The notes under the pieces were generated by a model, which saw only the letters and a program-made list of their open reading frames with translations, searched no databases and was not told the DNA's origin. 64,000 bases of DNA from Pseudomonas eucalypticola (GTDB lineage: Bacteria; Pseudomonadota; Gammaproteobacteria; Pseudomonadales; Pseudomonadaceae). Shown piece by piece: positions 1-64,000 of the stretch; position 1 is the first letter of the stretch; each line of letters opens with the position of its first letter. The stretch spans positions 3,194,501-3,258,500 of the forward strand of contig NZ_CP056030.1 of assembly GCF_013374995.1 (NCBI RefSeq), read 5' to 3'. The translations under genes and the position numbers were made by a program.

Positions 1-1298
1 ACCAACCACGCCAGCCCCTTGATGACCGGGCCGATGGCCAGTTCGCCCATACGCTCACGGTTGGACACGAACGCCACCAGCGGAATGACCGCGAACGGTA
101 GCTGCATCGACAGCACCACCTGGCTGAACACCAGCAATTGCGCGGTGCCCTGCTCGCCGTACAGGCTGGTCACGACCACCACTGGGACGATGGCGACGCC
201 TCGAGTCAACAGGCGGCGGGCCCAGTCAGGGATACGCAGATCAAGGAAGCCTTCCATGATGATCTGCCCGGCCAGGGTGGCCGTAACGGTGGAGTTGATG
301 CCCGAGGCCAGCAGCGCCACGCCGAGCAGCACCGAGGCAATGCCCACGCCCAGCAAGGGTGACAGCAGGTGGTAGGCCTGCTCGATTTCCACCACGTCGG
401 TGTGGCCGTTGCTGTGAAATACCGCGGCAGCCGTGATCATGATCGCTGCATTGACGAACAGCGCCAGGGTCAGGGCGATGGTACTGTCGGCCACTGCCCA
501 GCGCAGGCCACTCTTACGCCCTTCAGGGGTGCGGGGGTAGGCCCGGGTCTGCACGATGGAGGAATGCAGGTACAGGTTGTGGGGCATCACGGTGGCGCCA
601 ACGATGCCGATGGCGATGTAGAGCATCGCCGGGTGGGTAACGATGCTGGCCTGGGGGATGAAGCCGGCGAACACCTCGCGCCATTGCGGCTGGGCCAGGA
701 CCAATTGCGCGGCGAAGCAGGCGAAAATCAAGGTCAGCAGGGCAATGACGAAGGCTTCCAGCGCCCGGAAGCCGCGATTCATCAACAACAGGATGAGGAA
801 CACGTCCAGCGCGCACAGAATGGCGCCCCAGAGCATGGGAATGCCGAACAGCAGCTTGAGGGCAATGGCGGTGCCAATCACCTCGGCCAGGTCGCAGGCA
901 ATGATGGCCGCTTCGCACGCCAGCCACAGGGCAACGCACACCGGCCGCGGGTAATGCTCGCGACACGCCTGGGCCAGGTCCAGGCCGGTGGCGATGCCCA
1001 GGCGAGCGGCCAGCGCCTGCAACAGCACGGCCATCAGGTTCGAGAGCAAGATCACTGACAGCAGCGTGTAGCCGAATTGCGACCCGCCAGCGATGTCGGT
1101 AGCCCAATTGCCGGGGTCCATGTACCCCACCGCCACCATGTAACCAGGACCGGCGAACGCCAGCAGGCGGCGCAGCCAATGGCCATTCGCGGGCACGGCG
1201 ACGCTGCCGTTCATCGCCCCCAGACTGGGGCGGGCGGCATGGGGCAACGAGCGCCGATGGCGGGCCGAGTAATCGGCCTGATGGTTATCAGTGTTCAA
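1..1298 (-). CDS. mntH: Nramp-family Mn2+/Fe2+ transporter MntH (C-terminus cut by window edge)
   Basis: Proton-coupled importer of manganese or iron in the inner membrane. About 432 residues are visible and the C-terminus lies beyond position 1. The TM1 metal-binding signature DPGNWATD is at about residues 61-68, and the TM6 signature MPHNLYLHS is also present; together these are diagnostic of Nramp proteins. Multiple hydrophobic helices follow the usual pattern. The start is uncertain. A TTG at 1298 gives a coding-looking N-terminus ([16 protein letters not shown]), but its ribosome site is weak. An ATG at 1214 would remove 28 residues without touching TM1. No partner gene is visible; the next gene runs in the same direction and is unrelated. 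Confidence 0.93.
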
Positions 1299-1501
1299 GG
1301 TCGCGCTTCGCTTTACTGAATCGGAAATAACCGGCGAAACAAAGCGCCTATTACCAGAACGTAGCGGCTTTGCGAAAATTTACTCGCCCAATGAATTATT
1401 TCCGACCACGGGGCGCGCGGAACATCACCGATAACGGATCAGTGGTCGCGAAAGCCTCTGGATCCAGGGGCGCGCGCCGTTACCCTGCGTCGAGCGTAGC
1501 A

Positions 1502-2044
1502 CTACGGCAGTTGCAACCTGAGGCCATCACGGATCGCCTGCACCTCGGCAACATGGGCCTCATAACCCTGCGCCGACCCCGCGTACGACAGCGAATACGC
1601 CGCGCCCGTCGTGCTGGCCGCCACCAGTGTCTGGGTCATCACATGGCCACCGTTGAGGCTGATCTTGCACGTGGTTTCCACCGCGGCGATGTCCCCCAGC
1701 CTGGCGTCATGGACCTTGGTGCACACACTCTGGTAACCGCCATGGCTGAAATTCACCTGCAGCGCCTTGCGCATTTCCAGCACCACGCCACCCAGGTTTA
1801 CCTGGTGATCGGCGGCCAAGGCCGTACGGGTCAGTTCCACCACCATCTGCGGGTCGCCGTTGGCGTCGTTGAAGGCCGCGCGCTGGCGGTGCACCGCGGC
1901 GTTGGCGGTGTCGGGCAAGCTCTCGACTTCCCAGCCCGCAGGCCAGGTGATGATGATTTCATCAGCCAGGGCCAAGGGCGCGGCCAGTAGCAGGCCAAGG
2001 GCAAGCAGGGTGCAACGACAGTTCGCGAAAGTCATGAAAGGCAC
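1502..2044 (-). CDS. DUF4946-like exported protein
   Basis: A 180-residue protein of unknown function. The N-terminus is a clear Sec signal peptide: a short basic region, a hydrophobic stretch LLALGLLLAAPLALA, then DEI, with likely cleavage after ALA near residue 27. The mature part looks like a compact periplasmic domain beginning IIITWPAGWEVESLP, with two cysteines in the second half (in QSVCTKV and ETTCKIS) that could form a disulfide. I assign it to the DUF4946 family of Pseudomonas by recall of that pattern, not by a search. An internal ATG at 2035 is an equally plausible start. It is divergent from copC, with about 136 bases between them. Confidence 0.75.
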   Translation of the reverse strand: MPFMTFANCRCTLLALGLLLAAPLALADEIIITWPAGWEVESLPDTANAAVHRQRAAFNDANGDPQMVVELTRTALAADHQVNLGGVVLEMRKALQVNFSHGGYQSVCTKVHDARLGDIAAVETTCKISLNGGHVMTQTLVAASTTGAAYSLSYAGSAQGYEAHVAEVQAIRDGLRLQLP

Positions 2045-2180
2045 GGGGTCCGGTAGAATGGAAAGCGACGTGACGGGCTGCGAGGTTGCCGCAAGTGTGA
2101 CCTCAAGTAAAACATTTCACCCGCCTGCTACCCTCAGATCGTGTTTAATTGCGCCACTTTTACTGCCCGAGGTTCTCATC

Positions 2181-2555
2181 ATGACTGCCCTGCCCCTGAA
2201 AAAGCTCCTCAGCGGTGCCGCCTTGCTGCTGGGTTGCGCGCTGTCGCCACTGGTATTCGCCCACGCTCACCTGACAAGCGCCATTCCGGCGGCCGACGCC
2301 ACGGTCAGTGCGCCTGCCGAGCTCAGCCTGGTGTTTACCGAAGGCGTCGAGCAGAGCTTCACCAAGGTAGAGCTGAGCCAGGATGGCAGGGACGTTCTGG
2401 TCAAGAGCATCGCGACCCAGGGCGCCGACAAGAAAACCCTGATCGTGACCCCGGCCGCGCCATTGGCGCCCGGCCAATACACGGTGAAATGGCATGCCGT
2501 GTCGGTAGACACCCACAAGAGCGAAGGCAGCTACAGCTTCAAGGTGGCCCCGTAA
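2181..2555 (+). CDS. copC: Periplasmic copper-binding protein CopC
   Basis: A 124-residue CopC/YobA-type copper chaperone. A Sec signal peptide ending PLVFA is followed immediately by HAHLTSAIPAADA, the conserved N-terminal histidine of CopC that ligates Cu(II) once the signal is removed. The C-terminal part has WHAVSVDTHKSEGSYSF, the second conserved block with a copper-ligating Asp and His. The beta-sandwich length is normal for the family. The ATG at 2181 is chosen because it begins the signal peptide; the frame is open further upstream but encodes nothing recognisable. copD follows after 4 bases, so the two are co-transcribed for copper uptake or tolerance. Confidence 0.93.
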   Translation: MTALPLKKLLSGAALLLGCALSPLVFAHAHLTSAIPAADATVSAPAELSLVFTEGVEQSFTKVELSQDGRDVLVKSIATQGADKKTLIVTPAAPLAPGQYTVKWHAVSVDTHKSEGSYSFKVAP

Positions 2556-2559
2556 CCCC

Positions 2560-3423
2560 ATGAGTGCTTTGGTCGCGGTTCGTTTTGTGCATTTCTGCGT
2601 GGTGCTGCTGGTGTTCGGCACACTGCTTTTCCGTCCTTTGCTGCTGGGCGAGCCGCGCCAGCAGGCGCGCATGCGCCAGTGGCTCGACCCGCTGTTATGC
2701 CTGCTGGCGGGCATTGGCCTCATCACAGCGGTGGCCTGGCTGATGCTGACCACCGCCGACATGACCGGCAACTGGCAGTCGGCCCTGCAAGGCGACATGG
2801 TCATGAAGGTGCTGACCCAGACCTTCTTCGGCAAGGCCTGGTTCGTGCACCTGTTCGCCAGCCTGGTGCTGCTGATGTGCCTGCGCATCCCGCTGCGCCT
2901 GCCGGCGTGGCTGCCCATGGGCTTGAGCACGGTGCAACTGGCGACCCTGGCTCCCGTGGGCCACGCCGCCATGCTCAGTGGGCTGCCCGGCGTGCTGCTG
3001 ATTTTCAACCAGTTGGTGCACCTGTTGTGCGTGGCCGGGTGGATGGGCGCGCTGTTGCTGTTGATCTTCGTACAAGCCAGGCCGGCCGGCCATGACCTGC
3101 GCGGCACCCTGCTACGCTTCAGCCGCTACGGCCTGATACTGGTGGCGGGCATTATCGTCACCGGGCTGATCAACGTGCGGGCATTGACCGGCACGTTGTG
3201 GCCCACGCCCCTGACGGGTGGGTTTGCCCTGGTGCTGGCGGTCAAGGCATCACTGGTGACCTGCATGCTGCTGCTGGCTGTGTTCAACCGCGCGGCATTG
3301 AATAACCAGCGCATCGCCCTGAGCACCCTGCGCCAGACCGTACTGGTGGAGTGGCTGTGTGGCCTGGCGGCCATCGCCGCGGTGTCACTGCTGGGCACCC
3401 TGAGCCCCGTGCCGCTGGTGTAG
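2560..3423 (+). CDS. copD: Copper homeostasis membrane protein CopD
   Basis: A 287-residue inner-membrane protein with about eight hydrophobic helices. It starts 4 bases after copC, the standard copC-copD pairing. Family features are visible: RFVHFCVVLLVFG at the N-terminus, a conserved histidine in APVGHAAM, and the NQLVHLLCVAGWMGAL helix whose His and Trp are typical of CopD. The C-terminal part (VKASLVTCMLLLAVFNR, then a final hydrophobic helix) also fits. In the family CopD is thought to take copper from CopC for import across the inner membrane. No copA or copB is adjacent, so this is the minimal two-gene form. Confidence 0.92.
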   Translation: MSALVAVRFVHFCVVLLVFGTLLFRPLLLGEPRQQARMRQWLDPLLCLLAGIGLITAVAWLMLTTADMTGNWQSALQGDMVMKVLTQTFFGKAWFVHLFASLVLLMCLRIPLRLPAWLPMGLSTVQLATLAPVGHAAMLSGLPGVLLIFNQLVHLLCVAGWMGALLLLIFVQARPAGHDLRGTLLRFSRYGLILVAGIIVTGLINVRALTGTLWPTPLTGGFALVLAVKASLVTCMLLLAVFNRAALNNQRIALSTLRQTVLVEWLCGLAAIAAVSLLGTLSPVPLV

Positions 3424-3505
3424 CGACTGCTCCTGGGGGGGCTGGCTTGGGGCTGATCGGTTGGCGTACGCTGACGCGATCTTCTACCGTCGGCCCCGCC
3501 CCTCC

Positions 3506-4945
3506 ATGGAACTGCACATCACCTTTCAGGGCCGCAAGGACCTGAGCGAACAGCTTTACCGGCAACTGCGCGATGCCATCGACAGCGGTCGCCTGGCCGC
3601 TGGCACGCAAGTACCCCCTACCCGTTTGCTGGCCACGCAGTTGGGCGTGTCGCGCAAGACCGTGGCCGAGGCCTATTCACGCCTGACCTACGACAGTCGC
3701 TTGAGCGGCCGTGTGGGCAGTGGCACCTTCGTCAGCCCCCGCCTCGCCGCCCCTCACCCCGCGCAACCGCCCTCGCCGCTGGCCAGCGCCGCCGTCGTGG
3801 CCATGTGGCGGGACATGCCCATGCCCATGAGCCATGCCGCCGCGCAAACCCGCGCCCGCTACGACTTCATCGGCGGCGCGTCATTGAAAAGCCAGTTTCC
3901 GTTCGATACCTGGCGCCGTTGCACCCTCTATGCGCTGCGCCAGTGCACGCGCTCGGCGTCGCTGCACGGCGATCCTCAAGGGTTGCCGGAGTTGCGCGAA
4001 GCCGTGGCCCGGCATATCGGTTTCGCCCGCGGCGTGCAGGCCAGCGTCGACAGCGTACTGATCACCAACGGCGCGCAGCAGGCCCTGGACCTCGTCTCCC
4101 GGGTGCTGATCGAACCCGGCTGCCGGGTGGTGATGGAGGACCCGGGCTACCCGCCGGCACGCTTGCTGTTTGCCGCCCAGCGCGCTGAGGTGGTCAACGT
4201 GCCCGTGGATGAAGAGGGGCTGCGCGTGGACCTGATCCCCGATGGCACCCGGCTGATCTACGTCACCCCTTCCCACCAGTTCCCCCTGGGCATGCCCATG
4301 AGCCTGGCCCGCCGCCACGCCCTGCTGGCCAGGGCCGCCGAGCTGGGTGCCATTATCATCGAGGACGACTACGACAGCGAGTTCCGCTATCAGGGCCCGC
4401 CCACCGATTCCCTGCAGAGCCTGGACAGCCAGGGACTGGTGGCCTACCTGGGCACCTTCTCCAAGACCCTGTTGCCCGAACTGCGGCTGGGCTACGCGGT
4501 ACTGCCCCAGGTGCTGTTGCAGGCCGTGCGGGTGGCCAAGCAACTGAGCGATTGGCACACCCCCACGCTCAACCAGTGGGCGCTGGCGAAGTTCATCAAC
4601 GAGGGGGAATTGCTCAAGCACATTCGCCGCTGCTTCGAGGTGTACAGCGGTCGCCGGGAACGCATCCTGCAGCGCCTGGGCGATGACCTGGCGCCATGGT
4701 TGCAGGCAGTGCCGGCGGTGGCCGGCTACCATTTGAGCGCACTGGCCCACGTGCCGGTGGACCTGCCCCTGCTGGTTCAGGTGGCGCGCCAGGCAGAAGT
4801 CGGGCTCTACCCATTGATGCCGTTTTATGGCCAGGCACCCGCCAAGCAAGGGTTGCTATTCGGGTTCGGCGCCATAGAGCGCCTGGACATCGACCCGGCG
4901 CTGGACCGGGTGCAGGGTATCCTTCAACAATTGGCCCCTGCATAA
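3506..4945 (+). CDS. MocR-type PLP-dependent transcriptional regulator
   Basis: A 479-residue fusion of a GntR winged-helix DNA-binding domain (about residues 1-75; LSEQLYRQLRDAIDSGRL, then VPPTRLLATQLGVSRKTV) and a fold-type I aminotransferase-like domain. The PLP-binding lysine is in GTFSKTLLPELRLGY, and the pocket motifs EDDYDSEFRY, VTPSHQFPLG and NGAQQALDL are intact. MocR proteins sense PLP or an amino compound and usually control a neighbouring or divergent gene. The DNA-recognition wing reads YDSRLSGRVGSGTFV, slightly unlike the common form. The start ATG at 3506 begins the canonical MELHITF; an ATG 45 bases upstream is possible. An AhpD-like gene follows on the same strand after a terminator-like hairpin. 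Confidence 0.93.
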   Translation: MELHITFQGRKDLSEQLYRQLRDAIDSGRLAAGTQVPPTRLLATQLGVSRKTVAEAYSRLTYDSRLSGRVGSGTFVSPRLAAPHPAQPPSPLASAAVVAMWRDMPMPMSHAAAQTRARYDFIGGASLKSQFPFDTWRRCTLYALRQCTRSASLHGDPQGLPELREAVARHIGFARGVQASVDSVLITNGAQQALDLVSRVLIEPGCRVVMEDPGYPPARLLFAAQRAEVVNVPVDEEGLRVDLIPDGTRLIYVTPSHQFPLGMPMSLARRHALLARAAELGAIIIEDDYDSEFRYQGPPTDSLQSLDSQGLVAYLGTFSKTLLPELRLGYAVLPQVLLQAVRVAKQLSDWHTPTLNQWALAKFINEGELLKHIRRCFEVYSGRRERILQRLGDDLAPWLQAVPAVAGYHLSALAHVPVDLPLLVQVARQAEVGLYPLMPFYGQAPAKQGLLFGFGAIERLDIDPALDRVQGILQQLAPA

Positions 4946-4957
4946 AGGGGCCAATTG
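4928..4957 (+). terminator. Perfect 11-bp inverted repeat at the end of the MocR gene
   Basis: CAATTGGCCCC (4928-4938) pairs perfectly with GGGGCCAATTG (4947-4957) around an 8-base loop that contains the stop codon. The hairpin is strong but lacks a long T-run, so it may be a terminator or a bidirectional structure. Confidence 0.6.
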
Positions 4958-5022
4958 GCTATTCGGCCTCAGGCCCCGGGTGGTTAATGTATCTCCCACA
5001 CCCACTTACCCGGAGACACCCA

Positions 5023-5463
5023 ATGAGCACTCGCATCGAATGGGCCAAGCAAGCCCCCGACGCCTACAAAGCCATGGTCGGCCTGGAAATGGCCCTGGCC
5101 AAGTCCGGCCTGGAAAGCGACCTGCTGGAACTGGTGCGCCTGCGCGCTTCGCAACTGAACGGCTGTGCCTACTGCATCAACATGCACGCCAATGACGCCC
5201 GTAAGGCCGGCGAAACCGAAGCCCGCCTGCAGACCCTCTCGGTGTGGCAGGAAACCCCGTTCTTCACTCCCCGCGAGCGCGCCGCCCTGGCCTGGGTGGA
5301 AAGCCTGACGCTGCTGTCCATCCACCATGCCCCCCAGGACCAGTACCAGGCGCTGCTGGAGCACTTCAGCGAAGTGGAAGTGGTCAACCTGACCCTGGCC
5401 ATCGCTACCATCAATGCCTGGAACCGCTTTGGCGTAGGCTTTGCGATGGTGCCCCAGGCTTGA
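5023..5463 (+). CDS. AhpD-like carboxymuconolactone decarboxylase family protein
   Basis: A 146-residue protein with the AhpD core. The redox motif is CAYC in LNGCAYCINMHANDARKAG (about residues 47-64), with the conserved histidine of the proton-relay site downstream. The rest is helical and ends LAIATINAWNRFGVGF, the usual family C-terminus. Members act as alkylhydroperoxidase-like thiol enzymes. It starts 77 bases after the MocR regulator on the same strand, with a ribosome site in CGGAGACACCCA. MocR-AhpD-like pairs are common in proteobacteria, so the regulator may control this gene (inference). The exact substrate is unknown. Confidence 0.9.
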   Translation: MSTRIEWAKQAPDAYKAMVGLEMALAKSGLESDLLELVRLRASQLNGCAYCINMHANDARKAGETEARLQTLSVWQETPFFTPRERAALAWVESLTLLSIHHAPQDQYQALLEHFSEVEVVNLTLAIATINAWNRFGVGFAMVPQA

Positions 5464-5779
5464 TTCATTGCCATCCTGTTTGATGGGTCGGGTGGGCAGC
5501 CGAGCGACTGGTTGTACAGTATGCCTCACGGCGCCACCTGCCCCATCACGCTCGTGCAGCACCAATACGATACCGCCTAAATGTATTGATTTTACAGGCA
5601 ACGCACGTAACTTTCGAATAACATAAATAACGCGTTTTGCGCTGTAACACATCTTGCAATAATGAGCGAAAAACAAGTTTTTTACTGCCTTGACGTTGGC
5701 TTTAATCGCCCTCTAGGATGGGATATAGACGTACCCCAACCAAGACGTTTGCGCTTAAATTGCGACAGTGAGGGTCCTC
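5464..5779. other. Gene-free region upstream of the Rhs unit
   Basis: 316 bases with visibly lower GC than the neighbouring genes, especially 5575-5770. It contains a sigma70-like promoter (listed separately) and separates the AhpD-like gene from the Rhs unit. I see no convincing small gene or RNA. Confidence 0.6.
5690..5719 (+). promoter_or_regulatory. Sigma70-like promoter for the Rhs unit
   Basis: TTGACG (5690-5695) and TAGGAT (5714-5719) are separated by 18 bases, about 60 bases before the first gene of the Rhs unit. The fit to the consensus is reasonable and the position sensible, but there is no experimental support. Confidence 0.45.
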
Positions 5780-7066
5780 ATGAAAAAACCACCATTATCT
5801 GTTTGGGACGCCATACTTCGCGCGGAAAAAGACCCCTCGAAAACGCCCGTCACACCCGCTCCGCGCGGTCTGGCGGTTCAACTGGATTTTCTTAAACTGT
5901 GGGCGGACGCAGACAGTGCGAAAACGCAAGACCCCTATCTCTTGCTGAGAAACGGCAACCAACAAATATTGGTTACTGTCCAGCTTAACGCCTCCGACGC
6001 CAATGGTAATATCGTGCCATTGTCCACTACAGAACTCGCAAGTATCCAACTTGTGACCTACGTCGACGAAAAGCCGCTGACCGAAATCAGTGCGCCCTCT
6101 CCAGTCGGCTGGGCAGTTGCCAAGCACGCGTTCGGCTATGTGTACGATCGCCAGTTCTTGAATAAACTTCGTACCTTCTCCGCTACGGTGGGCAAACATT
6201 TGCGCCCGTCCGCCAGGTCCTTGGCTCACGTTGATCCGCTCCACGCGAAGTTATACTACGACGACCCGGAACGCGACGGCCTCACGTCCAGCCTGCAAGA
6301 AGAGGCTGACGGGGGCAAATTCGTGGCCTACCAGACGCGCAGCTTTTACCTCTCTACGACCGCGACCAGCAACCTGCGGGTGGCGGCGAAAATAAAATTG
6401 GACAATGGAACCATCATCATCAGCAACCGCCTTGAAGCGCCGTTGAATGACCCGAAGGGCGCCAAAGGGCTTTTTAATTGTGACGCCAATTTTACCCCTT
6501 TGAACTTTCCGTCTCTGCCCAGCCAAAATTACGGCACACGAAAACCTGGCGATACCACTGTGTTAAATGATATTCCGGTGGGGGGCACGGGGTCACCCCG
6601 ATTCTTCGAGCACCACATCAATATTCGGTTGGACACGAATACCCTGATTGAAATAAAACAGTGGTCCAGTGAGAGCGGGCACTCGCCCTCCTTGCGCGGC
6701 GTATATGGAGGAGGATGGAAGGCCCAGTGTTCGTTTACTCGATTTACACGGGTTGACTCTCCCATCCTCCATGTCGCGGATGAGATAAAAATAATCAAGT
6801 TAGATGGGGTGTCGCTCTACTACCCCATTGATTATCTATTTAACGAACAGACTCAGGCAAAAAATTTCATACCAGGACAAATCGTGATTTGGCAATCTCT
6901 ATTCGACGGCGATATCACGTTCCGTGAAGGCTATAACACACCACAATTGGCAGACGTTGTAAGCACTAAGCTTTACTTATGGGATATCTACGGCAATCGT
7001 CATAACCTGACACTTCGATTTGCGGGGAGCACCAACTATAACTGGCTGATGCTGGATAAACGGTAA
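5780..7066 (+). CDS. Uncharacterised protein, Rhs-unit component 1
   Basis: A 428-residue protein that I do not recognise. No signal peptide or membrane helix is evident. After a short charged N-terminus it has a block at about residues 50-75 (LLLRNGNQQILVTVQLNASD) resembling the first strands of invasin-type bacterial Ig-like domains. The same block occurs in the next gene, so the two are distant paralogues. The remainder is beta-rich with many aromatic residues. The start at 5780 is preferred because GAGGG lies 7 bases upstream; an ATG 12 bases earlier is possible. It is the first gene of a three-gene unit ending in the Rhs gene and has noticeably lower GC than its neighbours. A role as accessory or chaperone for the Rhs protein is inference. 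Confidence 0.8.
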   Translation: MKKPPLSVWDAILRAEKDPSKTPVTPAPRGLAVQLDFLKLWADADSAKTQDPYLLLRNGNQQILVTVQLNASDANGNIVPLSTTELASIQLVTYVDEKPLTEISAPSPVGWAVAKHAFGYVYDRQFLNKLRTFSATVGKHLRPSARSLAHVDPLHAKLYYDDPERDGLTSSLQEEADGGKFVAYQTRSFYLSTTATSNLRVAAKIKLDNGTIIISNRLEAPLNDPKGAKGLFNCDANFTPLNFPSLPSQNYGTRKPGDTTVLNDIPVGGTGSPRFFEHHINIRLDTNTLIEIKQWSSESGHSPSLRGVYGGGWKAQCSFTRFTRVDSPILHVADEIKIIKLDGVSLYYPIDYLFNEQTQAKNFIPGQIVIWQSLFDGDITFREGYNTPQLADVVSTKLYLWDIYGNRHNLTLRFAGSTNYNWLMLDKR

Positions 7067-7095
7067 TCCCAAGCGCCGCCTTAAGGAGTAACGCC

Positions 7096-8160
7096 GTGAA
7101 CAATACCGACGCGTATGAAAGCGACCCCGCCTGGTACATCAGCGCCATGAACGTCAGGGTGGACTCACCTGACACCCTTTACGCGAATGGTCGGCAACAA
7201 GTGCTGGTGACGTTGCTGGTAACTGCCATGGTGGACAGGAAGGTGGTGGACCTTACGCCTAACGAAGTCAGCAACCTGCGTGTGGTGGATTATGACAACC
7301 CGACGGTGGAATACGCCCTGGACACTCCTGCCGCCGACGGCTGGACGGCCTCTCTCGATTACTATGGGTATGACTACCTGGGCACGCGCCACCCGCCGAC
7401 ACCGGCGCAGTTGCCTGCGCCCCAGCAGCAAAGCTTTTCTTTCTACCTGAGCGGCGATAACCGCGCCATGGCGCGCCCGATCCGGACCTTCGCATTCAAA
7501 GTGAAAGGGGATAACGGCCGCGTGTTCTATACCAATGGTAACAGCTACCTGAGCGATGGCACCCCCGACCCCATTTTTAAGTACGACATTCCGCTGCGTA
7601 TCAATGTCACACGGCCACCGGTGTACGACTGGCAGCAGTTCACCCTGTCTGAGTTCAGCGACCTGCCGCCGACACCGGGTCGGATCAAACGTGCGTTGAC
7701 CACCATGCGGGCGCTGGGAAACAGAACTGGCCACGCGATCACTGCAGGCGTATTCAACACACGGTGCACCCTGACGCTGCGCGATAACGCCGGCAAGGCG
7801 GTACCGATACGCGACGCAGTCGTGGTTCCGCCGGGCATGATCACCTGGACCATGAACCATCCCGATGACACGGTCCCCAGCTTCACTGGCTATGTCAAGC
7901 CTGGCGGTACCACTATTCATTGGCACAGCCTTGACAAAGTACCCGTCGGCTCACTTCCGCTGCCTGTGATCACCTCCCCCGTCCCTGCTGCCAGTTTGGT
8001 GCTGTGCGGCCGCGTCAATGTGCCGTTCACACCGGCTGCTTTCCGCGGACCGTGCACCGTGACCGTCATTGACGCAGCAGGCAACGAGCACAGCGCTGGG
8101 GTGATGTTCGACCCGGAAGACCGCAGCCGTCTGGTATTGACCGGGGCCCTGGACGCTTGA
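7096..8160 (+). CDS. Uncharacterised protein, Rhs-unit component 2
   Basis: A 354-residue protein of unknown function starting with GTG, supported by AAGGAG 7 bases upstream. No signal peptide or membrane segment is evident. Residues about 22-60 (SPDTLYANGRQQVLVTLLVT, then a loop and SNLRVVDYD) match the equivalent block of the preceding gene and resemble invasin-type Ig-like strands. The middle part has LRTFAFKVKG-like beta elements, and the C-terminus is a beta-rich domain with CGRVNVPFTPAAFRGPCTVTV. It is 29 bases after component 1 and 37 bases before the Rhs gene, so all three are probably one transcript. Function is unknown; partnership with the Rhs protein is suggested only by context. 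Confidence 0.8.
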   Translation: MNNTDAYESDPAWYISAMNVRVDSPDTLYANGRQQVLVTLLVTAMVDRKVVDLTPNEVSNLRVVDYDNPTVEYALDTPAADGWTASLDYYGYDYLGTRHPPTPAQLPAPQQQSFSFYLSGDNRAMARPIRTFAFKVKGDNGRVFYTNGNSYLSDGTPDPIFKYDIPLRINVTRPPVYDWQQFTLSEFSDLPPTPGRIKRALTTMRALGNRTGHAITAGVFNTRCTLTLRDNAGKAVPIRDAVVVPPGMITWTMNHPDDTVPSFTGYVKPGGTTIHWHSLDKVPVGSLPLPVITSPVPAASLVLCGRVNVPFTPAAFRGPCTVTVIDAAGNEHSAGVMFDPEDRSRLVLTGALDA

Positions 8161-8197
8161 ACCAGGGGCGACAATACCTACCTTAGAGGACACGGAC

Positions 8198-11100
8198 ATG
8201 AGCCTCCCCGTATCATCCGCCTCGCCGAGTATTCTCGCCACCGGCCAGATCCACTCAGAAGCCTATAATTTCCTGAGCAGTATCCAGGCTGGGGTCGACC
8301 CACGTACAGGTGCGTTCACCGCATCGATCACGCTGCCCCCTGTCGCCGCCAACGATTTGCGCGGGCCCCTCGTTTCTCTGGACTTGAACTACAGCCCGCT
8401 GTCGGCCGGCAACCAGGGCTTTGGCAAAGGTTGGAGGCTGGTTACCAGCTCGTGGGACAGTGCCAGCCAACACATTCAATTAGCCTCTGGGGAACGCTAC
8501 CGCACCCAGTTCAGCGGCAATACCCTGATTTTTCCGGACGTTCCTCTGCCTGCGGTGACAGCCATAGTGGAAGGTGGCGTTATCTGGCTACGGTACCGCG
8601 ACGGGGTTACCGAACGCCTGGAGCCCTTGCCCGGCGACAGCGGGGCTTGGGTGGTGACCCATATTGCTGCGCTAGACGGAAGTGCCGTCACGCTGCGCTG
8701 GACCGCCGTGGGCGCTGTCGCGCGCCTCCTGGATATCGTCGATGCACAAGATCGCCAACTCCTTGCGGTGCAATATGACAGCGAAGTATTCACCCAAGTG
8801 ACGGCCATGCCTGGCACGGATGCCGAGGTCGTCATGACGTTCATGCAGGTGAACGGCGAGCTGCGGCGGGTGTGTGTAGACGAACTGGCTACCGACTGCT
8901 GGCAATTCACCTATGACTCCACGCTTCACCCTGGCCTGATGCTGCTGACCAGCTGCATGCAACCGACCGGCTTCAGGGAAGAGGTGCAGTACGACGTGCA
9001 AAACGGCCTGCGCCTGCCGGAAGGCGCGCCTTTGGCCACCATGCCGGTGGTCAGCCGCAGCGCAAAGATCACCGCCCCTGACGAGCCCATTCTGTACACG
9101 ACCTACCGGTTCGACCTGCACGGCACCACCAATTACTTTGGTTGGCCGGTGGTAGAGCGTTGGCAAGACTATGCCGACAACCTCTACCACCACACCGATG
9201 AGCATGAGTTCATCTATGGCAGCGTCGAGACCCAGCTAGATGCGCAAAACAACCTGTTGGGCGAGGTCAGCCGTAGCTTCAATCGCTTTCACTTACTGAT
9301 CCGCGAGCGAAGGGTGCAAGGTAGCGCACAGGTCGATACCGTCACCCACTACTATGCACGCCCGGATCTGGCTGTAGGGCAACAGGTGCCCTATTTCCTC
9401 TTCCCTCGCCTGGTCATAACCTCCAAAGCGTACCTGGACGAACGTAACCAGCCGATCCAGGCAATAACCACCACGGAGGAAACCCGTTATGACGACGAGG
9501 GCAATACGGTTTGGCACCGCGACGCCATCGGCACCGTAACCACCACCGAGTACTACCCGGGTAACGGTGAAGGGGACAATTGCCCCGCTGACCCACTGGG
9601 CCGGGTGTTGCGGGCAAAGACGCAGACCACCACACCGCCCCCCGGTACAGAGGGGCCCATCAAGCAAACCCGGTATCAGTACCGCGAACTGCCAGCCAGG
9701 CATGATGCCCCTGATTTCGTCCTGCCCCGTTTCATCACCCGGACAGCAGAGATTATCTATCAGGTCGAGGGCGACACGCTGACGGAACGGGTGCGGACCA
9801 CCGATCAGCACATCGATGCACCAACAAGCCCCTACCACGGTCGCCTGCTATCGAGCACCCGGCTAAAAGACGGTCGGCAAACATTAACGGCCTATGCGTA
9901 CGACACCACCACCGCGCATAGTGCCGACGGTACTGAAATACCCGTACTGCAAACCACCGCCACCCTGACGGGGGGCGACGGTACATGGATCACCACCTGT
10001 AATACGCAAAGCCTGCACACTGGCCAGACGGTGACTCATCAAGGCGACAATGGTGTGGTGGTGGCTTCAGCGTACGACACGTTAGGTCGTCTTACCCGGG
10101 AGTCGGTAGCCCCCACCAGTCTTTATGAGGCGTCGGTGAAGTGGGATTACAGCTGTTCGATCGCCAACAGCTGCCGCATTCGTACGTCCTCCACCGGCCG
10201 GGTTCGCCGGCTATGGTATGACACCATGGGGCGCGAGCTGCGAGAAGAAGCCCAGGATGACAGGGGCGGCTTCTACACCACCCGTTCAATCAAGTACGAC
10301 CTTCTGGGCCAGAAGGTCAGTGAGACAACCTGCGATCCAGGTAACCCAGAGCTTGCGGCGTTGGTCCTGACCACCACCATGACGTATGACGACTGGGGGG
10401 AAGTGTTGACGACAACAGGCCCGGATGGCGTGGTCAACCACACGGTGAACAATCCCGTTTCGCTCACCGGTACTTCCTGGGTCACAGGCACCAATGGCCA
10501 GGATGGTATGCGCACCGTGACGACATACTCGCTGGCCGGCGACGTACTTGAAGAGCGGTTATTCGATGGCAATGGGCAGCTCCACCGGCGCCTGACCTGG
10601 TCCTACGACGGCCTCGGCCGTTGCGTCAGCAAGGTTGACGCCATGGGCGGGGAAACGCGCCAGGCGTGGGACGTGTTCGATCGCCTGGTCCTGACCCATC
10701 TGCCCGATGGTACTCAGGTGCACCGCACCTATGCACCCGGTCACGAAGACCTGGTTGCCACCATTGCCGTTAGCCACCCGTCGCTGGAGGGGGGCGCCGT
10801 TGTACTGGGCGAACGCCGCTACGACGACATAGGTCGCCTGCTTTCTGAGCGTACAGGCCAACGGACAACCCGGTGGACCTACCAACCCGGCAACCTGGAT
10901 CCGGTTACCACGATTCTACCCAACGGTACGGAAGTGACCACTGAGCGCATTCCCGAACTCAGTAACGCCCTTGCCTCGATGCAAGCAGGGGATATCTGGG
11001 TCAGAAACGAATACGACCGGGTGCGGGGCCTGCTGACGAAATCCGAAGGCAACCTGGGGCATAGCACCCATGCCTGGTCCTTCTACGATGCGCCGCAGCG

Positions 11101-13243
11101 TTCAGACTATATCTGGACCGGTGATAAGGAACGCTCACAGGCGCAATGCAACACACCTGGGCAGCGGACTTCATCCCGGATCGATGCGGACGGTTCGCAC
11201 ACGTTCTTCAGCTTCGATGAGTACGGCAGGCCAAGCGAGCAGCGTGATCCCGACGCCACCGTTACCCTGGCCTATGACGCCTTTTCCCGTATTCAACGTC
11301 AACGCACGACGGCAACGGATGGAAGCCGCGAGATCGACGTTAATCTGACCTATGATGCACTGGGCCAGACAGTGCGCCAGGAAACCCGGACGCGTACGGG
11401 TAGCCAGACGGTACACCAGACAGAAGCACTGACATGGCGCCAGGATGGCAAGCTTCTGTCACGGATTCGTTCGGTCGATGGCACGCCTGTATTGACCGAG
11501 ACCTTTGACTACGACGAACGCGGACGGACTGTCCTGCACAGGGCAGCGGGTACCCAATTACCCCAGGATGCTCATGGGCATCGCTATGTCGAACAGCGTT
11601 TCCAGTACGATGCGCTGGACAATATCCGCCGGCTCGATACCGTGCTGGCTGAGGGTGGCCTCACCAACATCACGCTCTTCGAATTCGGTGCCGATGAGCC
11701 CACCCAACTGGTTCGTGTCACCCACAGCGATCCCTCCTACCCTGCCCCGCTGGCCTTGTCGTATGACGCGTTGGGCAATCTGTCGAGCGACGAGCAAAAA
11801 CGCCCGCTCCGTTATGATGCGCTCGGTCGGCTGACAGCCGTTACGTTGCACGATGGCTCAGAATGCCTGTGGCAGTATGGCCCGGGTGGAAATGTCGTCA
11901 TGACCCATGATCAGGTTGGGCCTCGGTGGCGGTACTCAGTCGGTGATGTGGTCAGTTGCGAGTTGGCAAGCGACGTGGAGACGCGCTGGGTATATGCCGG
12001 CGCGGTACCGGTGGCGGAAAGCCGCCTGGCCGCTTCAATTCGTTCGGTCACTTTACTGGGTACCGATGGCCAAGGTTCAGTCACCACTGAGTTGGACGGT
12101 TCACTTCGCCTGCTGGAATACAGCGCGTATGGTTCCGCGCCCCAGCACGAACACCACACTCGGCTCGGGTACACGGGAGCGTTGCGTGAACCAGGGGTGG
12201 GCTGGTATTTGCTGGGGGACTATCGGGTTTACAACCCGGCCCTGATGCGTTTTCACAGCCACGATAACCTGAGCCCGTTCGACGAGGGCGGGCTGAATGG
12301 ATACGTCTATTGCAGCAGTGACCCGATCAACCGGGTCGACCCCAGTGGCCACGCCTGGTACGACTGGATACTACCTGCCACCGGTCTCGTGCTCGGTATC
12401 GTCTCGTTCGGTACGGCAGTGATTCCCTTCATGGCAGCCACGGCGGCGATCTATGCCGGAACCGCCGCCGTGACTGCCAGCTATGTGGCCTTGGCTGGTA
12501 GCGCCGCCCTGGCGACGACCTCATTGGGAACGGGTTTGGCCTCTACATTTCTTCAAGCCGACGGAAACAGCAAAGCGGCCATGATCCTCGGTATCGTCAG
12601 TACCGTCACTGCTGTGCTTTCCGGTGGGATGAAATCGGTATCCGGCAGGCTCGCCCCTGCGGCGAAGGCGACACCGGGTCAAGTCGCTAGGCGCGCTACG
12701 CCACCGACGCACTCGGTCGTTAAGGAGTCCGCGGCGCCGAAAATATTCAGGACCCCCCCTCCCGGTAGCAATGTGGCAAACCCAGGTGTTTATCCCAATA
12801 ATGCATTTACAATCCCCGCACACCAACTTCAATACAACCACCTCATGGCCATTCACCGCGGAGTTCCTGGCACCTTTGACAATATACGTGCCATTAGCGC
12901 CGCTAATCCTCTTCCACTTCCCAGTGCACCTCCTGTACCGGCGAGCTACGTAACATTTGCTAATACGGGTAATACCCCGGTCCAATTTTATCGCGCTGAT
13001 CCGCGCTATGTAGAAGAGCTATTGCGAATTGGTGCCAATAAACACCCTATCTATACGCCAGCTCGCCTAAACGCTTTAGGGAATCCTCGTGACCATTTGC
13101 TTTCAACGACCCAGGAAGTCCGAGACAAGGTATTCTCTAGGGTCTTCCCCCAGTCCGTCAGCCCCGATCAAGCGCTGGCAATGCGGCGAGATATTCAGGT
13201 CTACACGAAAATACTCAGGGCGGAAGAGGCCGCAGTTCGATAG
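8198..13243 (+). CDS. Rhs repeat protein with variable C-terminal tip (putative toxin)
   Basis: A 1681-residue Rhs protein. The N-terminus (LSSIQAGVDPRTGAFTASI) is typical of orphan Pseudomonas Rhs proteins. The centre has many YD/Rhs repeats (for example YDALGNLSSDEQ and YDALGRLTAVTL). The Rhs-associated core ends at about residue 1385 with GGLNGYVYCSSDPINRVDP followed by SGH. Beyond it comes a hydrophobic Gly/Ala-rich segment (about 1390-1475) and then a lower-GC tip (about 1520-1681), the usual layout of exchangeable Rhs effector domains. The tip has FYRADPR and LLSTT, faintly like the R and S-T motifs of ADP-ribosyltransferases, but the match is incomplete. No signal peptide, PAAR domain or downstream immunity gene is present. 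GAGGA precedes the ATG. Confidence 0.92.
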   Translation: MSLPVSSASPSILATGQIHSEAYNFLSSIQAGVDPRTGAFTASITLPPVAANDLRGPLVSLDLNYSPLSAGNQGFGKGWRLVTSSWDSASQHIQLASGERYRTQFSGNTLIFPDVPLPAVTAIVEGGVIWLRYRDGVTERLEPLPGDSGAWVVTHIAALDGSAVTLRWTAVGAVARLLDIVDAQDRQLLAVQYDSEVFTQVTAMPGTDAEVVMTFMQVNGELRRVCVDELATDCWQFTYDSTLHPGLMLLTSCMQPTGFREEVQYDVQNGLRLPEGAPLATMPVVSRSAKITAPDEPILYTTYRFDLHGTTNYFGWPVVERWQDYADNLYHHTDEHEFIYGSVETQLDAQNNLLGEVSRSFNRFHLLIRERRVQGSAQVDTVTHYYARPDLAVGQQVPYFLFPRLVITSKAYLDERNQPIQAITTTEETRYDDEGNTVWHRDAIGTVTTTEYYPGNGEGDNCPADPLGRVLRAKTQTTTPPPGTEGPIKQTRYQYRELPARHDAPDFVLPRFITRTAEIIYQVEGDTLTERVRTTDQHIDAPTSPYHGRLLSSTRLKDGRQTLTAYAYDTTTAHSADGTEIPVLQTTATLTGGDGTWITTCNTQSLHTGQTVTHQGDNGVVVASAYDTLGRLTRESVAPTSLYEASVKWDYSCSIANSCRIRTSSTGRVRRLWYDTMGRELREEAQDDRGGFYTTRSIKYDLLGQKVSETTCDPGNPELAALVLTTTMTYDDWGEVLTTTGPDGVVNHTVNNPVSLTGTSWVTGTNGQDGMRTVTTYSLAGDVLEERLFDGNGQLHRRLTWSYDGLGRCVSKVDAMGGETRQAWDVFDRLVLTHLPDGTQVHRTYAPGHEDLVATIAVSHPSLEGGAVVLGERRYDDIGRLLSERTGQRTTRWTYQPGNLDPVTTILPNGTEVTTERIPELSNALASMQAGDIWVRNEYDRVRGLLTKSEGNLGHSTHAWSFYDAPQRSDYIWTGDKERSQAQCNTPGQRTSSRIDADGSHTFFSFDEYGRPSEQRDPDATVTLAYDAFSRIQRQRTTATDGSREIDVNLTYDALGQTVRQETRTRTGSQTVHQTEALTWRQDGKLLSRIRSVDGTPVLTETFDYDERGRTVLHRAAGTQLPQDAHGHRYVEQRFQYDALDNIRRLDTVLAEGGLTNITLFEFGADEPTQLVRVTHSDPSYPAPLALSYDALGNLSSDEQKRPLRYDALGRLTAVTLHDGSECLWQYGPGGNVVMTHDQVGPRWRYSVGDVVSCELASDVETRWVYAGAVPVAESRLAASIRSVTLLGTDGQGSVTTELDGSLRLLEYSAYGSAPQHEHHTRLGYTGALREPGVGWYLLGDYRVYNPALMRFHSHDNLSPFDEGGLNGYVYCSSDPINRVDPSGHAWYDWILPATGLVLGIVSFGTAVIPFMAATAAIYAGTAAVTASYVALAGSAALATTSLGTGLASTFLQADGNSKAAMILGIVSTVTAVLSGGMKSVSGRLAPAAKATPGQVARRATPPTHSVVKESAAPKIFRTPPPGSNVANPGVYPNNAFTIPAHQLQYNHLMAIHRGVPGTFDNIRAISAANPLPLPSAPPVPASYVTFANTGNTPVQFYRADPRYVEELLRIGANKHPIYTPARLNALGNPRDHLLSTTQEVRDKVFSRVFPQSVSPDQALAMRRDIQVYTKILRAEEAAVR

Positions 13244-13266
13244 ACCTGATAATGAGCCTACCAAGC

Positions 13267-13308
13267 GCAGGGGGGTGGATGAACCATTCCCCCTGCCGCT
13301 CATTTTTA
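13267..13308 (+). terminator. Terminator after the Rhs gene
   Basis: GCAGGGGG (from 13268) pairs with CCCCCTGC (13289-13296), and ATTTTT follows within a few bases. This is a good rho-independent terminator shape closing the Rhs unit 25 bases after its stop codon. Confidence 0.65.
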
Positions 13309-13391
13309 AACGCGGTCGGTTTTCGCGGCCCAGATGGCTTCGATTGCAAGCTACACTCATGAGCACGCCCACTTAATATCCCCGGTCGCCG

Positions 13392-14948
13392 ATGCTGGAC
13401 AACCTGCAGCAGCGCATCATCACCAAAGCCCGCCCCTCGGCTCAACGCCTGGCCGTTGGCTTCATGGCCCTGGTGCTTCTGTCATTGCTGGGCCTGGACG
13501 CCTGGCAAATCTGGACCGCCCGCGACCATGTGCTGCGCGAAGCCCACACCGACACCAACAACCTGGCGCGCTCCCTGGCCCAGCACGCCGAAAGCACCGT
13601 GCAGGAAGCCGATACGGTACTCAGTGACCTGGTAGAGCGCGTACAGGTCGACGGCACCGGCCCTGCGCAACTGGCCCGCCTGCACCGGCTGATGCAGACG
13701 CGCACCCATGAACTGGCCCAACTGCACGGCCTGTTCCTGTACGACAAAAATGGCAACTGGCTGGCCACCGCCAATGACGTCGACCCCCAGGGCGTCAACA
13801 ATGCCGACCGCGAGTACTTTCAATTCCACCGTTTCAACCGCAGCGCAGCCGTGCACATTGGCCCGGTAATTCGCAGCCGTACCAACAACCAACTGGTCAT
13901 TCCGGTATCCCGGCGGGTCGACGCCGCGGACGGCAGTTTCGCCGGGGTAGTACTGGCGACCCTGGACCTGGAGTTCTTCAACCGTTTCTATCAGTCCTTC
14001 GACCTGGACCACCAGGGTGTGATCCTGCTGGCCCTGAGCAACGGGACCGTGCTGGCCCGGCGGCCTTTCGACGAACATGTCATCGGCACCAGCCTGGCCC
14101 GTGGCCGGGTGTTCAGTGAGCTGCTGCCCAACCAGCCGGCCGGCAGCAGCATGATGCCTTCGCTGATTGATGGGGTGGCTCGCCTGTTCAGCTACAAGGC
14201 GTTGGACAAATACCCGCTGGTCGTCGAGGCAGCCCAGTCCAAGGACGCGATCTACGCCACGTGGTACGCGAACCTTGCGCGCTCGATCGTGTTTCTCTTG
14301 TTGGTGGGTGGTGCGTTGTCGGTGTTTGGGGTGATTCTGATTCGCGAGATCCAGCGCAGCCTATTGACCGAGGCCAAGCTGCGCAACGCCCACGCCGCGC
14401 TGGAGATTTTGGCCATGCAGGACGCGCTCACGGGGTTGGCCAACCGCCGCCAATTGGACGCCGCCCTACCCCATGAAATTGGCCGCGCCCGCCGCAGTGG
14501 CAAGCCACTGGGGCTGATCATGATCGACGTCGATCATTTCAAGCGCTTCAACGACTTGTATGGGCACCCCGCCGGTGACCAGTGCCTGTGCGAAGTGGGT
14601 CGTGCGGTGCTCGATTGCGTGGGGCGCAGTACCGACCTGGTGGTGCGTTACGGCGGTGAGGAAATGCTGGTGCTATTGCCTGAAAGTGACTGGGCTGGCA
14701 CGTGGTTGGTGGCCGAAAAGATCTTGCACAACGTGCGCGCGCTGGCGATCCACCACGCGGGCAATGATGGCGGCCTGGTCACGGTGAGTGCCGGCGTGCA
14801 CGTGTGGCTGCCCGAGGGCGGCGAAACCCACCCGAACGCGCTGGTGCAGGCGGCGGATGACGCGCTGTACAAAGCCAAGAGCCACGGCCGCAACCGGATG
14901 CACCCGCCCCAGCAGGTGCGGCACGCCCAGAGCGAGGCCACCCTGTGA
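13392..14948 (+). CDS. Membrane diguanylate cyclase with dCache-like sensor and GGDEF domain
   Basis: A 518-residue enzyme making cyclic di-GMP from two GTP. A transmembrane helix at about residues 22-42 is followed by a periplasmic double-Cache-like sensor (about 50-285, with LYDKNGNWLATAND and VIPVSRRV). A second helix lies near 295-320 (SIVFLLLVGGALSVFGVIL), then the GGDEF domain to about residue 500. The active-site loop reads RYGGEEMLVLLP, a functional GGEEF-type variant, and RSTD five residues upstream is a product-inhibition I-site. The substrate Asp is in IDVDHFKRFND. No EAL domain is present. It stands alone, convergent with the phosphatase gene just downstream. The sensed ligand cannot be told from sequence. 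Confidence 0.93.
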   Translation: MLDNLQQRIITKARPSAQRLAVGFMALVLLSLLGLDAWQIWTARDHVLREAHTDTNNLARSLAQHAESTVQEADTVLSDLVERVQVDGTGPAQLARLHRLMQTRTHELAQLHGLFLYDKNGNWLATANDVDPQGVNNADREYFQFHRFNRSAAVHIGPVIRSRTNNQLVIPVSRRVDAADGSFAGVVLATLDLEFFNRFYQSFDLDHQGVILLALSNGTVLARRPFDEHVIGTSLARGRVFSELLPNQPAGSSMMPSLIDGVARLFSYKALDKYPLVVEAAQSKDAIYATWYANLARSIVFLLLVGGALSVFGVILIREIQRSLLTEAKLRNAHAALEILAMQDALTGLANRRQLDAALPHEIGRARRSGKPLGLIMIDVDHFKRFNDLYGHPAGDQCLCEVGRAVLDCVGRSTDLVVRYGGEEMLVLLPESDWAGTWLVAEKILHNVRALAIHHAGNDGGLVTVSAGVHVWLPEGGETHPNALVQAADDALYKAKSHGRNRMHPPQQVRHAQSEATL

Positions 14949-14954
14949 GGGGGC

Positions 14955-15662
14955 TCAGCCGACCGGCCGTTCCGGCACGCTGACCACTTCCAGGGCTTCC
15001 AGCTCCATCAAGGTGAAATAGCCTTCGCTCCACCCCGCCGTGTCGATGTGCCACACGTTGCCCAGGCGACGTGCACGGCGCAGGGGCGTATGGCCGACAA
15101 TGACCGCGCGAACATCGCGAATGCCTGAGCCGTCCCCGCGTTTGATCCGCTCCCGCGACCACTGGCAACCCTCGTCGGTGTAGGTGTCGGCCGGCCAGCG
15201 GTGCTGCACGAATTCACGCAACTGTCGCCACGTGGGGTACGGGCAATCGGCGTGCACCATCCCGATCAGTCCCCGGGAGGTCTCGACCTCCATGGCCACC
15301 GGCAGTTGCGCGAAACGCTGGGCGTACAGGCGTTGTTTGTCCGGGCTGGCGTCCAGGAACCAGGCGCCGCCGCTGGCGCGGTACATGCGTTCATCGACGC
15401 TGATGCGGGCGTGGTGCTGTATAGCCAGGGCTTCATGGTTACCCTGCACGGCGAAAAACCAGGGGCGGTCGAGCCACTCCAGGCATTGTTCGCTTTGCGG
15501 GCCGCGGTCCACCAGATCGCCGACGCTGAACAAGCGGTCGACGGCAGGATTGAAACCGGCACTGTCGAGGGCCGCTTGCAGGCGCTCGAAGTGGCCATGA
15601 ATATCGCCCACGGCAAAGTCGCGACCCTTGAGGTTTCGCGGATGATGGGCAAACTTGTTCAT
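14955..15662 (-). CDS. PrpA-like metallophosphoesterase (Ser/Thr protein phosphatase family)
   Basis: A 235-residue phosphatase of the PPP/lambda type. All metal-ligand motifs are intact and in order: GDIHGHFERL (about residues 19-28), GDLVDRGPQS, GNHEALAI, and the C-terminal VGHTPL. The length suits bacterial PrpA/PphA-type phosphatases, which remove phosphate from proteins or small substrates using two metal ions. The C-terminus retains the expected HIDTAGW strand. It converges with the diguanylate cyclase gene, with 6 bases between the stop codons. The physiological substrate is unknown. Confidence 0.92.
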   Translation of the reverse strand: MNKFAHHPRNLKGRDFAVGDIHGHFERLQAALDSAGFNPAVDRLFSVGDLVDRGPQSEQCLEWLDRPWFFAVQGNHEALAIQHHARISVDERMYRASGGAWFLDASPDKQRLYAQRFAQLPVAMEVETSRGLIGMVHADCPYPTWRQLREFVQHRWPADTYTDEGCQWSRERIKRGDGSGIRDVRAVIVGHTPLRRARRLGNVWHIDTAGWSEGYFTLMELEALEVVSVPERPVG

Positions 15663-15741
15663 GGCATCTCTCCTTTGCCGGCTGCACCACGATCTTCTGC
15701 CCGTGGCGCCGCGCGGTCAATGGATAGCGTACCTGGCAGGC

Positions 15742-15957
15742 TCAGAGCTTGGCGATGGAGACTTCGGTGGATTTGACGAAAGCGATCACTTCACTGCCCA
15801 CTTTCAGCTCCAGTTCATGGATGGAGCGGGTGGTGATCACCGAGGTCACGATGCCGGAGGCGGTTTGCACGTCGATTTCAGACACCACCGGGCCTTCGAT
15901 GATTTCCTTGATCACGCCTTTGAACTGGTTGCGGACGTTGATGGCTTTAATGGTCAT
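15742..15957 (-). CDS. Mop/TOBE-domain molybdate-binding protein (molbindin)
   Basis: A 71-residue single-domain TOBE protein beginning MTIKAINVRNQFKG. The family pattern is visible: NVRNQFKGVI, then VVSEIDVQTASGIVTSVIT and the closing VGSEVIAFVKSTEVSIAKL. Free-standing molbindins assemble into hexamers that store or buffer molybdate or tungstate in the cytoplasm. The ATG at 15957 is the canonical Mop start; AAGGGAACC lies just upstream. No modABC genes are nearby, so it acts as an isolated unit. A hairpin about 65 bases upstream may be part of its control or the end of the preceding transcript. Confidence 0.92.
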   Translation of the reverse strand: MTIKAINVRNQFKGVIKEIIEGPVVSEIDVQTASGIVTSVITTRSIHELELKVGSEVIAFVKSTEVSIAKL

Positions 15958-16028
15958 GGCACGGTTCCCTTGTGATGAAAGCTGCGGCCAGTGCCGCGAT
16001 AGGTTTACTGTGCCCGAGGTCATTTAAA

Positions 16029-16056
16029 ATCAAAAGGAATTGATTGTGCTTTTGAT
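16029..16056 (-). terminator. Hairpin with 8-bp arms between the ABC exporter and mop genes
   Basis: ATCAAAAG (16029-16036) and CTTTTGAT (16049-16056) form an inverted repeat. Read on the minus strand it is followed by TTTAAAT, so it could be a weak terminator for the ABC exporter gene or an operator ahead of mop. Confidence 0.4.
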
Positions 16057-16078
16057 ATTCCTGATCTGCATAAGCCAC

Positions 16079-16162
16079 GTAGCAGCGGACCTGGCCGCGT
16101 CGGGGTACATGGGGTATGCGGATAATGCGCGGCGTTCGTGACGCGGCCAGGTCCGCTGCGAC
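16079..16162. repeat. REP-like inverted doublet
   Basis: Arms at 16079-16101 and 16140-16162 are inverted copies differing at one base, around the core AGCAGCGGACCTGGCCGCGT. The right arm and its flank (16127-16166) match a single copy near 27441. This is the typical Pseudomonas REP arrangement, in the gap after the ABC exporter gene. Confidence 0.7.
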
Positions 16163-16168
16163 GGGCGA

Positions 16169-17968
16169 TCATGCCGGCTCTTCCTGGCGGCTCCACAACC
16201 GAAAGTAATGCCCCCGCCGCCGCAGGAGTTCGTCATGGCTGCCGTCTTCCACCAACCGCCCCTGGTCCATCACCAGGATACGGTCCAGGTGCGCCACGGT
16301 GGACAGGCGGTGGGCCACCACCAGCACGGTCTTGTCGTCCATGATCTCATCCAGCTTGTCCTGGATAAACCGCTCGGTGATCGAGTCGAGGCTGGAGGTG
16401 GCTTCATCCATCACCAGGATCGGCGCGCCCTTGAGAATCACCCGGGCAATGGCGATGCGCTGGCGCTGGCCGCCGGACAGTTTCACGCCGCGTTCACCTA
16501 CCAGCGAGTCGTAGCCGTGCTCCATCTGGCCGATGAAGCCCTCGGCGCCGGCCCGGTGGATGGCGGCGTGCAGTTCTTCGTGGCTGGCGTCGAGGCGGCC
16601 GTAGTGGATGTTTTCCCGGATGGTGCGGTGGAACAGCCCCGGTTCCTGAGGGATCAGGCCTATCTGGGCATGCAACGAGTGCTGGGTGACCTGCCGCACG
16701 TCCTGGCCATCGATCAGCACCGTGCCGCCCTGCACGTCGTACAGGCGCAGCAGCAAGCTCAACAGGGTCGACTTGCCGGAGCCGGAAGAACCCACCAGCC
16801 CTACCCGCTGGCCAGCCGGGATGGTCAGGTCGAACCCTTGGAAGATGGGCTGCCCAACGCCGTAGCCAAAGGTCACCTGGCGAAATTCGATCTGCCCGCG
16901 CTTGACCTCCAACGGTTGTGCCTGGGCACGGTCGGTGACTTCGTGGGGGCGGGTCAGCGTACGTACGCCGTTGCTGATGTTGCCGGCCGCTTCGAAGAAG
17001 TCTAGCAGCCGCCGCGCCAGGTTGGCCACGTCGTTGACGATCAGCAATGAAAGGCTGGTGGCCATCACGAACCCCGCCACGTCCACGCGCTGTGCTTGCC
17101 ACAGGTAGAGGGCCAGCAGCACCATCCCCAGCTTGAGCACCACGCTCAGGCCGGTGAGCAGCCAACGGATCTTCTCCATGTAGATGAACGCGCGGTAGGC
17201 GGCCTTCATCTCACGGTTGAGGAATCCGTTGAGGTAGTCGTATTCGAAGGCGTGGCGGGCGAACAGGCGAATGTTGGTCAGGTTGCTGACCGCGTCCACC
17301 ACTTTGCCGTTGCAAAGGCTGCGGGCCGCCGAAAACTGCTGTGCCAGCGGCTGGCTGCGACGCGCCAGCCAGTAGCTGACGGCGATGAACAGTAGCGCCC
17401 ACGCCAGCATGAACTCGCCCAGCACCGGCGCGGCCAGGTACAACAGCACCACGGAGACGCTGAGGGTGACCAGCACCGGGATTAGGTCGAACAGCACGAT
17501 GGCGATCGCCATGTTGACCCCTAGCGAGACCTCCGAGACCCGATGCGCCAGGGCGCCGGCGAACTCGCTGCTGACGAAACGATGGGAGTGCTGTTGCAGG
17601 TAGGCGAACAGCGTCTGGGTGACCGCCCGGCGCTGAATGGGCACCACGTGGATATGGCAGCCGTTGCCGATCCGCATCATCAGCATTTCGACCACCAGCA
17701 ACGTACCGAACAGCAGTAACGGGGTGCGCAGCGCCTCGACAGCCTGGTCAATGGCTGGCAGGCGGCTGACCAGCCCGGTCAACTGGCCCAGCCCCCAGGG
17801 AACCAGGATAGTGCACACGGCCGCGCTAATCTGTAGCAACAGGATGGCCAGGTACCAGCCCTTGAAACGCCGAAGGAACAGCATGACGAAGGCCAGGGGG
17901 GTATCCGGCAGGTGTTCGATCTTCCAGCGCGGGCGAGGGTTTTCGGGGGTTGTGGTGCTCTGAGGCAT
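16169..17968 (-). CDS. ABC transporter, fused permease and ATPase (exporter type)
   Basis: A 599-residue half-transporter that works as a dimer in the inner membrane. About six hydrophobic helices occupy residues 35-320. The nucleotide-binding domain covers about 350-595, with Walker A GSSGSGKST, Q-loop IGLIPQEPGLFH, signature LSGGQRQR, Walker B ILVMDEATSSLD and H-loop VAHRLST, all intact. This is the MsbA/multidrug exporter architecture; the substrate cannot be deduced. The start ATG at 17968 is chosen because AGGAAG lies upstream; an in-frame ATG at 18022 is less likely. No accessory gene is nearby, and the gene is flanked by REP-like repeats on both sides. Confidence 0.92.
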   Translation of the reverse strand: MPQSTTTPENPRPRWKIEHLPDTPLAFVMLFLRRFKGWYLAILLLQISAAVCTILVPWGLGQLTGLVSRLPAIDQAVEALRTPLLLFGTLLVVEMLMMRIGNGCHIHVVPIQRRAVTQTLFAYLQQHSHRFVSSEFAGALAHRVSEVSLGVNMAIAIVLFDLIPVLVTLSVSVVLLYLAAPVLGEFMLAWALLFIAVSYWLARRSQPLAQQFSAARSLCNGKVVDAVSNLTNIRLFARHAFEYDYLNGFLNREMKAAYRAFIYMEKIRWLLTGLSVVLKLGMVLLALYLWQAQRVDVAGFVMATSLSLLIVNDVANLARRLLDFFEAAGNISNGVRTLTRPHEVTDRAQAQPLEVKRGQIEFRQVTFGYGVGQPIFQGFDLTIPAGQRVGLVGSSGSGKSTLLSLLLRLYDVQGGTVLIDGQDVRQVTQHSLHAQIGLIPQEPGLFHRTIRENIHYGRLDASHEELHAAIHRAGAEGFIGQMEHGYDSLVGERGVKLSGGQRQRIAIARVILKGAPILVMDEATSSLDSITERFIQDKLDEIMDDKTVLVVAHRLSTVAHLDRILVMDQGRLVEDGSHDELLRRRGHYFRLWSRQEEPA

Positions 17969-18090
17969 GGTGTGGCGCTTCCTTGGCGGGACATCCGGGG
18001 GATAAGACGGCCTCCATGACAATCATGAAATGTGCCAGACCTGGTACATACGTACCTGAAGAACCTGGGCCTGCAGATCGCCTGACGTGA

Positions 18091-18183
18091 CGCGGCGTCC
18101 TTTTCCCGAGCTTCGCCCGGTCCCAGAGGCAAGCCCCGCCAGAGCGGTGTGACCGGGCGCCAGCTCGGGAAGCAGGCGCCGCG
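18091..18183. repeat. Large imperfect inverted repeat, REP-like
   Basis: Arms at about 18091-18122 and 18151-18183 are near-complementary (common core TTCCCGAGCT and CGCCCGGTC) around a 28-base loop. It lies between the ABC exporter promoter and the end of the flavoenzyme gene, so it may act as a terminator for the ABC importer operon. Its core differs from the REP doublet near 16.1 kb. Confidence 0.6.
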
Positions 18184-18202
18184 GTGCTTCAGCATGAGAG
18201 AT

Positions 18203-19375
18203 TTAGAACAGCCCGGAGGTGGGCGGTGGCGTGCCTTTCAGTGCCCAGGCGCCCACCGCCGCGGCCTTCCAGTCGCGTGGGTTGTGGTTGGTCACGGTGC
18301 GGGCGTTGCGCCAGTGGCGGTCCAGGTTGTGCTGGCGGCTGGTGGTGGACGCACCGCCCACGTCGAACACCCGCTCGGCCGCCTTCAGTGCGCTGTCTGC
18401 CGTGATGAACTGCGCCTGGGCCACTTCCACCGCCGCCTGCTCCACCAGCGCTGGATCCTGCCCCGCCGCCCAGGCGCGGTCGATGGTGTCGGCCGCGCGC
18501 AGCACCACCGCTTCGGCGGCATAGGCGCGGGCCGCGATCTCGCCAACGCTCAATTCCACGTACGGGTCGTCCACCGAGCGGCTGGCGCTGCTGTGCTTGA
18601 TCGGCCGGGCGTGGTCGCGCGCGAAACGCACGGCGTCATTCAGGGCATTGCGGGCAATACCCGCCTGCACCGTGGCCAGGAACAACTGCAGGAATGGCGT
18701 GACGATGGTGCGGGTACCCTCCTGCACCGTGCGGGCGCGAAGTTCGTCCGGGTAGACGATGACGTCGTCCAGGCGCGTGGTGCCGCTGGCGGTCAGGCGC
18801 TGGCCCATGGCGTCGAAGTCGTCGAGCAGCACCAGGCCCTGGCGGTCGCGTGGCAGCACGAACGACCGGGGCTGGTCGTCTTCGTCCAGCGCCACCACAC
18901 TGATCCAGTCGGCGTACAGGGCACCCGTGCTGTAATACTTGCTGCCAGTAACCCGGTAGTGATCCCCCTGGCGCACGATGCGCGCACTGATGGCGCCGTT
19001 GGCGCCGCCCACTTCCCAGCCGGCGTTACCCAGCACGGCGCCGTCCAGGTAACGGGCGAACCAGCGGTCACGCTCACTGCCGGCATCGTCTTCGGCACCG
19101 GTCAGCAGGCCTTCCAGGAAGGCCAGGCCAGGGCGTAATGCCTGGGCGGTGTTGGAGTCGACGCTGGCCACCGCCAGCAACACTTCGATCACGTCACGCA
19201 CCGAAGCCCCCGGGCCTCCGGCGGCCTCAGGCACGCGCAGGGTGAACAGCCCGGCCTGGGCCAACGCTCGCACCGCCTCATAGGGCAACTGACGGTCACG
19301 CTCGCGAGCAGCAGCGCCCGCTTCGATGTGTGGAAGCAGCGCGTAAATGCGGTCTTTCAAGGCCTGTACAGACAT
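18203..19375 (-). CDS. Acyl-CoA dehydrogenase-fold flavoenzyme, SfnB/DszC-like
   Basis: A 390-residue protein with the acyl-CoA dehydrogenase fold. The C-terminal signature NHNPRDWKAAAVGAWALKG and the sequence VGGASTTSRQHNLDRHWRN are typical of the DszC/SfnB group, flavin-dependent monooxygenases or oxidoreductases linked to organosulfur use, rather than fatty-acid dehydrogenases. The flavin-contact region GSKYYSTGALYADW is present. The ATG at 19375 has AGGAG upstream. It is the last gene of a minus-strand operon behind a peptide-family ABC importer. I infer that the importer brings in a substrate that this enzyme oxidises, perhaps to release sulfur under starvation. It would need a flavin reductase, and none is in the window. 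Confidence 0.85.
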   Translation of the reverse strand: MSVQALKDRIYALLPHIEAGAAARERDRQLPYEAVRALAQAGLFTLRVPEAAGGPGASVRDVIEVLLAVASVDSNTAQALRPGLAFLEGLLTGAEDDAGSERDRWFARYLDGAVLGNAGWEVGGANGAISARIVRQGDHYRVTGSKYYSTGALYADWISVVALDEDDQPRSFVLPRDRQGLVLLDDFDAMGQRLTASGTTRLDDVIVYPDELRARTVQEGTRTIVTPFLQLFLATVQAGIARNALNDAVRFARDHARPIKHSSASRSVDDPYVELSVGEIAARAYAAEAVVLRAADTIDRAWAAGQDPALVEQAAVEVAQAQFITADSALKAAERVFDVGGASTTSRQHNLDRHWRNARTVTNHNPRDWKAAAVGAWALKGTPPPTSGLF

Positions 19376-19392
19376 GGTGACTCCTGGGCGAT

Positions 19393-21098
<1,706 letters not shown>

Positions 21099-21102
<4 letters not shown>

Positions 21103-21956
21103 GACAGGCGGCCCTCCAGGCGTTGTTGCAGGTAACGGCCCACCACGGTGGTGGACAAGGTGGTCAAGACGATGAACAGCCCGGGCACGAAGGTCAGCCA
21201 GGGGGCGTTGACCACGAAGTCGCGGCCCATGGACAGCATGGTCCCCCACTCGGGTGCGGGCGGCTTGGCGCCCAGACCCAGGAAACTCAGGGCCGAAGCC
21301 CAGACAATGGCTTGGCCCACGCCCATGGTCATGGTGACCACCAGCGGGCGCAGGGCGTTGGGCAGCAACTGGCGCAGGATGATCCGCGCCGGGCGGTGGC
21401 CCAGGGCGCGGGCCGCCTCGATATAACCGGCATTGCGCACACTCAGTACCTGGCCGCGCACCATGCGTGCGTAGCCCGGCGCGCCGCCGATGCCGGTGGC
21501 GATGATCAACGGCCCGATACCGCTGCCAAATACCGCTACGAACAGCAGGGCCAGTACCAGGCTGGGAAAAGCGAACAGCACTTCCAGCAGCCAGCCGATG
21601 GCGCGGTCGGTCGCGCCGCCCAACAGACCGCCGAGCAGCCCGAGGCTGATGGCCACGGCCATGGCCAGCGCGGTGGCGGCCATGCCGATCAGCAGCGACT
21701 GGCGGGCACCGAAGACGATGCGTGCATAGATATCGCGGCCCGATTGGTCAGTACCGAACCAGTGCGCCCAGCCAGGCGCCTGGAACGCGTCCCGTGGCAC
21801 GATGGCCAGCGGATCGCTGTGGCTGAACAGGCCCGGGGCCAATGCCGCGGCCACCAGCCAGGCCAGGAACAGACCTGCCAGCAAGGTGCCCCAGCGCGGG
21901 GTGAAACGGGGCTGGGCCAGGTCCAGCGCGGGGGCTTCGAGAATCAGTTGGCTCAT
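21099..21956 (-). CDS. ABC importer permease, DppC type
   Basis: A 285-residue inner-membrane permease. The N-terminal region has the DppC pattern FSHSDPLAIVPRDAFQAPG followed by HWFGTDQSGRDIYARIVFG. The EAA loop near the C-terminus (EAARALGHRPARIILRQLLP) contacts the ATPase. Five to six hydrophobic helices are visible. The ATG at 21956 overlaps the upstream permease stop by 4 bases. It forms the transmembrane channel with the DppB-like subunit. Confidence 0.93.
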
Positions 21957-22936
21957 GGGCGTTGCTCCACCAGGCGTGGGTCGATCCACTCATACAGCAG
22001 GTCGACGAGAAGGTTGGCCAGCACATAGCCGGCCGCCACCACCAGGCTGATGCCGATGGTCAGGGGCAGGTCCTGAGCCTGCACCGCCTGGTACAGCTGG
22101 CGGCCCAGGCCCTTGCGGGAAAAGATCACTTCCACCACCACCGCGCCGCTAATCAGCGCGCCGATGGCCCAGCCCGACAGCGACACCCCTGGTAGCACCG
22201 CATGGCGCAGGGCGTGCCTGAACCGCACCGCCAGGTCACTGAGGCCACGGGTGCGGGCCGTCAGCACGAAGGGCTGTTCCAAGGTGACTTCCAAGGTTTC
22301 GCGGGTCACCTGACCAATGAAACCGGCCAGTGGCAGGGCCAGCGCCAGTGCCGGCAGCACCAGGGTGGCGATACCGTCACTGCCTGCCGGCGGGAACCAG
22401 CGCAGGCCGAAGGCGAACACCGCCAGCAACATGATCGCCAGCCAGAACTGCGGCAGCGCCGCCGACACGGTTTCCACCAGCGAGCCCAACTGGCTCAGCC
22501 AACCCTGCCGGCCAGCGGTCACCAGGGTCCAGGCGAGCACCAGCGCCCAGGCCAGCAACAGGGCGACCACCACCAGCTCCAGGGTCGCCCCGCTCTGCTC
22601 GGCCAGCACCTGGGTCACGGGCTGGTGGCGCGAATAGGAGACGCCCAGGTCGCCCTGCACCAGTCTGGCCAGGTACAGGCCGTATTGCACAGCCAGCGGC
22701 TTGTCCAGCCCGAACTCGCGGGTGGCTTCGGCGATGGTCTCCGGGGTCGGGTTGCCGCTGGGGCCACCCAGGATGGCCAGCACCGGGTCACCCGGCATCA
22801 GCCGCAGGGCAAAGAACGTCAGGGTGGCCACGGCCCACAGCACCAGCACGGCACCGCCCAGCCGCAGCAGCGCCCGCCGGCCCAGGTGGGCCAAGCGCTG
22901 ACGGCGCGGGTTTTCCAGCGTCACGATGGCATTCAT
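21953..22936 (-). CDS. ABC importer permease, DppB type
   Basis: A 327-residue permease with six predicted helices. DppB features are ATLTFFALRLMPGDPVLAI at the N-terminus, LGVSYSRHQPVTQVL in the periplasmic loop, and a C-terminal segment with VEVIFSRKGLGRQLYQAVQ and LLVDLLYEWIDPR. The ATG at 22936 overlaps the stop of the binding-protein gene by 4 bases; an ATG at 22948 is possible. It pairs with the DppC-like gene downstream. Confidence 0.93.
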   Translation of the reverse strand: MNAIVTLENPRRQRLAHLGRRALLRLGGAVLVLWAVATLTFFALRLMPGDPVLAILGGPSGNPTPETIAEATREFGLDKPLAVQYGLYLARLVQGDLGVSYSRHQPVTQVLAEQSGATLELVVVALLLAWALVLAWTLVTAGRQGWLSQLGSLVETVSAALPQFWLAIMLLAVFAFGLRWFPPAGSDGIATLVLPALALALPLAGFIGQVTRETLEVTLEQPFVLTARTRGLSDLAVRFRHALRHAVLPGVSLSGWAIGALISGAVVVEVIFSRKGLGRQLYQAVQAQDLPLTIGISLVVAAGYVLANLLVDLLYEWIDPRLVEQRP

Positions 22937-24567
22937 TTGTTCACCCATGCGTCATAGAGGTAGGTCACGGCCAGGGAGGGCTCGATGCGCACGCCCTGGG
23001 TGGTCTTGTAGATGCCCAAGCGTGTGCTTTGCGGGTAGGTGGTCAGTTGCAGGTAGTTGCGGCTGGCAATCGCCTGCGCCTGGTAATACAGGGCCTGGCG
23101 CTGTTGCGGGTCCTGGGTGGCCAGGGCGCCCTCCAGCGTCTGGTCGAACGTCTTGTCGTCAAAGCCTGCGGTGTTCTGGTGGTACCCGCCTACACCCGCC
23201 GGTTGCAGGAACTGCGAGCTGAAGATGATGCGCAACACGTCGGCGGTGTTGGTGTTCCAGTACTCGGGAATGACGTCGTAGTCCCATTTGGCCTGGTGGT
23301 CGGTGGCCTGCACCGCACTCATCTGGTCGATCAACACCTCGAAGCCCACGGCGCGGGTGGTGGCTTGCACCTGTTCCCACAGGGTCTGCTCCGAGGGCGG
23401 GGTTTCGTTGCTCATGATCACGTGCACTTGCAGGCGCTGGCCGTCCTTGGTGCGGTAACCCTGGGCGTCGCGGTGGGTCCAGCCGGCCTCATCCAGCAGG
23501 TGGTTGGCCCGGGCCGGGTCATAGTCCTGCGCGTGCTCGAAGTCAGCGCTGTGAAAGCGCGTGGCCGAACTCAACGGCGCCCCGGCCCGCGGAAACTCGC
23601 CGAAGTACACGCTCTTGAGCGCCCCCTCCACATCGGCGCTGCGCACAAACGCCTCGCGCACCCTCACATCGTTGAAGGGTAGCCGGCGGGTGTTGAGGGT
23701 GCCGTTGGTGGGGTTGCCGGGGCGCAGGGCAATCATCAGGCTCAGGTCCGGGTTGTGCCGGGCCGCCGCGTGCGATTCGGGCGGCAGCGCCTCGATCACG
23801 TCCACCTCACCGGCCTGCAGCGAAGCAAAGCGTACCGATGGCTCCGGAATGAACTTCCACACCACCCGGTCCAGGTAGGCTGGCCCTTGATGATGGGCCG
23901 TGGGCGGCGCCCAGTTGTAATCGGGGTTGCGCACCAGTTCAACCTGGCTCTGGCGGTCCCACTTGACCACCTTGAACGGCCCCGACCCCACTGGCGACTG
24001 GCAATTTTCGTCCCGCGAGCGCAGCAGCGCGGTGGGCGACTCGATGCCCAGAAACCCTTGCGCCAGTACTTCCAGGAACGCGGCATAGGGTGAGGACAGG
24101 TGCACCACGGCAGTGTGCTCATCCACCACGTCCGTGCTCACGTACTGGCGGATATAGCCCCCCGCCGTGCTGGACTGGGTCTTGGGGTTTGCCATGTGGT
24201 CGAGGTTAGCCTTCACGGCGGCGGCGTTGAACGGCGTGCCGTCGGTGAAATGCACGTCATCGCGCAAGTGGAAGGTATAGGTGGTGCCGTCGGCGGAGAC
24301 CTCCCAGCTTTTAGCCAGCCAAGGGCCGATCTTGCCGTTCTCGTCCATGGACACCAGCGAGTCCAGGTATTGCTGCCCCACGAACACCTGGGGCATGTCG
24401 CCGGACACGTGGGGGTCCAGGCAGGTGGGCTCGCGGTCGGTGGCATAGACCAGCGTGCCGCCGCTGACGGGCGTGGTGCTGCGCTGTGCCACTGGGGTAC
24501 TGCGGTCGCACGCCGCCAGCGCCACGCACAGCGCCGCCAGGGTGAAAGTCTTGAAGGTTGGATGCAC
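22933..24567 (-). CDS. ABC importer solute-binding lipoprotein, family 5 (peptide/nickel type)
   Basis: A 544-residue extracytoplasmic receptor. The N-terminus has a lipoprotein signal ending LAAC, with the lipid-attachment Cys at residue 20. The SBP_bac_5 fold follows: LVYATDREPTCLDPH, then KSWEVSADGTTYTFHLRDDV and the hinge motif VKANLDHM. It is the first gene of the operon (receptor, two permeases, double ATPase, flavoenzyme). The ligand is not evident; the class binds peptides, glutathione, opines or metal complexes. The flavoenzyme neighbour argues for an organosulfur or otherwise unusual nutrient. Confidence 0.93.
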   Translation of the reverse strand: MHPTFKTFTLAALCVALAACDRSTPVAQRSTTPVSGGTLVYATDREPTCLDPHVSGDMPQVFVGQQYLDSLVSMDENGKIGPWLAKSWEVSADGTTYTFHLRDDVHFTDGTPFNAAAVKANLDHMANPKTQSSTAGGYIRQYVSTDVVDEHTAVVHLSSPYAAFLEVLAQGFLGIESPTALLRSRDENCQSPVGSGPFKVVKWDRQSQVELVRNPDYNWAPPTAHHQGPAYLDRVVWKFIPEPSVRFASLQAGEVDVIEALPPESHAAARHNPDLSLMIALRPGNPTNGTLNTRRLPFNDVRVREAFVRSADVEGALKSVYFGEFPRAGAPLSSATRFHSADFEHAQDYDPARANHLLDEAGWTHRDAQGYRTKDGQRLQVHVIMSNETPPSEQTLWEQVQATTRAVGFEVLIDQMSAVQATDHQAKWDYDVIPEYWNTNTADVLRIIFSSQFLQPAGVGGYHQNTAGFDDKTFDQTLEGALATQDPQQRQALYYQAQAIASRNYLQLTTYPQSTRLGIYKTTQGVRIEPSLAVTYLYDAWVNK

Positions 24568-24711
24568 GGGCGTCCCTCGGCCAATGGTTCTGGCCTAGGG
24601 GATTGCACAAGCCGTGCCGGGTTAAAAGGCCCGGTTTAGAGGGCTTTGGCGGGGTTTGGCGATGTTGGAAAGTGGCAAACTGCCGAACATGTGTTGGTGG
24701 AGCAACAGCGC

Positions 24712-24737
24712 CACGTGGACGGACGTGCGTCCACGTG
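24712..24737. terminator. 10-bp inverted repeat downstream of the HAD phosphatase gene
   Basis: CACGTGGACG (24712-24721) and CGTCCACGTG (24728-24737) are perfect complements around a 6-base loop, 8 bases beyond the end of the HAD gene. There is no T-run, so a rho-independent terminator is only probable. Confidence 0.45.
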
Positions 24738-24744
24738 CGCAGGG

Positions 24745-25500
24745 TTACGCGCCTCGTGGGTTGTCAGGGCCGCGGTCGGTGCCAGGTTCGTCTTCCCGCG
24801 AAGCGTCCTCTGCGGTGGCCCGCTTGACCTGGCTGCCGATGGTCTCGATCCGAAACCGCCCCCGCTGCCAGGCCGGGTGAAAATGGCGCCAATGGGCGTC
24901 CTGGGCGGCGGCCAGCAATTCGTGGTCGCCACGGGTGTCGCCCCAGGCGCGCAGGCGGTACTGCGACAGAGGGCCGTACACCGCTTCCAGGCGCAGCACC
25001 TTGGTTTCGCAGCGGCAATTGCTGCCACTGATACGACCGGTCAGGCGGCCATTGGCAACTTCCAGTTCCGTGGCAATCAAGCGGATACCCAGGTGGTCGG
25101 CGAAAGGCTTGAGCACCAGGCTAGGCGAAGCCGAGCACAGGGTCACCTGCGCCCCGGACGCGCGCTCGGCGGCCACCGCGGCCACACCGGCCGGGCGCAT
25201 CAGGCGGCCCCAGAAGTGCGCGCGAAACTGCCCGGCTTTCTGTTCCAGCCAGCTGACCTCGACATCCGTGAGAAACGCTGCAATCAACGTGGCCTTCAGT
25301 TCGTCGCGGGTCAGCCCTTTGCCCAGGTAGCGAATCGCCGAAGGCAGCATGCGCACCATGCGCCATGTGAAGGCGCGGTTGCCGAAGGCGAATTTAAGGA
25401 AAGGCACAAAGCTGTCGTGCCGGGTCAGCGTGCCGTCAAAGTCGAACACTGAGAGTACCTTCGCCCCGGCGGGGCCCGCTTCCAGCATGTCCTGTGTCAT
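24745..25500 (-). CDS. HAD-IB family phosphatase
   Basis: A 251-residue HAD hydrolase, subfamily IB, like SerB-type phosphatases. The catalytic motif is DFDGTLTRHDSF (the first Asp is the nucleophile and the second the acid/base). Motif II is TLCSASPSLVLKPFADHLG and motif III/IV is the C-terminal WGDTRGDHELL. The cap region between motifs is alpha-helical with AFTWRMVRMLP. The substrate is a phosphomonoester, possibly a lipid or small metabolite phosphate, but cannot be fixed. The tail after about residue 220 is charged (EDASREDEPG) and probably disordered. It is divergent from the glutamate-synthase-like gene. Confidence 0.9.
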   Translation of the reverse strand: MTQDMLEAGPAGAKVLSVFDFDGTLTRHDSFVPFLKFAFGNRAFTWRMVRMLPSAIRYLGKGLTRDELKATLIAAFLTDVEVSWLEQKAGQFRAHFWGRLMRPAGVAAVAAERASGAQVTLCSASPSLVLKPFADHLGIRLIATELEVANGRLTGRISGSNCRCETKVLRLEAVYGPLSQYRLRAWGDTRGDHELLAAAQDAHWRHFHPAWQRGRFRIETIGSQVKRATAEDASREDEPGTDRGPDNPRGA

Positions 25501-25676
25501 CGACTTACCTCTGCCAGGGGTACTGGCTCAATGAATGTGGCGTATGGGGGTTTGACGCCAAGAGACCGGGCACGTTCGACAATGCGCGCGGTCCCGTTGA
25601 AATGAGGGGCGAATCCGCACAAGGTAGCCCCTCTGTCGCGCATTATTACCCAAAGAGAAACGCAGCCTTTCAAGAT

Positions 25677-25690
25677 GTTAGCTAGCTAAC
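25677..25690. promoter_or_regulatory. Perfect 14-bp palindrome GTTAGCTAGCTAAC
   Basis: A perfect palindrome 76 bases before the FMN glutamate-synthase-like gene, in the divergent 265-base gap that starts at 25501. The rest of the gap shows no gene. A dimeric regulator could bind here, but no regulator is encoded next to it. Confidence 0.4.
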
Positions 25691-25766
25691 TATGTCGGCT
25701 CACTGGTACCGTCAGGTAGCGACAATACGTCCCACCCCGCTGTGACCGTACCGTGAGAGACCTACA

Positions 25767-27419
25767 ATGAAAATATCGCTCCTGAGCCGCTACGCCGTTT
25801 TTTCCGGCTGCGTGCTGTTCACCCTGTGCAACCTGTTGTTCTTAGCCATGACGCCGACCCTCGAGGTGCTGACTTCGATCACCGGCGTACTGAGCCTGAT
25901 CGGCCTGTACGACCTGCTGCAAACCCAGCACTCCGTACGCCGCAATTATCCCATCCTGGGGCATGCCCGCTACCTGATCGAAACCATCCGCCCGGAAATC
26001 CGCCAGTACATGCTGGAAGGTGATGACGAGAAGCTGCCCTTCTCCCGCGCTCAGCGGTCGATTGTGTACCAGCGGGCGAAGAACCAGCCAGCGGAAAAGG
26101 CCTTCGGCACCCTGACCGATGTGTACCAACCTGGCTTCGAGTTCATCAGCCACTCCATGCTGCCCAGCGAGGCCTGCGACCCTCGGCAGTTTTACGTGAC
26201 CATCGGTGGCCCGGCCTGCCAGCAGCCCTACCGCGCTTCGGTGTTCAACATTTCGGCCATGAGCTTCGGTGCCCTTAGCGCCAACGCCATTCGCGCCCTG
26301 AACCGCGGCGCCAAGCTCGGCGGCTTCGCCCATGACACGGGCGAGGGCAGCATCAGCCCTTACCACCAGGAATTCGGCGGCGATCTGATCTGGGAAATCG
26401 GCAGCGGCTATTTCGGCTGCCGCACACTCAGTGGGTCGTTCGACCCCGTGCGCTTCGCTGAGACCGCACGCCAGCCCCAGGTGAAGATGATCGAGATCAA
26501 GATGAGCCAGGGCGCCAAGCCGGGCCATGGGGGCATCCTGCCCAAGCACAAGGTGACCCAGGAAATCGCCAGCACCCGCGGGGTGAAAATGGGCGAGGAC
26601 TGCATCTCGCCCGCCCGCCACTCGCAGTTCAGCACCCCACTGCAATTGCTGGACTTCATCACCCAATTGCGCACCCTCTCGGGCGGCAAGCCGGTCGGTT
26701 TCAAGCTATGCCTGGGGCACCCCTGGGAGTTCATGGCGATCGTCAAGGCGATGTTGCAAACGGGAGTACACCCCGACTTCATCGTGGTGGACGGCAAGGA
26801 GGGCGGTACCGGTGCGGCGCCGCGCGAGTTTACCGACAATATGGGCATGCCCATGCGCGAGGGGCTGCTGTTCGTGCATAACACGTTGGTGGGCGCCGGC
26901 CTGCGCGGCCAGATAAAGCTGGGCGCCAGCGGCAAGATCGTCAGCGCGTTCGACATCGCCAGCGTGCTGGCCATCGGCGCCGATTGGGTCAACTCGGCAC
27001 GCGGCTTCATGTTTGCCATCGGGTGCATTCAGTCGCAGAGCTGCCACACCAACAAATGCCCCACCGGCGTGGCCACCCAGGACCCATTGCGCCAGCGGGC
27101 ACTGGAAGTGACTGACAAAGCCCAGCGGGTCGCCAACTTCCACCGCAATACCCTGGTAGCGCTGGGCGAAATGCTCAGCGCCGCGGGCCTCAGCCATCCG
27201 GCGGAGCTGGAACCCAAGCACCTGGTGCGGCGCATGACCACCACCGAGGTCCGGCTGTTCTCGCAGATCCATGTGTTCCTGGAGCCTGGGGAGCTGCTGG
27301 GCAAACCGGTCAGTGCCGAGTTCTACGCGCGCATGTGGCGCATGGCCCAGGCCGAGAGCTTCGCGCCCGTGGCGGTGCAGCCACCGAGCAAGGCGGATCG
27401 GCTGCCTGAGCCGGCTTGA
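25767..27419 (+). CDS. FMN-binding glutamate synthase-like membrane protein
   Basis: A 550-residue protein with one or two N-terminal hydrophobic helices (about residues 10-55) followed by the FMN/iron-sulfur synthase domain of GltB. Motifs seen are ISAMSFGALSANAIRALNRG (FMN barrel), the KPGHGGILPKHKV-like loop, VDGKEGGTGAAPREFTDN, and the cysteine cluster GCIQSQSCHTNKCPTGVAT expected to bind a 3Fe-4S centre. It lacks the N-terminal glutaminase domain of true glutamate synthase, so it probably transfers electrons or ammonia in another reaction. The family is widespread but poorly characterised. GAGAG precedes the ATG. Confidence 0.9.
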   Translation: MKISLLSRYAVFSGCVLFTLCNLLFLAMTPTLEVLTSITGVLSLIGLYDLLQTQHSVRRNYPILGHARYLIETIRPEIRQYMLEGDDEKLPFSRAQRSIVYQRAKNQPAEKAFGTLTDVYQPGFEFISHSMLPSEACDPRQFYVTIGGPACQQPYRASVFNISAMSFGALSANAIRALNRGAKLGGFAHDTGEGSISPYHQEFGGDLIWEIGSGYFGCRTLSGSFDPVRFAETARQPQVKMIEIKMSQGAKPGHGGILPKHKVTQEIASTRGVKMGEDCISPARHSQFSTPLQLLDFITQLRTLSGGKPVGFKLCLGHPWEFMAIVKAMLQTGVHPDFIVVDGKEGGTGAAPREFTDNMGMPMREGLLFVHNTLVGAGLRGQIKLGASGKIVSAFDIASVLAIGADWVNSARGFMFAIGCIQSQSCHTNKCPTGVATQDPLRQRALEVTDKAQRVANFHRNTLVALGEMLSAAGLSHPAELEPKHLVRRMTTTEVRLFSQIHVFLEPGELLGKPVSAEFYARMWRMAQAESFAPVAVQPPSKADRLPEPA

Positions 27420-27440
27420 ACAGCTGGGTGCACTACGGTG

Positions 27441-27483
27441 CTGCGCGGCGTTAGGGACGCGGCCAGGTTCGCTGCTACGGGCG
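27441..27483. repeat. Single REP-like element
   Basis: GCGCGGCGTTAGGGACGCGG and the following CCAGGTTCGCTGCTACGGGC match the right-hand half of the repeat doublet near 16.13 kb, with a few changes. It lies between the glutamate-synthase-like gene and a small hypothetical gene. Confidence 0.6.
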
Positions 27484-27559
27484 TTGTTCACAGCCCTTGA
27501 GTGGTGGCGATGTCGCGTGCAGACTAGGCCCTTCCCATTACAAATAGAAAGGAAGCCTG

Positions 27560-27829
27560 ATGCGGACCTTTGATCTGATTCGCGATGCCGTGTTGCCCGA
27601 GTTTCGCGACCGGGTTGCCGAGTATCTGGTCGACTACGAAACCGCGCTGGGTGCTGGTAACGCCGACAGCGCCCTGCTACGCGACACCGCGAATCAATTG
27701 CGCGGCTATCTGCGCGGGCTGAACACGACCCGAGTGCTGGGCATGGCCGACTGGGAAGAGCTGGACCGCCGGGTGGTGACCACCTGGCTCAGCGCCCCGG
27801 ATGAACGCATCACGTCTCCAGCCACGTAG
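27560..27829 (+). CDS. Small hypothetical protein
   Basis: An 89-residue soluble, mostly helical protein beginning MRTFDLIRDAVLPEFRDRVA; no signal peptide or known motif. It has a good ribosome site (AAAGGAAG, 6-9 bases upstream), codon use like its neighbours, and both termini open. I do not recognise the family. Its 3' end overlaps the convergent hypothetical gene by 20 bases. Confidence 0.7.
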   Translation: MRTFDLIRDAVLPEFRDRVAEYLVDYETALGAGNADSALLRDTANQLRGYLRGLNTTRVLGMADWEELDRRVVTTWLSAPDERITSPAT

Positions 27830-28226
27830 CGCTGGGCATCCGCATCCGGTCGATACCCACCACATCGCAGTATTCCAGCAACGGCAGTACGTAGGTGATC
27901 ACCCTGGCCCCCAGGGTGCCGTTGGCGCGCAGCCGTGCGGCGCGGCACAGCGGGCCAGCCGACCGAGGGTCACTGCTCGACTGCACGGCCAGCGCGTTCT
28001 CGTCCCCCACATGCCCGCCAGTCGCCAGGAACGCCAGGGTCTGTTCGAACGCCAACCGTGGCACCCGTACGCGGGTCTCGCGTTCACGGCCGGTGAACAC
28101 GTCGATGGCATGGTCGTCGCCCGAACCCACCAGAAAATTTCGGGCCCCCGCCGGGGTCAGCAGCGCGGCGCCTTGGGCGTCCAGAATCATTGTCCATAGG
28201 GCGGGGGTAACGCGGTTTACGGGCAT
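27810..28226 (-). CDS. Hypothetical protein of unknown function
   Basis: A 138-residue cytoplasmic-looking protein beginning MPVNRVTPALWTMILDAQGA. No known motif is visible. It has a glycine-rich loop FLVGSGDDHAIDVF and a downstream VGDENALAVQSSSDP. The ATG at 28226 is chosen as a plausible start; an upstream in-frame start at 28283 would add 19 residues. Its 3' end overlaps the convergent 89-residue gene by 20 bases, so the two transcripts may interfere. I cannot suggest a function. Confidence 0.65.
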   Translation of the reverse strand: MPVNRVTPALWTMILDAQGAALLTPAGARNFLVGSGDDHAIDVFTGRERETRVRVPRLAFEQTLAFLATGGHVGDENALAVQSSSDPRSAGPLCRAARLRANGTLGARVITYVLPLLEYCDVVGIDRMRMPSATWLET

Positions 28227-28299
28227 GCTGTCGAATCCATGATCAAAACGCCCATTTTGCCACGCCCGCGTCCAAGGCACCACGCAGTGGCGGGGCCTG

Positions 28300-29553
28300 T
28301 CACTCGGGCGCGGCGGCCTGGTGCACGCTTTCCCAGTCGATGGTCACGGGCCGGTTTTCCCGCGCCGAGCGGTAGATGGCCTCCATCAACAGCTGATCCT
28401 GCAACCCTTCCTCCCCCGGCGTACGCGGGGTGGTACCCGCGAGCAGGCTCTGGGCAAAGTGGTCGATCTCCAGGCTGAATGGGTTGCCCGCCCCTACCCG
28501 CAGTTCCTCCACGGACTCCAGGGTGTCCTTGCGCCTGGCCACCCGCAAACGTTGGCCGCGATAAGCGAAGGCGTTCTCGATTTCAATCCAGCCTTGCTCC
28601 AGCCGCAGGCGCATGTCCTTGGTTTCATGGGCCCCATAGCTGGTGGCGCAGTTGGCGATCGCGCCCGAGGGAAAGCGCAGCATGAAGCTCGTGGTTTCTT
28701 CGACCTGCGCGTAACGCTCGTCACCCTGCGGGTTGACGATCTGCGCATAGACTTCCACCGGGTCCTCGCCCAGCATCGCTCGCACGCCATTGAGGCAGTA
28801 CAGGCCGATGTCCGGCAATGCGCCGCCACCGGCCAGTTCGGCGTTCATGCGCCACTGCCCACCAGGGCCCTGGACTTGAGTGTTGGTGGCTTCGATGACC
28901 CGCACGCGGCCCAACTCGCCGGAACGCACCAGCCGCGCGGCGGCGCTGTTGAACGGCTCGTACTGGCAACGGTAGGCGATCATCAGGCGCACCCCGGCTT
29001 CGCTGCACGCCTGGATCATCTGCCGTGCCTGCGCGGAGTTGGCCGCCATGGGTTTCTCGCACAGCACGTGCTTGCCCGCCCGCGCCGCTGCCCGCACATG
29101 GTCCAGGTGCAGGCCGTTAGGCGTGACGACGTACACCGCCTGCACCTCGGGGTTGTCGGCCAGGCGTTCAATGTGCTCATAGCCGTACACCGCGTCGTCA
29201 CGGATTCCGTACTGGGCCGCGACCGCACGGGCTTTGTCCGGGCTGCCGGACACCAGCGCCACGGGCTTGGCGTACAGACAACCGGCGAACGCGGGCAAGA
29301 TCTGCCCCAGCGTCAGGCGGCCCAGGCCGATGATGGCCACCCCGATGCGCTGGTCCGGGGCCAACGGCACGGGGGGCGGCGGCTCCGGCCGGTCAGCTTC
29401 GCCGCGCCAGTTGATGAATTCGACCTTGCCTTCACTGACCGTGCCCCGATCGATTTCACTGGCCGGCCGTCCAGCGCCGGCTTGTGGCAGCGCGGGCCCC
29501 TGGGAAGTGCCCGGCCCCTGGGTTCCGATTGGGTAAGGCGTTGCGTCTGACAT
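28300..29553 (-). CDS. Gfo/Idh/MocA family oxidoreductase
   Basis: A 417-residue NAD(P)-dependent sugar oxidoreductase. The Rossmann motif is IGVAIIGLGRLTLGQILPAF (starting about residue 70). The signature CEKPMA is in GKHVLCEKPMAANSAQ, with its catalytic lysine. The C-terminal domain has ADIGLYC-like PDIGLYCLNGVRAML. The first 65 residues are Pro/Gly-rich, probably disordered, and end with a WRGEADRPEPPPP segment. Such extensions occur in glucose-fructose oxidoreductase-like members. It is the last of a minus-strand run that includes a DUF1275 protein and AroD, but spacing does not prove an operon. The substrate is unknown. Confidence 0.9.
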   Translation of the reverse strand: MSDATPYPIGTQGPGTSQGPALPQAGAGRPASEIDRGTVSEGKVEFINWRGEADRPEPPPPVPLAPDQRIGVAIIGLGRLTLGQILPAFAGCLYAKPVALVSGSPDKARAVAAQYGIRDDAVYGYEHIERLADNPEVQAVYVVTPNGLHLDHVRAAARAGKHVLCEKPMAANSAQARQMIQACSEAGVRLMIAYRCQYEPFNSAAARLVRSGELGRVRVIEATNTQVQGPGGQWRMNAELAGGGALPDIGLYCLNGVRAMLGEDPVEVYAQIVNPQGDERYAQVEETTSFMLRFPSGAIANCATSYGAHETKDMRLRLEQGWIEIENAFAYRGQRLRVARRKDTLESVEELRVGAGNPFSLEIDHFAQSLLAGTTPRTPGEEGLQDQLLMEAIYRSARENRPVTIDWESVHQAAAPE

Positions 29554-29590
29554 GGTGATGCCCTCCAGCGTCGTGGAAAAACAGCAAAGA

Positions 29591-30232
29591 TCAAGCGTTC
29601 GCGGGGAGCAGGCGCGCTTGCACGGCCCAGCACCCCATAGCGCCGGCGACGGCGAAAGCGCCGAGCACCAGCAGGGTCATGGCGCCCAGGCGGCTGTCGA
29701 CCAGCGCACCGGCAAACGCCCCGGCCAGGAAGCTCAGCCACCGCAGCAACGCGTCCGTGGCCGGGGCCCACTGCCGGCCTGCCAGGCAGCGTCCCAGCTT
29801 GACGAGAGAGCCGGTGACGAAGGTCACCCCGGGTTCATCGACCCTCACCTGGTTCAGCGCGCCCATGGCAGCAGCGATCACCCACACCGTGGCCATTGAA
29901 TAGGGCTGCGGCGATTGGGCGGCCAACGGCCCCGCAAGCATCAACAATACGCCGGTGAGCATCAGCACCAGGCTGGCCCGCCAACGACCGCCACGGTCGC
30001 CCAGCCACGTGGCGAAGGTGGCCGCGAACACGAACGTGGCGATGACACTGGCGATCTCGGCCACGCGGCCCCACTCGGCCAGCATCAGGAAATCACCGAG
30101 CTTGGTGCTGTTGCCCGTCATGTAGACGGCCAGCAGCTCCTTGCTATGGACGATCATCAGGGCGTCGGTGGCGCCTGCCAGTGCCAGCAGGGGCAGAAGT
30201 GTCCAGGCAATGGGGCGGCTGGGCTGTGGCAT
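29591..30232 (-). CDS. DUF1275 (YoaK-type) membrane protein
   Basis: A 213-residue inner-membrane protein with about six helices. The N-terminal block LALAGATDALMIVHSKELLAV is followed by the family hallmark YMTGNSTKLG. This matches the DUF1275/YoaK group, whose function is not established. The ATG at 30232 is preferred because GAGGG lies 4 bases upstream; a start at 30262 is less supported. It lies 37 bases upstream of the Gfo/Idh oxidoreductase gene on the same strand. Confidence 0.87.
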   Translation of the reverse strand: MPQPSRPIAWTLLPLLALAGATDALMIVHSKELLAVYMTGNSTKLGDFLMLAEWGRVAEIASVIATFVFAATFATWLGDRGGRWRASLVLMLTGVLLMLAGPLAAQSPQPYSMATVWVIAAAMGALNQVRVDEPGVTFVTGSLVKLGRCLAGRQWAPATDALLRWLSFLAGAFAGALVDSRLGAMTLLVLGAFAVAGAMGCWAVQARLLPANA

Positions 30233-30338
30233 CGTACCCTCGGGGCTGATGATGGGCTGCATACAGAAAGTCGACCGGCGCAGCGCGATGGGGTTCGATC
30301 AAGTTGCCTGGCATACGGATGACGTGCAGCCGCGGGGA

Positions 30339-31130
30339 TCAGCCATTGGCGCCCCGGTCAATGATGCCCAGCACCTGCCGAACGGCCTCGGCATCCAGTT
30401 GCCCAGGGGCCGAGGGGGCGCCCACGCTGGCGTAGGTGAGCGCCCCACCGGTCAGTTGTCCCGCCAGGCGCGACGTCACGCCCAGCGGACCCATGGACAT
30501 GGTCAGTAGCGGCCGTTCGGCGTACAGCGCATGCATCTCCTGAGTCGCGGCCATCAACGTCAGCACATCCTTGGCACAGGTGGGCATGGCGGCCAGCTTG
30601 AGCACGTCGGCGCCCATGGCCTGCTGGCGGCGCAGGCGCTGGATGATCACCTCATGGGCCGGCGTGGCCGTGAAATCATGGTTGGACAGCACCACGGCCA
30701 CCCCCCGGGCATGGGCCTTGGCGATGATGTCCATGACCTGCGCCTGGGGCTTCATCATTTCCACGTCCAGTGCATCCAGGGGCGCGTCTTGCAGCAGGGC
30801 CGCGTACAGCGCGAAATAGTCAGCGTCCGCCAGCGTGCATTCACCTCCCTCGCCTTCGCTGCGAAGGGTCACGATCAGGGGCTTGCCCGCCAGGCGGGCA
30901 GCCACGCGTCGAACCAGGTCGATCACGTGCATGGGCTCGATCGGCTCGCGCAGGCAGTCCACGCGCAACTCGGCGATATCCACCGCGTGTGTCTGCGCGA
31001 TGGCCTGGGCCTGGTCCACGGCTTCGGTCAAGCCCTTGCCCGTGATCGAGGCAATGATCCGCGGTACACCGGCGCCGATGTCCAGGCCTTTGAGGGTCAG
31101 CACTTGGCGGCCACGGCTGTCAGCCTGCAT
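30339..31130 (-). CDS. aroD: Type I 3-dehydroquinate dehydratase AroD
   Basis: A 263-residue class I enzyme of the shikimate/quinate pathway, converting 3-dehydroquinate to 3-dehydroshikimate through a Schiff base. Class I features are AELRVDCL (substrate-contact Glu-Arg), the His of VLSNHDFTATP, the Schiff-base lysine in ADVLKLAAMPT, and the closing MSMGPLGVTSRLAG. Pseudomonads usually use type II AroQ for biosynthesis, so a type I copy suggests catabolism of quinate or shikimate (inference). The ATG at 31130 has AAGGAGA upstream. It follows the LysR gene on the same strand by 98 bases. Confidence 0.92.
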   Translation of the reverse strand: MQADSRGRQVLTLKGLDIGAGVPRIIASITGKGLTEAVDQAQAIAQTHAVDIAELRVDCLREPIEPMHVIDLVRRVAARLAGKPLIVTLRSEGEGGECTLADADYFALYAALLQDAPLDALDVEMMKPQAQVMDIIAKAHARGVAVVLSNHDFTATPAHEVIIQRLRRQQAMGADVLKLAAMPTCAKDVLTLMAATQEMHALYAERPLLTMSMGPLGVTSRLAGQLTGGALTYASVGAPSAPGQLDAEAVRQVLGIIDRGANG

Positions 31131-31228
31131 GAAGGGTCTCCTTTTGGCGGCAATACGCCCTGTCCCGCCCGGGATAGAGCTGTCGAACCATTCGAGAAGA
31201 AGAACGCCCCCAGGTTCAAGATTTCTGC

Positions 31229-32146
31229 TCAGTAGGCCAGGCCCTGCCCCAGTTCCGCCTCCATCCACGCCAGAAACCGGCGCACCCGGGCAAACCCCGC
31301 ATGGGCCTTGGGAAACACCAGGTGGTGCGCCGCCACCGGCGTGCTCAAGGTGTCGGGGTTAACAACCACCAGCGCGCCGCTGGCCAGGTATCTATGCGCA
31401 AGCAAGGTGCTTTCCAAGGCGAAACCCAGGCCGTGGCTCGCCGCTTCCAGGCTCATGTACGAGCGGTCGAAGCTCAGCGTGTAAGGCTTTTCCGGCAGCG
31501 CCAGGCCATGCTGGGCGAACCACTGGGGCCACTTCACCAGGGTGGCCTCGGACAGGATCAGGTTGCTCTCCAGCAGGTCGGCGGCCGTGCGCACGGGGTG
31601 GTGTTCCAGCAAGCGCGGCGCAGCCAGCACCGCCACCGATTCGTGGCGCACGGTGCGCACTTCATAGCTGGGCCACTCGGCGCGGCCGTGGCGGATATCG
31701 ACGTCGACCTTGTCGCGGCTGAAGTGCAGCGCCTCGTAGGAACACGACAGGTTGATCTGAATGTCCGGGTGACTGTGGCGGAATGCCTCCAGGCGTGGCA
31801 TCAGCCACAGCAGGCCGAAACTGGGCGACGAATGCAGGCGCAGGCAATCGCGGCTGACGTCACTGCCCGCCCGTTCGGTGGCCACGGCCAGGCTGTGCAA
31901 CAGCCCTGACACCTCGCGCAGGTACTGCTCGCCCACGGGGGTGAGGATGACGCCGCGGGCGGTGCGGGTGAAGAGTTGGCGGCCGATCATGGCCTCCAGA
32001 TTGGCCAACTGGTGGCTCACCGCCGAAGGGGTCAGGGCCAGCACTTCGGCCGCCCGGGCGACGTTGCCGAAGCGCGCGGTCTGTTCGAAGGCCTGAATCG
32101 CTTTCAGCGGGGGCAGCACGGGTACCGCGCTGGAATCACTTCGCAT
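31229..32146 (-). CDS. LysR-family transcriptional regulator (GcvA-like)
   Basis: A 305-residue regulator. The winged helix-turn-helix is at about residues 12-70 (FEQTARFGNVARAAEVLALTPSAVSHQL in two parts, then IGRQLFTRTARGVILT). The periplasmic-binding-like effector domain follows, with LRLHSSPSFGLLWLMPRL. It resembles the GcvA/AmpR subgroup. It is divergent from the SDR gene with about 187 bases between starts, the classical position for a LysR activator of the SDR-MFS-transketolase operon. It may also influence aroD downstream. Confidence 0.92.
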   Translation of the reverse strand: MRSDSSAVPVLPPLKAIQAFEQTARFGNVARAAEVLALTPSAVSHQLANLEAMIGRQLFTRTARGVILTPVGEQYLREVSGLLHSLAVATERAGSDVSRDCLRLHSSPSFGLLWLMPRLEAFRHSHPDIQINLSCSYEALHFSRDKVDVDIRHGRAEWPSYEVRTVRHESVAVLAAPRLLEHHPVRTAADLLESNLILSEATLVKWPQWFAQHGLALPEKPYTLSFDRSYMSLEAASHGLGFALESTLLAHRYLASGALVVVNPDTLSTPVAAHHLVFPKAHAGFARVRRFLAWMEAELGQGLAY

Positions 32147-32333
32147 GATCAGTATCTCTTTGTTCGTTATTGTTTTTTATCCGCTATCCCATTCAAGCAC
32201 CGGCAGGCCAGAACGGCGAGTGCTGAATTTTTTTCAGCCACTGATGACGCCGGCGTTATTGCTCAGCCGGTGCCTGCAGACCAAGCTGACTCGCAACAAC
32301 CAACTCCATAACAACAACACAGGGGTATTGCAC

Positions 32334-33083
32334 ATGCTGCTTCAGGACACAGTCGCCATCATCACCGGCGCCGCCTCGGCCCGCGGCATCGGCCGCGCTA
32401 CCGCCGCCACGTTTGCCCGCCACGGCGCCCGCGTGGTGGTCATCGACCTCGACGAAGCCGCCGCCCGCGACGCTGCCGTCTCCCTGGGCGAGGGCCACCT
32501 GGGCCTGGCGGCCAACGTCGCCGATGAAGCCCAGGTGGCCAAGGCCGTGGCGCGGGTCATCGAGCACTACGGTCGCATTGACGTACTGGTCAACAACGCC
32601 GGCATCACTCAGCCCCTCAAGACCCTCGACATTCGCCCCGGGGACTACGACCGCGTGCTGGACGTCAGCCTGCGCGGCACCCTGCAGATGTCCCAGGCGG
32701 TGATTCCGCTGATGCGCCAGCAGCAGGCCGGCAGCATTGTCTGCATGTCATCGGTGTCGGCCCAGCGTGGCGGCGGTATTTTCGGCGGCCCGCACTACAG
32801 CGCCGCCAAGGCCGGAGTGCTGGGCCTGGCCCGGGCCATGGCCCGCGAATTGGGGCCGGACAAGGTGCGGGTCAACGCCATCGCCCCGGGCCTGATCCAG
32901 ACCGACATCACCGGCGGCCTGCTGCAGGACGAGCGCCGCCACGCCATCCTCGACGGCATTCCGCTGGGCCGGTTGGGGGATGCGCAGGACGTGGCCAACG
33001 CTGCGCTGTTCCTGGCCAGCGACCTGTCGGCCTACCTCACCGGCATTACCCTGGATGTCAACGGCGGCATGCTCATTCACTGA
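32334..33083 (+). CDS. Short-chain dehydrogenase/reductase
   Basis: A 249-residue classical SDR. The cofactor motif is TGAASARGIGRATA, the structural NNAG is in LVNNAGITQP, and the catalytic triad is Ser (SIVCMSSVSA), Tyr and Lys (HYSAAKAG). The acidic residue after the second strand (VVVIDLDE) favours NAD over NADP. The ATG at 32334 follows a poor ribosome site (AGGGGTATTGCAC). It is first in an operon with an MFS transporter and a split transketolase, so it probably oxidises a sugar or polyol before transketolase cleavage (inference). Confidence 0.92.
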   Translation: MLLQDTVAIITGAASARGIGRATAATFARHGARVVVIDLDEAAARDAAVSLGEGHLGLAANVADEAQVAKAVARVIEHYGRIDVLVNNAGITQPLKTLDIRPGDYDRVLDVSLRGTLQMSQAVIPLMRQQQAGSIVCMSSVSAQRGGGIFGGPHYSAAKAGVLGLARAMARELGPDKVRVNAIAPGLIQTDITGGLLQDERRHAILDGIPLGRLGDAQDVANAALFLASDLSAYLTGITLDVNGGMLIH

Positions 33084-33092
33084 TGCCCCGCA

Positions 33093-33118
33093 CGCCAGCC
33101 CCGGGCCTGGGGCTGGCG
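33093..33118 (+). terminator. 10-bp perfect hairpin between the SDR and MFS genes
   Basis: CGCCAGCCCC (33093-33102) pairs perfectly with GGGGCTGGCG (33109-33118) with a 6-base loop, 10 bases after the SDR stop. It lacks a T-run, so it may be a partial terminator or a processing site that sets expression of the downstream genes. Confidence 0.5.
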
Positions 33119-33177
33119 GTGTTCTGAATCGACGTTGCGGCTCTGCGCCGCCCATAACAACAAGAGATCAGACCGAC

Positions 33178-34476
33178 ATGGCAACGCTATCCCTTCAGGC
33201 CGTGGTGGCCGCGCGCTCCCACGCCTACCGCAAGACCGCATGGCGGCTGATGCCGTTCCTGATGTTGTGCTACCTGTGCGCCTACCTGGACCGGGTCAAC
33301 GTCGGCTTCGCCAAACTGCAGATGATGAACGACCTGGCCCTGAGTGAAACCGTCTACGGCCTGGGCGCCGGCATGTTCTTCATTGGCTATTTCCTGTGCG
33401 AAGTGCCCAGCAACCTGATCCTGCACAAGGTCGGCGCCCGCCGCTGGATCGCCCGCATCATGATTTCCTGGGGCATCCTCAGCGGCCTGTTCGCTTTCGT
33501 CGACAGCGCCTGGCAGTTCTACACCCTGCGCTTTCTGCTGGGCATCGCCGAGGCCGGCCTGGCACCGGGGTTGCTGCTGTACCTGACCTACTGGTTTCCC
33601 AGCTACCGCCGCGCACGCATGACGGTGCTGTGGTTCATCGCCATTCCGCTGTCGGGCATGCTCGGCGGCCCGCTGTCGGGGCTGATCATGGCCAAATTCG
33701 CCGGTTTCCACGGCTGGAGCGGCTGGCAATGGATGTTCGTGCTGGAAGCCATCCCGACCGTAGTGTTGGGCCTCATGGTGCTCGCCTACCTCAAGGACGG
33801 TGTCGACCAGGCCACCTGGCTGCGCGACGACGAGAAAGACCTGATCAAGCGTGAACTGGCCGAAGACGAAAGCCGCAAAACCGGCCACGCCTCCATCGCG
33901 GCCTTCATCGGCGACCGCCGCCTGTGGCTGCTGGCGACCATCTACTTCTGCGTGGTCATGGGCCAGTACGCCCTGACCTTCTGGCTGCCGACGCTGATCC
34001 GCAATACCGGCATCACCGACCCCCTGCACATCGGCCTGATGACCAGCCTGCCCTACCTGTGCGCCATTGCCGCCATGCTGTTGATGGGCCGCAGCGGCGA
34101 CAAGTACCGCGAGCGCCGCTGGCACCTGGTAGGTCCCATGCTCGCCGGCGCCCTGGGCCTGACCCTGGCCGCCCTGCTGGCCGACAACCTGCTGTTCTCC
34201 GTGCTCAGCCTGTGCCTGGCCGCCGCGGGCGTGCTGTCGGCGTCGTCGCTGTTCTGGATGCTGCCCACCACCCTGCTGGGCGGCGTCTCGGCGGCCGCGG
34301 GCATCGCCGGCATCAACAGCTTTGCCAACCTGGCCGGCTTCTGTTCGCCCTACCTGATCGGCTGGGTCACTACCCACACCGGTTCCAGCGCCATCGGCAT
34401 GTACCTGATCACGGCGGTGCTGTGCCTGGGCGCGTGGCTGGTGCTGCGTATCCCGGCCGCTTCGGTCAATCGTTGA
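33178..34476 (+). CDS. MFS transporter, anion:cation symporter type
   Basis: A 432-residue major-facilitator protein with 12 predicted helices. The family motif RVNVGFAKLQM follows the first helix (YLCAYLDRVNVG), as in organic-acid and sugar-acid symporters of the ACS group. The TM4 region is LLGIAEAGLAPG and the loop after helix 10 fits. The ATG at 33178 is preceded by CAAGAGATCAG. It is encoded between the SDR and transketolase genes, so it likely imports the substrate of that pathway. The substrate cannot be named from sequence. Confidence 0.92.
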   Translation: MATLSLQAVVAARSHAYRKTAWRLMPFLMLCYLCAYLDRVNVGFAKLQMMNDLALSETVYGLGAGMFFIGYFLCEVPSNLILHKVGARRWIARIMISWGILSGLFAFVDSAWQFYTLRFLLGIAEAGLAPGLLLYLTYWFPSYRRARMTVLWFIAIPLSGMLGGPLSGLIMAKFAGFHGWSGWQWMFVLEAIPTVVLGLMVLAYLKDGVDQATWLRDDEKDLIKRELAEDESRKTGHASIAAFIGDRRLWLLATIYFCVVMGQYALTFWLPTLIRNTGITDPLHIGLMTSLPYLCAIAAMLLMGRSGDKYRERRWHLVGPMLAGALGLTLAALLADNLLFSVLSLCLAAAGVLSASSLFWMLPTTLLGGVSAAAGIAGINSFANLAGFCSPYLIGWVTTHTGSSAIGMYLITAVLCLGAWLVLRIPAASVNR

Positions 34477-34493
34477 CAACCTGGAGTCCTGAC

Positions 34494-35336
34494 ATGACAG
34501 CCCTTGCCTCACCCACCCCCTCCCTGGCGCAGCGCGCCTACAACATTCGCCGCCACGCCTTGCGCATGGGCCAGGTCCAGGGCCAAGGCTATATTGGCCA
34601 GGCCCTGGGCGCCGCCGACCTGCTGGCGGTGGCCTACTTCCACGCCCTGCGCTACCGGCCCGAAGACCCGGCCTGGGAGCCGCGTGACCGCTTCTACCTG
34701 TCCATCGGCCATTACGCCATCGCCTTGTACGCTGCGTTGATCGAGGCCCAGGTCATTCCCCTGGAGGAACTGGAAACCTACGGCACCGATGACAGCCGCT
34801 TGCCCATGTCGGGCATGGCCGCCTACACGCCGGGCATGGAGATCACCGGCGGCTCCCTGGGCCACGGCCTGGGCATCGCGGTGGGGGCCTGCCTGGGCCT
34901 GAAACGCAAGGGTTCCGACTCATGGGTCTATAACCTGTTGTCCGACGGCGAGCTCAACGAAGGCTCCACCTGGGAAGCCGCCATGTCCGCGGCACACTGG
35001 AAGCTCGACAACCTGATTGCCGTGGTGGACGTCAACAATCAGCAGGCCGACGGCCACTCCAGCGAGATCCTCGCATTCGAACCCATCGTCGACCGCTGGC
35101 AGGCGTTCGGCTGGTTCACGCAGCGCGTGGACGGCAACGATCTGGACGCCTTGGTCAAGGCCTTCGATTGCGCCCGCAGCCATACCGGTCCGCAGCCGCG
35201 GGTGATCATCTGCGACACGCGGATGGGCAAGGGTGTGAGTTTTCTGGAAAACCGCGAAAAGACCCACTTCATCCGGGTGGACGAACACGAATGGGACACC
35301 GCCCTGGACAGCCTTCAGATGGGGAACAACCAATGA
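34494..35336 (+). CDS. Transketolase, N-terminal subunit
   Basis: A 280-residue thiamine-diphosphate-binding subunit of a split transketolase. The ThDP-Mg motif reads SDGELNEGSTWEAAMSAAHW and the next part VVDVNNQQADG. The substrate-region glycines are in MEITGGSLGHGLGIAVG. The C-terminus ends FIRVDEHEWDTALDSLQ. The ATG at 34494 has CTGGAG upstream. The stop overlaps the ATG of the C-terminal subunit gene by 4 bases, ensuring equal synthesis of both halves. Confidence 0.92.
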   Translation: MTALASPTPSLAQRAYNIRRHALRMGQVQGQGYIGQALGAADLLAVAYFHALRYRPEDPAWEPRDRFYLSIGHYAIALYAALIEAQVIPLEELETYGTDDSRLPMSGMAAYTPGMEITGGSLGHGLGIAVGACLGLKRKGSDSWVYNLLSDGELNEGSTWEAAMSAAHWKLDNLIAVVDVNNQQADGHSSEILAFEPIVDRWQAFGWFTQRVDGNDLDALVKAFDCARSHTGPQPRVIICDTRMGKGVSFLENREKTHFIRVDEHEWDTALDSLQMGNNQ

Positions 35337-36340
35337 GCACCGTGAATACCGCCGCCACCGGCAAGAAGCGCCTGACCACCTCGGCGATGATCGCCTCCAT
35401 CGCCGCCGAAGGTCAGGCCACCCGCGCCGCGCCGTTCGGCCATGCCCTGGCCGCGCTGGCCGAACAGCGCAGCGACATCGTCGGGCTGTCGGCCGACCTC
35501 TCCAAGTACACCGACCTGCATGTGTTCGCCAAGGCCCACCCGCAGCGCTTCTACCAGATGGGCATGGCCGAGCAACTGCTGATGAGCGCCGCCGCCGGCA
35601 TGGCCCGCGAAGGCTTCGTGCCCTTTGCCACCACCTACGCGGTGTTCGCTTCACGGCGGGCCTACGACTTCATCTGCATGGCGATCGCCGAGGAGCAACT
35701 CAACGTCAAGATCGTCTGCGCCCTGCCCGGCCTGACCACCGGCTACGGCCCCAGCCACCAGGCCACCGACGACCTGGCGATTTTCCGTGCCATGCCCAAC
35801 CTGATGGTCATCGACCCTTGCGACGCCTTGGAAATCGAACAGGCCGTACCGGCCATCGCGGCGCACCAGGGCCCGGTGTACATGCGGCTGTTGCGCGGCA
35901 ACGTGCCACTGGTGCTGGATGAATATGGCTACCAGTTCGAAATCGGCAAGGCCAAGACCCTGCGCACCGGTAATGACGTGCTGATGATCTCCACCGGGCT
36001 CATGACCATGCGCACCCTGGAAGCCGCCGAACGCCTGCGGGCCGATGGCATCGATGTGGCGGTGCTGCATGTGCCCACCATCAAGCCCCTGGACGCCGCC
36101 ACTATTCTGGCCGAGGCGCGCAAGCCGGGGCGCCTGGTGGTGACGGCGGAGAACCATTCGATCATCGGCGGCCTGGGTGAGGCCGTGGCGGGGTTGCTGA
36201 TGCGCCACGGCGTCACCCCGACCTTCCGGCAGATCGCCCTGCCGGATGCGTTTCTGGATGCGGGGGCGTTGCCGACCTTGCATGATCGGTACGGTATTTC
36301 GACGCAAGCGGTCTGTGCCCAGGTCAAGGCCTGGCTCTGA
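35333..36340 (+). CDS. Transketolase, C-terminal subunit
   Basis: A 335-residue subunit with the pyrimidine-binding and C-terminal transketolase domains. Seen are GLSADLSKYTDLHVFAKAHP, MGMAEQLLMSAAAGMAREG (the catalytic Glu is in MAEQ), ATTYAVFASRRAYDFI, and the final HVPTIKPLDAATIL. Split transketolases often serve dedicated sugar pathways rather than the main pentose-phosphate cycle. It is the last gene of the LysR-controlled unit and converges on the VOC gene. Confidence 0.92.
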   Translation: MSTVNTAATGKKRLTTSAMIASIAAEGQATRAAPFGHALAALAEQRSDIVGLSADLSKYTDLHVFAKAHPQRFYQMGMAEQLLMSAAAGMAREGFVPFATTYAVFASRRAYDFICMAIAEEQLNVKIVCALPGLTTGYGPSHQATDDLAIFRAMPNLMVIDPCDALEIEQAVPAIAAHQGPVYMRLLRGNVPLVLDEYGYQFEIGKAKTLRTGNDVLMISTGLMTMRTLEAAERLRADGIDVAVLHVPTIKPLDAATILAEARKPGRLVVTAENHSIIGGLGEAVAGLLMRHGVTPTFRQIALPDAFLDAGALPTLHDRYGISTQAVCAQVKAWL

Positions 36341-36383
36341 AGACCCTCCCTGCCCCGGTGCAGCTTGGTCCCACAGGGCGGGG

Positions 36384-36863
36384 TCAGCCCTTTAAAGCGG
36401 CCTCGATGGCGGCGATGTCGATCTTGCTCATCTGCATCATGGCCTCGAATGCGCGCCTGGCTGCCGCCTTGTCGGGGTGGCTGATCGCGTCCAGCAACGC
36501 CTTGGGGGTGATCTGCCACGACAGGCCCCAGCGGTCCTTGCACCAGCCGCACTGGCTGGCCTGGCCGCCGTTGGCGATGATCGCGTCCCACAACCGGTCG
36601 GTTTCAGCCTGGTCCGCTGTGCTGACCTGGAACGAGAACGCCTCGGTGTGCGTGAAGCCGGGGCCGCCATTGAGGCCCAGGCAAGGGATGCCCATGACGG
36701 TGAATTCCACGGTCAGTACGTCGCCTTCCTGGCCGGCGGGGTAATCGCCGGGGGCACGGTGCACCGCCACCACCTGGCTGTCGTCGAAAATGCTAGCGTA
36801 AAACTGCGCCGCCTCCACGGCGGTACCGTCGTACCACAGGCATACGGTGTTCTTGCTGCTCAT
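36384..36863 (-). CDS. VOC-family protein, PhnB-like
   Basis: A 159-residue vicinal-oxygen-chelate protein of the PhnB type. It opens TVCLWYDGTAVEAAQFYASIF, continues with TVEFTVMGIPCLGLNGGPGF and ends with KDRWGLSWQITPKALLDAI, the common pattern of this subfamily. The real reaction is unknown despite an older label as a ubiquinone methyltransferase. It converges with the transketolase gene and lies 12 bases downstream of gspD of module A, on the same strand, so it could be read through from the secretion operon. Confidence 0.88.
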   Translation of the reverse strand: MSSKNTVCLWYDGTAVEAAQFYASIFDDSQVVAVHRAPGDYPAGQEGDVLTVEFTVMGIPCLGLNGGPGFTHTEAFSFQVSTADQAETDRLWDAIIANGGQASQCGWCKDRWGLSWQITPKALLDAISHPDKAAARRAFEAMMQMSKIDIAAIEAALKG

Positions 36864-36874
36864 TGGCTGTGTCC

Positions 36875-39121
36875 TCAGGGTTTGATCAACTGCATCTGTT
36901 GGCGGTATTCGTCGGTGACTTCCCGCGCCTGGCTGTTACTGGTCACGACACGTGGGGTAATCAGCACGATCAGTTCGGTGCGCGCCTTGGTGCGCCCGGT
37001 CGAACCGAATAACCAGCCCAGGCCGGGAATGGAGCCCAGGTAGGGCACTTTGGCCACGGTCTGGGCATCGTCCTGTTTGATCAGGCCGCCCAGCAGCACG
37101 GTCTGGCCGCTTTGCACCGCCACCTGGGTTGCGATGGAACGCGTGGAAATGCGCGGGTTGACGTCGGTGGCCGTGGTGGTACCGGCATCGCTGACCTGTT
37201 GCTTGATGTCCATGTACACCAGGCCGCCGGGGTTGATACGCGGCGTCACGTCCAGGATGACCCCGGTCTGGATGTATTCCACGCTGCTCAGGGTGGTGTC
37301 GGAGGCGATGGTGTTGACCGTGGTCTGGCTGATGGGGATGTCATCGCCCACCTGGATTTGCGCTTGCTGGTTGTTCATCACCACCAGCGACGGGGCGGAC
37401 AGCACCTGGGTCTTGCCGCTGGACTCAAGGGCGTGGATGGCTATCTGCAGGTTGTTGCTGACGAACGAATAGAACAGCGAATCGGTCGCCCCCAGCCCGG
37501 CCCCGCCACTGCCCAGGGCACCCTGGCTGCCGGACACATCACCGATTCCGGTGGTGGTCGAGTTACCGGCCAGGCGGCCCAGGTACCACTGCACGCCCAG
37601 GTCCAGTTCGCCGGTCAACGACACTTCCAGGATCCGGGTTTCGATCTGGACCTGCATGGGCGGGTTGTCCAGGCGGCGGATGGCGCTCTCGATTTCGGCC
37701 CACTGGCTGGGCCGCGTGCGGATCAACAGCTGGTTGCTGATCTGCTGCGCGGTGATGCGCGTGCTGTCGTCCAGGCTCTTGCGGCCCGAGGCGTCGGCGC
37801 TGGAGGCCTCGGGTTCATCCTGAGTGTCAGTGGGCTGTTGCGGGTTGGCTTGGGCATTGGCCATCTGGCCAAGGCCGTTGCCATTCTGCCCCAGGCCGCC
37901 TGTGCGTGACAGATTGCTCAGGCTGCCGTTGCCCACGCCTGCATAGTTGCTGCCAGCGCCGCCGATGGGGGTACTCAAGGTAGTGGTGGTCAGGCCGGGC
38001 GCCACCTCGGCGGCGGGCTCCTCTTTGATCGCGCCGCTGCCATAGATCTGCCGCAGGTAGCGGGCCAGGTCCTGGGCCTTCATGTTGCGCACGTCGTACA
38101 CGTACAACTGCGGCTCGTTGCCACCGCCGTTGTCGATGGTGCGTATCCACTCGCCCACTTCCTGCAGGTACTGGGGTTGCGAAGAAATGGCCACCACCGA
38201 ATTGGTGCGCTCGATGGGCATGAAGCGCAGCATGCCGGCCAAGGGCGTGCCGCTGTCGGGCCCGAAAACCTTCTGCAGTTCGGGCAGCAGCTCGGCCACC
38301 GTCGCGCGCTGCAGGCCGAACACGCTGATGGACATGCCGCGCAACCAGTCGACGTCGAAGGTGTCGATGCTGGCCTGGTAGTTGGCCAGCTCATCGGCAG
38401 TGCCGGCCATCCCCAATACATTGCGCGCCGGGTCCACCAGCAGGAACGCGTTCTCGCGGGCGAAGGGCTTGAGCAGTTTCTGCATTTCAGCGGCGGAAAT
38501 GAAGCGCAGCGAGAAGAGCCGCACCGACAGCCCGGCGGCGGGTTGACGCATGCCCATGGACGGCACCAGTTGCCCGGCCACCGCCTGGTTGGCCGGCAGG
38601 ATCAGGTAACGGTCACCCTGGCGAATCATGGCGTTGTTGGTCCAGGACAGCAGCGATTCGAGAATGGCCATGGACTGGGCCTTGTCCACCGGTTTGGAGG
38701 TGGAAAACGACACGTCTCCCGTGACGCCCTGGGCGATGCTGTAGTTCTCCTGCAACAGGTCGCCCATGATGGTGTTGATGACCGCGACGATGGACTGGTT
38801 GTTGAAGTTGAACATGACCCCGGCGCTGCCGTCGCCCTGGCGCGGGCCCGCGGCCACCGGCCTGCCCACACTGTTGGCGGGGCCTTGAATGAAGCGCTGG
38901 TTGCCCTGGATGATCTGCCGCTGGCCACCGCTGGGCGCACCGGGCGGGTTGGCTGCCGCGGCCGGCATGGGCGTGGCGGCAACCGGGCCGCGCTGGTCAC
39001 CGGTGCCGCGCAGGGCCTCGCGTTCCAGGCTGTTGTCGGTGTCCAGGCTATGGGGCGGTGTGGTGCAACCGGCCAGGGCCAGTGCGACGAACAGCGGCAG
39101 CAGGGCAAAGGACGACGGCAT
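36875..39121 (-). CDS. gspD: T2SS secretin GspD, module A (lipoprotein)
   Basis: A 748-residue outer-membrane secretin forming the exit channel. The N-terminus has a lipoprotein signal with lipobox LAGC, lipid Cys at residue 19, so it may be targeted without a separate pilotin, as described for HxcQ. Then come N0/N1-N3 domains (IVAVINTIMGDLLQENYSIA in the first, and VVAISSQPQYLQEVGEWIRT later). A low-complexity insert with Gly/Asn/Gln repeats sits near residues 390-460. The secretin core ends with the conserved TGVILDVTPRINPGG and QVAVQSGQTVLLGGLIKQD. The start at 39121 begins the signal; the preceding gene stops 3 bases earlier. Confidence 0.93.
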   Translation of the reverse strand: MPSSFALLPLFVALALAGCTTPPHSLDTDNSLEREALRGTGDQRGPVAATPMPAAAANPPGAPSGGQRQIIQGNQRFIQGPANSVGRPVAAGPRQGDGSAGVMFNFNNQSIVAVINTIMGDLLQENYSIAQGVTGDVSFSTSKPVDKAQSMAILESLLSWTNNAMIRQGDRYLILPANQAVAGQLVPSMGMRQPAAGLSVRLFSLRFISAAEMQKLLKPFARENAFLLVDPARNVLGMAGTADELANYQASIDTFDVDWLRGMSISVFGLQRATVAELLPELQKVFGPDSGTPLAGMLRFMPIERTNSVVAISSQPQYLQEVGEWIRTIDNGGGNEPQLYVYDVRNMKAQDLARYLRQIYGSGAIKEEPAAEVAPGLTTTTLSTPIGGAGSNYAGVGNGSLSNLSRTGGLGQNGNGLGQMANAQANPQQPTDTQDEPEASSADASGRKSLDDSTRITAQQISNQLLIRTRPSQWAEIESAIRRLDNPPMQVQIETRILEVSLTGELDLGVQWYLGRLAGNSTTTGIGDVSGSQGALGSGGAGLGATDSLFYSFVSNNLQIAIHALESSGKTQVLSAPSLVVMNNQQAQIQVGDDIPISQTTVNTIASDTTLSSVEYIQTGVILDVTPRINPGGLVYMDIKQQVSDAGTTTATDVNPRISTRSIATQVAVQSGQTVLLGGLIKQDDAQTVAKVPYLGSIPGLGWLFGSTGRTKARTELIVLITPRVVTSNSQAREVTDEYRQQMQLIKP

Positions 39122-39123
39122 GC

Positions 39124-39681
39124 TCAGTGACCCCCGGGGGCTGGCGACGAAGGCGCGGACCTGTTCAGCAGTATGGACGACGCCGGCGCAGGCACCGGCA
39201 TATTTGGCAAGCGTGGCGAAGGCAATTGCAGGCGCCGGACTTGGCCATCGAGTTCCAGCACCACGGCCTGGGCCTCGATGCGTTGCAAGCGCCAGCCGTT
39301 GGCCAGTTGGCCGCCTTCGCGCAGGCTCAGGTCGTGGCCGTCGGCTTGTTTGAACAGGGCCCGGCGCAACGGGCCATCGATGACCACGCCGGTCAGGCGC
39401 AGGCCGCTGAGATCGGGGGTCGCCCTGGTCATTTGGACGGGTCGGTCGGGTTCGCGGGTGGTGCTGAACAAAGGTGTTTGCCAGGTATTGGCGACCTCCC
39501 CCAGGGACACCGTCGCTGGAACCTCCACGACGGCCACCGCGGCGACCTGGGCCGGGGCGGCCGACGCCGCGGGCCACTCGGGCTGGCTGCCGATGCCCGT
39601 GGCCAACCAGGCCCACAGCCCCGCCAGCAACAGCGCCAGCCCGGCCAGCAGTTGCACCAGGGGTTGGCGCCAGGCCGTCAT
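39124..39681 (-). CDS. gspC: T2SS GspC-like inner-membrane protein, module A
   Basis: A 185-residue bitopic protein. One transmembrane helix at about residues 9-28 (LVQLLAGLALLLAGLWAWL) is followed by a Pro/Ala-rich linker and the homology region (LRLTGVVIDGPLRRALFKQ, then GWRLQRIEAQAVVLELDG). That domain in GspC contacts the secretin. There is no PDZ or coiled-coil C-terminus, so it is shorter than classical GspC; GspN naming would also be defensible. It overlaps gspM by 4 bases. Confidence 0.82.
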   Translation of the reverse strand: MTAWRQPLVQLLAGLALLLAGLWAWLATGIGSQPEWPAASAAPAQVAAVAVVEVPATVSLGEVANTWQTPLFSTTREPDRPVQMTRATPDLSGLRLTGVVIDGPLRRALFKQADGHDLSLREGGQLANGWRLQRIEAQAVVLELDGQVRRLQLPSPRLPNMPVPAPASSILLNRSAPSSPAPGGH

Positions 39682-40280
39682 GGCGTGCCCTGGGCGGGCG
39701 GCGCCGGCGACAGGTAACCGCTGAGCAGCAGGTGTACCCCCAGGCGCCCGGCGCCCCCGCTGGCAGGGGCGTGAGTGGCGCGGCGAACGGTGAGTTCGTC
39801 CACGAACAACAGCGGCTGATCGCTCTCCAGTTGCTGCAACAGTGTGGTCAACGGCTGGATGGCGCAGTCCAGGTCCAGGCTCAGGCGCACCTGGCGGAAG
39901 GGACTGGCCCCCTGATCCTGGGCGACGATCGGCATGCGTTGGGTCAATTGGCAGCCGCCGTTGAGCGCTTCGTTATCCTTGACTCGCTGCGCCACCTGCT
40001 GCATCAGGTCGGCCGCCACCGCGCTGGGGTCGCCGCCGGGCAACAGGCCGCTATCGTCGCCCTGAGCGGCCTGCACGCCCTGCTCCAGCGCCGGGCGCTG
40101 GGCCAACAGGCGCTGGTAACGCAGCCGTTGTTCGGCCAGGGTGTGCATCTGGCTGTCGATGGCCTGCAGCGGCGTGATGAGCAATGGCTCCAGCACCAGG
40201 GCGTAGAAGGCCGCCAGCAGCGCGGCCACCAGCAACCAGGCGCCCACGCGGCGTTCACGGGGTGTCAGGGCGCGGCGCAT
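39678..40280 (-). CDS. gspM: T2SS GspM-like protein, module A
   Basis: A 200-residue bitopic inner-membrane protein. A transmembrane helix near residues 13-33 is followed by a coiled-coil stretch (QMHTLAEQRLRYQRLLAQRP) and a ferredoxin-like periplasmic domain with the GspM-type strand VRLSLDLDCAIQPLTTLLQQ and SDQPLLFVDELTVRR. The ATG at 40280 has GGGAGG 6 bases upstream; an overlapping GTG lies two codons earlier. It overlaps gspL by 26 bases. With GspL it anchors the ATPase to the pseudopilus platform. Confidence 0.85.
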   Translation of the reverse strand: MRRALTPRERRVGAWLLVAALLAAFYALVLEPLLITPLQAIDSQMHTLAEQRLRYQRLLAQRPALEQGVQAAQGDDSGLLPGGDPSAVAADLMQQVAQRVKDNEALNGGCQLTQRMPIVAQDQGASPFRQVRLSLDLDCAIQPLTTLLQQLESDQPLLFVDELTVRRATHAPASGGAGRLGVHLLLSGYLSPAPPAQGTP

Positions 40281-41283
40281 CGCCACCCTCCCCGCGCGCC
40301 TGGGCGCGCATGTAGAAACGTTCGCGGCCGCTGGCTTCGTCCGGCTGGATCACCCCCTGATACTGGGCATCGGCCAGGTGGTTGCAGCCCTTGACCTGGC
40401 CGATCAAGGCGCTGGCATGGCTGCTGAAGCCGGCAATGTCCACTTGGCCTTGAGCAGTGATTTCCAGGCTCTGCAGCCAGGTGTCGGTGGGCAGGCAGCG
40501 GGTCAGTTCACTCAATACCAGGGCGCGGCCCGGCTGGGCGAGCCGGCGCCGGGCCAGGAACTGCGCCGCGCCCTGGGCGTCGTCCAGGCGCTGGCGCAAG
40601 GCCGCTACCTCCGCGGCCTGGGTGCGCAGGCCCTGGACATCCTGGACCATGGCGGCCAGCGCGGTCTCGCGGTTGTGCAGCCACTGCCACGCCACCGCCA
40701 CCAGCAGCGCCAGGCACAGCACCGTCAGCCCCCCGGGCAGGCGCCTGCCGCGGCTACGGTTGGAGGGTGCGTGGGGCAGCAGGTCCAGGCCCATGGGCTG
40801 ACCGTCGTCGTCCAGCACATCGATACCCGCCAGCACCACGCCGCGGGCGCTGCAGGTGTCCAGGCAGTGCTGCAACCACTCACGGCGGATCACGGCCAGG
40901 GTCACCCACACCTGTTCGGTGTCCATGCCCTCGCGGCGCACCACGTAATGCACCTGGTCGGCGCTGAATGGGGTGAAGCGGTCCAGCTCGAAATCCATCA
41001 CCCGGTGCAGGTCGCGGGCCGCCGCCAGCGGCAGGCCCAAGCGCTGGGCCAGCACGCGGTCAGCCGGCAGTTCGAGGATCAGCCGCTCGCCCTCTGGGAT
41101 CTCGCCAGGCAACGGCCAGGCGCAGCGCCGCGGCGGCCGGCCCGGCTGCAAGCCATGCCGCAACCCGGCGGGCAGGCTGGCCAGCAGCTCCTGGCCCCAG
41201 GCGTGGCAAAAGACCTGGGCGCCGCTGCCCTGCCAGCGGCTTTTGAACCGTTCCTGCCAGAGCCACAAGGACACTGCACGCAT
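40255..41283 (-). CDS. gspL: T2SS GspL-like protein, module A
   Basis: A 342-residue inner-membrane protein with a cytoplasmic actin-like/PilM-type part (about residues 1-190, including MDFELDRFTPFSADQVHYVV), a transmembrane helix near 200-222 (GGLTVLCLALLVAVAWQWL), and a PilN-like periplasmic domain (LTRCLPTDTWLQSLEITAQG). GspL recruits the GspE ATPase. It lies between gspK and gspM in the usual order. Confidence 0.86.
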   Translation of the reverse strand: MRAVSLWLWQERFKSRWQGSGAQVFCHAWGQELLASLPAGLRHGLQPGRPPRRCAWPLPGEIPEGERLILELPADRVLAQRLGLPLAAARDLHRVMDFELDRFTPFSADQVHYVVRREGMDTEQVWVTLAVIRREWLQHCLDTCSARGVVLAGIDVLDDDGQPMGLDLLPHAPSNRSRGRRLPGGLTVLCLALLVAVAWQWLHNRETALAAMVQDVQGLRTQAAEVAALRQRLDDAQGAAQFLARRRLAQPGRALVLSELTRCLPTDTWLQSLEITAQGQVDIAGFSSHASALIGQVKGCNHLADAQYQGVIQPDEASGRERFYMRAQARGEGGDAPRPDTP

Positions 41284-41293
41284 GGGCCACGCC

Positions 41294-42013
41294 TCACTCG
41301 TTGTAGCGCACCACCCGGAAGGGCCGCGCGCCGTTCTCCATGGGTGACAGTAGCACCGTGCTGTCGATCACGGCGGTGAACCCGTCGGGCAGTTGCGCCT
41401 GGCTGCGGATACTTAGCACCTGGCCGGCGTCCCCGGCCAGGGCGGCGACGCGGGGCAGGCCCAGGGCACGCTGCAGCGTCGGGGTGGCGAATGCCGGGTC
41501 GGGGCTTTCCTGGCCGCTCCACACGGTCACCTCGGGCACCAGCGCCTGGTACAGCGCGGTGCTCATGCCGGGCAGGTCACGCAACTCCTCCAGGGCACGC
41601 AAGGGCGGCTGGTTGTCGCTGCGGCGCTGGTCCAGGGCCGCGGCCAGTGCCGAGCCTTGTCCAGCGCCCAGAGCCGCGACCAGGCGAGCGAAATCCCCGG
41701 CCGCTCCAGCATTGAGGTCCAGCTTGCCGCGCTCGCTGCGGACACTGACCTGCAGCACGGCATCGTCGAAACGCAACGTTTGTACACGACCATCGGCCAC
41801 CCAGCGCTGCTGCGGGTCGGTGTCAACCAGCGCGCGCACTGCCAGGTTCAGCCCGGCTTCGGCCGCCAGGCTGGCGCGGGTATGCTGCGTTTGCCACAGG
41901 CCCAGGCGCGCCTGCTGGCGCACCTGCACTACCAGGGTGCCCAGCAGCATGGCGAGCAGGGCCATGGCCCACAGCACCAGCAACAGGGCCATGCCCCGTT
42001 GTCGGCGGTTCAT
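41294..42013 (-). CDS. gspK: T2SS minor pseudopilin GspK, module A
   Basis: A 239-residue minor pseudopilin, the tip subunit with GspI and GspJ. The prepilin cleavage site is MNRRQRG followed by MALLLVLWAMALLAMLLG. As is normal for GspK, the +5 Glu is absent. The family block SERGKLDLNAGAAGDFARLV and the helical insert with DLPGMSTALYQALVPEV are present. It is shorter than the 300-plus residues of most GspK proteins. Confidence 0.89.
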   Translation of the reverse strand: MNRRQRGMALLLVLWAMALLAMLLGTLVVQVRQQARLGLWQTQHTRASLAAEAGLNLAVRALVDTDPQQRWVADGRVQTLRFDDAVLQVSVRSERGKLDLNAGAAGDFARLVAALGAGQGSALAAALDQRRSDNQPPLRALEELRDLPGMSTALYQALVPEVTVWSGQESPDPAFATPTLQRALGLPRVAALAGDAGQVLSIRSQAQLPDGFTAVIDSTVLLSPMENGARPFRVVRYNE

Positions 42014-42627
42014 GGTGCCCCCTGGGTTTCACTGAGGTCCAGGCGCAGCGCCACCACCTGGGCCACCCAGGGCACCGGTCCGTCACTGTCCAGTTCAATG
42101 CGCACCGCCTGGGGCAAACGCGCCGGCCACGGCCAGCGGGGTAGCCAGGCGGTGGGCTGGCCGCGCTCGTCACGGCCGCGGTAGCTCAGGCGCAGATCGC
42201 GCACGTCGTCCAGCAACACCTGGGGCTGGCCCCAGGGCCGCGCGACGCCACGCAGCAACTGATCGAAGCGCACTTGCAAGGCCTGGTGGCCGCCCTGCTC
42301 CACCAGCTCAAGCGTGTGCACCTGCAGGCCGCCCCCCAGGGCGCTGTTGAGGCCCGCGGCAAACACCAGGCGCTGACGTTCGCCGTCGAACACCCGTTGC
42401 TGATCGCCCTGAGCCGGCAACTCCACCGGCAAGGCGCCTTCAAGGGCGCGGTGCAGGAAGTTCTGGCTGGCGCGCAGGGCCTCCAGGCGTTGGCCATAGT
42501 GCTCGCCTTTGAGGGCTGCGCGGTTGGCCCCCAGCAATGCGCTGCCCAGCAGGCCCATCAGCACCCCCAGCAGGACCAGCGCGAAGAGCATTTCGAGCAA
42601 GGTGAAACCGCTGGCCGGGCGTTTCAT
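42010..42627 (-). CDS. gspJ: T2SS minor pseudopilin GspJ, module A
   Basis: A 205-residue pseudopilin. The cleavage motif is MKRPASG/FTLLEMLFALVLLGVL, with Glu at +5. The later YRGRDERGQPTAWLPRWPWP and LPQAVRIELDSDGPV fit GspJ. The ATG at 42627 starts the leader, overlapping gspI by 4 bases. Upstream in-frame sequence belongs to the neighbouring gene. Confidence 0.89.
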   Translation of the reverse strand: MKRPASGFTLLEMLFALVLLGVLMGLLGSALLGANRAALKGEHYGQRLEALRASQNFLHRALEGALPVELPAQGDQQRVFDGERQRLVFAAGLNSALGGGLQVHTLELVEQGGHQALQVRFDQLLRGVARPWGQPQVLLDDVRDLRLSYRGRDERGQPTAWLPRWPWPARLPQAVRIELDSDGPVPWVAQVVALRLDLSETQGAP

Positions 42628-42995
42628 CGGCTGGCGTCCAGGGCCGGCCGAGCTTGCACCGCCAGGGTGCTGACACGCAGCCGGCGCCGGCCTTCGCGCA
42701 CGTCCAGGTCCAGGCGCCACAGGGGCAGCAGCGTGGCCGGCCCTGGCTCGCGGGTGACGCGCAGGCGCCAGCGCAGTGCGCCATCACGGCCGTTGCGCTC
42801 GCCGGCCTGCAGGCGCTGGCCGCGCTGCTCGTCCATCAGGCTGCGGGCCGCCAGGCTCAGGCGGTCACTGGCGCGTACTTGCTCCAGGGTGCGCGCCGCC
42901 TGCCCGAACGCCACCAGCAGCACCGTGCAGCCTAGCGCGAACACCGCCAGCGCGGCGAGCATTTCCACCAGGCCAAAGCCCCTCGCGCGCTTCAT
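42624..42995 (-). CDS. gspI: T2SS minor pseudopilin GspI, module A
   Basis: A 123-residue pseudopilin with leader MKRARG/FGLVEMLAALAVFALG; Glu is at +5 and Phe at +1. The segment ASDRLSLAARSLMDEQRGQR matches the GspI block before the second strand. The ATG at 42995 overlaps gspH by 4 bases. GspI nucleates the pseudopilus tip with GspJ and GspK. Confidence 0.89.
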   Translation of the reverse strand: MKRARGFGLVEMLAALAVFALGCTVLLVAFGQAARTLEQVRASDRLSLAARSLMDEQRGQRLQAGERNGRDGALRWRLRVTREPGPATLLPLWRLDLDVREGRRRLRVSTLAVQARPALDASR

Positions 42996-43450
42996 GGCTG
43001 GGCCCGCAGGCGCACGCTGCCGGTCAACCAGCCGATGTCGATACGCCACTGGCGCGTGCCGCGCTGCACCAGCAGGTGACCGCCCGTGGAACTGCCGTCG
43101 GGAAAGAAGGCCACAGCCGCACCCAGTTCGGCGGCCGTGGTCAACTGCACCCCCCAGTCGGCAGGCCAGCGCCCCGGCGCCTGGCCAGGGGCCTGAAAGC
43201 GATGGCCCGCCAGGTCGAAGCGTACTTGCCGGGGCTGGCCGCTGAGCACCGACTGGGTGCGCGCCTGACGCAGCGCACCGACGATATCGCCCAGCGCCTG
43301 GCGCTCCCGCGCAGCGGCCATGCCGTGCCCCAGGCCAACACCCAACACCCCCAGGGCCACGGCCATCAGGGCGATGACCACCAGCAGTTCCAGCAGCGTG
43401 AAACCGGCGGCTTGGCGCAGCGCTGGGAGGGGCAAAGGACCGCCTTTCAT
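42992..43450 (-). CDS. gspH: T2SS minor pseudopilin GspH, module A
   Basis: A 152-residue pseudopilin with leader cleavage after MKGGPLPLPALRQAAG and then FTLLELLVVIALMAVALGVLG. The globular domain has ALRQARTQSVLSGQPRQVRF and FFPDGSSTGG, typical of GspH. The leader is longer than usual. It overlaps gspG by 4 bases. Confidence 0.9.
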   Translation of the reverse strand: MKGGPLPLPALRQAAGFTLLELLVVIALMAVALGVLGVGLGHGMAAARERQALGDIVGALRQARTQSVLSGQPRQVRFDLAGHRFQAPGQAPGRWPADWGVQLTTAAELGAAVAFFPDGSSTGGHLLVQRGTRQWRIDIGWLTGSVRLRAQP

Positions 43451-43857
43451 TCCCAGTTCCCCAGGTCAGCGTTATAGCCCTCGCCGCCCGGCTGGCCGTC
43501 CTGGCCATAGAAAATCAGGTCGAAACTGCCGTGCTGGCCGGGAAAGCGGTAGCCGAAGGGGTGGCCGAATGGGTCCTTGAGGTCCGAGGGCTTGGCATAA
43601 GGGCCCGACCAGCGGCTGTCGCCGGCAGGGCGGTCCACCAACTGTGCCAGATCCTTGGGCGGCGCGCCCATGTCCAGGGCATAACTCTCGACCTTCATCG
43701 ACAGGCTGGCCAGTTGCGCCTTGCCCGCGCCGTACTTGCCCTTGTCGACGTTGCCACCCACCTGGCGCACGACAATGGTGGCGACAATGCCCAGCAATAC
43801 GATGACGGCGAGCATTTCCAACAGGGTGAAACCGCGAGCACGAGGCAACGGCAGCAT
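43447..43857 (-). CDS. gspG: T2SS major pseudopilin GspG, module A
   Basis: A 136-residue major pseudopilin that polymerises to push substrate out. Leader MLPLPRARG/FTLLEMLAVIVLLGIVA with +5 Glu. The GspG signature KYGAGKAQLASLSMKVESYA and the C-terminal calcium-site loop FYGQDGQPGGEGYNADLGNW are intact. It is strikingly similar to its module B copy: the stretch of about 50 residues after the cleavage site is the same up to the first loop. Confidence 0.93.
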   Translation of the reverse strand: MLPLPRARGFTLLEMLAVIVLLGIVATIVVRQVGGNVDKGKYGAGKAQLASLSMKVESYALDMGAPPKDLAQLVDRPAGDSRWSGPYAKPSDLKDPFGHPFGYRFPGQHGSFDLIFYGQDGQPGGEGYNADLGNWE

Positions 43858-43867
43858 GGCAAGGCCC

Positions 43868-45073
43868 TCAGATATTACTGGTCAGGCTCATCAGCGGCAG
43901 CATGATGGCCAACATGATGAAGGCCACCAGCACCGCCATGACGATGGTCAGGGTCGGCACCAGGGCCGCCAGCAACCGGGCGATGCTGCGGCGGGCTTCG
44001 GCGTCGAACACTTCGGCGACCTTGAGCAGCATCGTGTCCAGCTCACCGGCTTCCTCCCCCACCTGGATCATCTGCAAGGCCAGGTCGGGCAGTTGGTTGT
44101 CATGGGCCAAGGCTCGGGCCAACGAGCCGCCGCCCTTGACCTTTTCGGTGGCCGCCTGCAACTGGGCGCGCACAGCGCGGTTGGCCGCCACGTCGCAAGT
44201 GATCTTCAGCGCCGCGAGCAGCGCTACGCCGTTTTCCAGCAGTGTCCCCAAGGTGCGCGCCACGCGCGCCGCTTCCAGGCGCCGCACCAGGTTGCCCAGC
44301 ACGGGCCAGCCCAGCAGGCGTCGGTCCCAACGCAGGCGCCTGGCCGGCTCACGCAGCGCACGGCGACCCAGCAGCCCGGCGACGATCAACGCTGCCAACA
44401 CCATCAAGCCAAACCGATTGAAGAACTGCCCCAGCCCCAGAATCACCTCGGTCACCAACGGAATGGGCACGCCCAGGTCCTGAAAGATCGGCACGAACTG
44501 CGGCACCACATAGGCCAGCAACAGCACCAGTGAGCCCAGCACCCCCACCACCAGGAACGCCGGGTAGATCAGCGCATTGATGACCTCGCCCCGCAACGCC
44601 TGGCTGCGTTCCAGGTAGTCGGCCAGTTGCCGCAGGCTGTCCGGCAGCGCCCCGCCCGCCTCCCCGGCCCGCACCAGGCTCAGGTACAGCGGGGTAAACG
44701 GGTCGGGCTCCAGGGCCAGCGCCGCCGACAATGGCTGGCCGGCCTGAACCCGCTCGCGCACTCGGCCGATCAGGGCACGCACCGGCGCCTGGGCCTTGCC
44801 CGGCGCGTTGACGAGAATGCCCAGGGCGCGGTCCAGCGCCAGCCCGGCGGTGAGCAGAATCGCCAGCTGTTGGGTGAACGCCGCCAGCGCCGCAGTGCCC
44901 AGCCCGCGGCGCGGCGACCACGCCAGCCACCGGCCACCCGCCGGTTCGATGTGCAAGACCAGGGCACCCTGGCGTTGCAGTTGCAGCGCCAGGGCCTGGC
45001 GATCGGCGGCGTCCAGCACCCCTTGGCGGGCACTGCCATCGCTGTCCAGCACGCGGTAATGAAAACGAGCCAT
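43868..45073 (-). CDS. gspF: T2SS inner-membrane platform protein GspF, module A
   Basis: A 401-residue polytopic protein with two cytoplasmic GspF domains and three transmembrane helices. Domain 1 has FTQQLAILLTAGLALDRALG; domain 2 has EAARVARTLGTLLENGVALL and IQVGEEAGELDTMLLKVAEV. The C-terminus MLPLMSLTSNI is the same in module B. The ATG at 45073 is preferred to a GTG nine bases upstream. GspE stops 9 bases before it. Confidence 0.93.
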   Translation of the reverse strand: MARFHYRVLDSDGSARQGVLDAADRQALALQLQRQGALVLHIEPAGGRWLAWSPRRGLGTAALAAFTQQLAILLTAGLALDRALGILVNAPGKAQAPVRALIGRVRERVQAGQPLSAALALEPDPFTPLYLSLVRAGEAGGALPDSLRQLADYLERSQALRGEVINALIYPAFLVVGVLGSLVLLLAYVVPQFVPIFQDLGVPIPLVTEVILGLGQFFNRFGLMVLAALIVAGLLGRRALREPARRLRWDRRLLGWPVLGNLVRRLEAARVARTLGTLLENGVALLAALKITCDVAANRAVRAQLQAATEKVKGGGSLARALAHDNQLPDLALQMIQVGEEAGELDTMLLKVAEVFDAEARRSIARLLAALVPTLTIVMAVLVAFIMLAIMLPLMSLTSNI

Positions 45074-45082
45074 GGCGTTCAC

Positions 45083-46831
45083 TCACTCGCTGCGGGTGAC
45101 GCGCAGCACTTCTTCCAGCGATGTGATACCGGCCAGCGCCTGACGCAGGCCGTCCTCGTACAAGGTGCGCAGGCCGCCGCGGCGGGCCGCCTGCTCCAGG
45201 GTGGCGGCATCGGCGTGGTTCATCAGCAGGCCGCGCAGTTCATCGTTCATCACCAGTAGCTCAGTGATCGCGCAGCGGCCGCGGTAACCACCCCCTGGCG
45301 CATCGGTCCGGGGCCGGTACAGCCGTATCGGGCGCTGATCGGTGAAACGGTCCAGGCCGTGCTCGGCCACCAGCGCCGGTGGTGCCTCGAACGCTTCACT
45401 GCAGGCGGGGTCCAGGCGGCGTACCAGGCGCTGAGCCAGGATGCCGATCACCGTGGAAGCGATCATGTAGCTCTCCACGCCCATGTCCAGCAGGCGCGTG
45501 ATGCTCGCGGCGGCGCTGTTGGTGTGCAGCGTGGACAGCACCAGGTGGCCGGTGAGCGAGGACTGAATGGCGATGCGGCAGGTTTCCAGGTCGCGCATTT
45601 CGCCGATCATGATCACGTCGGGGTCCTGGCGCACGATGGAGCGCAGGGTGGCGGCGAAGTCCAGGCCGATGGCCGGTTTCACCTGGATCTGGTTGATGCC
45701 TTCGATTTGGTACTCCACCGGGTCTTCGACGGTGATGATCTTGCGCTCGCTGGTGTTGAGGCGGGTCAGCGCGGTGTACAGCGTGGTGGTCTTGCCCGAG
45801 CCGGTGGGGCCGGTGACCAGCAGGATGCCGTGCGGCCTGTCGAGCAAGGCCAGGAACCCCTGCAAACGAGCTCCGTCGAACCCGAGGCTGGGCAGGTCGA
45901 AGCTGACGGTCTGGCGGTCCAGCAGGCGCATCACCACCGACTCGCCGAAGCTGGTGGGCACGGTGGACACGCGCAGGTCCAGTTCCTTGCCCTGCAAGCG
46001 CAGCATGATGCGCCCGTCCTGGGGCAGGCGGCGTTCGGCGATGTCCAGGCGGGCCATGATCTTGACCCGTGAAATCACCGCCGGCGCGGAGGCCGCAGGC
46101 GGTGCCTCACCGTCCAGCAACACACCGTCCACCCGGTAGCGCACTTTGAACTGGCTTTCGAAGGGCTCGATGTGAATGTCCGAGGCCCGCTGCTCCACCG
46201 CGCGCTGGAGGATCAGGTTGACCATGCGGATCACCGGTGCCTCGCTGGCCAGGTCCTTGAGGTGCTCGATGTCGTCGGCCTGGTCACCGTGGCCGCCGTC
46301 CAGGTGCTCCACCAGGCTGCCCATGGCCGAGCGCCCTTGGCCGTAGTAGCGTTCGATGAGGCTGTCGATATCACTGCGGGTGCCCACGCAGCGCGCCACC
46401 GGGCAGCCGGCGGCGTAGGCTGCGGCGCGCAGCGGGTAGACGTGGTGAGGGTCGGCCATGAGCAATTGCAGGGTGCCTTCCTGCCAGCCCACGGGCACCA
46501 CCTGGTGGTGGCGCAAGAAGCGTTCGCTGAGCGCGGGTAACGGCTCCAGGGTGTCGGGGGCGGTATCGCCGCCTTGCAGTGGCAGCCCCAACACGGCTGC
46601 CCAGCCGCGCGCCATCTCCTGTTCTGACACCAGCCCGAGTCGCGTCAACAGCCCTGGCAAGGCACTGTGCGGGCTGCCGGCGGGGGCAAGACGCAGCGCG
46701 CGCTCCAGGTCCGCGGGCTTGAGCCCGGCGTGGTCGGCCAGCCAGGCGCACAATGCCTCAACGGCATCAGGTTCGGGGGGCCGGGCTGTGGACGTGGCGG
46801 GTCGGCCATCGGCGCTGGGTTGCATCACCAT
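45083..46831 (-). CDS. gspE: T2SS assembly ATPase GspE, module A
   Basis: A 582-residue cytoplasmic hexameric ATPase powering pseudopilus assembly. It has an N1E-type domain, then the catalytic core with Walker A GPTGSGKTT, Asp box ITVEDPVEYQ, Walker B VRQDPDVIMIGEMRDLET and His box STLHTNSAAASI. The expected CxxC...CxxC zinc motif near residues 480-520 is absent: that region keeps only two isolated cysteines (LDPACSEAF and YRGRCAI). Starts at 46831 and 46825 are equally possible. It heads the secretion genes, 36 bases after a small peptide gene. Confidence 0.93.
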   Translation of the reverse strand: MVMQPSADGRPATSTARPPEPDAVEALCAWLADHAGLKPADLERALRLAPAGSPHSALPGLLTRLGLVSEQEMARGWAAVLGLPLQGGDTAPDTLEPLPALSERFLRHHQVVPVGWQEGTLQLLMADPHHVYPLRAAAYAAGCPVARCVGTRSDIDSLIERYYGQGRSAMGSLVEHLDGGHGDQADDIEHLKDLASEAPVIRMVNLILQRAVEQRASDIHIEPFESQFKVRYRVDGVLLDGEAPPAASAPAVISRVKIMARLDIAERRLPQDGRIMLRLQGKELDLRVSTVPTSFGESVVMRLLDRQTVSFDLPSLGFDGARLQGFLALLDRPHGILLVTGPTGSGKTTTLYTALTRLNTSERKIITVEDPVEYQIEGINQIQVKPAIGLDFAATLRSIVRQDPDVIMIGEMRDLETCRIAIQSSLTGHLVLSTLHTNSAAASITRLLDMGVESYMIASTVIGILAQRLVRRLDPACSEAFEAPPALVAEHGLDRFTDQRPIRLYRPRTDAPGGGYRGRCAITELLVMNDELRGLLMNHADAATLEQAARRGGLRTLYEDGLRQALAGITSLEEVLRVTRSE

Positions 46832-46867
46832 GGGCGTTGCCTACCCCTGTGCTGTGGTGGGTATGGG

Positions 46868-46978
46868 TCATGCCGACGTCATGCCAGAGACGGGACTGCA
46901 CTGGCCAGTGGCCCCGGTGGCAATGTTCGATATCACCAACAACGAAAGAACCGCGACGGTCGCGATGATTATTTTCAT
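46868..46978 (-). CDS. 36-residue secreted or membrane peptide upstream of gspE, module A
   Basis: A short frame starting at ATG 46978 with an excellent ribosome site (GGGAGG, 6 bases upstream) and ending at 46868. It begins MKIIIATVAVLSLLVISNIA, a good signal-peptide-like stretch, then has a short Gly/Thr/Ser tail with one Cys. It is on the gsp strand, 36 bases before gspE, so it would be the first gene of the operon. It is too short for comparison, so whether it is translated is inference from the ribosome site and signal shape. A leader peptide for operon control is an alternative. Confidence 0.5.
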   Translation of the reverse strand: MKIIIATVAVLSLLVISNIATGATGQCSPVSGMTSA

Positions 46979-47428
46979 TATAGACCTCCCACTTAGTGAG
47001 CTAGACAACTATGTCGTTAACGTTCTCCGGCTGCCCGTTCATATACAACACCCGTTACCTTAGACACTGCATCGAGACTTGGCAATTAAAGCAGGACAAT
47101 GGATAAATACCCAAAGTTGCGACTCAAGCGTCAACCTAGATGAAAACATGATAACCGTTGCGCCATTAAAGTTTGACAGCCGACACAAACGGGCGTCCCA
47201 TTCAATGCGTATCAGCGCAGCACCGCCATGCAGGCATGGCATTGAATAAATAAACGAGGCCGGGTTACATGGATCCAAAATAACACTTCCTGCGGATAAA
47301 GCCAGTTTAACCGCCGCCTTTTTCAAGGCACTGCCAGTGGATTCTGTTTCACCTGCTTTACACGTTCGTCCTCGTTGTCATTATTACGCCCGGTCCTCCC
47401 TGGAGGGTCGCCGGTGGGAGTAATTAAA
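46979..47428. other. Divergent intergenic region of module A
   Basis: About 450 bases of lower-GC DNA between the gsp operon A and the GH3 gene A. It must contain both promoters. No convincing gene is seen; an 88-codon minus-strand frame at 47060-47326 is unsupported. Inverted repeats are listed separately. Confidence 0.6.
47200..47247. promoter_or_regulatory. Nested inverted repeats in the module A divergent region
   Basis: ATTCAATGC (47200-47208) and GCATTGAAT (47239-47247) form 9-bp arms. Inside, GCCATGC (47225-47231) and GCATGGC (47234-47240) form a tight hairpin. The location, about 180 bases before the GH3 start, fits an operator or an RNA structure in the 5' leader. No regulator is encoded nearby. 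Confidence 0.4.
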
Positions 47429-50182
47429 ATGAGAAGAACACGCTCACCCGCACTTGCAACTTCCCTTACCCTGTTGGCCCTCGGTATTGCTCAAATAAGC
47501 AGCAACGCCGCCTGGGCGCGCACGGCGCAACAGGCCGACACACTGGCGCGCCAAACTCTGAGCCAGATGACCCTGGCAGAAAAGCTGGACTACATCGGCG
47601 GCACCGGCGGTTGGGACGTCAAGCCCCTGCCGCGCTTCAACCTGCCACAGATACTGGGCGCCGATGGCGGCCTGGGCCTGCGTTACACCAACCAGGGCAA
47701 TGACCAGGGCGTGGTGTACCCCAGCGGCCCGAGCCTCGCGGCTTCATTCAACCTGCGCCGGGCGGTGGATTTCGGCCGCGCGCTGGGTTATGACACCGCC
47801 AGTGGCGGCTACTACTACATCACCGGGCCCGGCATGAACATGTACCGCATGCCCTACGGCGGGCGCAACTTTGAATATGTCAGTGGCGAGGACCCGTTCC
47901 TGGGCGCCAGCATGGCCCCGGCGGTCATCAATGGCATTCAGTCCCGGGGCATATGGGCCGATGCCAAGCACTACGCGGCCAATGACCAGGAAACCAACCG
48001 TTTCACCCTCGACGAAAGTATTCCCGAACGGGTATTACGGGAAATAACCCTGCCACCCTTCGAGTCTGCCGCCAAGAACGGCAAAGTGTCTTTGATGATG
48101 TGCTCCTTTCAGGAGGTCAATGGTGATCATGCCTGTGAAAGTTCGCACTTGATCCGCGACATTCTCAAGGACCAGTGGGGCTTTGCCGGCTTCGTGCAAA
48201 CCGACTACGGCGCCATTATCGATGGCTTGAAAGCCGCCCAGGCTGGCACCGATATCGACATGCTGTTCGGCACGCAAATGAACGCCACGGTACTCACGCC
48301 CTCTATCAACAGCGGGGTATTGAGTGTCGCCACCATCAATGACAAAGTGCGGCGTATTCTGCGACAGATCTACTTGTTCGACTTCGATACTTATGTGCCG
48401 CCCACCGTCCATGACACCAATAGCCTGGCCAGTAACCAGGCGTCATTGAACGTGGCACGCGAAGGCATCGTGCTGTTGAAAAACCAGAATAACCTGTTGC
48501 CGCTGGACCCCGCCGCCGTGAAGAAAATAGCGGTGGTGGGTGTGCTCGGGAAATACGCGCCACCCAGCGGGTTCGGCAGCGCTTATGCCTCGGCGCTGGA
48601 CTACATCAGCGAAACCAGCGGCCTGGCGCAAGCCGCGCCCCAGGCCCAGGTCACGTTCCTGGACGGGCTGTCGCTGGACCCGGCCGCTGTCACCTGGACG
48701 CACCTGGACGCCGATGGCACCACCGAAGTGCCTGGCCTGACGGCCGAGTACTTCACCAACACCGACTGGAGCGGCACCGCTGCTACCACCCGCACCGACA
48801 CCTACGTGAACCTCAACTGGGACAGTGACACCAACCTGCCCACCGACGGCAACACCGCCAGTACCTCGATTCGCTGGACCGGGCGCGTCACCCCGACGGT
48901 CAGCGGTGAGCATGTGTTCAAGGTGCGCGCGGACGGGGTGATTCACCTGACCGTCAATGGCCAGCAAATCATCAACAACGGTGACGGCACACCGCTGCCC
49001 GACAACGCCATTCCGCCGACCATTCCGCAGTACGCCAAGATCACCCTGCAGGCTGGCCAGGCTTATGACGTGGTGCTGGAATACTCGCGCCGCCCCAGTT
49101 ACATCGCCAGCCTGGGCGGCTTGACCGGCGTGCAGATGAGTTGGGCTTCGCTGGTGGCACCCAGCGACATCGCCGGCTACGACGCGGTGCTGGTGGCCGC
49201 GGGCAACAGCAACGAGTACGAAGGCGAAGGCTTCGACCACATGTGGGAACTGCCTGAATTCCAGGGGCAGTTGATCCAGAGCATCGCCAGCCAGAACCCC
49301 CACACCATCGTCGCCTTGCACGGCGGCACGGGGCTGAAGGTCAACGACTGGGTGGACCAGGTGGGCGGCTTGCTGCATGCCTTCTATCCCGGGCAGAACG
49401 GCGGCCAGGCGTTGGCGGAGATTCTGTTCGGCCAGGTCAACCCTTCGGCCAAGCTGCCCATCAGCCTGGAGCGCAACCTGCAGGACAACCCGCTCTACAA
49501 CTACTTCCCGCAGTTCGACAACAACGGCACCCTCACCCAGCTCAGCTATGCCGGTGACCTGCTGCTGGGCTATCGCGGTTACGAGAAACTGGGGACCACG
49601 CCGCTGTATCCGTTCGGCTACGGGCTGTCGTATACCCAGTTCAGCTATTCGAACATCAGCGTCAACCCGCCGGTGGCATTCGGCAATGCGCCGATCAGGG
49701 TGTCGTTCAACGTCACCAATACCGGCCAGCGGGCCGGGGCCGAGGTGGCTGAGCTGTACGTCGGCCAGCGCAACCCGCGCCTGACGCGGCCCGTCAAGGA
49801 ACTCAAGGGCTTTCAGAAGGTGCTGCTGCAACCAGGCCAGAGCCAGCGCGTGACCATCGAGCTGAACGGCCGATCCCTGGCCTATTACAACCCTAACCGC
49901 AATGCCTGGGTGGTGGACGCAGACGTGTTCACCATCGGCGTGGGCGCGGCGTCCAACGACATACGCCTGCGCGGCCGGGTACTGAGCCCCTTCCGCCAGC
50001 AGCTGTCGGTCACCAGCAGCAATCCGTTGCCGCTGGCGGTGCAGCGTGCGGTACAAGTTACGGCCGGCGGACAAGGCCCTGACCAGACTGACGATGTACT
50101 GTTTACCCAGACGCAGTCGACCGCGCCGCAGGTACCCCCGGCGGCCGGGTCAGGAGGCAGTGCACCCGGCAGTGCGCCTTAA
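47429..50182 (+). CDS. Secreted GH3 beta-glucosidase with PA14 domain, module A
   Basis: A 917-residue glycoside hydrolase family 3 enzyme. The Sec signal peptide is about 31 residues (ending NAAWA). The catalytic barrel has the Lys-His motif at about 180-181 (DAKHYAANDQE) and nucleophile Asp259 in QTDYGAI. The second domain has the putative acid/base Glu600 in EYEGEGFDH. A PA14 domain (about 433-570, VRADGVIHLTVNG) is inserted, often a substrate-shaping or sugar-binding element. A fibronectin III-like domain closes the fold, then a motif SNPLPLAVQRAVQV and a Pro/Gly-rich tail. GGGAG precedes ATG 47429. It is divergent from gsp operon A, so it is the likely cargo of that system (inference). 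Confidence 0.92.
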   Translation: MRRTRSPALATSLTLLALGIAQISSNAAWARTAQQADTLARQTLSQMTLAEKLDYIGGTGGWDVKPLPRFNLPQILGADGGLGLRYTNQGNDQGVVYPSGPSLAASFNLRRAVDFGRALGYDTASGGYYYITGPGMNMYRMPYGGRNFEYVSGEDPFLGASMAPAVINGIQSRGIWADAKHYAANDQETNRFTLDESIPERVLREITLPPFESAAKNGKVSLMMCSFQEVNGDHACESSHLIRDILKDQWGFAGFVQTDYGAIIDGLKAAQAGTDIDMLFGTQMNATVLTPSINSGVLSVATINDKVRRILRQIYLFDFDTYVPPTVHDTNSLASNQASLNVAREGIVLLKNQNNLLPLDPAAVKKIAVVGVLGKYAPPSGFGSAYASALDYISETSGLAQAAPQAQVTFLDGLSLDPAAVTWTHLDADGTTEVPGLTAEYFTNTDWSGTAATTRTDTYVNLNWDSDTNLPTDGNTASTSIRWTGRVTPTVSGEHVFKVRADGVIHLTVNGQQIINNGDGTPLPDNAIPPTIPQYAKITLQAGQAYDVVLEYSRRPSYIASLGGLTGVQMSWASLVAPSDIAGYDAVLVAAGNSNEYEGEGFDHMWELPEFQGQLIQSIASQNPHTIVALHGGTGLKVNDWVDQVGGLLHAFYPGQNGGQALAEILFGQVNPSAKLPISLERNLQDNPLYNYFPQFDNNGTLTQLSYAGDLLLGYRGYEKLGTTPLYPFGYGLSYTQFSYSNISVNPPVAFGNAPIRVSFNVTNTGQRAGAEVAELYVGQRNPRLTRPVKELKGFQKVLLQPGQSQRVTIELNGRSLAYYNPNRNAWVVDADVFTIGVGAASNDIRLRGRVLSPFRQQLSVTSSNPLPLAVQRAVQVTAGGQGPDQTDDVLFTQTQSTAPQVPPAAGSGGSAPGSAP

Positions 50183-50201
50183 TAAGCAGCCTGACGCTAC
50201 C

Positions 50202-50231
50202 GAGCGCGCGCCGTGCACATGGCGCGCGCTC
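50202..50231. terminator. Bidirectional terminator between GH3-A and gspD-B
   Basis: GAGCGCGCGCC (50202-50212) pairs perfectly with GGCGCGCGCTC (50221-50231) around an 8-base loop in the 79-base gap between two convergent genes. No T-run on either strand, but the stem is very stable. Confidence 0.6.
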
Positions 50232-50261
50232 CAGGTTGGCAGCGTTGCAGCCCCCTGCCCT

Positions 50262-52484
50262 TCAGCGACCGATCAACTGCATCTGCTGGCGATAATCATC
50301 CGTTACCCGCCGCGCCTCGTCGCCACTGGCCACCACCCGCGGGGTAATCAACACAATCAGCTCGGTACGGTCCTTGGACTTGCTGGTGCTGCCGAACAAC
50401 CACCGCAACCCCGGAATACGCCCCAGGCCCGGGACGCTGGAGGTGGACTCGGCGTTGTCCTGCTTGATCAAGCCACCCAGCAATACCGTCTGCCCGCTCT
50501 GCACCGCGACTTGGGTCGACACCGAGCGCGTGGAAATGCTCGGATTCGGCTGCGTGGTGGTGACGCTGCTGGTGTCGGCGTCGCTGACCTGTTGCTGCAC
50601 GTCCAGGTACACCAGGCCGCCCGGGTTGATGCGCGGGGTCACGTCGAGGATGACGCCGGTCTGCACGTACTCCACGCTGCTCAGCGTGGTGGCCGAGGTG
50701 CTGGTATTGACGGTCGTCTGGGTGATGGGGATGTTGTCGCCCACCTGAATCTGCGCCTGCTGATTGTTCATCACCACCAGCGACGGCGCCGACAGCACCT
50801 GGGTGCGGCCAGTGGTTTCCAGCGCATGCAGCGCCACTTGCAGGTTGCTGCTGACGAACGAGTAGAACAACGAATCGGTCGACCCCAACCCTGCCCCGCC
50901 ACTGCCCAGCGCGCCCTGGCTGCCACTGGTGTTGGCCACGGTGGTGCTGGAGGAATTGCCCGCCAGTTTGCCCAGGTACCACTGCACGCCCAGATCCAGT
51001 TCACCGGTGAGCTTGACCTCCAGAATGCGGGTTTCGATCTGCACCTGCAACGGACGGTTGTCCAGGCGTTTGATCGCCGACTCGATCTCTTTCCACTGGG
51101 CCGGGCGGGTGCGCACCAGCAATTGGTTAGTGCCCTTCTGCGCCGTGATGCGCACGCTTTCTTCCAGGGTTTTCTGCGCAGTGCCAGTGGCAGAGGTATC
51201 GGCGCCGCTGTCGTCGCTGTCACTGTCCTCATCGTCCTGGGAGGTGCTCGGCTGGGTGGTGCTGGCCTGGGTACCGAGGCTACCGCCCAGTTGGCTGCTC
51301 GTACTGGTACCAGTGCCATTGAGGGACGACAACGTGGTAGTCCGCACGCCGGGGGCCACCTTGGCGGCACTGTCGTCCTTGATCTGGCCGTTGCCGTAGA
51401 TCTGGCGCAGGTACTTGGCCAGGTCCGTGGCTTTCATGTTGCGCACGTCATACACGTACATCTGCGGCTCGTTGCCGCCGCCTTCGTCGATGGTCTTGAT
51501 CCAGTCCGCCACCTCCTGCAGATAGGCCGGCTGGGAGGAAATGGCAACGATGGAATTGGTGCGCTCGTTGGGCATGAACTTGACCATGCTCGACAGGGGC
51601 ATGCCGCTGTCGGGGCCGAAGAGTTTCTGCAACTGCGGCATCAGCTCGGCCACCGAGGCGTGCTGCAGGCCGTAGACGCCGATGGACATGCCCTTGAGCC
51701 AGTCCACGTCGAAGGTGTCGATGGTGTCCTGGTAGTTGGCCAGTTCCTGCGGTGTGCCAGCCAGGCTGAGCACGTTGCGCGCCGGGTCCACCAGCAGGAA
51801 AGCGTTGTCGCGCACGAACGGCTTGAGCAGCTTCTGCATTTCGGTAGCGGCGATGTAGCGCAGCGGGTACAGGCGTGCCGACATGCCCGCCGTGGGCGCG
51901 GCCACTGGCATCTCGGGCACCAGCTTGCCAGCCACCGCCTGGGCGGCGGGCAGGATCACGTAGCGGTCGCCCTGGCGGATCATGGCGTTGTTGGTCCAGG
52001 ACAACAGGGTTTCCAGAATCGACAGGGCCTGCTGCTTGTTCACCGGTTTCGAGGTGGAGAAGCTGACGTTGCCCTTCACGTCCTGGGCGATGCTGTAGTT
52101 GGCGTGCAACAGGTCGCCCATCACGGTGTTGATGACCGCTTCGATGGGCTGGTCGGTGAAGTTGAACATGATGTCGCCCTGCTCGCCGGCGCCTGCGGCA
52201 GGCGCCTTGGCCGTTGCGGGGGGGCGAATGAAGCGCTGGTTGCCGACGATAACCTGGCGTGACGCCGGGGTCAGCGTGGGCGCGGCGGGCGCAGCCACGG
52301 GTTCCACGGGCAGCGGCGCGCGCTGGTCGCCGGTGCCGTTCAAGGCTTCATGCATCAGGGCCGGGTCATTGGCGAGGTCATGGGCCTGGCCGCTGCAGCC
52401 GGCCAGTACCAGGGCGGCCGCCAGGCCGAGGGTCGGGGCGCGCAGGCGCGCGGCAATCGGGGTGAGGCGCAAGGTATCAGTCAT
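50262..52484 (-). CDS. gspD: T2SS secretin GspD, module B (lipoprotein)
   Basis: A 740-residue secretin, paralogue of the module A protein. Lipobox LAGC puts the lipid Cys at residue 30. N-domains include IEAVINTVMGDLLHANYSIA and VVAISSQPQYL-like IVAISSQPAYLQEVADWIKT. The middle has a Ser/Asp/Thr-rich acidic insert (DDEDSDSDDSGADTS) where the A copy has Gly/Asn-rich sequence. The core TGVILDVTPRINPGG and QVAVQSGQTVLLGGLIKQD is nearly the same as in A. It converges with GH3-A across a hairpin. Confidence 0.93.
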   Translation of the reverse strand: MTDTLRLTPIAARLRAPTLGLAAALVLAGCSGQAHDLANDPALMHEALNGTGDQRAPLPVEPVAAPAAPTLTPASRQVIVGNQRFIRPPATAKAPAAGAGEQGDIMFNFTDQPIEAVINTVMGDLLHANYSIAQDVKGNVSFSTSKPVNKQQALSILETLLSWTNNAMIRQGDRYVILPAAQAVAGKLVPEMPVAAPTAGMSARLYPLRYIAATEMQKLLKPFVRDNAFLLVDPARNVLSLAGTPQELANYQDTIDTFDVDWLKGMSIGVYGLQHASVAELMPQLQKLFGPDSGMPLSSMVKFMPNERTNSIVAISSQPAYLQEVADWIKTIDEGGGNEPQMYVYDVRNMKATDLAKYLRQIYGNGQIKDDSAAKVAPGVRTTTLSSLNGTGTSTSSQLGGSLGTQASTTQPSTSQDDEDSDSDDSGADTSATGTAQKTLEESVRITAQKGTNQLLVRTRPAQWKEIESAIKRLDNRPLQVQIETRILEVKLTGELDLGVQWYLGKLAGNSSSTTVANTSGSQGALGSGGAGLGSTDSLFYSFVSSNLQVALHALETTGRTQVLSAPSLVVMNNQQAQIQVGDNIPITQTTVNTSTSATTLSSVEYVQTGVILDVTPRINPGGLVYLDVQQQVSDADTSSVTTTQPNPSISTRSVSTQVAVQSGQTVLLGGLIKQDNAESTSSVPGLGRIPGLRWLFGSTSKSKDRTELIVLITPRVVASGDEARRVTDDYRQQMQLIGR

Positions 52485-52999
52485 GGTGCCGCTACGTGAG
52501 GAAGGGTGAGCAAAGGCGCCGCGGCCGTCGCGGGAAGGCGCGGCACCGGCAGATTCAAGGTGTGCGCCTGTCCCAGGCGCTGGAACGTGGCGGTAGTGGC
52601 GCTGACCTCGGCCAGGGTCCAGCCATTGTCCAGGGCATCGCCCAGCCGCAGCTTCAGAGAGCGCTGGTTGGCCAGGCGCACCAGTGCCCAGCGCTGGTCG
52701 CCGTCGACCACCACGCCGCTCAGGCGCACACCGTCCAACGTCGGCGCGCCGGCCCCACCCTTGGCCGCATCGGCCTGGCGGTCGGGGCTGAACAGCGGGT
52801 GCTGCCAGGCCACTTGGCGCTCGCTATCGGACAGTGGCCGCAACGCAGGCACGGGCGCGGCCTGGATGGGTGGTGGCGAATGCTGCGCCATGGGTGCCCA
52901 CCGGGGGGCGGGTTCGACCCCCAGGCACTGCCACGCGACGGCCGCCAACAGCAGGCCATTGAGCGAGGCCAGGCCCAACGTGCTGCGCATGAACGTCAT
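52481..52999 (-). CDS. gspC: T2SS GspC-like inner-membrane protein, module B
   Basis: A 172-residue bitopic protein. A hydrophobic helix (LASLNGLLLAAVAWQCLG, about residues 10-27) is followed by a Pro-rich linker and the homology region (VRLSGVVVDGDQRWALVRL, then DNGWTLAEVSATTATFQRLG). No PDZ domain follows. The ATG at 52999 overlaps the gspM stop by 4 bases, and its own stop overlaps gspD by 4 bases. Weakly similar to the A copy outside the homology region. Confidence 0.8.
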   Translation of the reverse strand: MTFMRSTLGLASLNGLLLAAVAWQCLGVEPAPRWAPMAQHSPPPIQAAPVPALRPLSDSERQVAWQHPLFSPDRQADAAKGGAGAPTLDGVRLSGVVVDGDQRWALVRLANQRSLKLRLGDALDNGWTLAEVSATTATFQRLGQAHTLNLPVPRLPATAAAPLLTLPHVAAP

Positions 53000-53604
53000 G
53001 GCTGGGCTCCCTGGGCCGCGCCGGTCAGGTAACCGCGCAGCAGCACCTGCACCTTCAACCGCCCCGCCGCGCCTTTTTCCGGCGCATCCGTGGCACGGCT
53101 GATGTTCAGGGCCTCGACAAACAGGTACGGCTGGCCGTATTCGAGCTGGTGCAGCCACTGCAGCAGGGGTCCGGTGCCGCAGGCCAGCGTCAGGCTGACC
53201 TTCACCTGCCGATAGGCCTGGGCGCTGTCCTGCTCGGGCACGACCGGCATGCGCTGGCTGACCTCGCAGCCCGGGCCCAGGGCCGACACGGCCTTGACCT
53301 TGTCCACCAGCGCCTGCATCAAGTCAGCGGCGGCCGCACTGGGGTCCTCGCCCGGCAACAGGCTGCGACGGCTGGCGGGGTCCTGACGCGCGCGTTCCAG
53401 TTCAGCCTGCAGCGCCGGCCCCTGTGCCAGTAGCCGGGCGTAGCGCTGGTGCTGGGCATCGAGTACCCGGGCCTGGTCGGCCAGCGCCGCCATGGGCGTG
53501 GCGAACCAGCTGTCGATCAACACGTACCAGGCGCCGTAGAGCACCACGGCCAACAGCGCCAGGGCGCCCAGGCGACGTTCATTGCGGGTCGGGGGTCGGC
53601 GCAT
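52996..53604 (-). CDS. gspM: T2SS GspM-like protein, module B
   Basis: A 202-residue bitopic protein with one helix near residues 13-32 (LALLAVVLYGAWYVLIDSWF), a coiled-coil (ALADQARVLDAQHQRYARLL) and a periplasmic domain with VKVSLTLACGTGPLLQWLHQ and GQPYLFVEALNISRATDAPE. The length and layout equal the A copy, though identity is modest. It overlaps gspL by 26 bases, the same overlap as in module A. Confidence 0.85.
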   Translation of the reverse strand: MRRPPTRNERRLGALALLAVVLYGAWYVLIDSWFATPMAALADQARVLDAQHQRYARLLAQGPALQAELERARQDPASRRSLLPGEDPSAAAADLMQALVDKVKAVSALGPGCEVSQRMPVVPEQDSAQAYRQVKVSLTLACGTGPLLQWLHQLEYGQPYLFVEALNISRATDAPEKGAAGRLKVQVLLRGYLTGAAQGAQP

Positions 53605-54628
53605 CGGCGGCCTCCTGGGAAAGGTGCGCTGCCAGGGCGAAACGGTCGTTGCCGGTGTGCGAATCGGGCTGAATCACGCCCTGGAAATGCGCGCCTTGCA
53701 GGCTGTGGCAGTCCCGGGCGCGGCTGATCAGGGCGCTGGCATGGCGGCTCTGGCCACTGAGGCTGACGTCACCGTTGTCGCGCACTTCCAGTTGCTCCAG
53801 CCAGGTGTCATCACCCAGGCAGGCGCTGAGCTCGGTCAGCAGCGCGGTGGCGGTCGGGCGCGCGGTCTTCAGCCGGGCGAGGTAACGGGCGGCGCCCTGG
53901 GTGTCGGTCAGCTCATGGCGCACGGCCTCCAGGGCCTGCACCTGTTGACGCTGTTGGGCCACTGCCTGCGCCATGCGGTCGACCTGGGCCTGCCGCTGGC
54001 CGAGGGTCGCCAGCATGAGGGCCGCCAGCAGCACCACGGCGCCCACGGCCAGCCCCCGGTTGAGCCGGGCTGTGCGCGACGGTGCCGGGCGCAGGTGCGC
54101 GGGCAACAGGTCGATACCCAGTGGCTCGCCGTTGCCCGCTTTGGCATCGATGCCACGCAGCGTCAGGCCCGCTGCCTGGCACTGCTCAAGTATCGCAGCC
54201 AGGCGCTCGCGGCTCACCGCCACCAGCAGTACCCGTGCCTGGTCGCCGTTACGCCGCAGGACCCGGGCCGTGAAGTGCACTTGGTCGGCGGCGTACGGCG
54301 TGTAGCGGTCCAGCTCGAAGGCCAGCACCCGTGTCAGGTCAGCGGTGGCGGCCGCAGGCAGGGTGATGGTTTGCGCCATGACTTCCAGGGCAGGCAGTTC
54401 CAGTACCGCCGGGCACGTGGCATCGAGGCGGGTCGGCAACGGCCATGCCAGCCGCTGCACGGCCGGGCCGCTGGCCAGGCGTGCGCGCAGCGGGGTTGGC
54501 AGCAGCCCGTGCAATTCCTGCAACCAGGCGAGCAGCCAGCGCCGGGCGCGGCTGGCCTGCCACTGCCGAACCAGGGGATAAAGCCCGTGCCGCAGGCGCT
54601 CCAGCACATTCGGTAACCTTATTTTCAT
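53579..54628 (-). CDS. gspL: T2SS GspL-like protein, module B
   Basis: A 349-residue protein with a cytoplasmic PilM-like part (LAFELDRYTPYAADQVHFTA), a transmembrane helix near 195-215 (GLAVGAVVLLAALMLATLG), a short coiled-coil (QVDRMAQAVAQQRQQVQALE) and a PilN-like domain (LSACLGDDTWLEQLEVRDNG). The A and B copies share the motifs DDTWLEQLE/TDTWLQSLE and FQGVIQPD/YQGVIQPD near the C-terminus. It recruits GspE to the membrane. Confidence 0.86.
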   Translation of the reverse strand: MKIRLPNVLERLRHGLYPLVRQWQASRARRWLLAWLQELHGLLPTPLRARLASGPAVQRLAWPLPTRLDATCPAVLELPALEVMAQTITLPAAATADLTRVLAFELDRYTPYAADQVHFTARVLRRNGDQARVLLVAVSRERLAAILEQCQAAGLTLRGIDAKAGNGEPLGIDLLPAHLRPAPSRTARLNRGLAVGAVVLLAALMLATLGQRQAQVDRMAQAVAQQRQQVQALEAVRHELTDTQGAARYLARLKTARPTATALLTELSACLGDDTWLEQLEVRDNGDVSLSGQSRHASALISRARDCHSLQGAHFQGVIQPDSHTGNDRFALAAHLSQEAADAPTPDPQ

Positions 54629-55344
54629 TCTTGCCAGCGCAGGACCCGATATGGCCTGGCGCCCTCCTTTGTCTGGGTCAACATCAGGGTGACCTGCAAC
54701 GTGGCGTGGTAGCCGTTGGGCAAGCGCGCCTCACTCTGCACGGTGAGGATCGGCCCAGGGTCGGCGTCGGGCTCACGCACCGCAGGCAACGCCAGTGCCC
54801 GGGCCAGCGGTGCCGGGGCCAATGCCGGGTCGGGTTGGGCCTGGCCGGACCATACGGTGATCCACGGCACGGCACAGTGGTACAGCGCGAAGCCCATGCC
54901 CGGCAGCTCGCGCAATTCGTCCAGCGTGCGCAGCGGCACAGGGCCCTGGCGCAGATGTTCAAGCGCTTGCAGCAACGGCTCGATGGCCTGGGGCGCGGCT
55001 CCGCAGGCCTTGAGCAGGCGGCTGAGGTCCGGCGCCGAGGCGGCGTTGAGGTCCAGCTTGCCGCGCTCGCTGTACAGGCTGACGCGCACGTCGGCATCCC
55101 CCAGCCGCAATTGGTGCGGCTGGCCGTCAGCGGGCCAGCGCGCGTGGGGATCGCGGGCCTGGCGCGCCATCACCGCCTGGGCCACCCCGGCCTCGGCAGC
55201 GAACACCGCCTGGGTATGGCTGGCTTGCCACTGGGCCTGACGATGCTGCACCTGCACGGTGGCGGCCAGCGCGCCGAGCAAGGTTGCCAGCACCGCGAGC
55301 ACCCACAGCACCACCAGCAGGGCGACGCCGCGCTGGGCCGTCAT
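54625..55344 (-). CDS. gspK: T2SS minor pseudopilin GspK, module B
   Basis: A 239-residue tip pseudopilin, exactly as long as the A copy. Leader MTAQRG is followed by VALLVVLWVLAVLATLLGAL, without a +5 Glu as usual. The block SERGKLDLNAASAPDLSRLL and ELRELPGMGFALYHCAVPWI match GspK. It overlaps gspL by 4 bases and gspJ by 4 bases. Confidence 0.89.
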   Translation of the reverse strand: MTAQRGVALLVVLWVLAVLATLLGALAATVQVQHRQAQWQASHTQAVFAAEAGVAQAVMARQARDPHARWPADGQPHQLRLGDADVRVSLYSERGKLDLNAASAPDLSRLLKACGAAPQAIEPLLQALEHLRQGPVPLRTLDELRELPGMGFALYHCAVPWITVWSGQAQPDPALAPAPLARALALPAVREPDADPGPILTVQSEARLPNGYHATLQVTLMLTQTKEGARPYRVLRWQE

Positions 55345-55940
55345 GGCGTGGCCTCGCTGGCCAGGTCCAGCCGCAGGCTGACCTGCTCGGTCACCCAGGG
55401 CACCGGCCCACGCAATCGGGCCTCGATGCGCACGGCCCGGGGCAACCGCTCCGGCCAGGGCCAGGTGGCCAGCCAGCCGCTGTCCTTGCCCAGGGGCGCC
55501 AGGCCGCGATAACTGAACGTCACCTGCTCCACGTCGGGCAGCAGCACCTGGGGTTCGCCAAACGGCTGCAGGGTGGTGCCTTGCAGGCGCGCCAGGCGAA
55601 CCCGCAACCGGTGGTGCTCCAGGCTCACTTGCTGCTGGAACAGCCCGCCCCCCACCGACTCGGGCAGCGGCGCGTAGAAACTCAGGCCATGGGCCTGGCC
55701 GCTGAACACCGCTGGCTTGGCCGCCGCCTCCCCCGCCGCCACCGGCAGCGCTTGGCTGATGGCGCGGCGCAGGTAGCCCTGGGCCGCGCGCAGATCGTCC
55801 AGGCGCTGGCTGAACCGTTCGGCCTTGGCCGAAGCGCGGTTGGCGCTGACCAGCGCAGTGCCGACAAGGCCCAGCAAGATGCCGAGCAGGCTCAGCACCA
55901 CGAGGATTTCCAGCAGGGTAAAGCCGCGTTCAGCCTTCAT
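55341..55940 (-). CDS. gspJ: T2SS minor pseudopilin GspJ, module B
   Basis: A 199-residue pseudopilin. Leader MKAERG/FTLLEILVVLSLLGILLG with +5 Glu. The later YRGLAPLGKDSGWLATWPWP and LPRAVRIEARLRGPVPWV parallel the A copy. The ATG at 55940 starts the leader; the gspI stop overlaps it by 4 bases. Confidence 0.89.
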   Translation of the reverse strand: MKAERGFTLLEILVVLSLLGILLGLVGTALVSANRASAKAERFSQRLDDLRAAQGYLRRAISQALPVAAGEAAAKPAVFSGQAHGLSFYAPLPESVGGGLFQQQVSLEHHRLRVRLARLQGTTLQPFGEPQVLLPDVEQVTFSYRGLAPLGKDSGWLATWPWPERLPRAVRIEARLRGPVPWVTEQVSLRLDLASEATP

Positions 55941-56299
55941 GGCGCCAGCCCCGCGCTGCGTACTTGCAGCGTGCTGAAGCGAGCTTCGCGCCCCTCGGCC
56001 TTCAGGCGCAGGTCCAATTGCCACAAACGGTCGGGGCCGGGTACTGAAGGCACCGCGGCCACGTCCAGGGTCCACTGCACGTCATCCCACTGCCCTTGGC
56101 TGCGCCCTGGCGCCAAGGGCCCATCGCCCAGGGCGTCCATCAATGAACGGGCCGCCAGGTTCAGCCGGTCGCTGCGCTGGGTGTGCTGCAAGGCGCGGGC
56201 ACTCTGGCCAAATGCGCCCAACAGCACGGTGGCGCACAGCGCCAGCACCGCCAGCGCCGCGAGCATTTCCAGCAGCGTGAAGCCCCGTTGGTGCGTCAT
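55937..56299 (-). CDS. gspI: T2SS minor pseudopilin GspI, module B
   Basis: A 120-residue pseudopilin with leader MTHQRG/FTLLEMLAALAVLALCATV. The conserved segment RSDRLNLAARSLMDALG is seen. In the A copy the +2 and +4 residues differ (FGLVE against FTLLE here). It overlaps gspH and gspJ by 4 bases each. Confidence 0.89.
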   Translation of the reverse strand: MTHQRGFTLLEMLAALAVLALCATVLLGAFGQSARALQHTQRSDRLNLAARSLMDALGDGPLAPGRSQGQWDDVQWTLDVAAVPSVPGPDRLWQLDLRLKAEGREARFSTLQVRSAGLAP

Positions 56300-56724
56300 G
56301 GCAGGTCGCGCAGGCGCACGGCGCCGGTCAGCCAGGCCACGTCCACGCGCCAACGACGCGGGCCCTGGGTGATCAGCACGTTGCCACCGCTGGCGCCGCC
56401 GTCGGGGTAGAACTCGAACCCGGCGCCCAGGCCTTCGGCGGTCTGCACGCGCACCTGCCACTCCTTGGGCCAGTGCACCGGTGGTTTGCCCGGGGCCTGC
56501 ACGGTGCGCTGTTGCAAGTCGAAACGGGCGCGGGCGGGCTGCCCGGTGACGATGGCCTGCACCCGCGCTGCGCGCAGCGTGTTCACGACCAGGGCCAAGG
56601 CCTTGCGCTCACCGGCGCTGTGCAGCCCGCGTTGCAGGCCATAGCCCACCAGGCCCGCAGCCACGCCGATCAGCACGATCACCACCAGCATTTCCAGCAG
56701 GGTGAAGCCCCGGGCCCTGTGCAT
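56296..56724 (-). CDS. gspH: T2SS minor pseudopilin GspH, module B
   Basis: A 142-residue pseudopilin with a short leader MHRARG/FTLLEMLVVIVLIGVAAGLV, about ten residues shorter than the leader of the A copy. The globular domain has VNTLRAARVQAIVTGQPARA and FEFYPDGGASGGNVLITQG. The stop of gspG lies 5 bases before its ATG, so here the genes do not overlap, unlike module A. Confidence 0.9.
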   Translation of the reverse strand: MHRARGFTLLEMLVVIVLIGVAAGLVGYGLQRGLHSAGERKALALVVNTLRAARVQAIVTGQPARARFDLQQRTVQAPGKPPVHWPKEWQVRVQTAEGLGAGFEFYPDGGASGGNVLITQGPRRWRVDVAWLTGAVRLRDLP

Positions 56725-56729
56725 CAGCG

Positions 56730-57149
56730 TTATTCCCAGTTGCCCAGGTCAGCGTTGTAGCCGTCGCCGCCGGGTTGGCCGTCCTGGCCATAGAAGATCA
56801 GGTCGAAGCTGCCGTGCTCACCGGGAAAGCGGTAGCCGAAGGCATGGCCGAACGGGTCTTTGAGGTCCGACGGCTTGGCGTACGGGCCGGCCCAGTTGCC
56901 GCCGTTGCTCGGCTTGGTCACCAACTGGTTGAGGTTGGCCGGCGGCGAACCCACGTCCAGCGCGTAGCTTTCCACCTTCATGCTCAGGCTGGCCAGTTGC
57001 GCCTTGCCGGCGCCGTACTTGCCCTTGTCGACGTTGCCGCCCACCTGGCGCACGACGATGGTGGCGACGATGCCCAGCAGCACGATCACCGCGAGCATTT
57101 CCAGCAAGGTAAAACCGCCCTGGCGACGGGCCGACTTCATGGTTTTCAT
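56730..57149 (-). CDS. gspG: T2SS major pseudopilin GspG, module B
   Basis: A 139-residue major pseudopilin. Leader MKTMKSARRQGG/FTLLEMLAVIVLLGIVA. After the cleavage site it is the same as the A copy for about 50 residues, and its C-terminal loop FYGQDGQPGGDGYNADLGNW differs by one residue. This is by far the best conserved pair between modules, so cross-polymerisation is conceivable. The loop DVGSPPANLNQLVTKPSNGG differs from A. Confidence 0.93.
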   Translation of the reverse strand: MKTMKSARRQGGFTLLEMLAVIVLLGIVATIVVRQVGGNVDKGKYGAGKAQLASLSMKVESYALDVGSPPANLNQLVTKPSNGGNWAGPYAKPSDLKDPFGHAFGYRFPGEHGSFDLIFYGQDGQPGGDGYNADLGNWE

Positions 57150-57162
57150 GGGGTTGGTTCCT

Positions 57163-58356
57163 TTAAATGTTACTGGTGAGGCTCATCAGCGGCAGCATGA
57201 TGGCGAGCATGATCACGGCGACCATCACGGCCATGACCACGGTAAGGCTGGGCACCAGAGCAGCGAGCAGGCGGTCGATGCCGCGCTTGGCTTCGACGTC
57301 GAACACCTCGGCGACTTTCAGCAGCATGCTGTCCAGCTCGCCGGCCTGTTCGCCGACGTCGATCATCTGGATGGCCAGTTCCGGCAGCAGCGGTTGCTGG
57401 CCAAACGCGCTGGCCAACGTGCCGCCACCCTTGACCCACTCGGTGGCGTGTTCGACCTGGGCGACGACGGCGCGGTTGCTGCACACCTGGCGCACGATCT
57501 GCAGCGCCTGCAACAGCGCCACGCCGTTGCTGAGCAAGGTGCCCAGGGTGCGCGCCAGGCGGGCGGCTTCGATGCGTTGCAGCAACGGGCCGATGACCTT
57601 GATGCGCAACAGACGCCGGTCGTTGCGCTGGCGCCGGGCCGGGTCGCGCAGGGCGATTGCCGTGCCCCAGACGACCACGATGAGCCCGGCAAGCACCATC
57701 AGGCCCCAGGCGCTGAGGAACTCGCCCAGCGCCAGAATCACCTGGGTAATCAGCGGAATCGGCACGCCCAGGTCGCGGAAAATCGGCACGAACTGCGGCA
57801 CCACGTAAGCCAGCAGCAGGGCCAGGGAACCCAGCACGCCGACGATCAGGAAGGCCGGGTAGATCAGTGCGTTGATCACTTCGCCGCGCAGGGTCTGGCT
57901 GCGCTCCAGGTAATCGCTGAGCTGGCGGAGGGTGTTTTCCAGGGCGCCGCCGGCCTCGCCGGCGCGGACCATGCTGATGTACAGGGTGGAGAACTGCCCG
58001 CCCTCCTCTTCCAGCGCCTGGGACAAGGGCTTGCCGGCTTTCACCTGTTCGCGGATGCGTTCGATCAGGGCGTGGGCCTTGGGCGCCTGGGTCTGCTTGA
58101 GCAGGATGCCCAGCGAGCGTTCCAGGGGTTGGCCGGCGCCCAGCAGGGTCGCCAGTTGCTGGGTGAAGCTGACCAGGGCGGCGCCGTTGAGGGCGACGCT
58201 GCCACGGGCCATGCGCTGGCTGCCCGCTTCCAGTTCCAGCACCAGCCAGCCGCGCGCCTGCAACTGGGCCAGCGCGACACGGTCATCGGTGGCTTGCAGG
58301 TTGCCTTTCTGCGCAGTGCCGTCAGCGTCCAGGGCGCGGTAGCGAAACGTAGCCAT
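57163..58356 (-). CDS. gspF: T2SS inner-membrane platform protein GspF, module B
   Basis: A 397-residue polytopic protein with the two GspF domains (FTQQLATLLGAGQPLERSLG and EAARLARTLGTLLSNGVALL) and three helices, ending MLPLMSLTSNI as in A. The stop of gspE is 1 base before the ATG at 58356. It links the ATPase and pseudopilus. Confidence 0.93.
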   Translation of the reverse strand: MATFRYRALDADGTAQKGNLQATDDRVALAQLQARGWLVLELEAGSQRMARGSVALNGAALVSFTQQLATLLGAGQPLERSLGILLKQTQAPKAHALIERIREQVKAGKPLSQALEEEGGQFSTLYISMVRAGEAGGALENTLRQLSDYLERSQTLRGEVINALIYPAFLIVGVLGSLALLLAYVVPQFVPIFRDLGVPIPLITQVILALGEFLSAWGLMVLAGLIVVVWGTAIALRDPARRQRNDRRLLRIKVIGPLLQRIEAARLARTLGTLLSNGVALLQALQIVRQVCSNRAVVAQVEHATEWVKGGGTLASAFGQQPLLPELAIQMIDVGEQAGELDSMLLKVAEVFDVEAKRGIDRLLAALVPSLTVVMAVMVAVIMLAIMLPLMSLTSNI

Positions 58357-58357
58357 G

Positions 58358-60067
<1,710 letters not shown>

Positions 60068-60149
60068 TACACTTCTTGGCGATAGGCCGGTGGCGGCCAG
60101 CTCGGTATTAGCGGCGTAGCCAGACATTGATGTTTTTCAAATACCGCTC

Positions 60150-60168
60150 GTTAGTTCGCACAACTAAC
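60150..60168. promoter_or_regulatory. Operator-like palindrome 1, module B
   Basis: GTTAGTT (60150-60156) and AACTAAC (60162-60168) are perfect complements around a 5-base spacer. It lies just upstream of gspE-B, whichever start is used. It could be an operator or part of a leader structure. Confidence 0.4.
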
Positions 60169-60254
60169 AGGCAACTAGTCAGGGAATTTAAATCCAGAGG
60201 AAGCGCAACTATCGACATGAAGGTTTCAGCGCTGACACAGCTTACCAGAAGCTA

Positions 60255-60276
60255 AAACCTAACTGCAATTAGGTTT
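60255..60276. promoter_or_regulatory. Operator-like palindrome 2, module B
   Basis: AAACCTAA (60255-60262) and TTAGGTTT (60269-60276) are perfect 8-bp arms with a 6-base spacer, in the middle of the divergent AT-rich region. The size is right for a dimeric regulator. Confidence 0.45.
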
Positions 60277-60580
60277 ACTAAATAGCATTTTTCAACCCGA
60301 CAATGCGGATTACTTAGAGTTTTTTACTCGAGAAACCGGCTTATTAAGCAATTATTGATAACTAAAACCCCATAACACTAGTTTTTTCACGACACTACAG
60401 GTTGAAAAAAAGACCTCACCAACGCCTTTTTCATACACTTTGTCGCGTTTGAAAAAATATCTTTGCGAACATTGAACTTTTAAAGGCATCATCCAGACTT
60501 ACTCTCCGGTCGCGCTTTCGCCTTCTTTAATCGATCGCCGCCGACTTGCTATTACTTAGCCATCATCTGAGACATTATTG

Positions 60581-60829
60581 ATGAAACAGCTCATATTGCC
60601 TGTCATGGGCACTGTACTTCTGTGCGCCCAGAGTTTTGTCGCCTGCGCGGCAGATTCAACGTCTGCTGCCAGCACTTCTTCCATGCAGGAAGTTCGCCAG
60701 CAGATTGAAGCCAAGCGCGACCAGATCTCCGGCGTCGACCGCGTGCAGACCGCCACCCAGACCGCCACCTCGGTGGATGACGCCCCGATCGTCACTGACG
60801 ACGCCCCTGCCCAGGAGCAGCAGCAATGA
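60581..60829 (+). CDS. Small secreted protein coupled to GH3-B
   Basis: An 82-residue protein with a signal peptide (MKQLILPVMGTVLLCAQSFV then ACAAD). A Cys near the cleavage site leaves open a lipoprotein reading (FVAC is a poor lipobox). The mature part, about 58 residues, is Ala/Thr/Asp/Gln-rich, with a short helix MQEVRQQIEAKRDQI and a tail of acidic repeats ending in Gln. No known domain. Its stop overlaps the ATG of the GH3-B gene by 4 bases, so the two are translated together. I do not recognise it; a chaperone, anchor or secretion accessory for GH3-B is possible but unproven. The ribosome site is weak. Confidence 0.75.
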   Translation: MKQLILPVMGTVLLCAQSFVACAADSTSAASTSSMQEVRQQIEAKRDQISGVDRVQTATQTATSVDDAPIVTDDAPAQEQQQ

Positions 60830-63528
60830 ACCCTACCACCCTGCGACGTACCCTGGGCCTGAGCCTGTTGGCCCTGGGTGTCGCCCAGGCGCACCTGGCC
60901 CTGGCGGCCACCGCTACCCCCGCCACCGGCAACGCCGTGGAAGCGCGGGTCAGCTCGATCCTCGACAACATGAGCACCTCGGAGAAGATCAACTTCACCC
61001 GCGTCGACGACGGCCACATGATCCCCAAGCTGACCAAGTGGGGCATCCAGGGCACCGTGGCCTACGATTCGTCCATGGGCGTGCACGTCAACAACGCCAC
61101 GTTTGGCGCCCAGTACCCGTCGCAGTCGGCCCTGGCCGCTACCTGGAGCATCAACCGCGCCAAGGAATTCGGCCAGGCCATCGCCTACGAAACCCGTATT
61201 TCCGGCGGCCAGCAAATGCTATCCCCAGGCGTCAACCTGTACCGCACCCCCTACGGCGGCCGTTCGGCTGAGTACCTGAGCGGCGAAGACCCGTTCCTGG
61301 GCGCCGTGCTGGCCCCGGCCGTGGTCAACGGCATCCAGGTGCAAGGCATCCAGGCCAGCGGCAAGCACTTCCTGGCCAACGAACAGGAAGCCAACCGCCA
61401 GGCGGTGAACGTGCACGTGGACGAGCGCACCCTGCGCGAACTGTACCTGCCGGGCTTCGAGTCCATGGTCAAGAACGCCAACGTGGCGTCGATCATGTGC
61501 GGTTTCAACAAGGTCAACGATGATTACGCCTGCGAAAACCACCACCTGATCACCGACGTGCTCAAGGGCGAATGGGGCTATCAAGGCATGGTCATCAGTG
61601 ACTTCAATGCCATTCACGATGCCTTCAAGGGTGCCTGGGCCGGCACCGACATCGACATGCCGTCGGGCCTGCAATTCACCGAAGCCAACCTGATGCCGCT
61701 GTTGTGGAGCGGCCAGTTGACCCAGAACGTCATCGACGACAAGGTCAAGCGCAACCTGCGTGGCATCGTCAGCTACGACCTGCAGGAAAACCTCAACACC
61801 GCCCAGACCCTGGAACACACCGAGTACGGCGCCAAGGCCGCGCTGGACACCGCCCGCGAAGCCATCGTGCTGCTGCGCAACGAAAACACCTCGGCTGGCG
61901 CGCCACTGCTGCCGCTGGCCAAGTCGGCCAAGGTCGCGGTCATCGGCGACTGGGCGCTGGAAGCCCCGGGCTCGCCGTTCGGTACGGCCAACTCGCCCCC
62001 CAACAGCTACGTGACTGAACTCAGCGGCCTGCAGCAATTGGCGTCGAGCAGCAGCAACGTCACCTACCTGCCCGCCCTGAGCCTGAACCCCAAGGCCTCG
62101 GTGTGGTACCAGCCGTCCACTGGGCAGAACAGCATCAGCAACTCGGGCGTGAAGGCCGAGTACTACGCCAACACCAGCTTCTCCGGTGACCCGGCGCTGA
62201 CCCGTGTCGAGCCGGGCGTGAACCTGAACTGGACCACCAGCACCAACGTCACCGACGCCGGTACCACCACGGTCTCGGGCTTCACCCCGACGGCGGGTGC
62301 GTTCTCGGCCCGCTTCACCGCCACCATCAAGCCGACCGTCAGCGGCCCGCAGATCTTCAAGGTACGCGCCGACGGCCCGTACAAGCTGTGGGTCAACGAT
62401 GAGCTGGTGCTGCAGAGCGATGGCGTGGCGTACTCCAGCGACGTGGTCAACGCCCTGGTGACCTCGGCAAAGACCTCGGCCCTCACCGCTGGCAAATCCT
62501 ACAGCGTGAAGCTCGAGTACCAGCGCACCGCGGGCAACTTCACCCCGGCCCTGGGCGGCCTGGCGGGCGTGCAGATGAGCTGGTCCGCGCTCAAGCCGCC
62601 GGCAGACCTGGCCAACTACGACGCTGTCGTGGTCGCCGTCGGTACCAACTATGAGAACGAAGGCGAAGGCTCGGACCACGGTTTCGACCTGCCCGACCAA
62701 CAGGCTGACCTGATCACCGCGGTGGCCAAGGCCAACCCCAACACCATCGTGGTGATGCACGGTGGCGGCGTGTCCAACATGCAGCCGTGGGCCAACAAGG
62801 TCGGCGCCAGCCTGCAAGCCTGGCTGCCAGGCCAGCAAGGTGGTCAGGCCCTGGCCGAGATCCTGTATGGCAAGGTCAACCCATCGGGCAAGCTGCCGGT
62901 CACCATCGACAAGAAAATCGAGGACAACGCCAGCTATGCGTCCTACCCGGACCCAGCGCAATACCGCGGCACCAACGCGCTGACCGACATGACCTACAGC
63001 GAAGGCCTGTACCTGGGCTACCGCGCGTACGACAAGAACAACACCAAGCCGCTGTACCCGTTCGGCTTCGGTCTGTCGTACACCACTTTCGCCTACAGCG
63101 ACATGAAGCTATCGAGCAACGTGCTGACCCCGGGCGCCACCGTGAACGTCAAATTCACCGTGACCAACACCGGCAGCAAGGCTGGCTTCGAAACCGCGCA
63201 GTTGTACGTGCAGCCAGTGAACCCGGCGGTCGCCCGCCCGGAGAAAGAGCTCAAGGGTTTTACCAAGGTGTACCTCAAGCCTGGCCAGAGCAAGACCGTG
63301 AGCATCCCGCTGGACTCGCGTTCGCTGGCTTACTACGTGGACAACACCGACAGCTGGAACGTCGATGCTGGCAAGTACAAGATCCGCGTGGGCACCAGCT
63401 CCGCCGACCTGAGCCTGAGCCAGACCCTGACCACCCTGTACGCCGAGCAACTGACCACCCGCGACAGCAACCCGTTGCCCGCGCCACTGCAGAAAGCCGT
63501 GCAGGTGTCGGCTTCGCAGCGTTACTGA
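60826..63528 (+). CDS. Secreted GH3 beta-glucosidase with PA14 domain, module B
   Basis: A 900-residue GH3 enzyme with a Sec signal (about 28 residues, ending LALAA). The catalytic Lys-His pair is at 180-181 (SGKHFLANEQE). Nucleophile Asp259 is in VISDFNAIH, at the same position as in the A enzyme. The putative acid/base is Glu614 in NEGEGSDHG. The PA14 insert spans about 440-583 (FKVRADGPYKLWVNDELV). A fibronectin III-like domain follows, then the tail motif SNPLPAPLQKAVQVSASQRY at the extreme C-terminus. It is translationally coupled to the small secreted protein and divergent from gsp operon B, so it is the probable cargo. The exact glucoside bond is not predictable. Confidence 0.92.
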   Translation: MNPTTLRRTLGLSLLALGVAQAHLALAATATPATGNAVEARVSSILDNMSTSEKINFTRVDDGHMIPKLTKWGIQGTVAYDSSMGVHVNNATFGAQYPSQSALAATWSINRAKEFGQAIAYETRISGGQQMLSPGVNLYRTPYGGRSAEYLSGEDPFLGAVLAPAVVNGIQVQGIQASGKHFLANEQEANRQAVNVHVDERTLRELYLPGFESMVKNANVASIMCGFNKVNDDYACENHHLITDVLKGEWGYQGMVISDFNAIHDAFKGAWAGTDIDMPSGLQFTEANLMPLLWSGQLTQNVIDDKVKRNLRGIVSYDLQENLNTAQTLEHTEYGAKAALDTAREAIVLLRNENTSAGAPLLPLAKSAKVAVIGDWALEAPGSPFGTANSPPNSYVTELSGLQQLASSSSNVTYLPALSLNPKASVWYQPSTGQNSISNSGVKAEYYANTSFSGDPALTRVEPGVNLNWTTSTNVTDAGTTTVSGFTPTAGAFSARFTATIKPTVSGPQIFKVRADGPYKLWVNDELVLQSDGVAYSSDVVNALVTSAKTSALTAGKSYSVKLEYQRTAGNFTPALGGLAGVQMSWSALKPPADLANYDAVVVAVGTNYENEGEGSDHGFDLPDQQADLITAVAKANPNTIVVMHGGGVSNMQPWANKVGASLQAWLPGQQGGQALAEILYGKVNPSGKLPVTIDKKIEDNASYASYPDPAQYRGTNALTDMTYSEGLYLGYRAYDKNNTKPLYPFGFGLSYTTFAYSDMKLSSNVLTPGATVNVKFTVTNTGSKAGFETAQLYVQPVNPAVARPEKELKGFTKVYLKPGQSKTVSIPLDSRSLAYYVDNTDSWNVDAGKYKIRVGTSSADLSLSQTLTTLYAEQLTTRDSNPLPAPLQKAVQVSASQRY

Positions 63529-63587
63529 TCGCTGTTTGACCCCGCTTGTGGCTCATGGATGAGCCTTTCTTGCTCGCCACTGGGGAA

Positions 63588-64000
63588 TGCATCAGGGCTG
63601 CCAGGTGCAGGACTCTGGCTTCTGCGGCGCTCTCAAGATCGAGCGCCGTCCGCACGGCGCTTCCCGGGCAAGGGCTCGGCGCCCCCCCCCCCGCTCCCAC
63701 ATCTGTTTCGGGCCAGTTTTGTCTGGGCCATTACCTGGTCCGTTTTGTTTGTTCGCTGCAGATTTGTGGTGGTGCCAACAAGGCGGCCAAGGTGATCACC
63801 CAGGCTTGACTGGCCCGAAACAGATGTGGGACCGGGCTTGCCCGGGAAGCGCCGCGCGGGCGGCGCTCGATCTGAAGGGCTCCCAGGAAACCACGACATG
63901 CGCTTGGTGGCCCTAATGCGATTTCATGCCAGGATTTTCGGGTTTTCCTCGAAAGGCCAGGCTGAGGATTGCATCAGGGCTGCCAGGTGCAGGACTCTGG
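63588..64000. repeat. Direct repeat enclosing a large inverted repeat
   Basis: The 31 bases at 63588-63618 recur exactly at 63970-64000, the window edge, so the true repeat may be longer. Between them, arms at about 63635-63716 and 63810-63873 are inverted copies of a Pseudomonas-type repeat containing GATCGAGCGCCG, CGGCGCTTCCCGGGCAAG and CCCACATCTGTTTCGGGCCA. The left arm has an 11-C run at 63682-63692. No gene is convincing in the 472 bases after GH3-B. Confidence 0.7.

Follow-up and report, generated by a model that had tools for sequence, protein, structure and literature searches.

GH3-linked T2SS modules of Pseudomonas eucalypticola: layout, ancestry, probable cargo and gene conversion

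The type II secretion system (T2SS) known as Xps has the gene order E-F-G-H-I-J-K-L-M-(C/N)-D, and Hxc, with LapA, is a Pseudomonas T2SS with a narrow cargo. Several T2SSs may be found in one Pseudomonas genome, some of them narrow in cargo, as described for Xcp-UxpB and Xcm (PMC4509608). In P. paraeruginosa PA7 the extra T2SS Txc lies on a genomic island with the gene of its cargo, CbpE, close by (PMC12369383), and Loper et al. (2012) reported a "novel" fourth T2SS, unlike Xcp and Hxc, in plant-associated Pseudomonas of Sub-clade 3 (PMC3390384). Recurrent concerted evolution has been described for 26 prokaryotic genes, mostly encoding complex subunits, whose paralogs are more alike within species (PMC6053082). 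Our comparisons with these four papers are by description.

The locus considered here lies in a window of 64,000 nucleotides of the Pseudomonas eucalypticola chromosome (contig NZ_CP056030.1, positions 3,194,501 to 3,258,500), which holds two T2SS operons, each beside a divergent gene for a GH3-PA14 enzyme. It is like the Xps of Xanthomonas in gene order and in the GspM of module 2, an XpsM equivalog (NF040576, 151.2 bits against a cut-off of 60), with Pfam T2SSM_b matched in both modules. Unlike Xps, the window modules are paired with divergent GH3-PA14 genes and belong to a set of three paralogs in their own genome, and GspF2 scores 422.6 bits against the XpsF (NF047826) cut-off of 650 while passing the generic GspF cut-off; GspE2 scores 614.6 against the TIGR02533 cut-off of 630.25. 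As described for Txc-CbpE, a probable cargo gene adjoins an extra T2SS, although the cargo of Txc is a chitin-binding protein and its control is by a neighbouring two-component system (PMC12369383). The genome has more than one T2SS, as do those with Xcp and Xcm (PMC4509608) and those with Hxc, but contains no further GspE above 41% identity. The Sub-clade 3 system is likewise an extra T2SS in plant-associated Pseudomonas, and the excerpt names lipase, esterases, phosphatases and pectate lyase, but not GH3, as its candidate cargo (PMC3390384). Finally, core paralogs of modules 2 and 3 are more alike within than between species, like the genes of PMC6053082, whereas in our case homogenisation is confined to a segment of the operon, and the words "secretion" and "pilin" are absent from the main text of that paper. 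T2SS-cargo neighbours (PMC12369383) and concerted evolution of prokaryotic paralogs (PMC6053082) are already known. In the open-licence literature, mostly as titles and the starts of abstracts, we found neither a T2SS-GH3 linkage nor conversion among T2SS operons, nor the combination of three GH3 cassettes, exchanged cargo and a homogenised core.

Layout of the window modules and of a third copy

Both window modules carry gspE-F-G-H-I-J-K-L-M-C-D on the minus strand and a divergent GH3-PA14 gene on the plus strand, and stand head to tail. The preliminary description had reported this exact arrangement twice, and Pfam and homology confirmed the same order, strands and divergent enzyme gene in both copies, each with the full T2SS core set (E, F, G, the H-K pseudopilins, L, M, C and D) in one operon. 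Such an order, shared by two homologous 12-gene units, is far beyond chance.

On the minus strand of module 1 lie the secretin gene gspD1 (36875..39121; Pfam Secretin, Secretin_N and N0), gspC1 (39124..39681; a weak T2SSC match below cut-off, 51% to gspC3 over 102 residues), gspM1 (39678..40280; T2SSM_b type by Pfam), gspL1 (40255..41283; T2SSL and PilN), gspK1 (41294..42013; weak T2SSK below cut-off, 50-57% to K2/K3), gspJ1 (42010..42627; T2SSJ and N_methyl), gspI1 (42624..42995; N_methyl, homology to I2/I3), gspH1 (42992..43450; GspH), the major pseudopilin gene gspG1 (43447..43857; T2SSG), gspF1 (43868..45082; T2SSF) and the ATPase gene gspE1 (45083..46831; T2SSE and MshEN). GH3_1 (47429..50182, plus strand; Pfam GH3 N, GH3 C, PA14 and Fn3-like) has an N-terminal export signal as judged by eye. 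Several longest ORFs of the modules start too far 5' and their starts were corrected, that of GH3_1 to the ATG at 47429; the longest ORF of gspD1 extends to 39616, and its more likely start is at 39121, where a lipoprotein-type signal seems to begin.

Module 2 comprises, again on the minus strand, gspD2 (50262..52484; a secretin by Pfam, with NCBIfam TIGR02517 above cut-off), gspC2 (52481..52999; weak T2SSC below cut-off, 40-41% to C1/C3), gspM2 (52996..53604; the XpsM equivalog), gspL2 (53579..54628; Pfam T2SSL), gspK2 (54625..55344; NCBIfam GspK below cut-off, 50-56% to K1/K3), gspJ2 (55341..55940; N_methyl, with T2SSJ slightly below cut-off), gspI2 (55937..56299; N_methyl and homology), gspH2 (56296..56724; Pfam GspH, its first part inside the converted tract described below), gspG2 (56730..57149; Pfam, 99% protein and 99.8% DNA identity to gspG3), gspF2 (57163..58356; Pfam T2SSF, mostly converted with gspF3) and the ATPase gene gspE2 (58358..60127; Pfam T2SSE), with the GH3-PA14 gene GH3_2 (60826..63528; Pfam) on the plus strand. 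Both secretins bear lipoprotein-type signals, judged from the lipobox motif. Self-piloting secretins begin with lipoprotein signals, and the module secretins begin with what look like signals of that kind.

Pfam matches at or above the curated cut-offs were obtained for D, M, L, H, G, F, E and GH3-PA14 in both modules and for J in module 1. C and K of both modules were below cut-off or unmatched, J2 was just below, and I showed the N-methylation motif only; the identities of gspC, gspK, gspI and gspJ2 rest on position and on homology between the modules. Both enzymes have the GH3 N and C domains, PA14 within the C domain and an Fn3-like end, and GH3_1 is the probable cargo of module 1, as GH3_2 is of module 2. 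The gspL/gspM overlap of 26 bases, also remarked on earlier, is present in both modules (gspM ATGs at 40280 and 53604); it is 20 bases in the third module. Compared as proteins, modules 1 and 2 share 70% identity for E, 66% for F, 86% for G, 51% for H, 49% for I, 45% for J, 50% for K, 44% for L, 47% for M, 40% for C, 67% for D and 44% for GH3. Two other features of the window are a small ORF of 82 residues with a signal-like N-terminus just 5' of GH3_2 (60581-60829, plus strand; 4-base overlap with the GH3_2 start) and an RHS-repeat protein of 1681 residues (8198-13243, plus strand).

A third module of the same layout lies about 1 Mb from the window pair (C1:4210062-4223312). Its proteins are 78% (E), 65% (F), 85% (G) and 65% (GH3) identical to those of module 1, and 73% (E), 91% (F), 99% (G), 80% (D) and 46% (GH3) to those of module 2, identities that fit no simple scheme of a tandem pair plus an outlier. 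A small, exported-looking protein of 72 residues is encoded 5' of gspE3 on the operon strand (L023:14870-15088, minus). The three modules appear to be the only T2SSs of this genome, since its remaining GspE-like matches are at most 41% identical and NCBIfam assigned one further ATPase to TfpB and one further secretin to PilQ; no T2SS beyond the three was found in the genome. At a weak secretin match (L006, 36.5 bits) no module gene was matched by tblastn. A further secretin and a further ATPase are, we presume from their sequences, CpaC-like and PilB-like, respectively.

Separate ancestry and juxtaposition of the modules

Trees of chosen representatives (52 rows for GspE, 55 for GH3 and 44 for H-M; quick trees built without bootstrap) place modules 1, 2 and 3 in separate clades, each with orthologs in other pseudomonads. 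Module 1 groups with loci L181, L216 and L133, its clade including Pseudomonas sp. T1-3-2, strain L18 and G169 (L181). Module 2 groups with loci L134, L215, L182 and others, its clade including T1-3-2, L18 and G170 (L182) and, in the E and GH3 trees, M47T1; a tight five-row module-2 group has support 85 in the E tree. The module 3 clade includes T1-3-2 and L18, with M47T1 added in the E and GH3 trees. In the GH3 tree GH3_1 (47429-50182; compared with L222 and L133) joins the L18 enzyme (support 100) in preference to the T1-3-2 enzyme, whereas GspE1 clusters with its T1-3-2 counterpart (support 99); GH3_1 may have recombined on its own.

In L18 the T2SSs are dispersed, with module 3 on scaffold C3, module 2 at C2:429-439 kb and module 1 at C2:502-512 kb, about 62 kb from the module 2 region. 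The right-hand flank of GH3_2 is common to the window genome, L18 and M47T1 (about 2 kb, 77.9-78.7%), and the left flank of the window tandem (31229-36336) matches L18 C2:448-453 kb, beyond gspD2 (84%). No T2SS or GH3 gene occurs in the 8.7 kb of L18 from gspD2 to this match, part of which is found to the right of the tandem in our genome. From these flank matches, module 1 stands between gspD2 and the genes that lie beyond gspD2 in L18. We conclude that the module pair is a juxtaposition of separate lineages and not a tandem duplication. Did module 1 move in, in the line of the window genome and T1-3-2, or out, in the L18 line? In both the E and the GH3 tree L18 and M47T1 form a sister pair among the module-2 rows, which leaves either direction. 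In the proposed history module 1 would have come between gspD2 and its old neighbours, or have left that site in the L18 line.

Module 1 of L18 is itself divided. No GH3 gene occurs in the 5.8 kb upstream of its gspE, nor in most of the 17 kb before, and its GH3_1 ortholog (88%) is on a different scaffold, C14, 1.2 kb from the scaffold end; that 1.2 kb, where the spacing in the window would place a gspE, contains none. The module-1 spacer, the only one compared, contains a 68-base stretch that recurs (82%) beside the L18 GH3_1 gene; no recurrence was found beside the L18 gspE1.

Gene conversion of the gspF-gspG core

Modules 2 and 3 share a tract of about 1.5 kb (56660..58176, minus strand) that comprises gspF from about codon 60, gspG and the start of gspH, with a fuzzy right border between 56755 and 56632; roughly the first 60 codons of gspF lie outside it, as does the body of gspH. 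Identity is 97-100% inside the tract and 63-77% in its flanks: in 150-base windows it passes from 63-66% to 97-100% and back to 66-77%, mismatches being dense up to 58177, next found at 58060 and dense again from about 56660 to 56632. Over whole genes, DNA identity between the two modules is 73.5% for E, 93.0% for F, 99.8% for G, 76.5% for H and 81.3% for D, and 52-67% in I-M and C. At third codon positions the two copies agree by 97-100% inside the tract, compared with 56-70% in E, in D and in the remainder of H, and therefore selection at the protein level alone does not explain the similarity. The longest run of polymorphic sites at which modules 2 and 3 agree spans 123 sites, and 265 in T1-3-2, whereas no run in 5000 shuffles exceeded 16 and 17 sites, respectively. 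A run of 15 sites at which modules 1 and 3 agree, against at most 12 in shuffles, makes small exchanges with module 1 possible.

The corresponding tract in T1-3-2 runs, in window coordinates, from 58195 to 56599. In 1501 tract bases the two copies differ at 16 positions within the window genome and at 6 within T1-3-2, and orthologs differ between the genomes at 32 and 36. With sites ordered as modules 2 and 3 of the window genome followed by modules 2 and 3 of T1-3-2, there are 23 AABB and no ABAB sites inside the tract and 2 AABB and 2024 ABAB sites outside it; against L18 the tract has 99 AABB, no ABAB and 4 ABBA sites, with 50 changed in one L18 copy alone. Paralogs are therefore closer within than between genomes, with sharp borders and with silent sites included, and gene conversion, repeated, of the gspF-gspG core of modules 2 and 3 is the conclusion. 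In L18 the identity of the pair is 95.3% for the F part and 73.5% for E, from which we place the last conversion in that strain further back. When 24 AABB sites of a slightly wider tract were polarised with eight outgroup sequences, 15 had changed in T1-3-2 and 7 in the window genome, with 2 ties, and with L18 alone the figures were 7, 7 and 10 undecided; a separate conversion in each of the two lineages is likely.

M47T1 has two contigs that break off inside gspG and two that do so among the first 36 codons of gspF, shortly before the tract border, which is as expected, indirectly, of an unresolved repeat. N gaps or contig ends lie in or beside the gspF-gspG tract in L217-L220 (M47T1) and in L214 and L215 (L18), and draft genomes may hide such conversions. 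We also considered homogenisation of F-G as a habit of two-module genomes and rejected it, because the tract is absent from three other such genomes (G167, G429 and G169), whose module pairs are 67.6-77.8% identical in gspF, 76.0-79.5% in gspG and 72.9-78.9% in gspE. The extent of the tract may reflect which part of the machine can be exchanged without harm, or simply where the two modules are alike enough for recombination.

Linkage, cargo exchange and proposed working

Divergent T2SS-GH3 linkage is common in Pseudomonas. Our survey covered 298 genomes, the present one included, with GH3 and GspE alignments as queries, the best three GH3 and best four GspE candidates per genome being scored and the GspE threshold of 900 bits being set after the scores had been seen. 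Under these terms there were at least 78 GH3 matches in 51 genomes and at least 86 GspE matches in 78 genomes. The linked arrangement, which the preliminary description had from this locus only, recurs: 59 of the 78 GH3 matches lie divergently within 3 kb of a gspE. All 51 GH3-bearing genomes have a gspE and at least one divergently linked pair, and the 228 genomes lacking a gspE of 900 bits or more gave no GH3 match. The reverse does not hold, as only 51 of the 70 genomes with such a gspE have GH3, and tblastn found no GH3 in any of the 27 fetched loci around a gspE without linked GH3 (L104-L130). The 19 unlinked GH3 matches (of 78) occur in 12 genomes, every one of which also has a linked module, and the seven of these genes that were fetched (L187-L193) are closest to GH3_2. 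Among these best candidates, three linked modules occur in two genomes, ours and G197, and two in four genomes. G197, which we take to be Pseudomonas sp. T1-3-2 (NZ_CP093280.1), has the tandem and the third module on a single chromosome contig; its assembly is rated 9% contaminated. In the best 80 of 144 GH3 loci from named genomes, an opposite-strand gspE was present in the fetched DNA of 49 and absent from 31, two of which (L025 and L058) have less than 1.2 kb of upstream sequence, too short to judge; among the matches listed, the loci from outside Pseudomonas with usable flank (L057, L059, L062, L066 and L089) had no gspE in the fetched DNA. The partnership is real, yet not exclusive.

GH3 type has been exchanged between T2SS lineages elsewhere in the genus, with GH3_2-type genes in the same divergent position beside T2SSs of several lineages. 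In the H-M tree cargo type changes at least four times, and a single clade of GH3_2-linked machines is rejected (AU p = 5.8e-8; 38 rows); the E and D trees show at least three changes each, with one-clade p values of 0.008 (E, 36 rows) and 0.0008 (D, 32 rows). These p values are optimistic, the cargo-exchange groups having been named after the trees were seen. Rows without GH3 were left out of the counts of changes, the E and D tests were run without L186 (a long branch), L042 (identical to L171), L067 and L068, and the D test additionally without four rows that were too short or missing. The clear cases are L172/L056/L061 and L171/L042, while L027/L037 is a mosaic, with the module-2 clade for E and elsewhere for H-M. 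GH3_1 and GH3_3 share a clade of the GH3 tree that is distant from the GH3_2 clade. GH3_2 itself, whose nearest named match is from T1-3-2 (99% identical), is below every cut-off in an NCBIfam scan, the best models being arabinopyranosidase, glucosidase and xylosidase, and the best of its solved relatives is named beta-glucosidase, others xylosidase. At locus L174 (16621, plus strand; genome G374) a second secretin-like match, 77% to gspD2, lies on the other strand beyond GH3_3. The idea that the most diverged subunits are the cargo-specific ones was rejected as evidence: subunits with the greatest difference between modules 1 and 2 also evolve most quickly among orthologs (Spearman 0.74), so that their divergence by itself does not establish cargo specialisation.

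Our overall reading, to which we give a probability of about 0.72, is that the window holds two of three T2SS-GH3 cassettes, of separate ancestry, with exchanged cargo and a converted F-G core, brought together by juxtaposition and each probably the main exporter of its neighbouring GH3 enzyme. The likeliest working is ordinary T2SS export: GH3 would enter the periplasm by its N-terminal signal and fold there, the folded enzyme would leave mainly through the neighbouring T2SS, and the divergent spacer would let cargo and machine be expressed together. We infer export by the neighbour from the linkage, the triple pairing within one genome and the one-way co-occurrence.

Could the pair instead have arisen, as first proposed, by an ancient duplication in place, followed by divergence with one cargo each? 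The same order, orientation and 26-base overlap in both modules speak for it, but modules 1 and 2 fall in different groups with orthologs elsewhere, no T2SS subunit of module 2 is closer to module 1 than to module 3, the dispersed third module shares the order and an L/M overlap, and synteny places module 1 between gspD2 and its neighbours; with trees and synteny against it we rejected duplication in place, and give it virtually no credence. For the tract, it seems very improbable that one donor segment was transferred into both modules or that an assembly collapsed there. Such a view gains from the gaps and contig ends in the L18 and M47T1 drafts, but our genome and T1-3-2 each have the chromosome in one contig (6.4 and 7.6 Mb), their 16 and 6 differences per 1501 bases include lineage-specific changes, and the same tract occurs in three lineages, each with a different sequence.

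It is possible, though unlikely, that the T2SS is a general exporter and GH3 a hitch-hiking or co-regulated neighbour rather than its main cargo. The T2SSs without GH3 in 19 of 70 genomes are consistent with this, and they should serve other cargo there. Several of them (L106-L116) have a common set of neighbours 5' of gspE, presumably a LacI-like regulator, a TonB receptor and a monooxygenase-like gene, and others (L120 and L121) adjoin, 5' of gspE, a gene for a protein with a twin-arginine-like start, a possible other cargo that we take to resemble phospholipase C; GH3 genes also lie away from a T2SS in 12 genomes. A mere neighbour, however, would not be expected never to occur without a T2SS (51 of 51 genomes), to be kept by each of three copies in one genome, or to survive in L18, as both halves of module 1 do, after separation. 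The earlier proposal of two dedicated systems, each with its own glucosidase, accordingly stands in part: the pairing with GH3 has long been kept and the linkage recurs, but dedication is doubtful when gsp operons without GH3, which that proposal had itself named as contrary, do exist and cargo type is not strictly inherited. We regard as decidedly doubtful the further idea that the three secretons form one modular machine, in which a common inner core (the membrane part of GspF, GspG and the anchor helix of GspH) would be kept interchangeable by conversion under selection, E, the minor pseudopilins, L, M, C, D and GH3 would be module-specific, and subunits would mix to form hybrid secretons.

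The basis on which a T2SS selects its cargo has long been an open question, and the three cassettes offer a natural experiment on it, with three near-parallel machines and three related enzymes in one cell, where one part of the machine is identical in two modules and the rest has diverged, and where cargo has been swapped between machine lineages. The origin of such arrays is decided by synteny and trees, not by the look of a tandem repeat. Swaps of subunits between the modules could reveal which subunits read the cargo.
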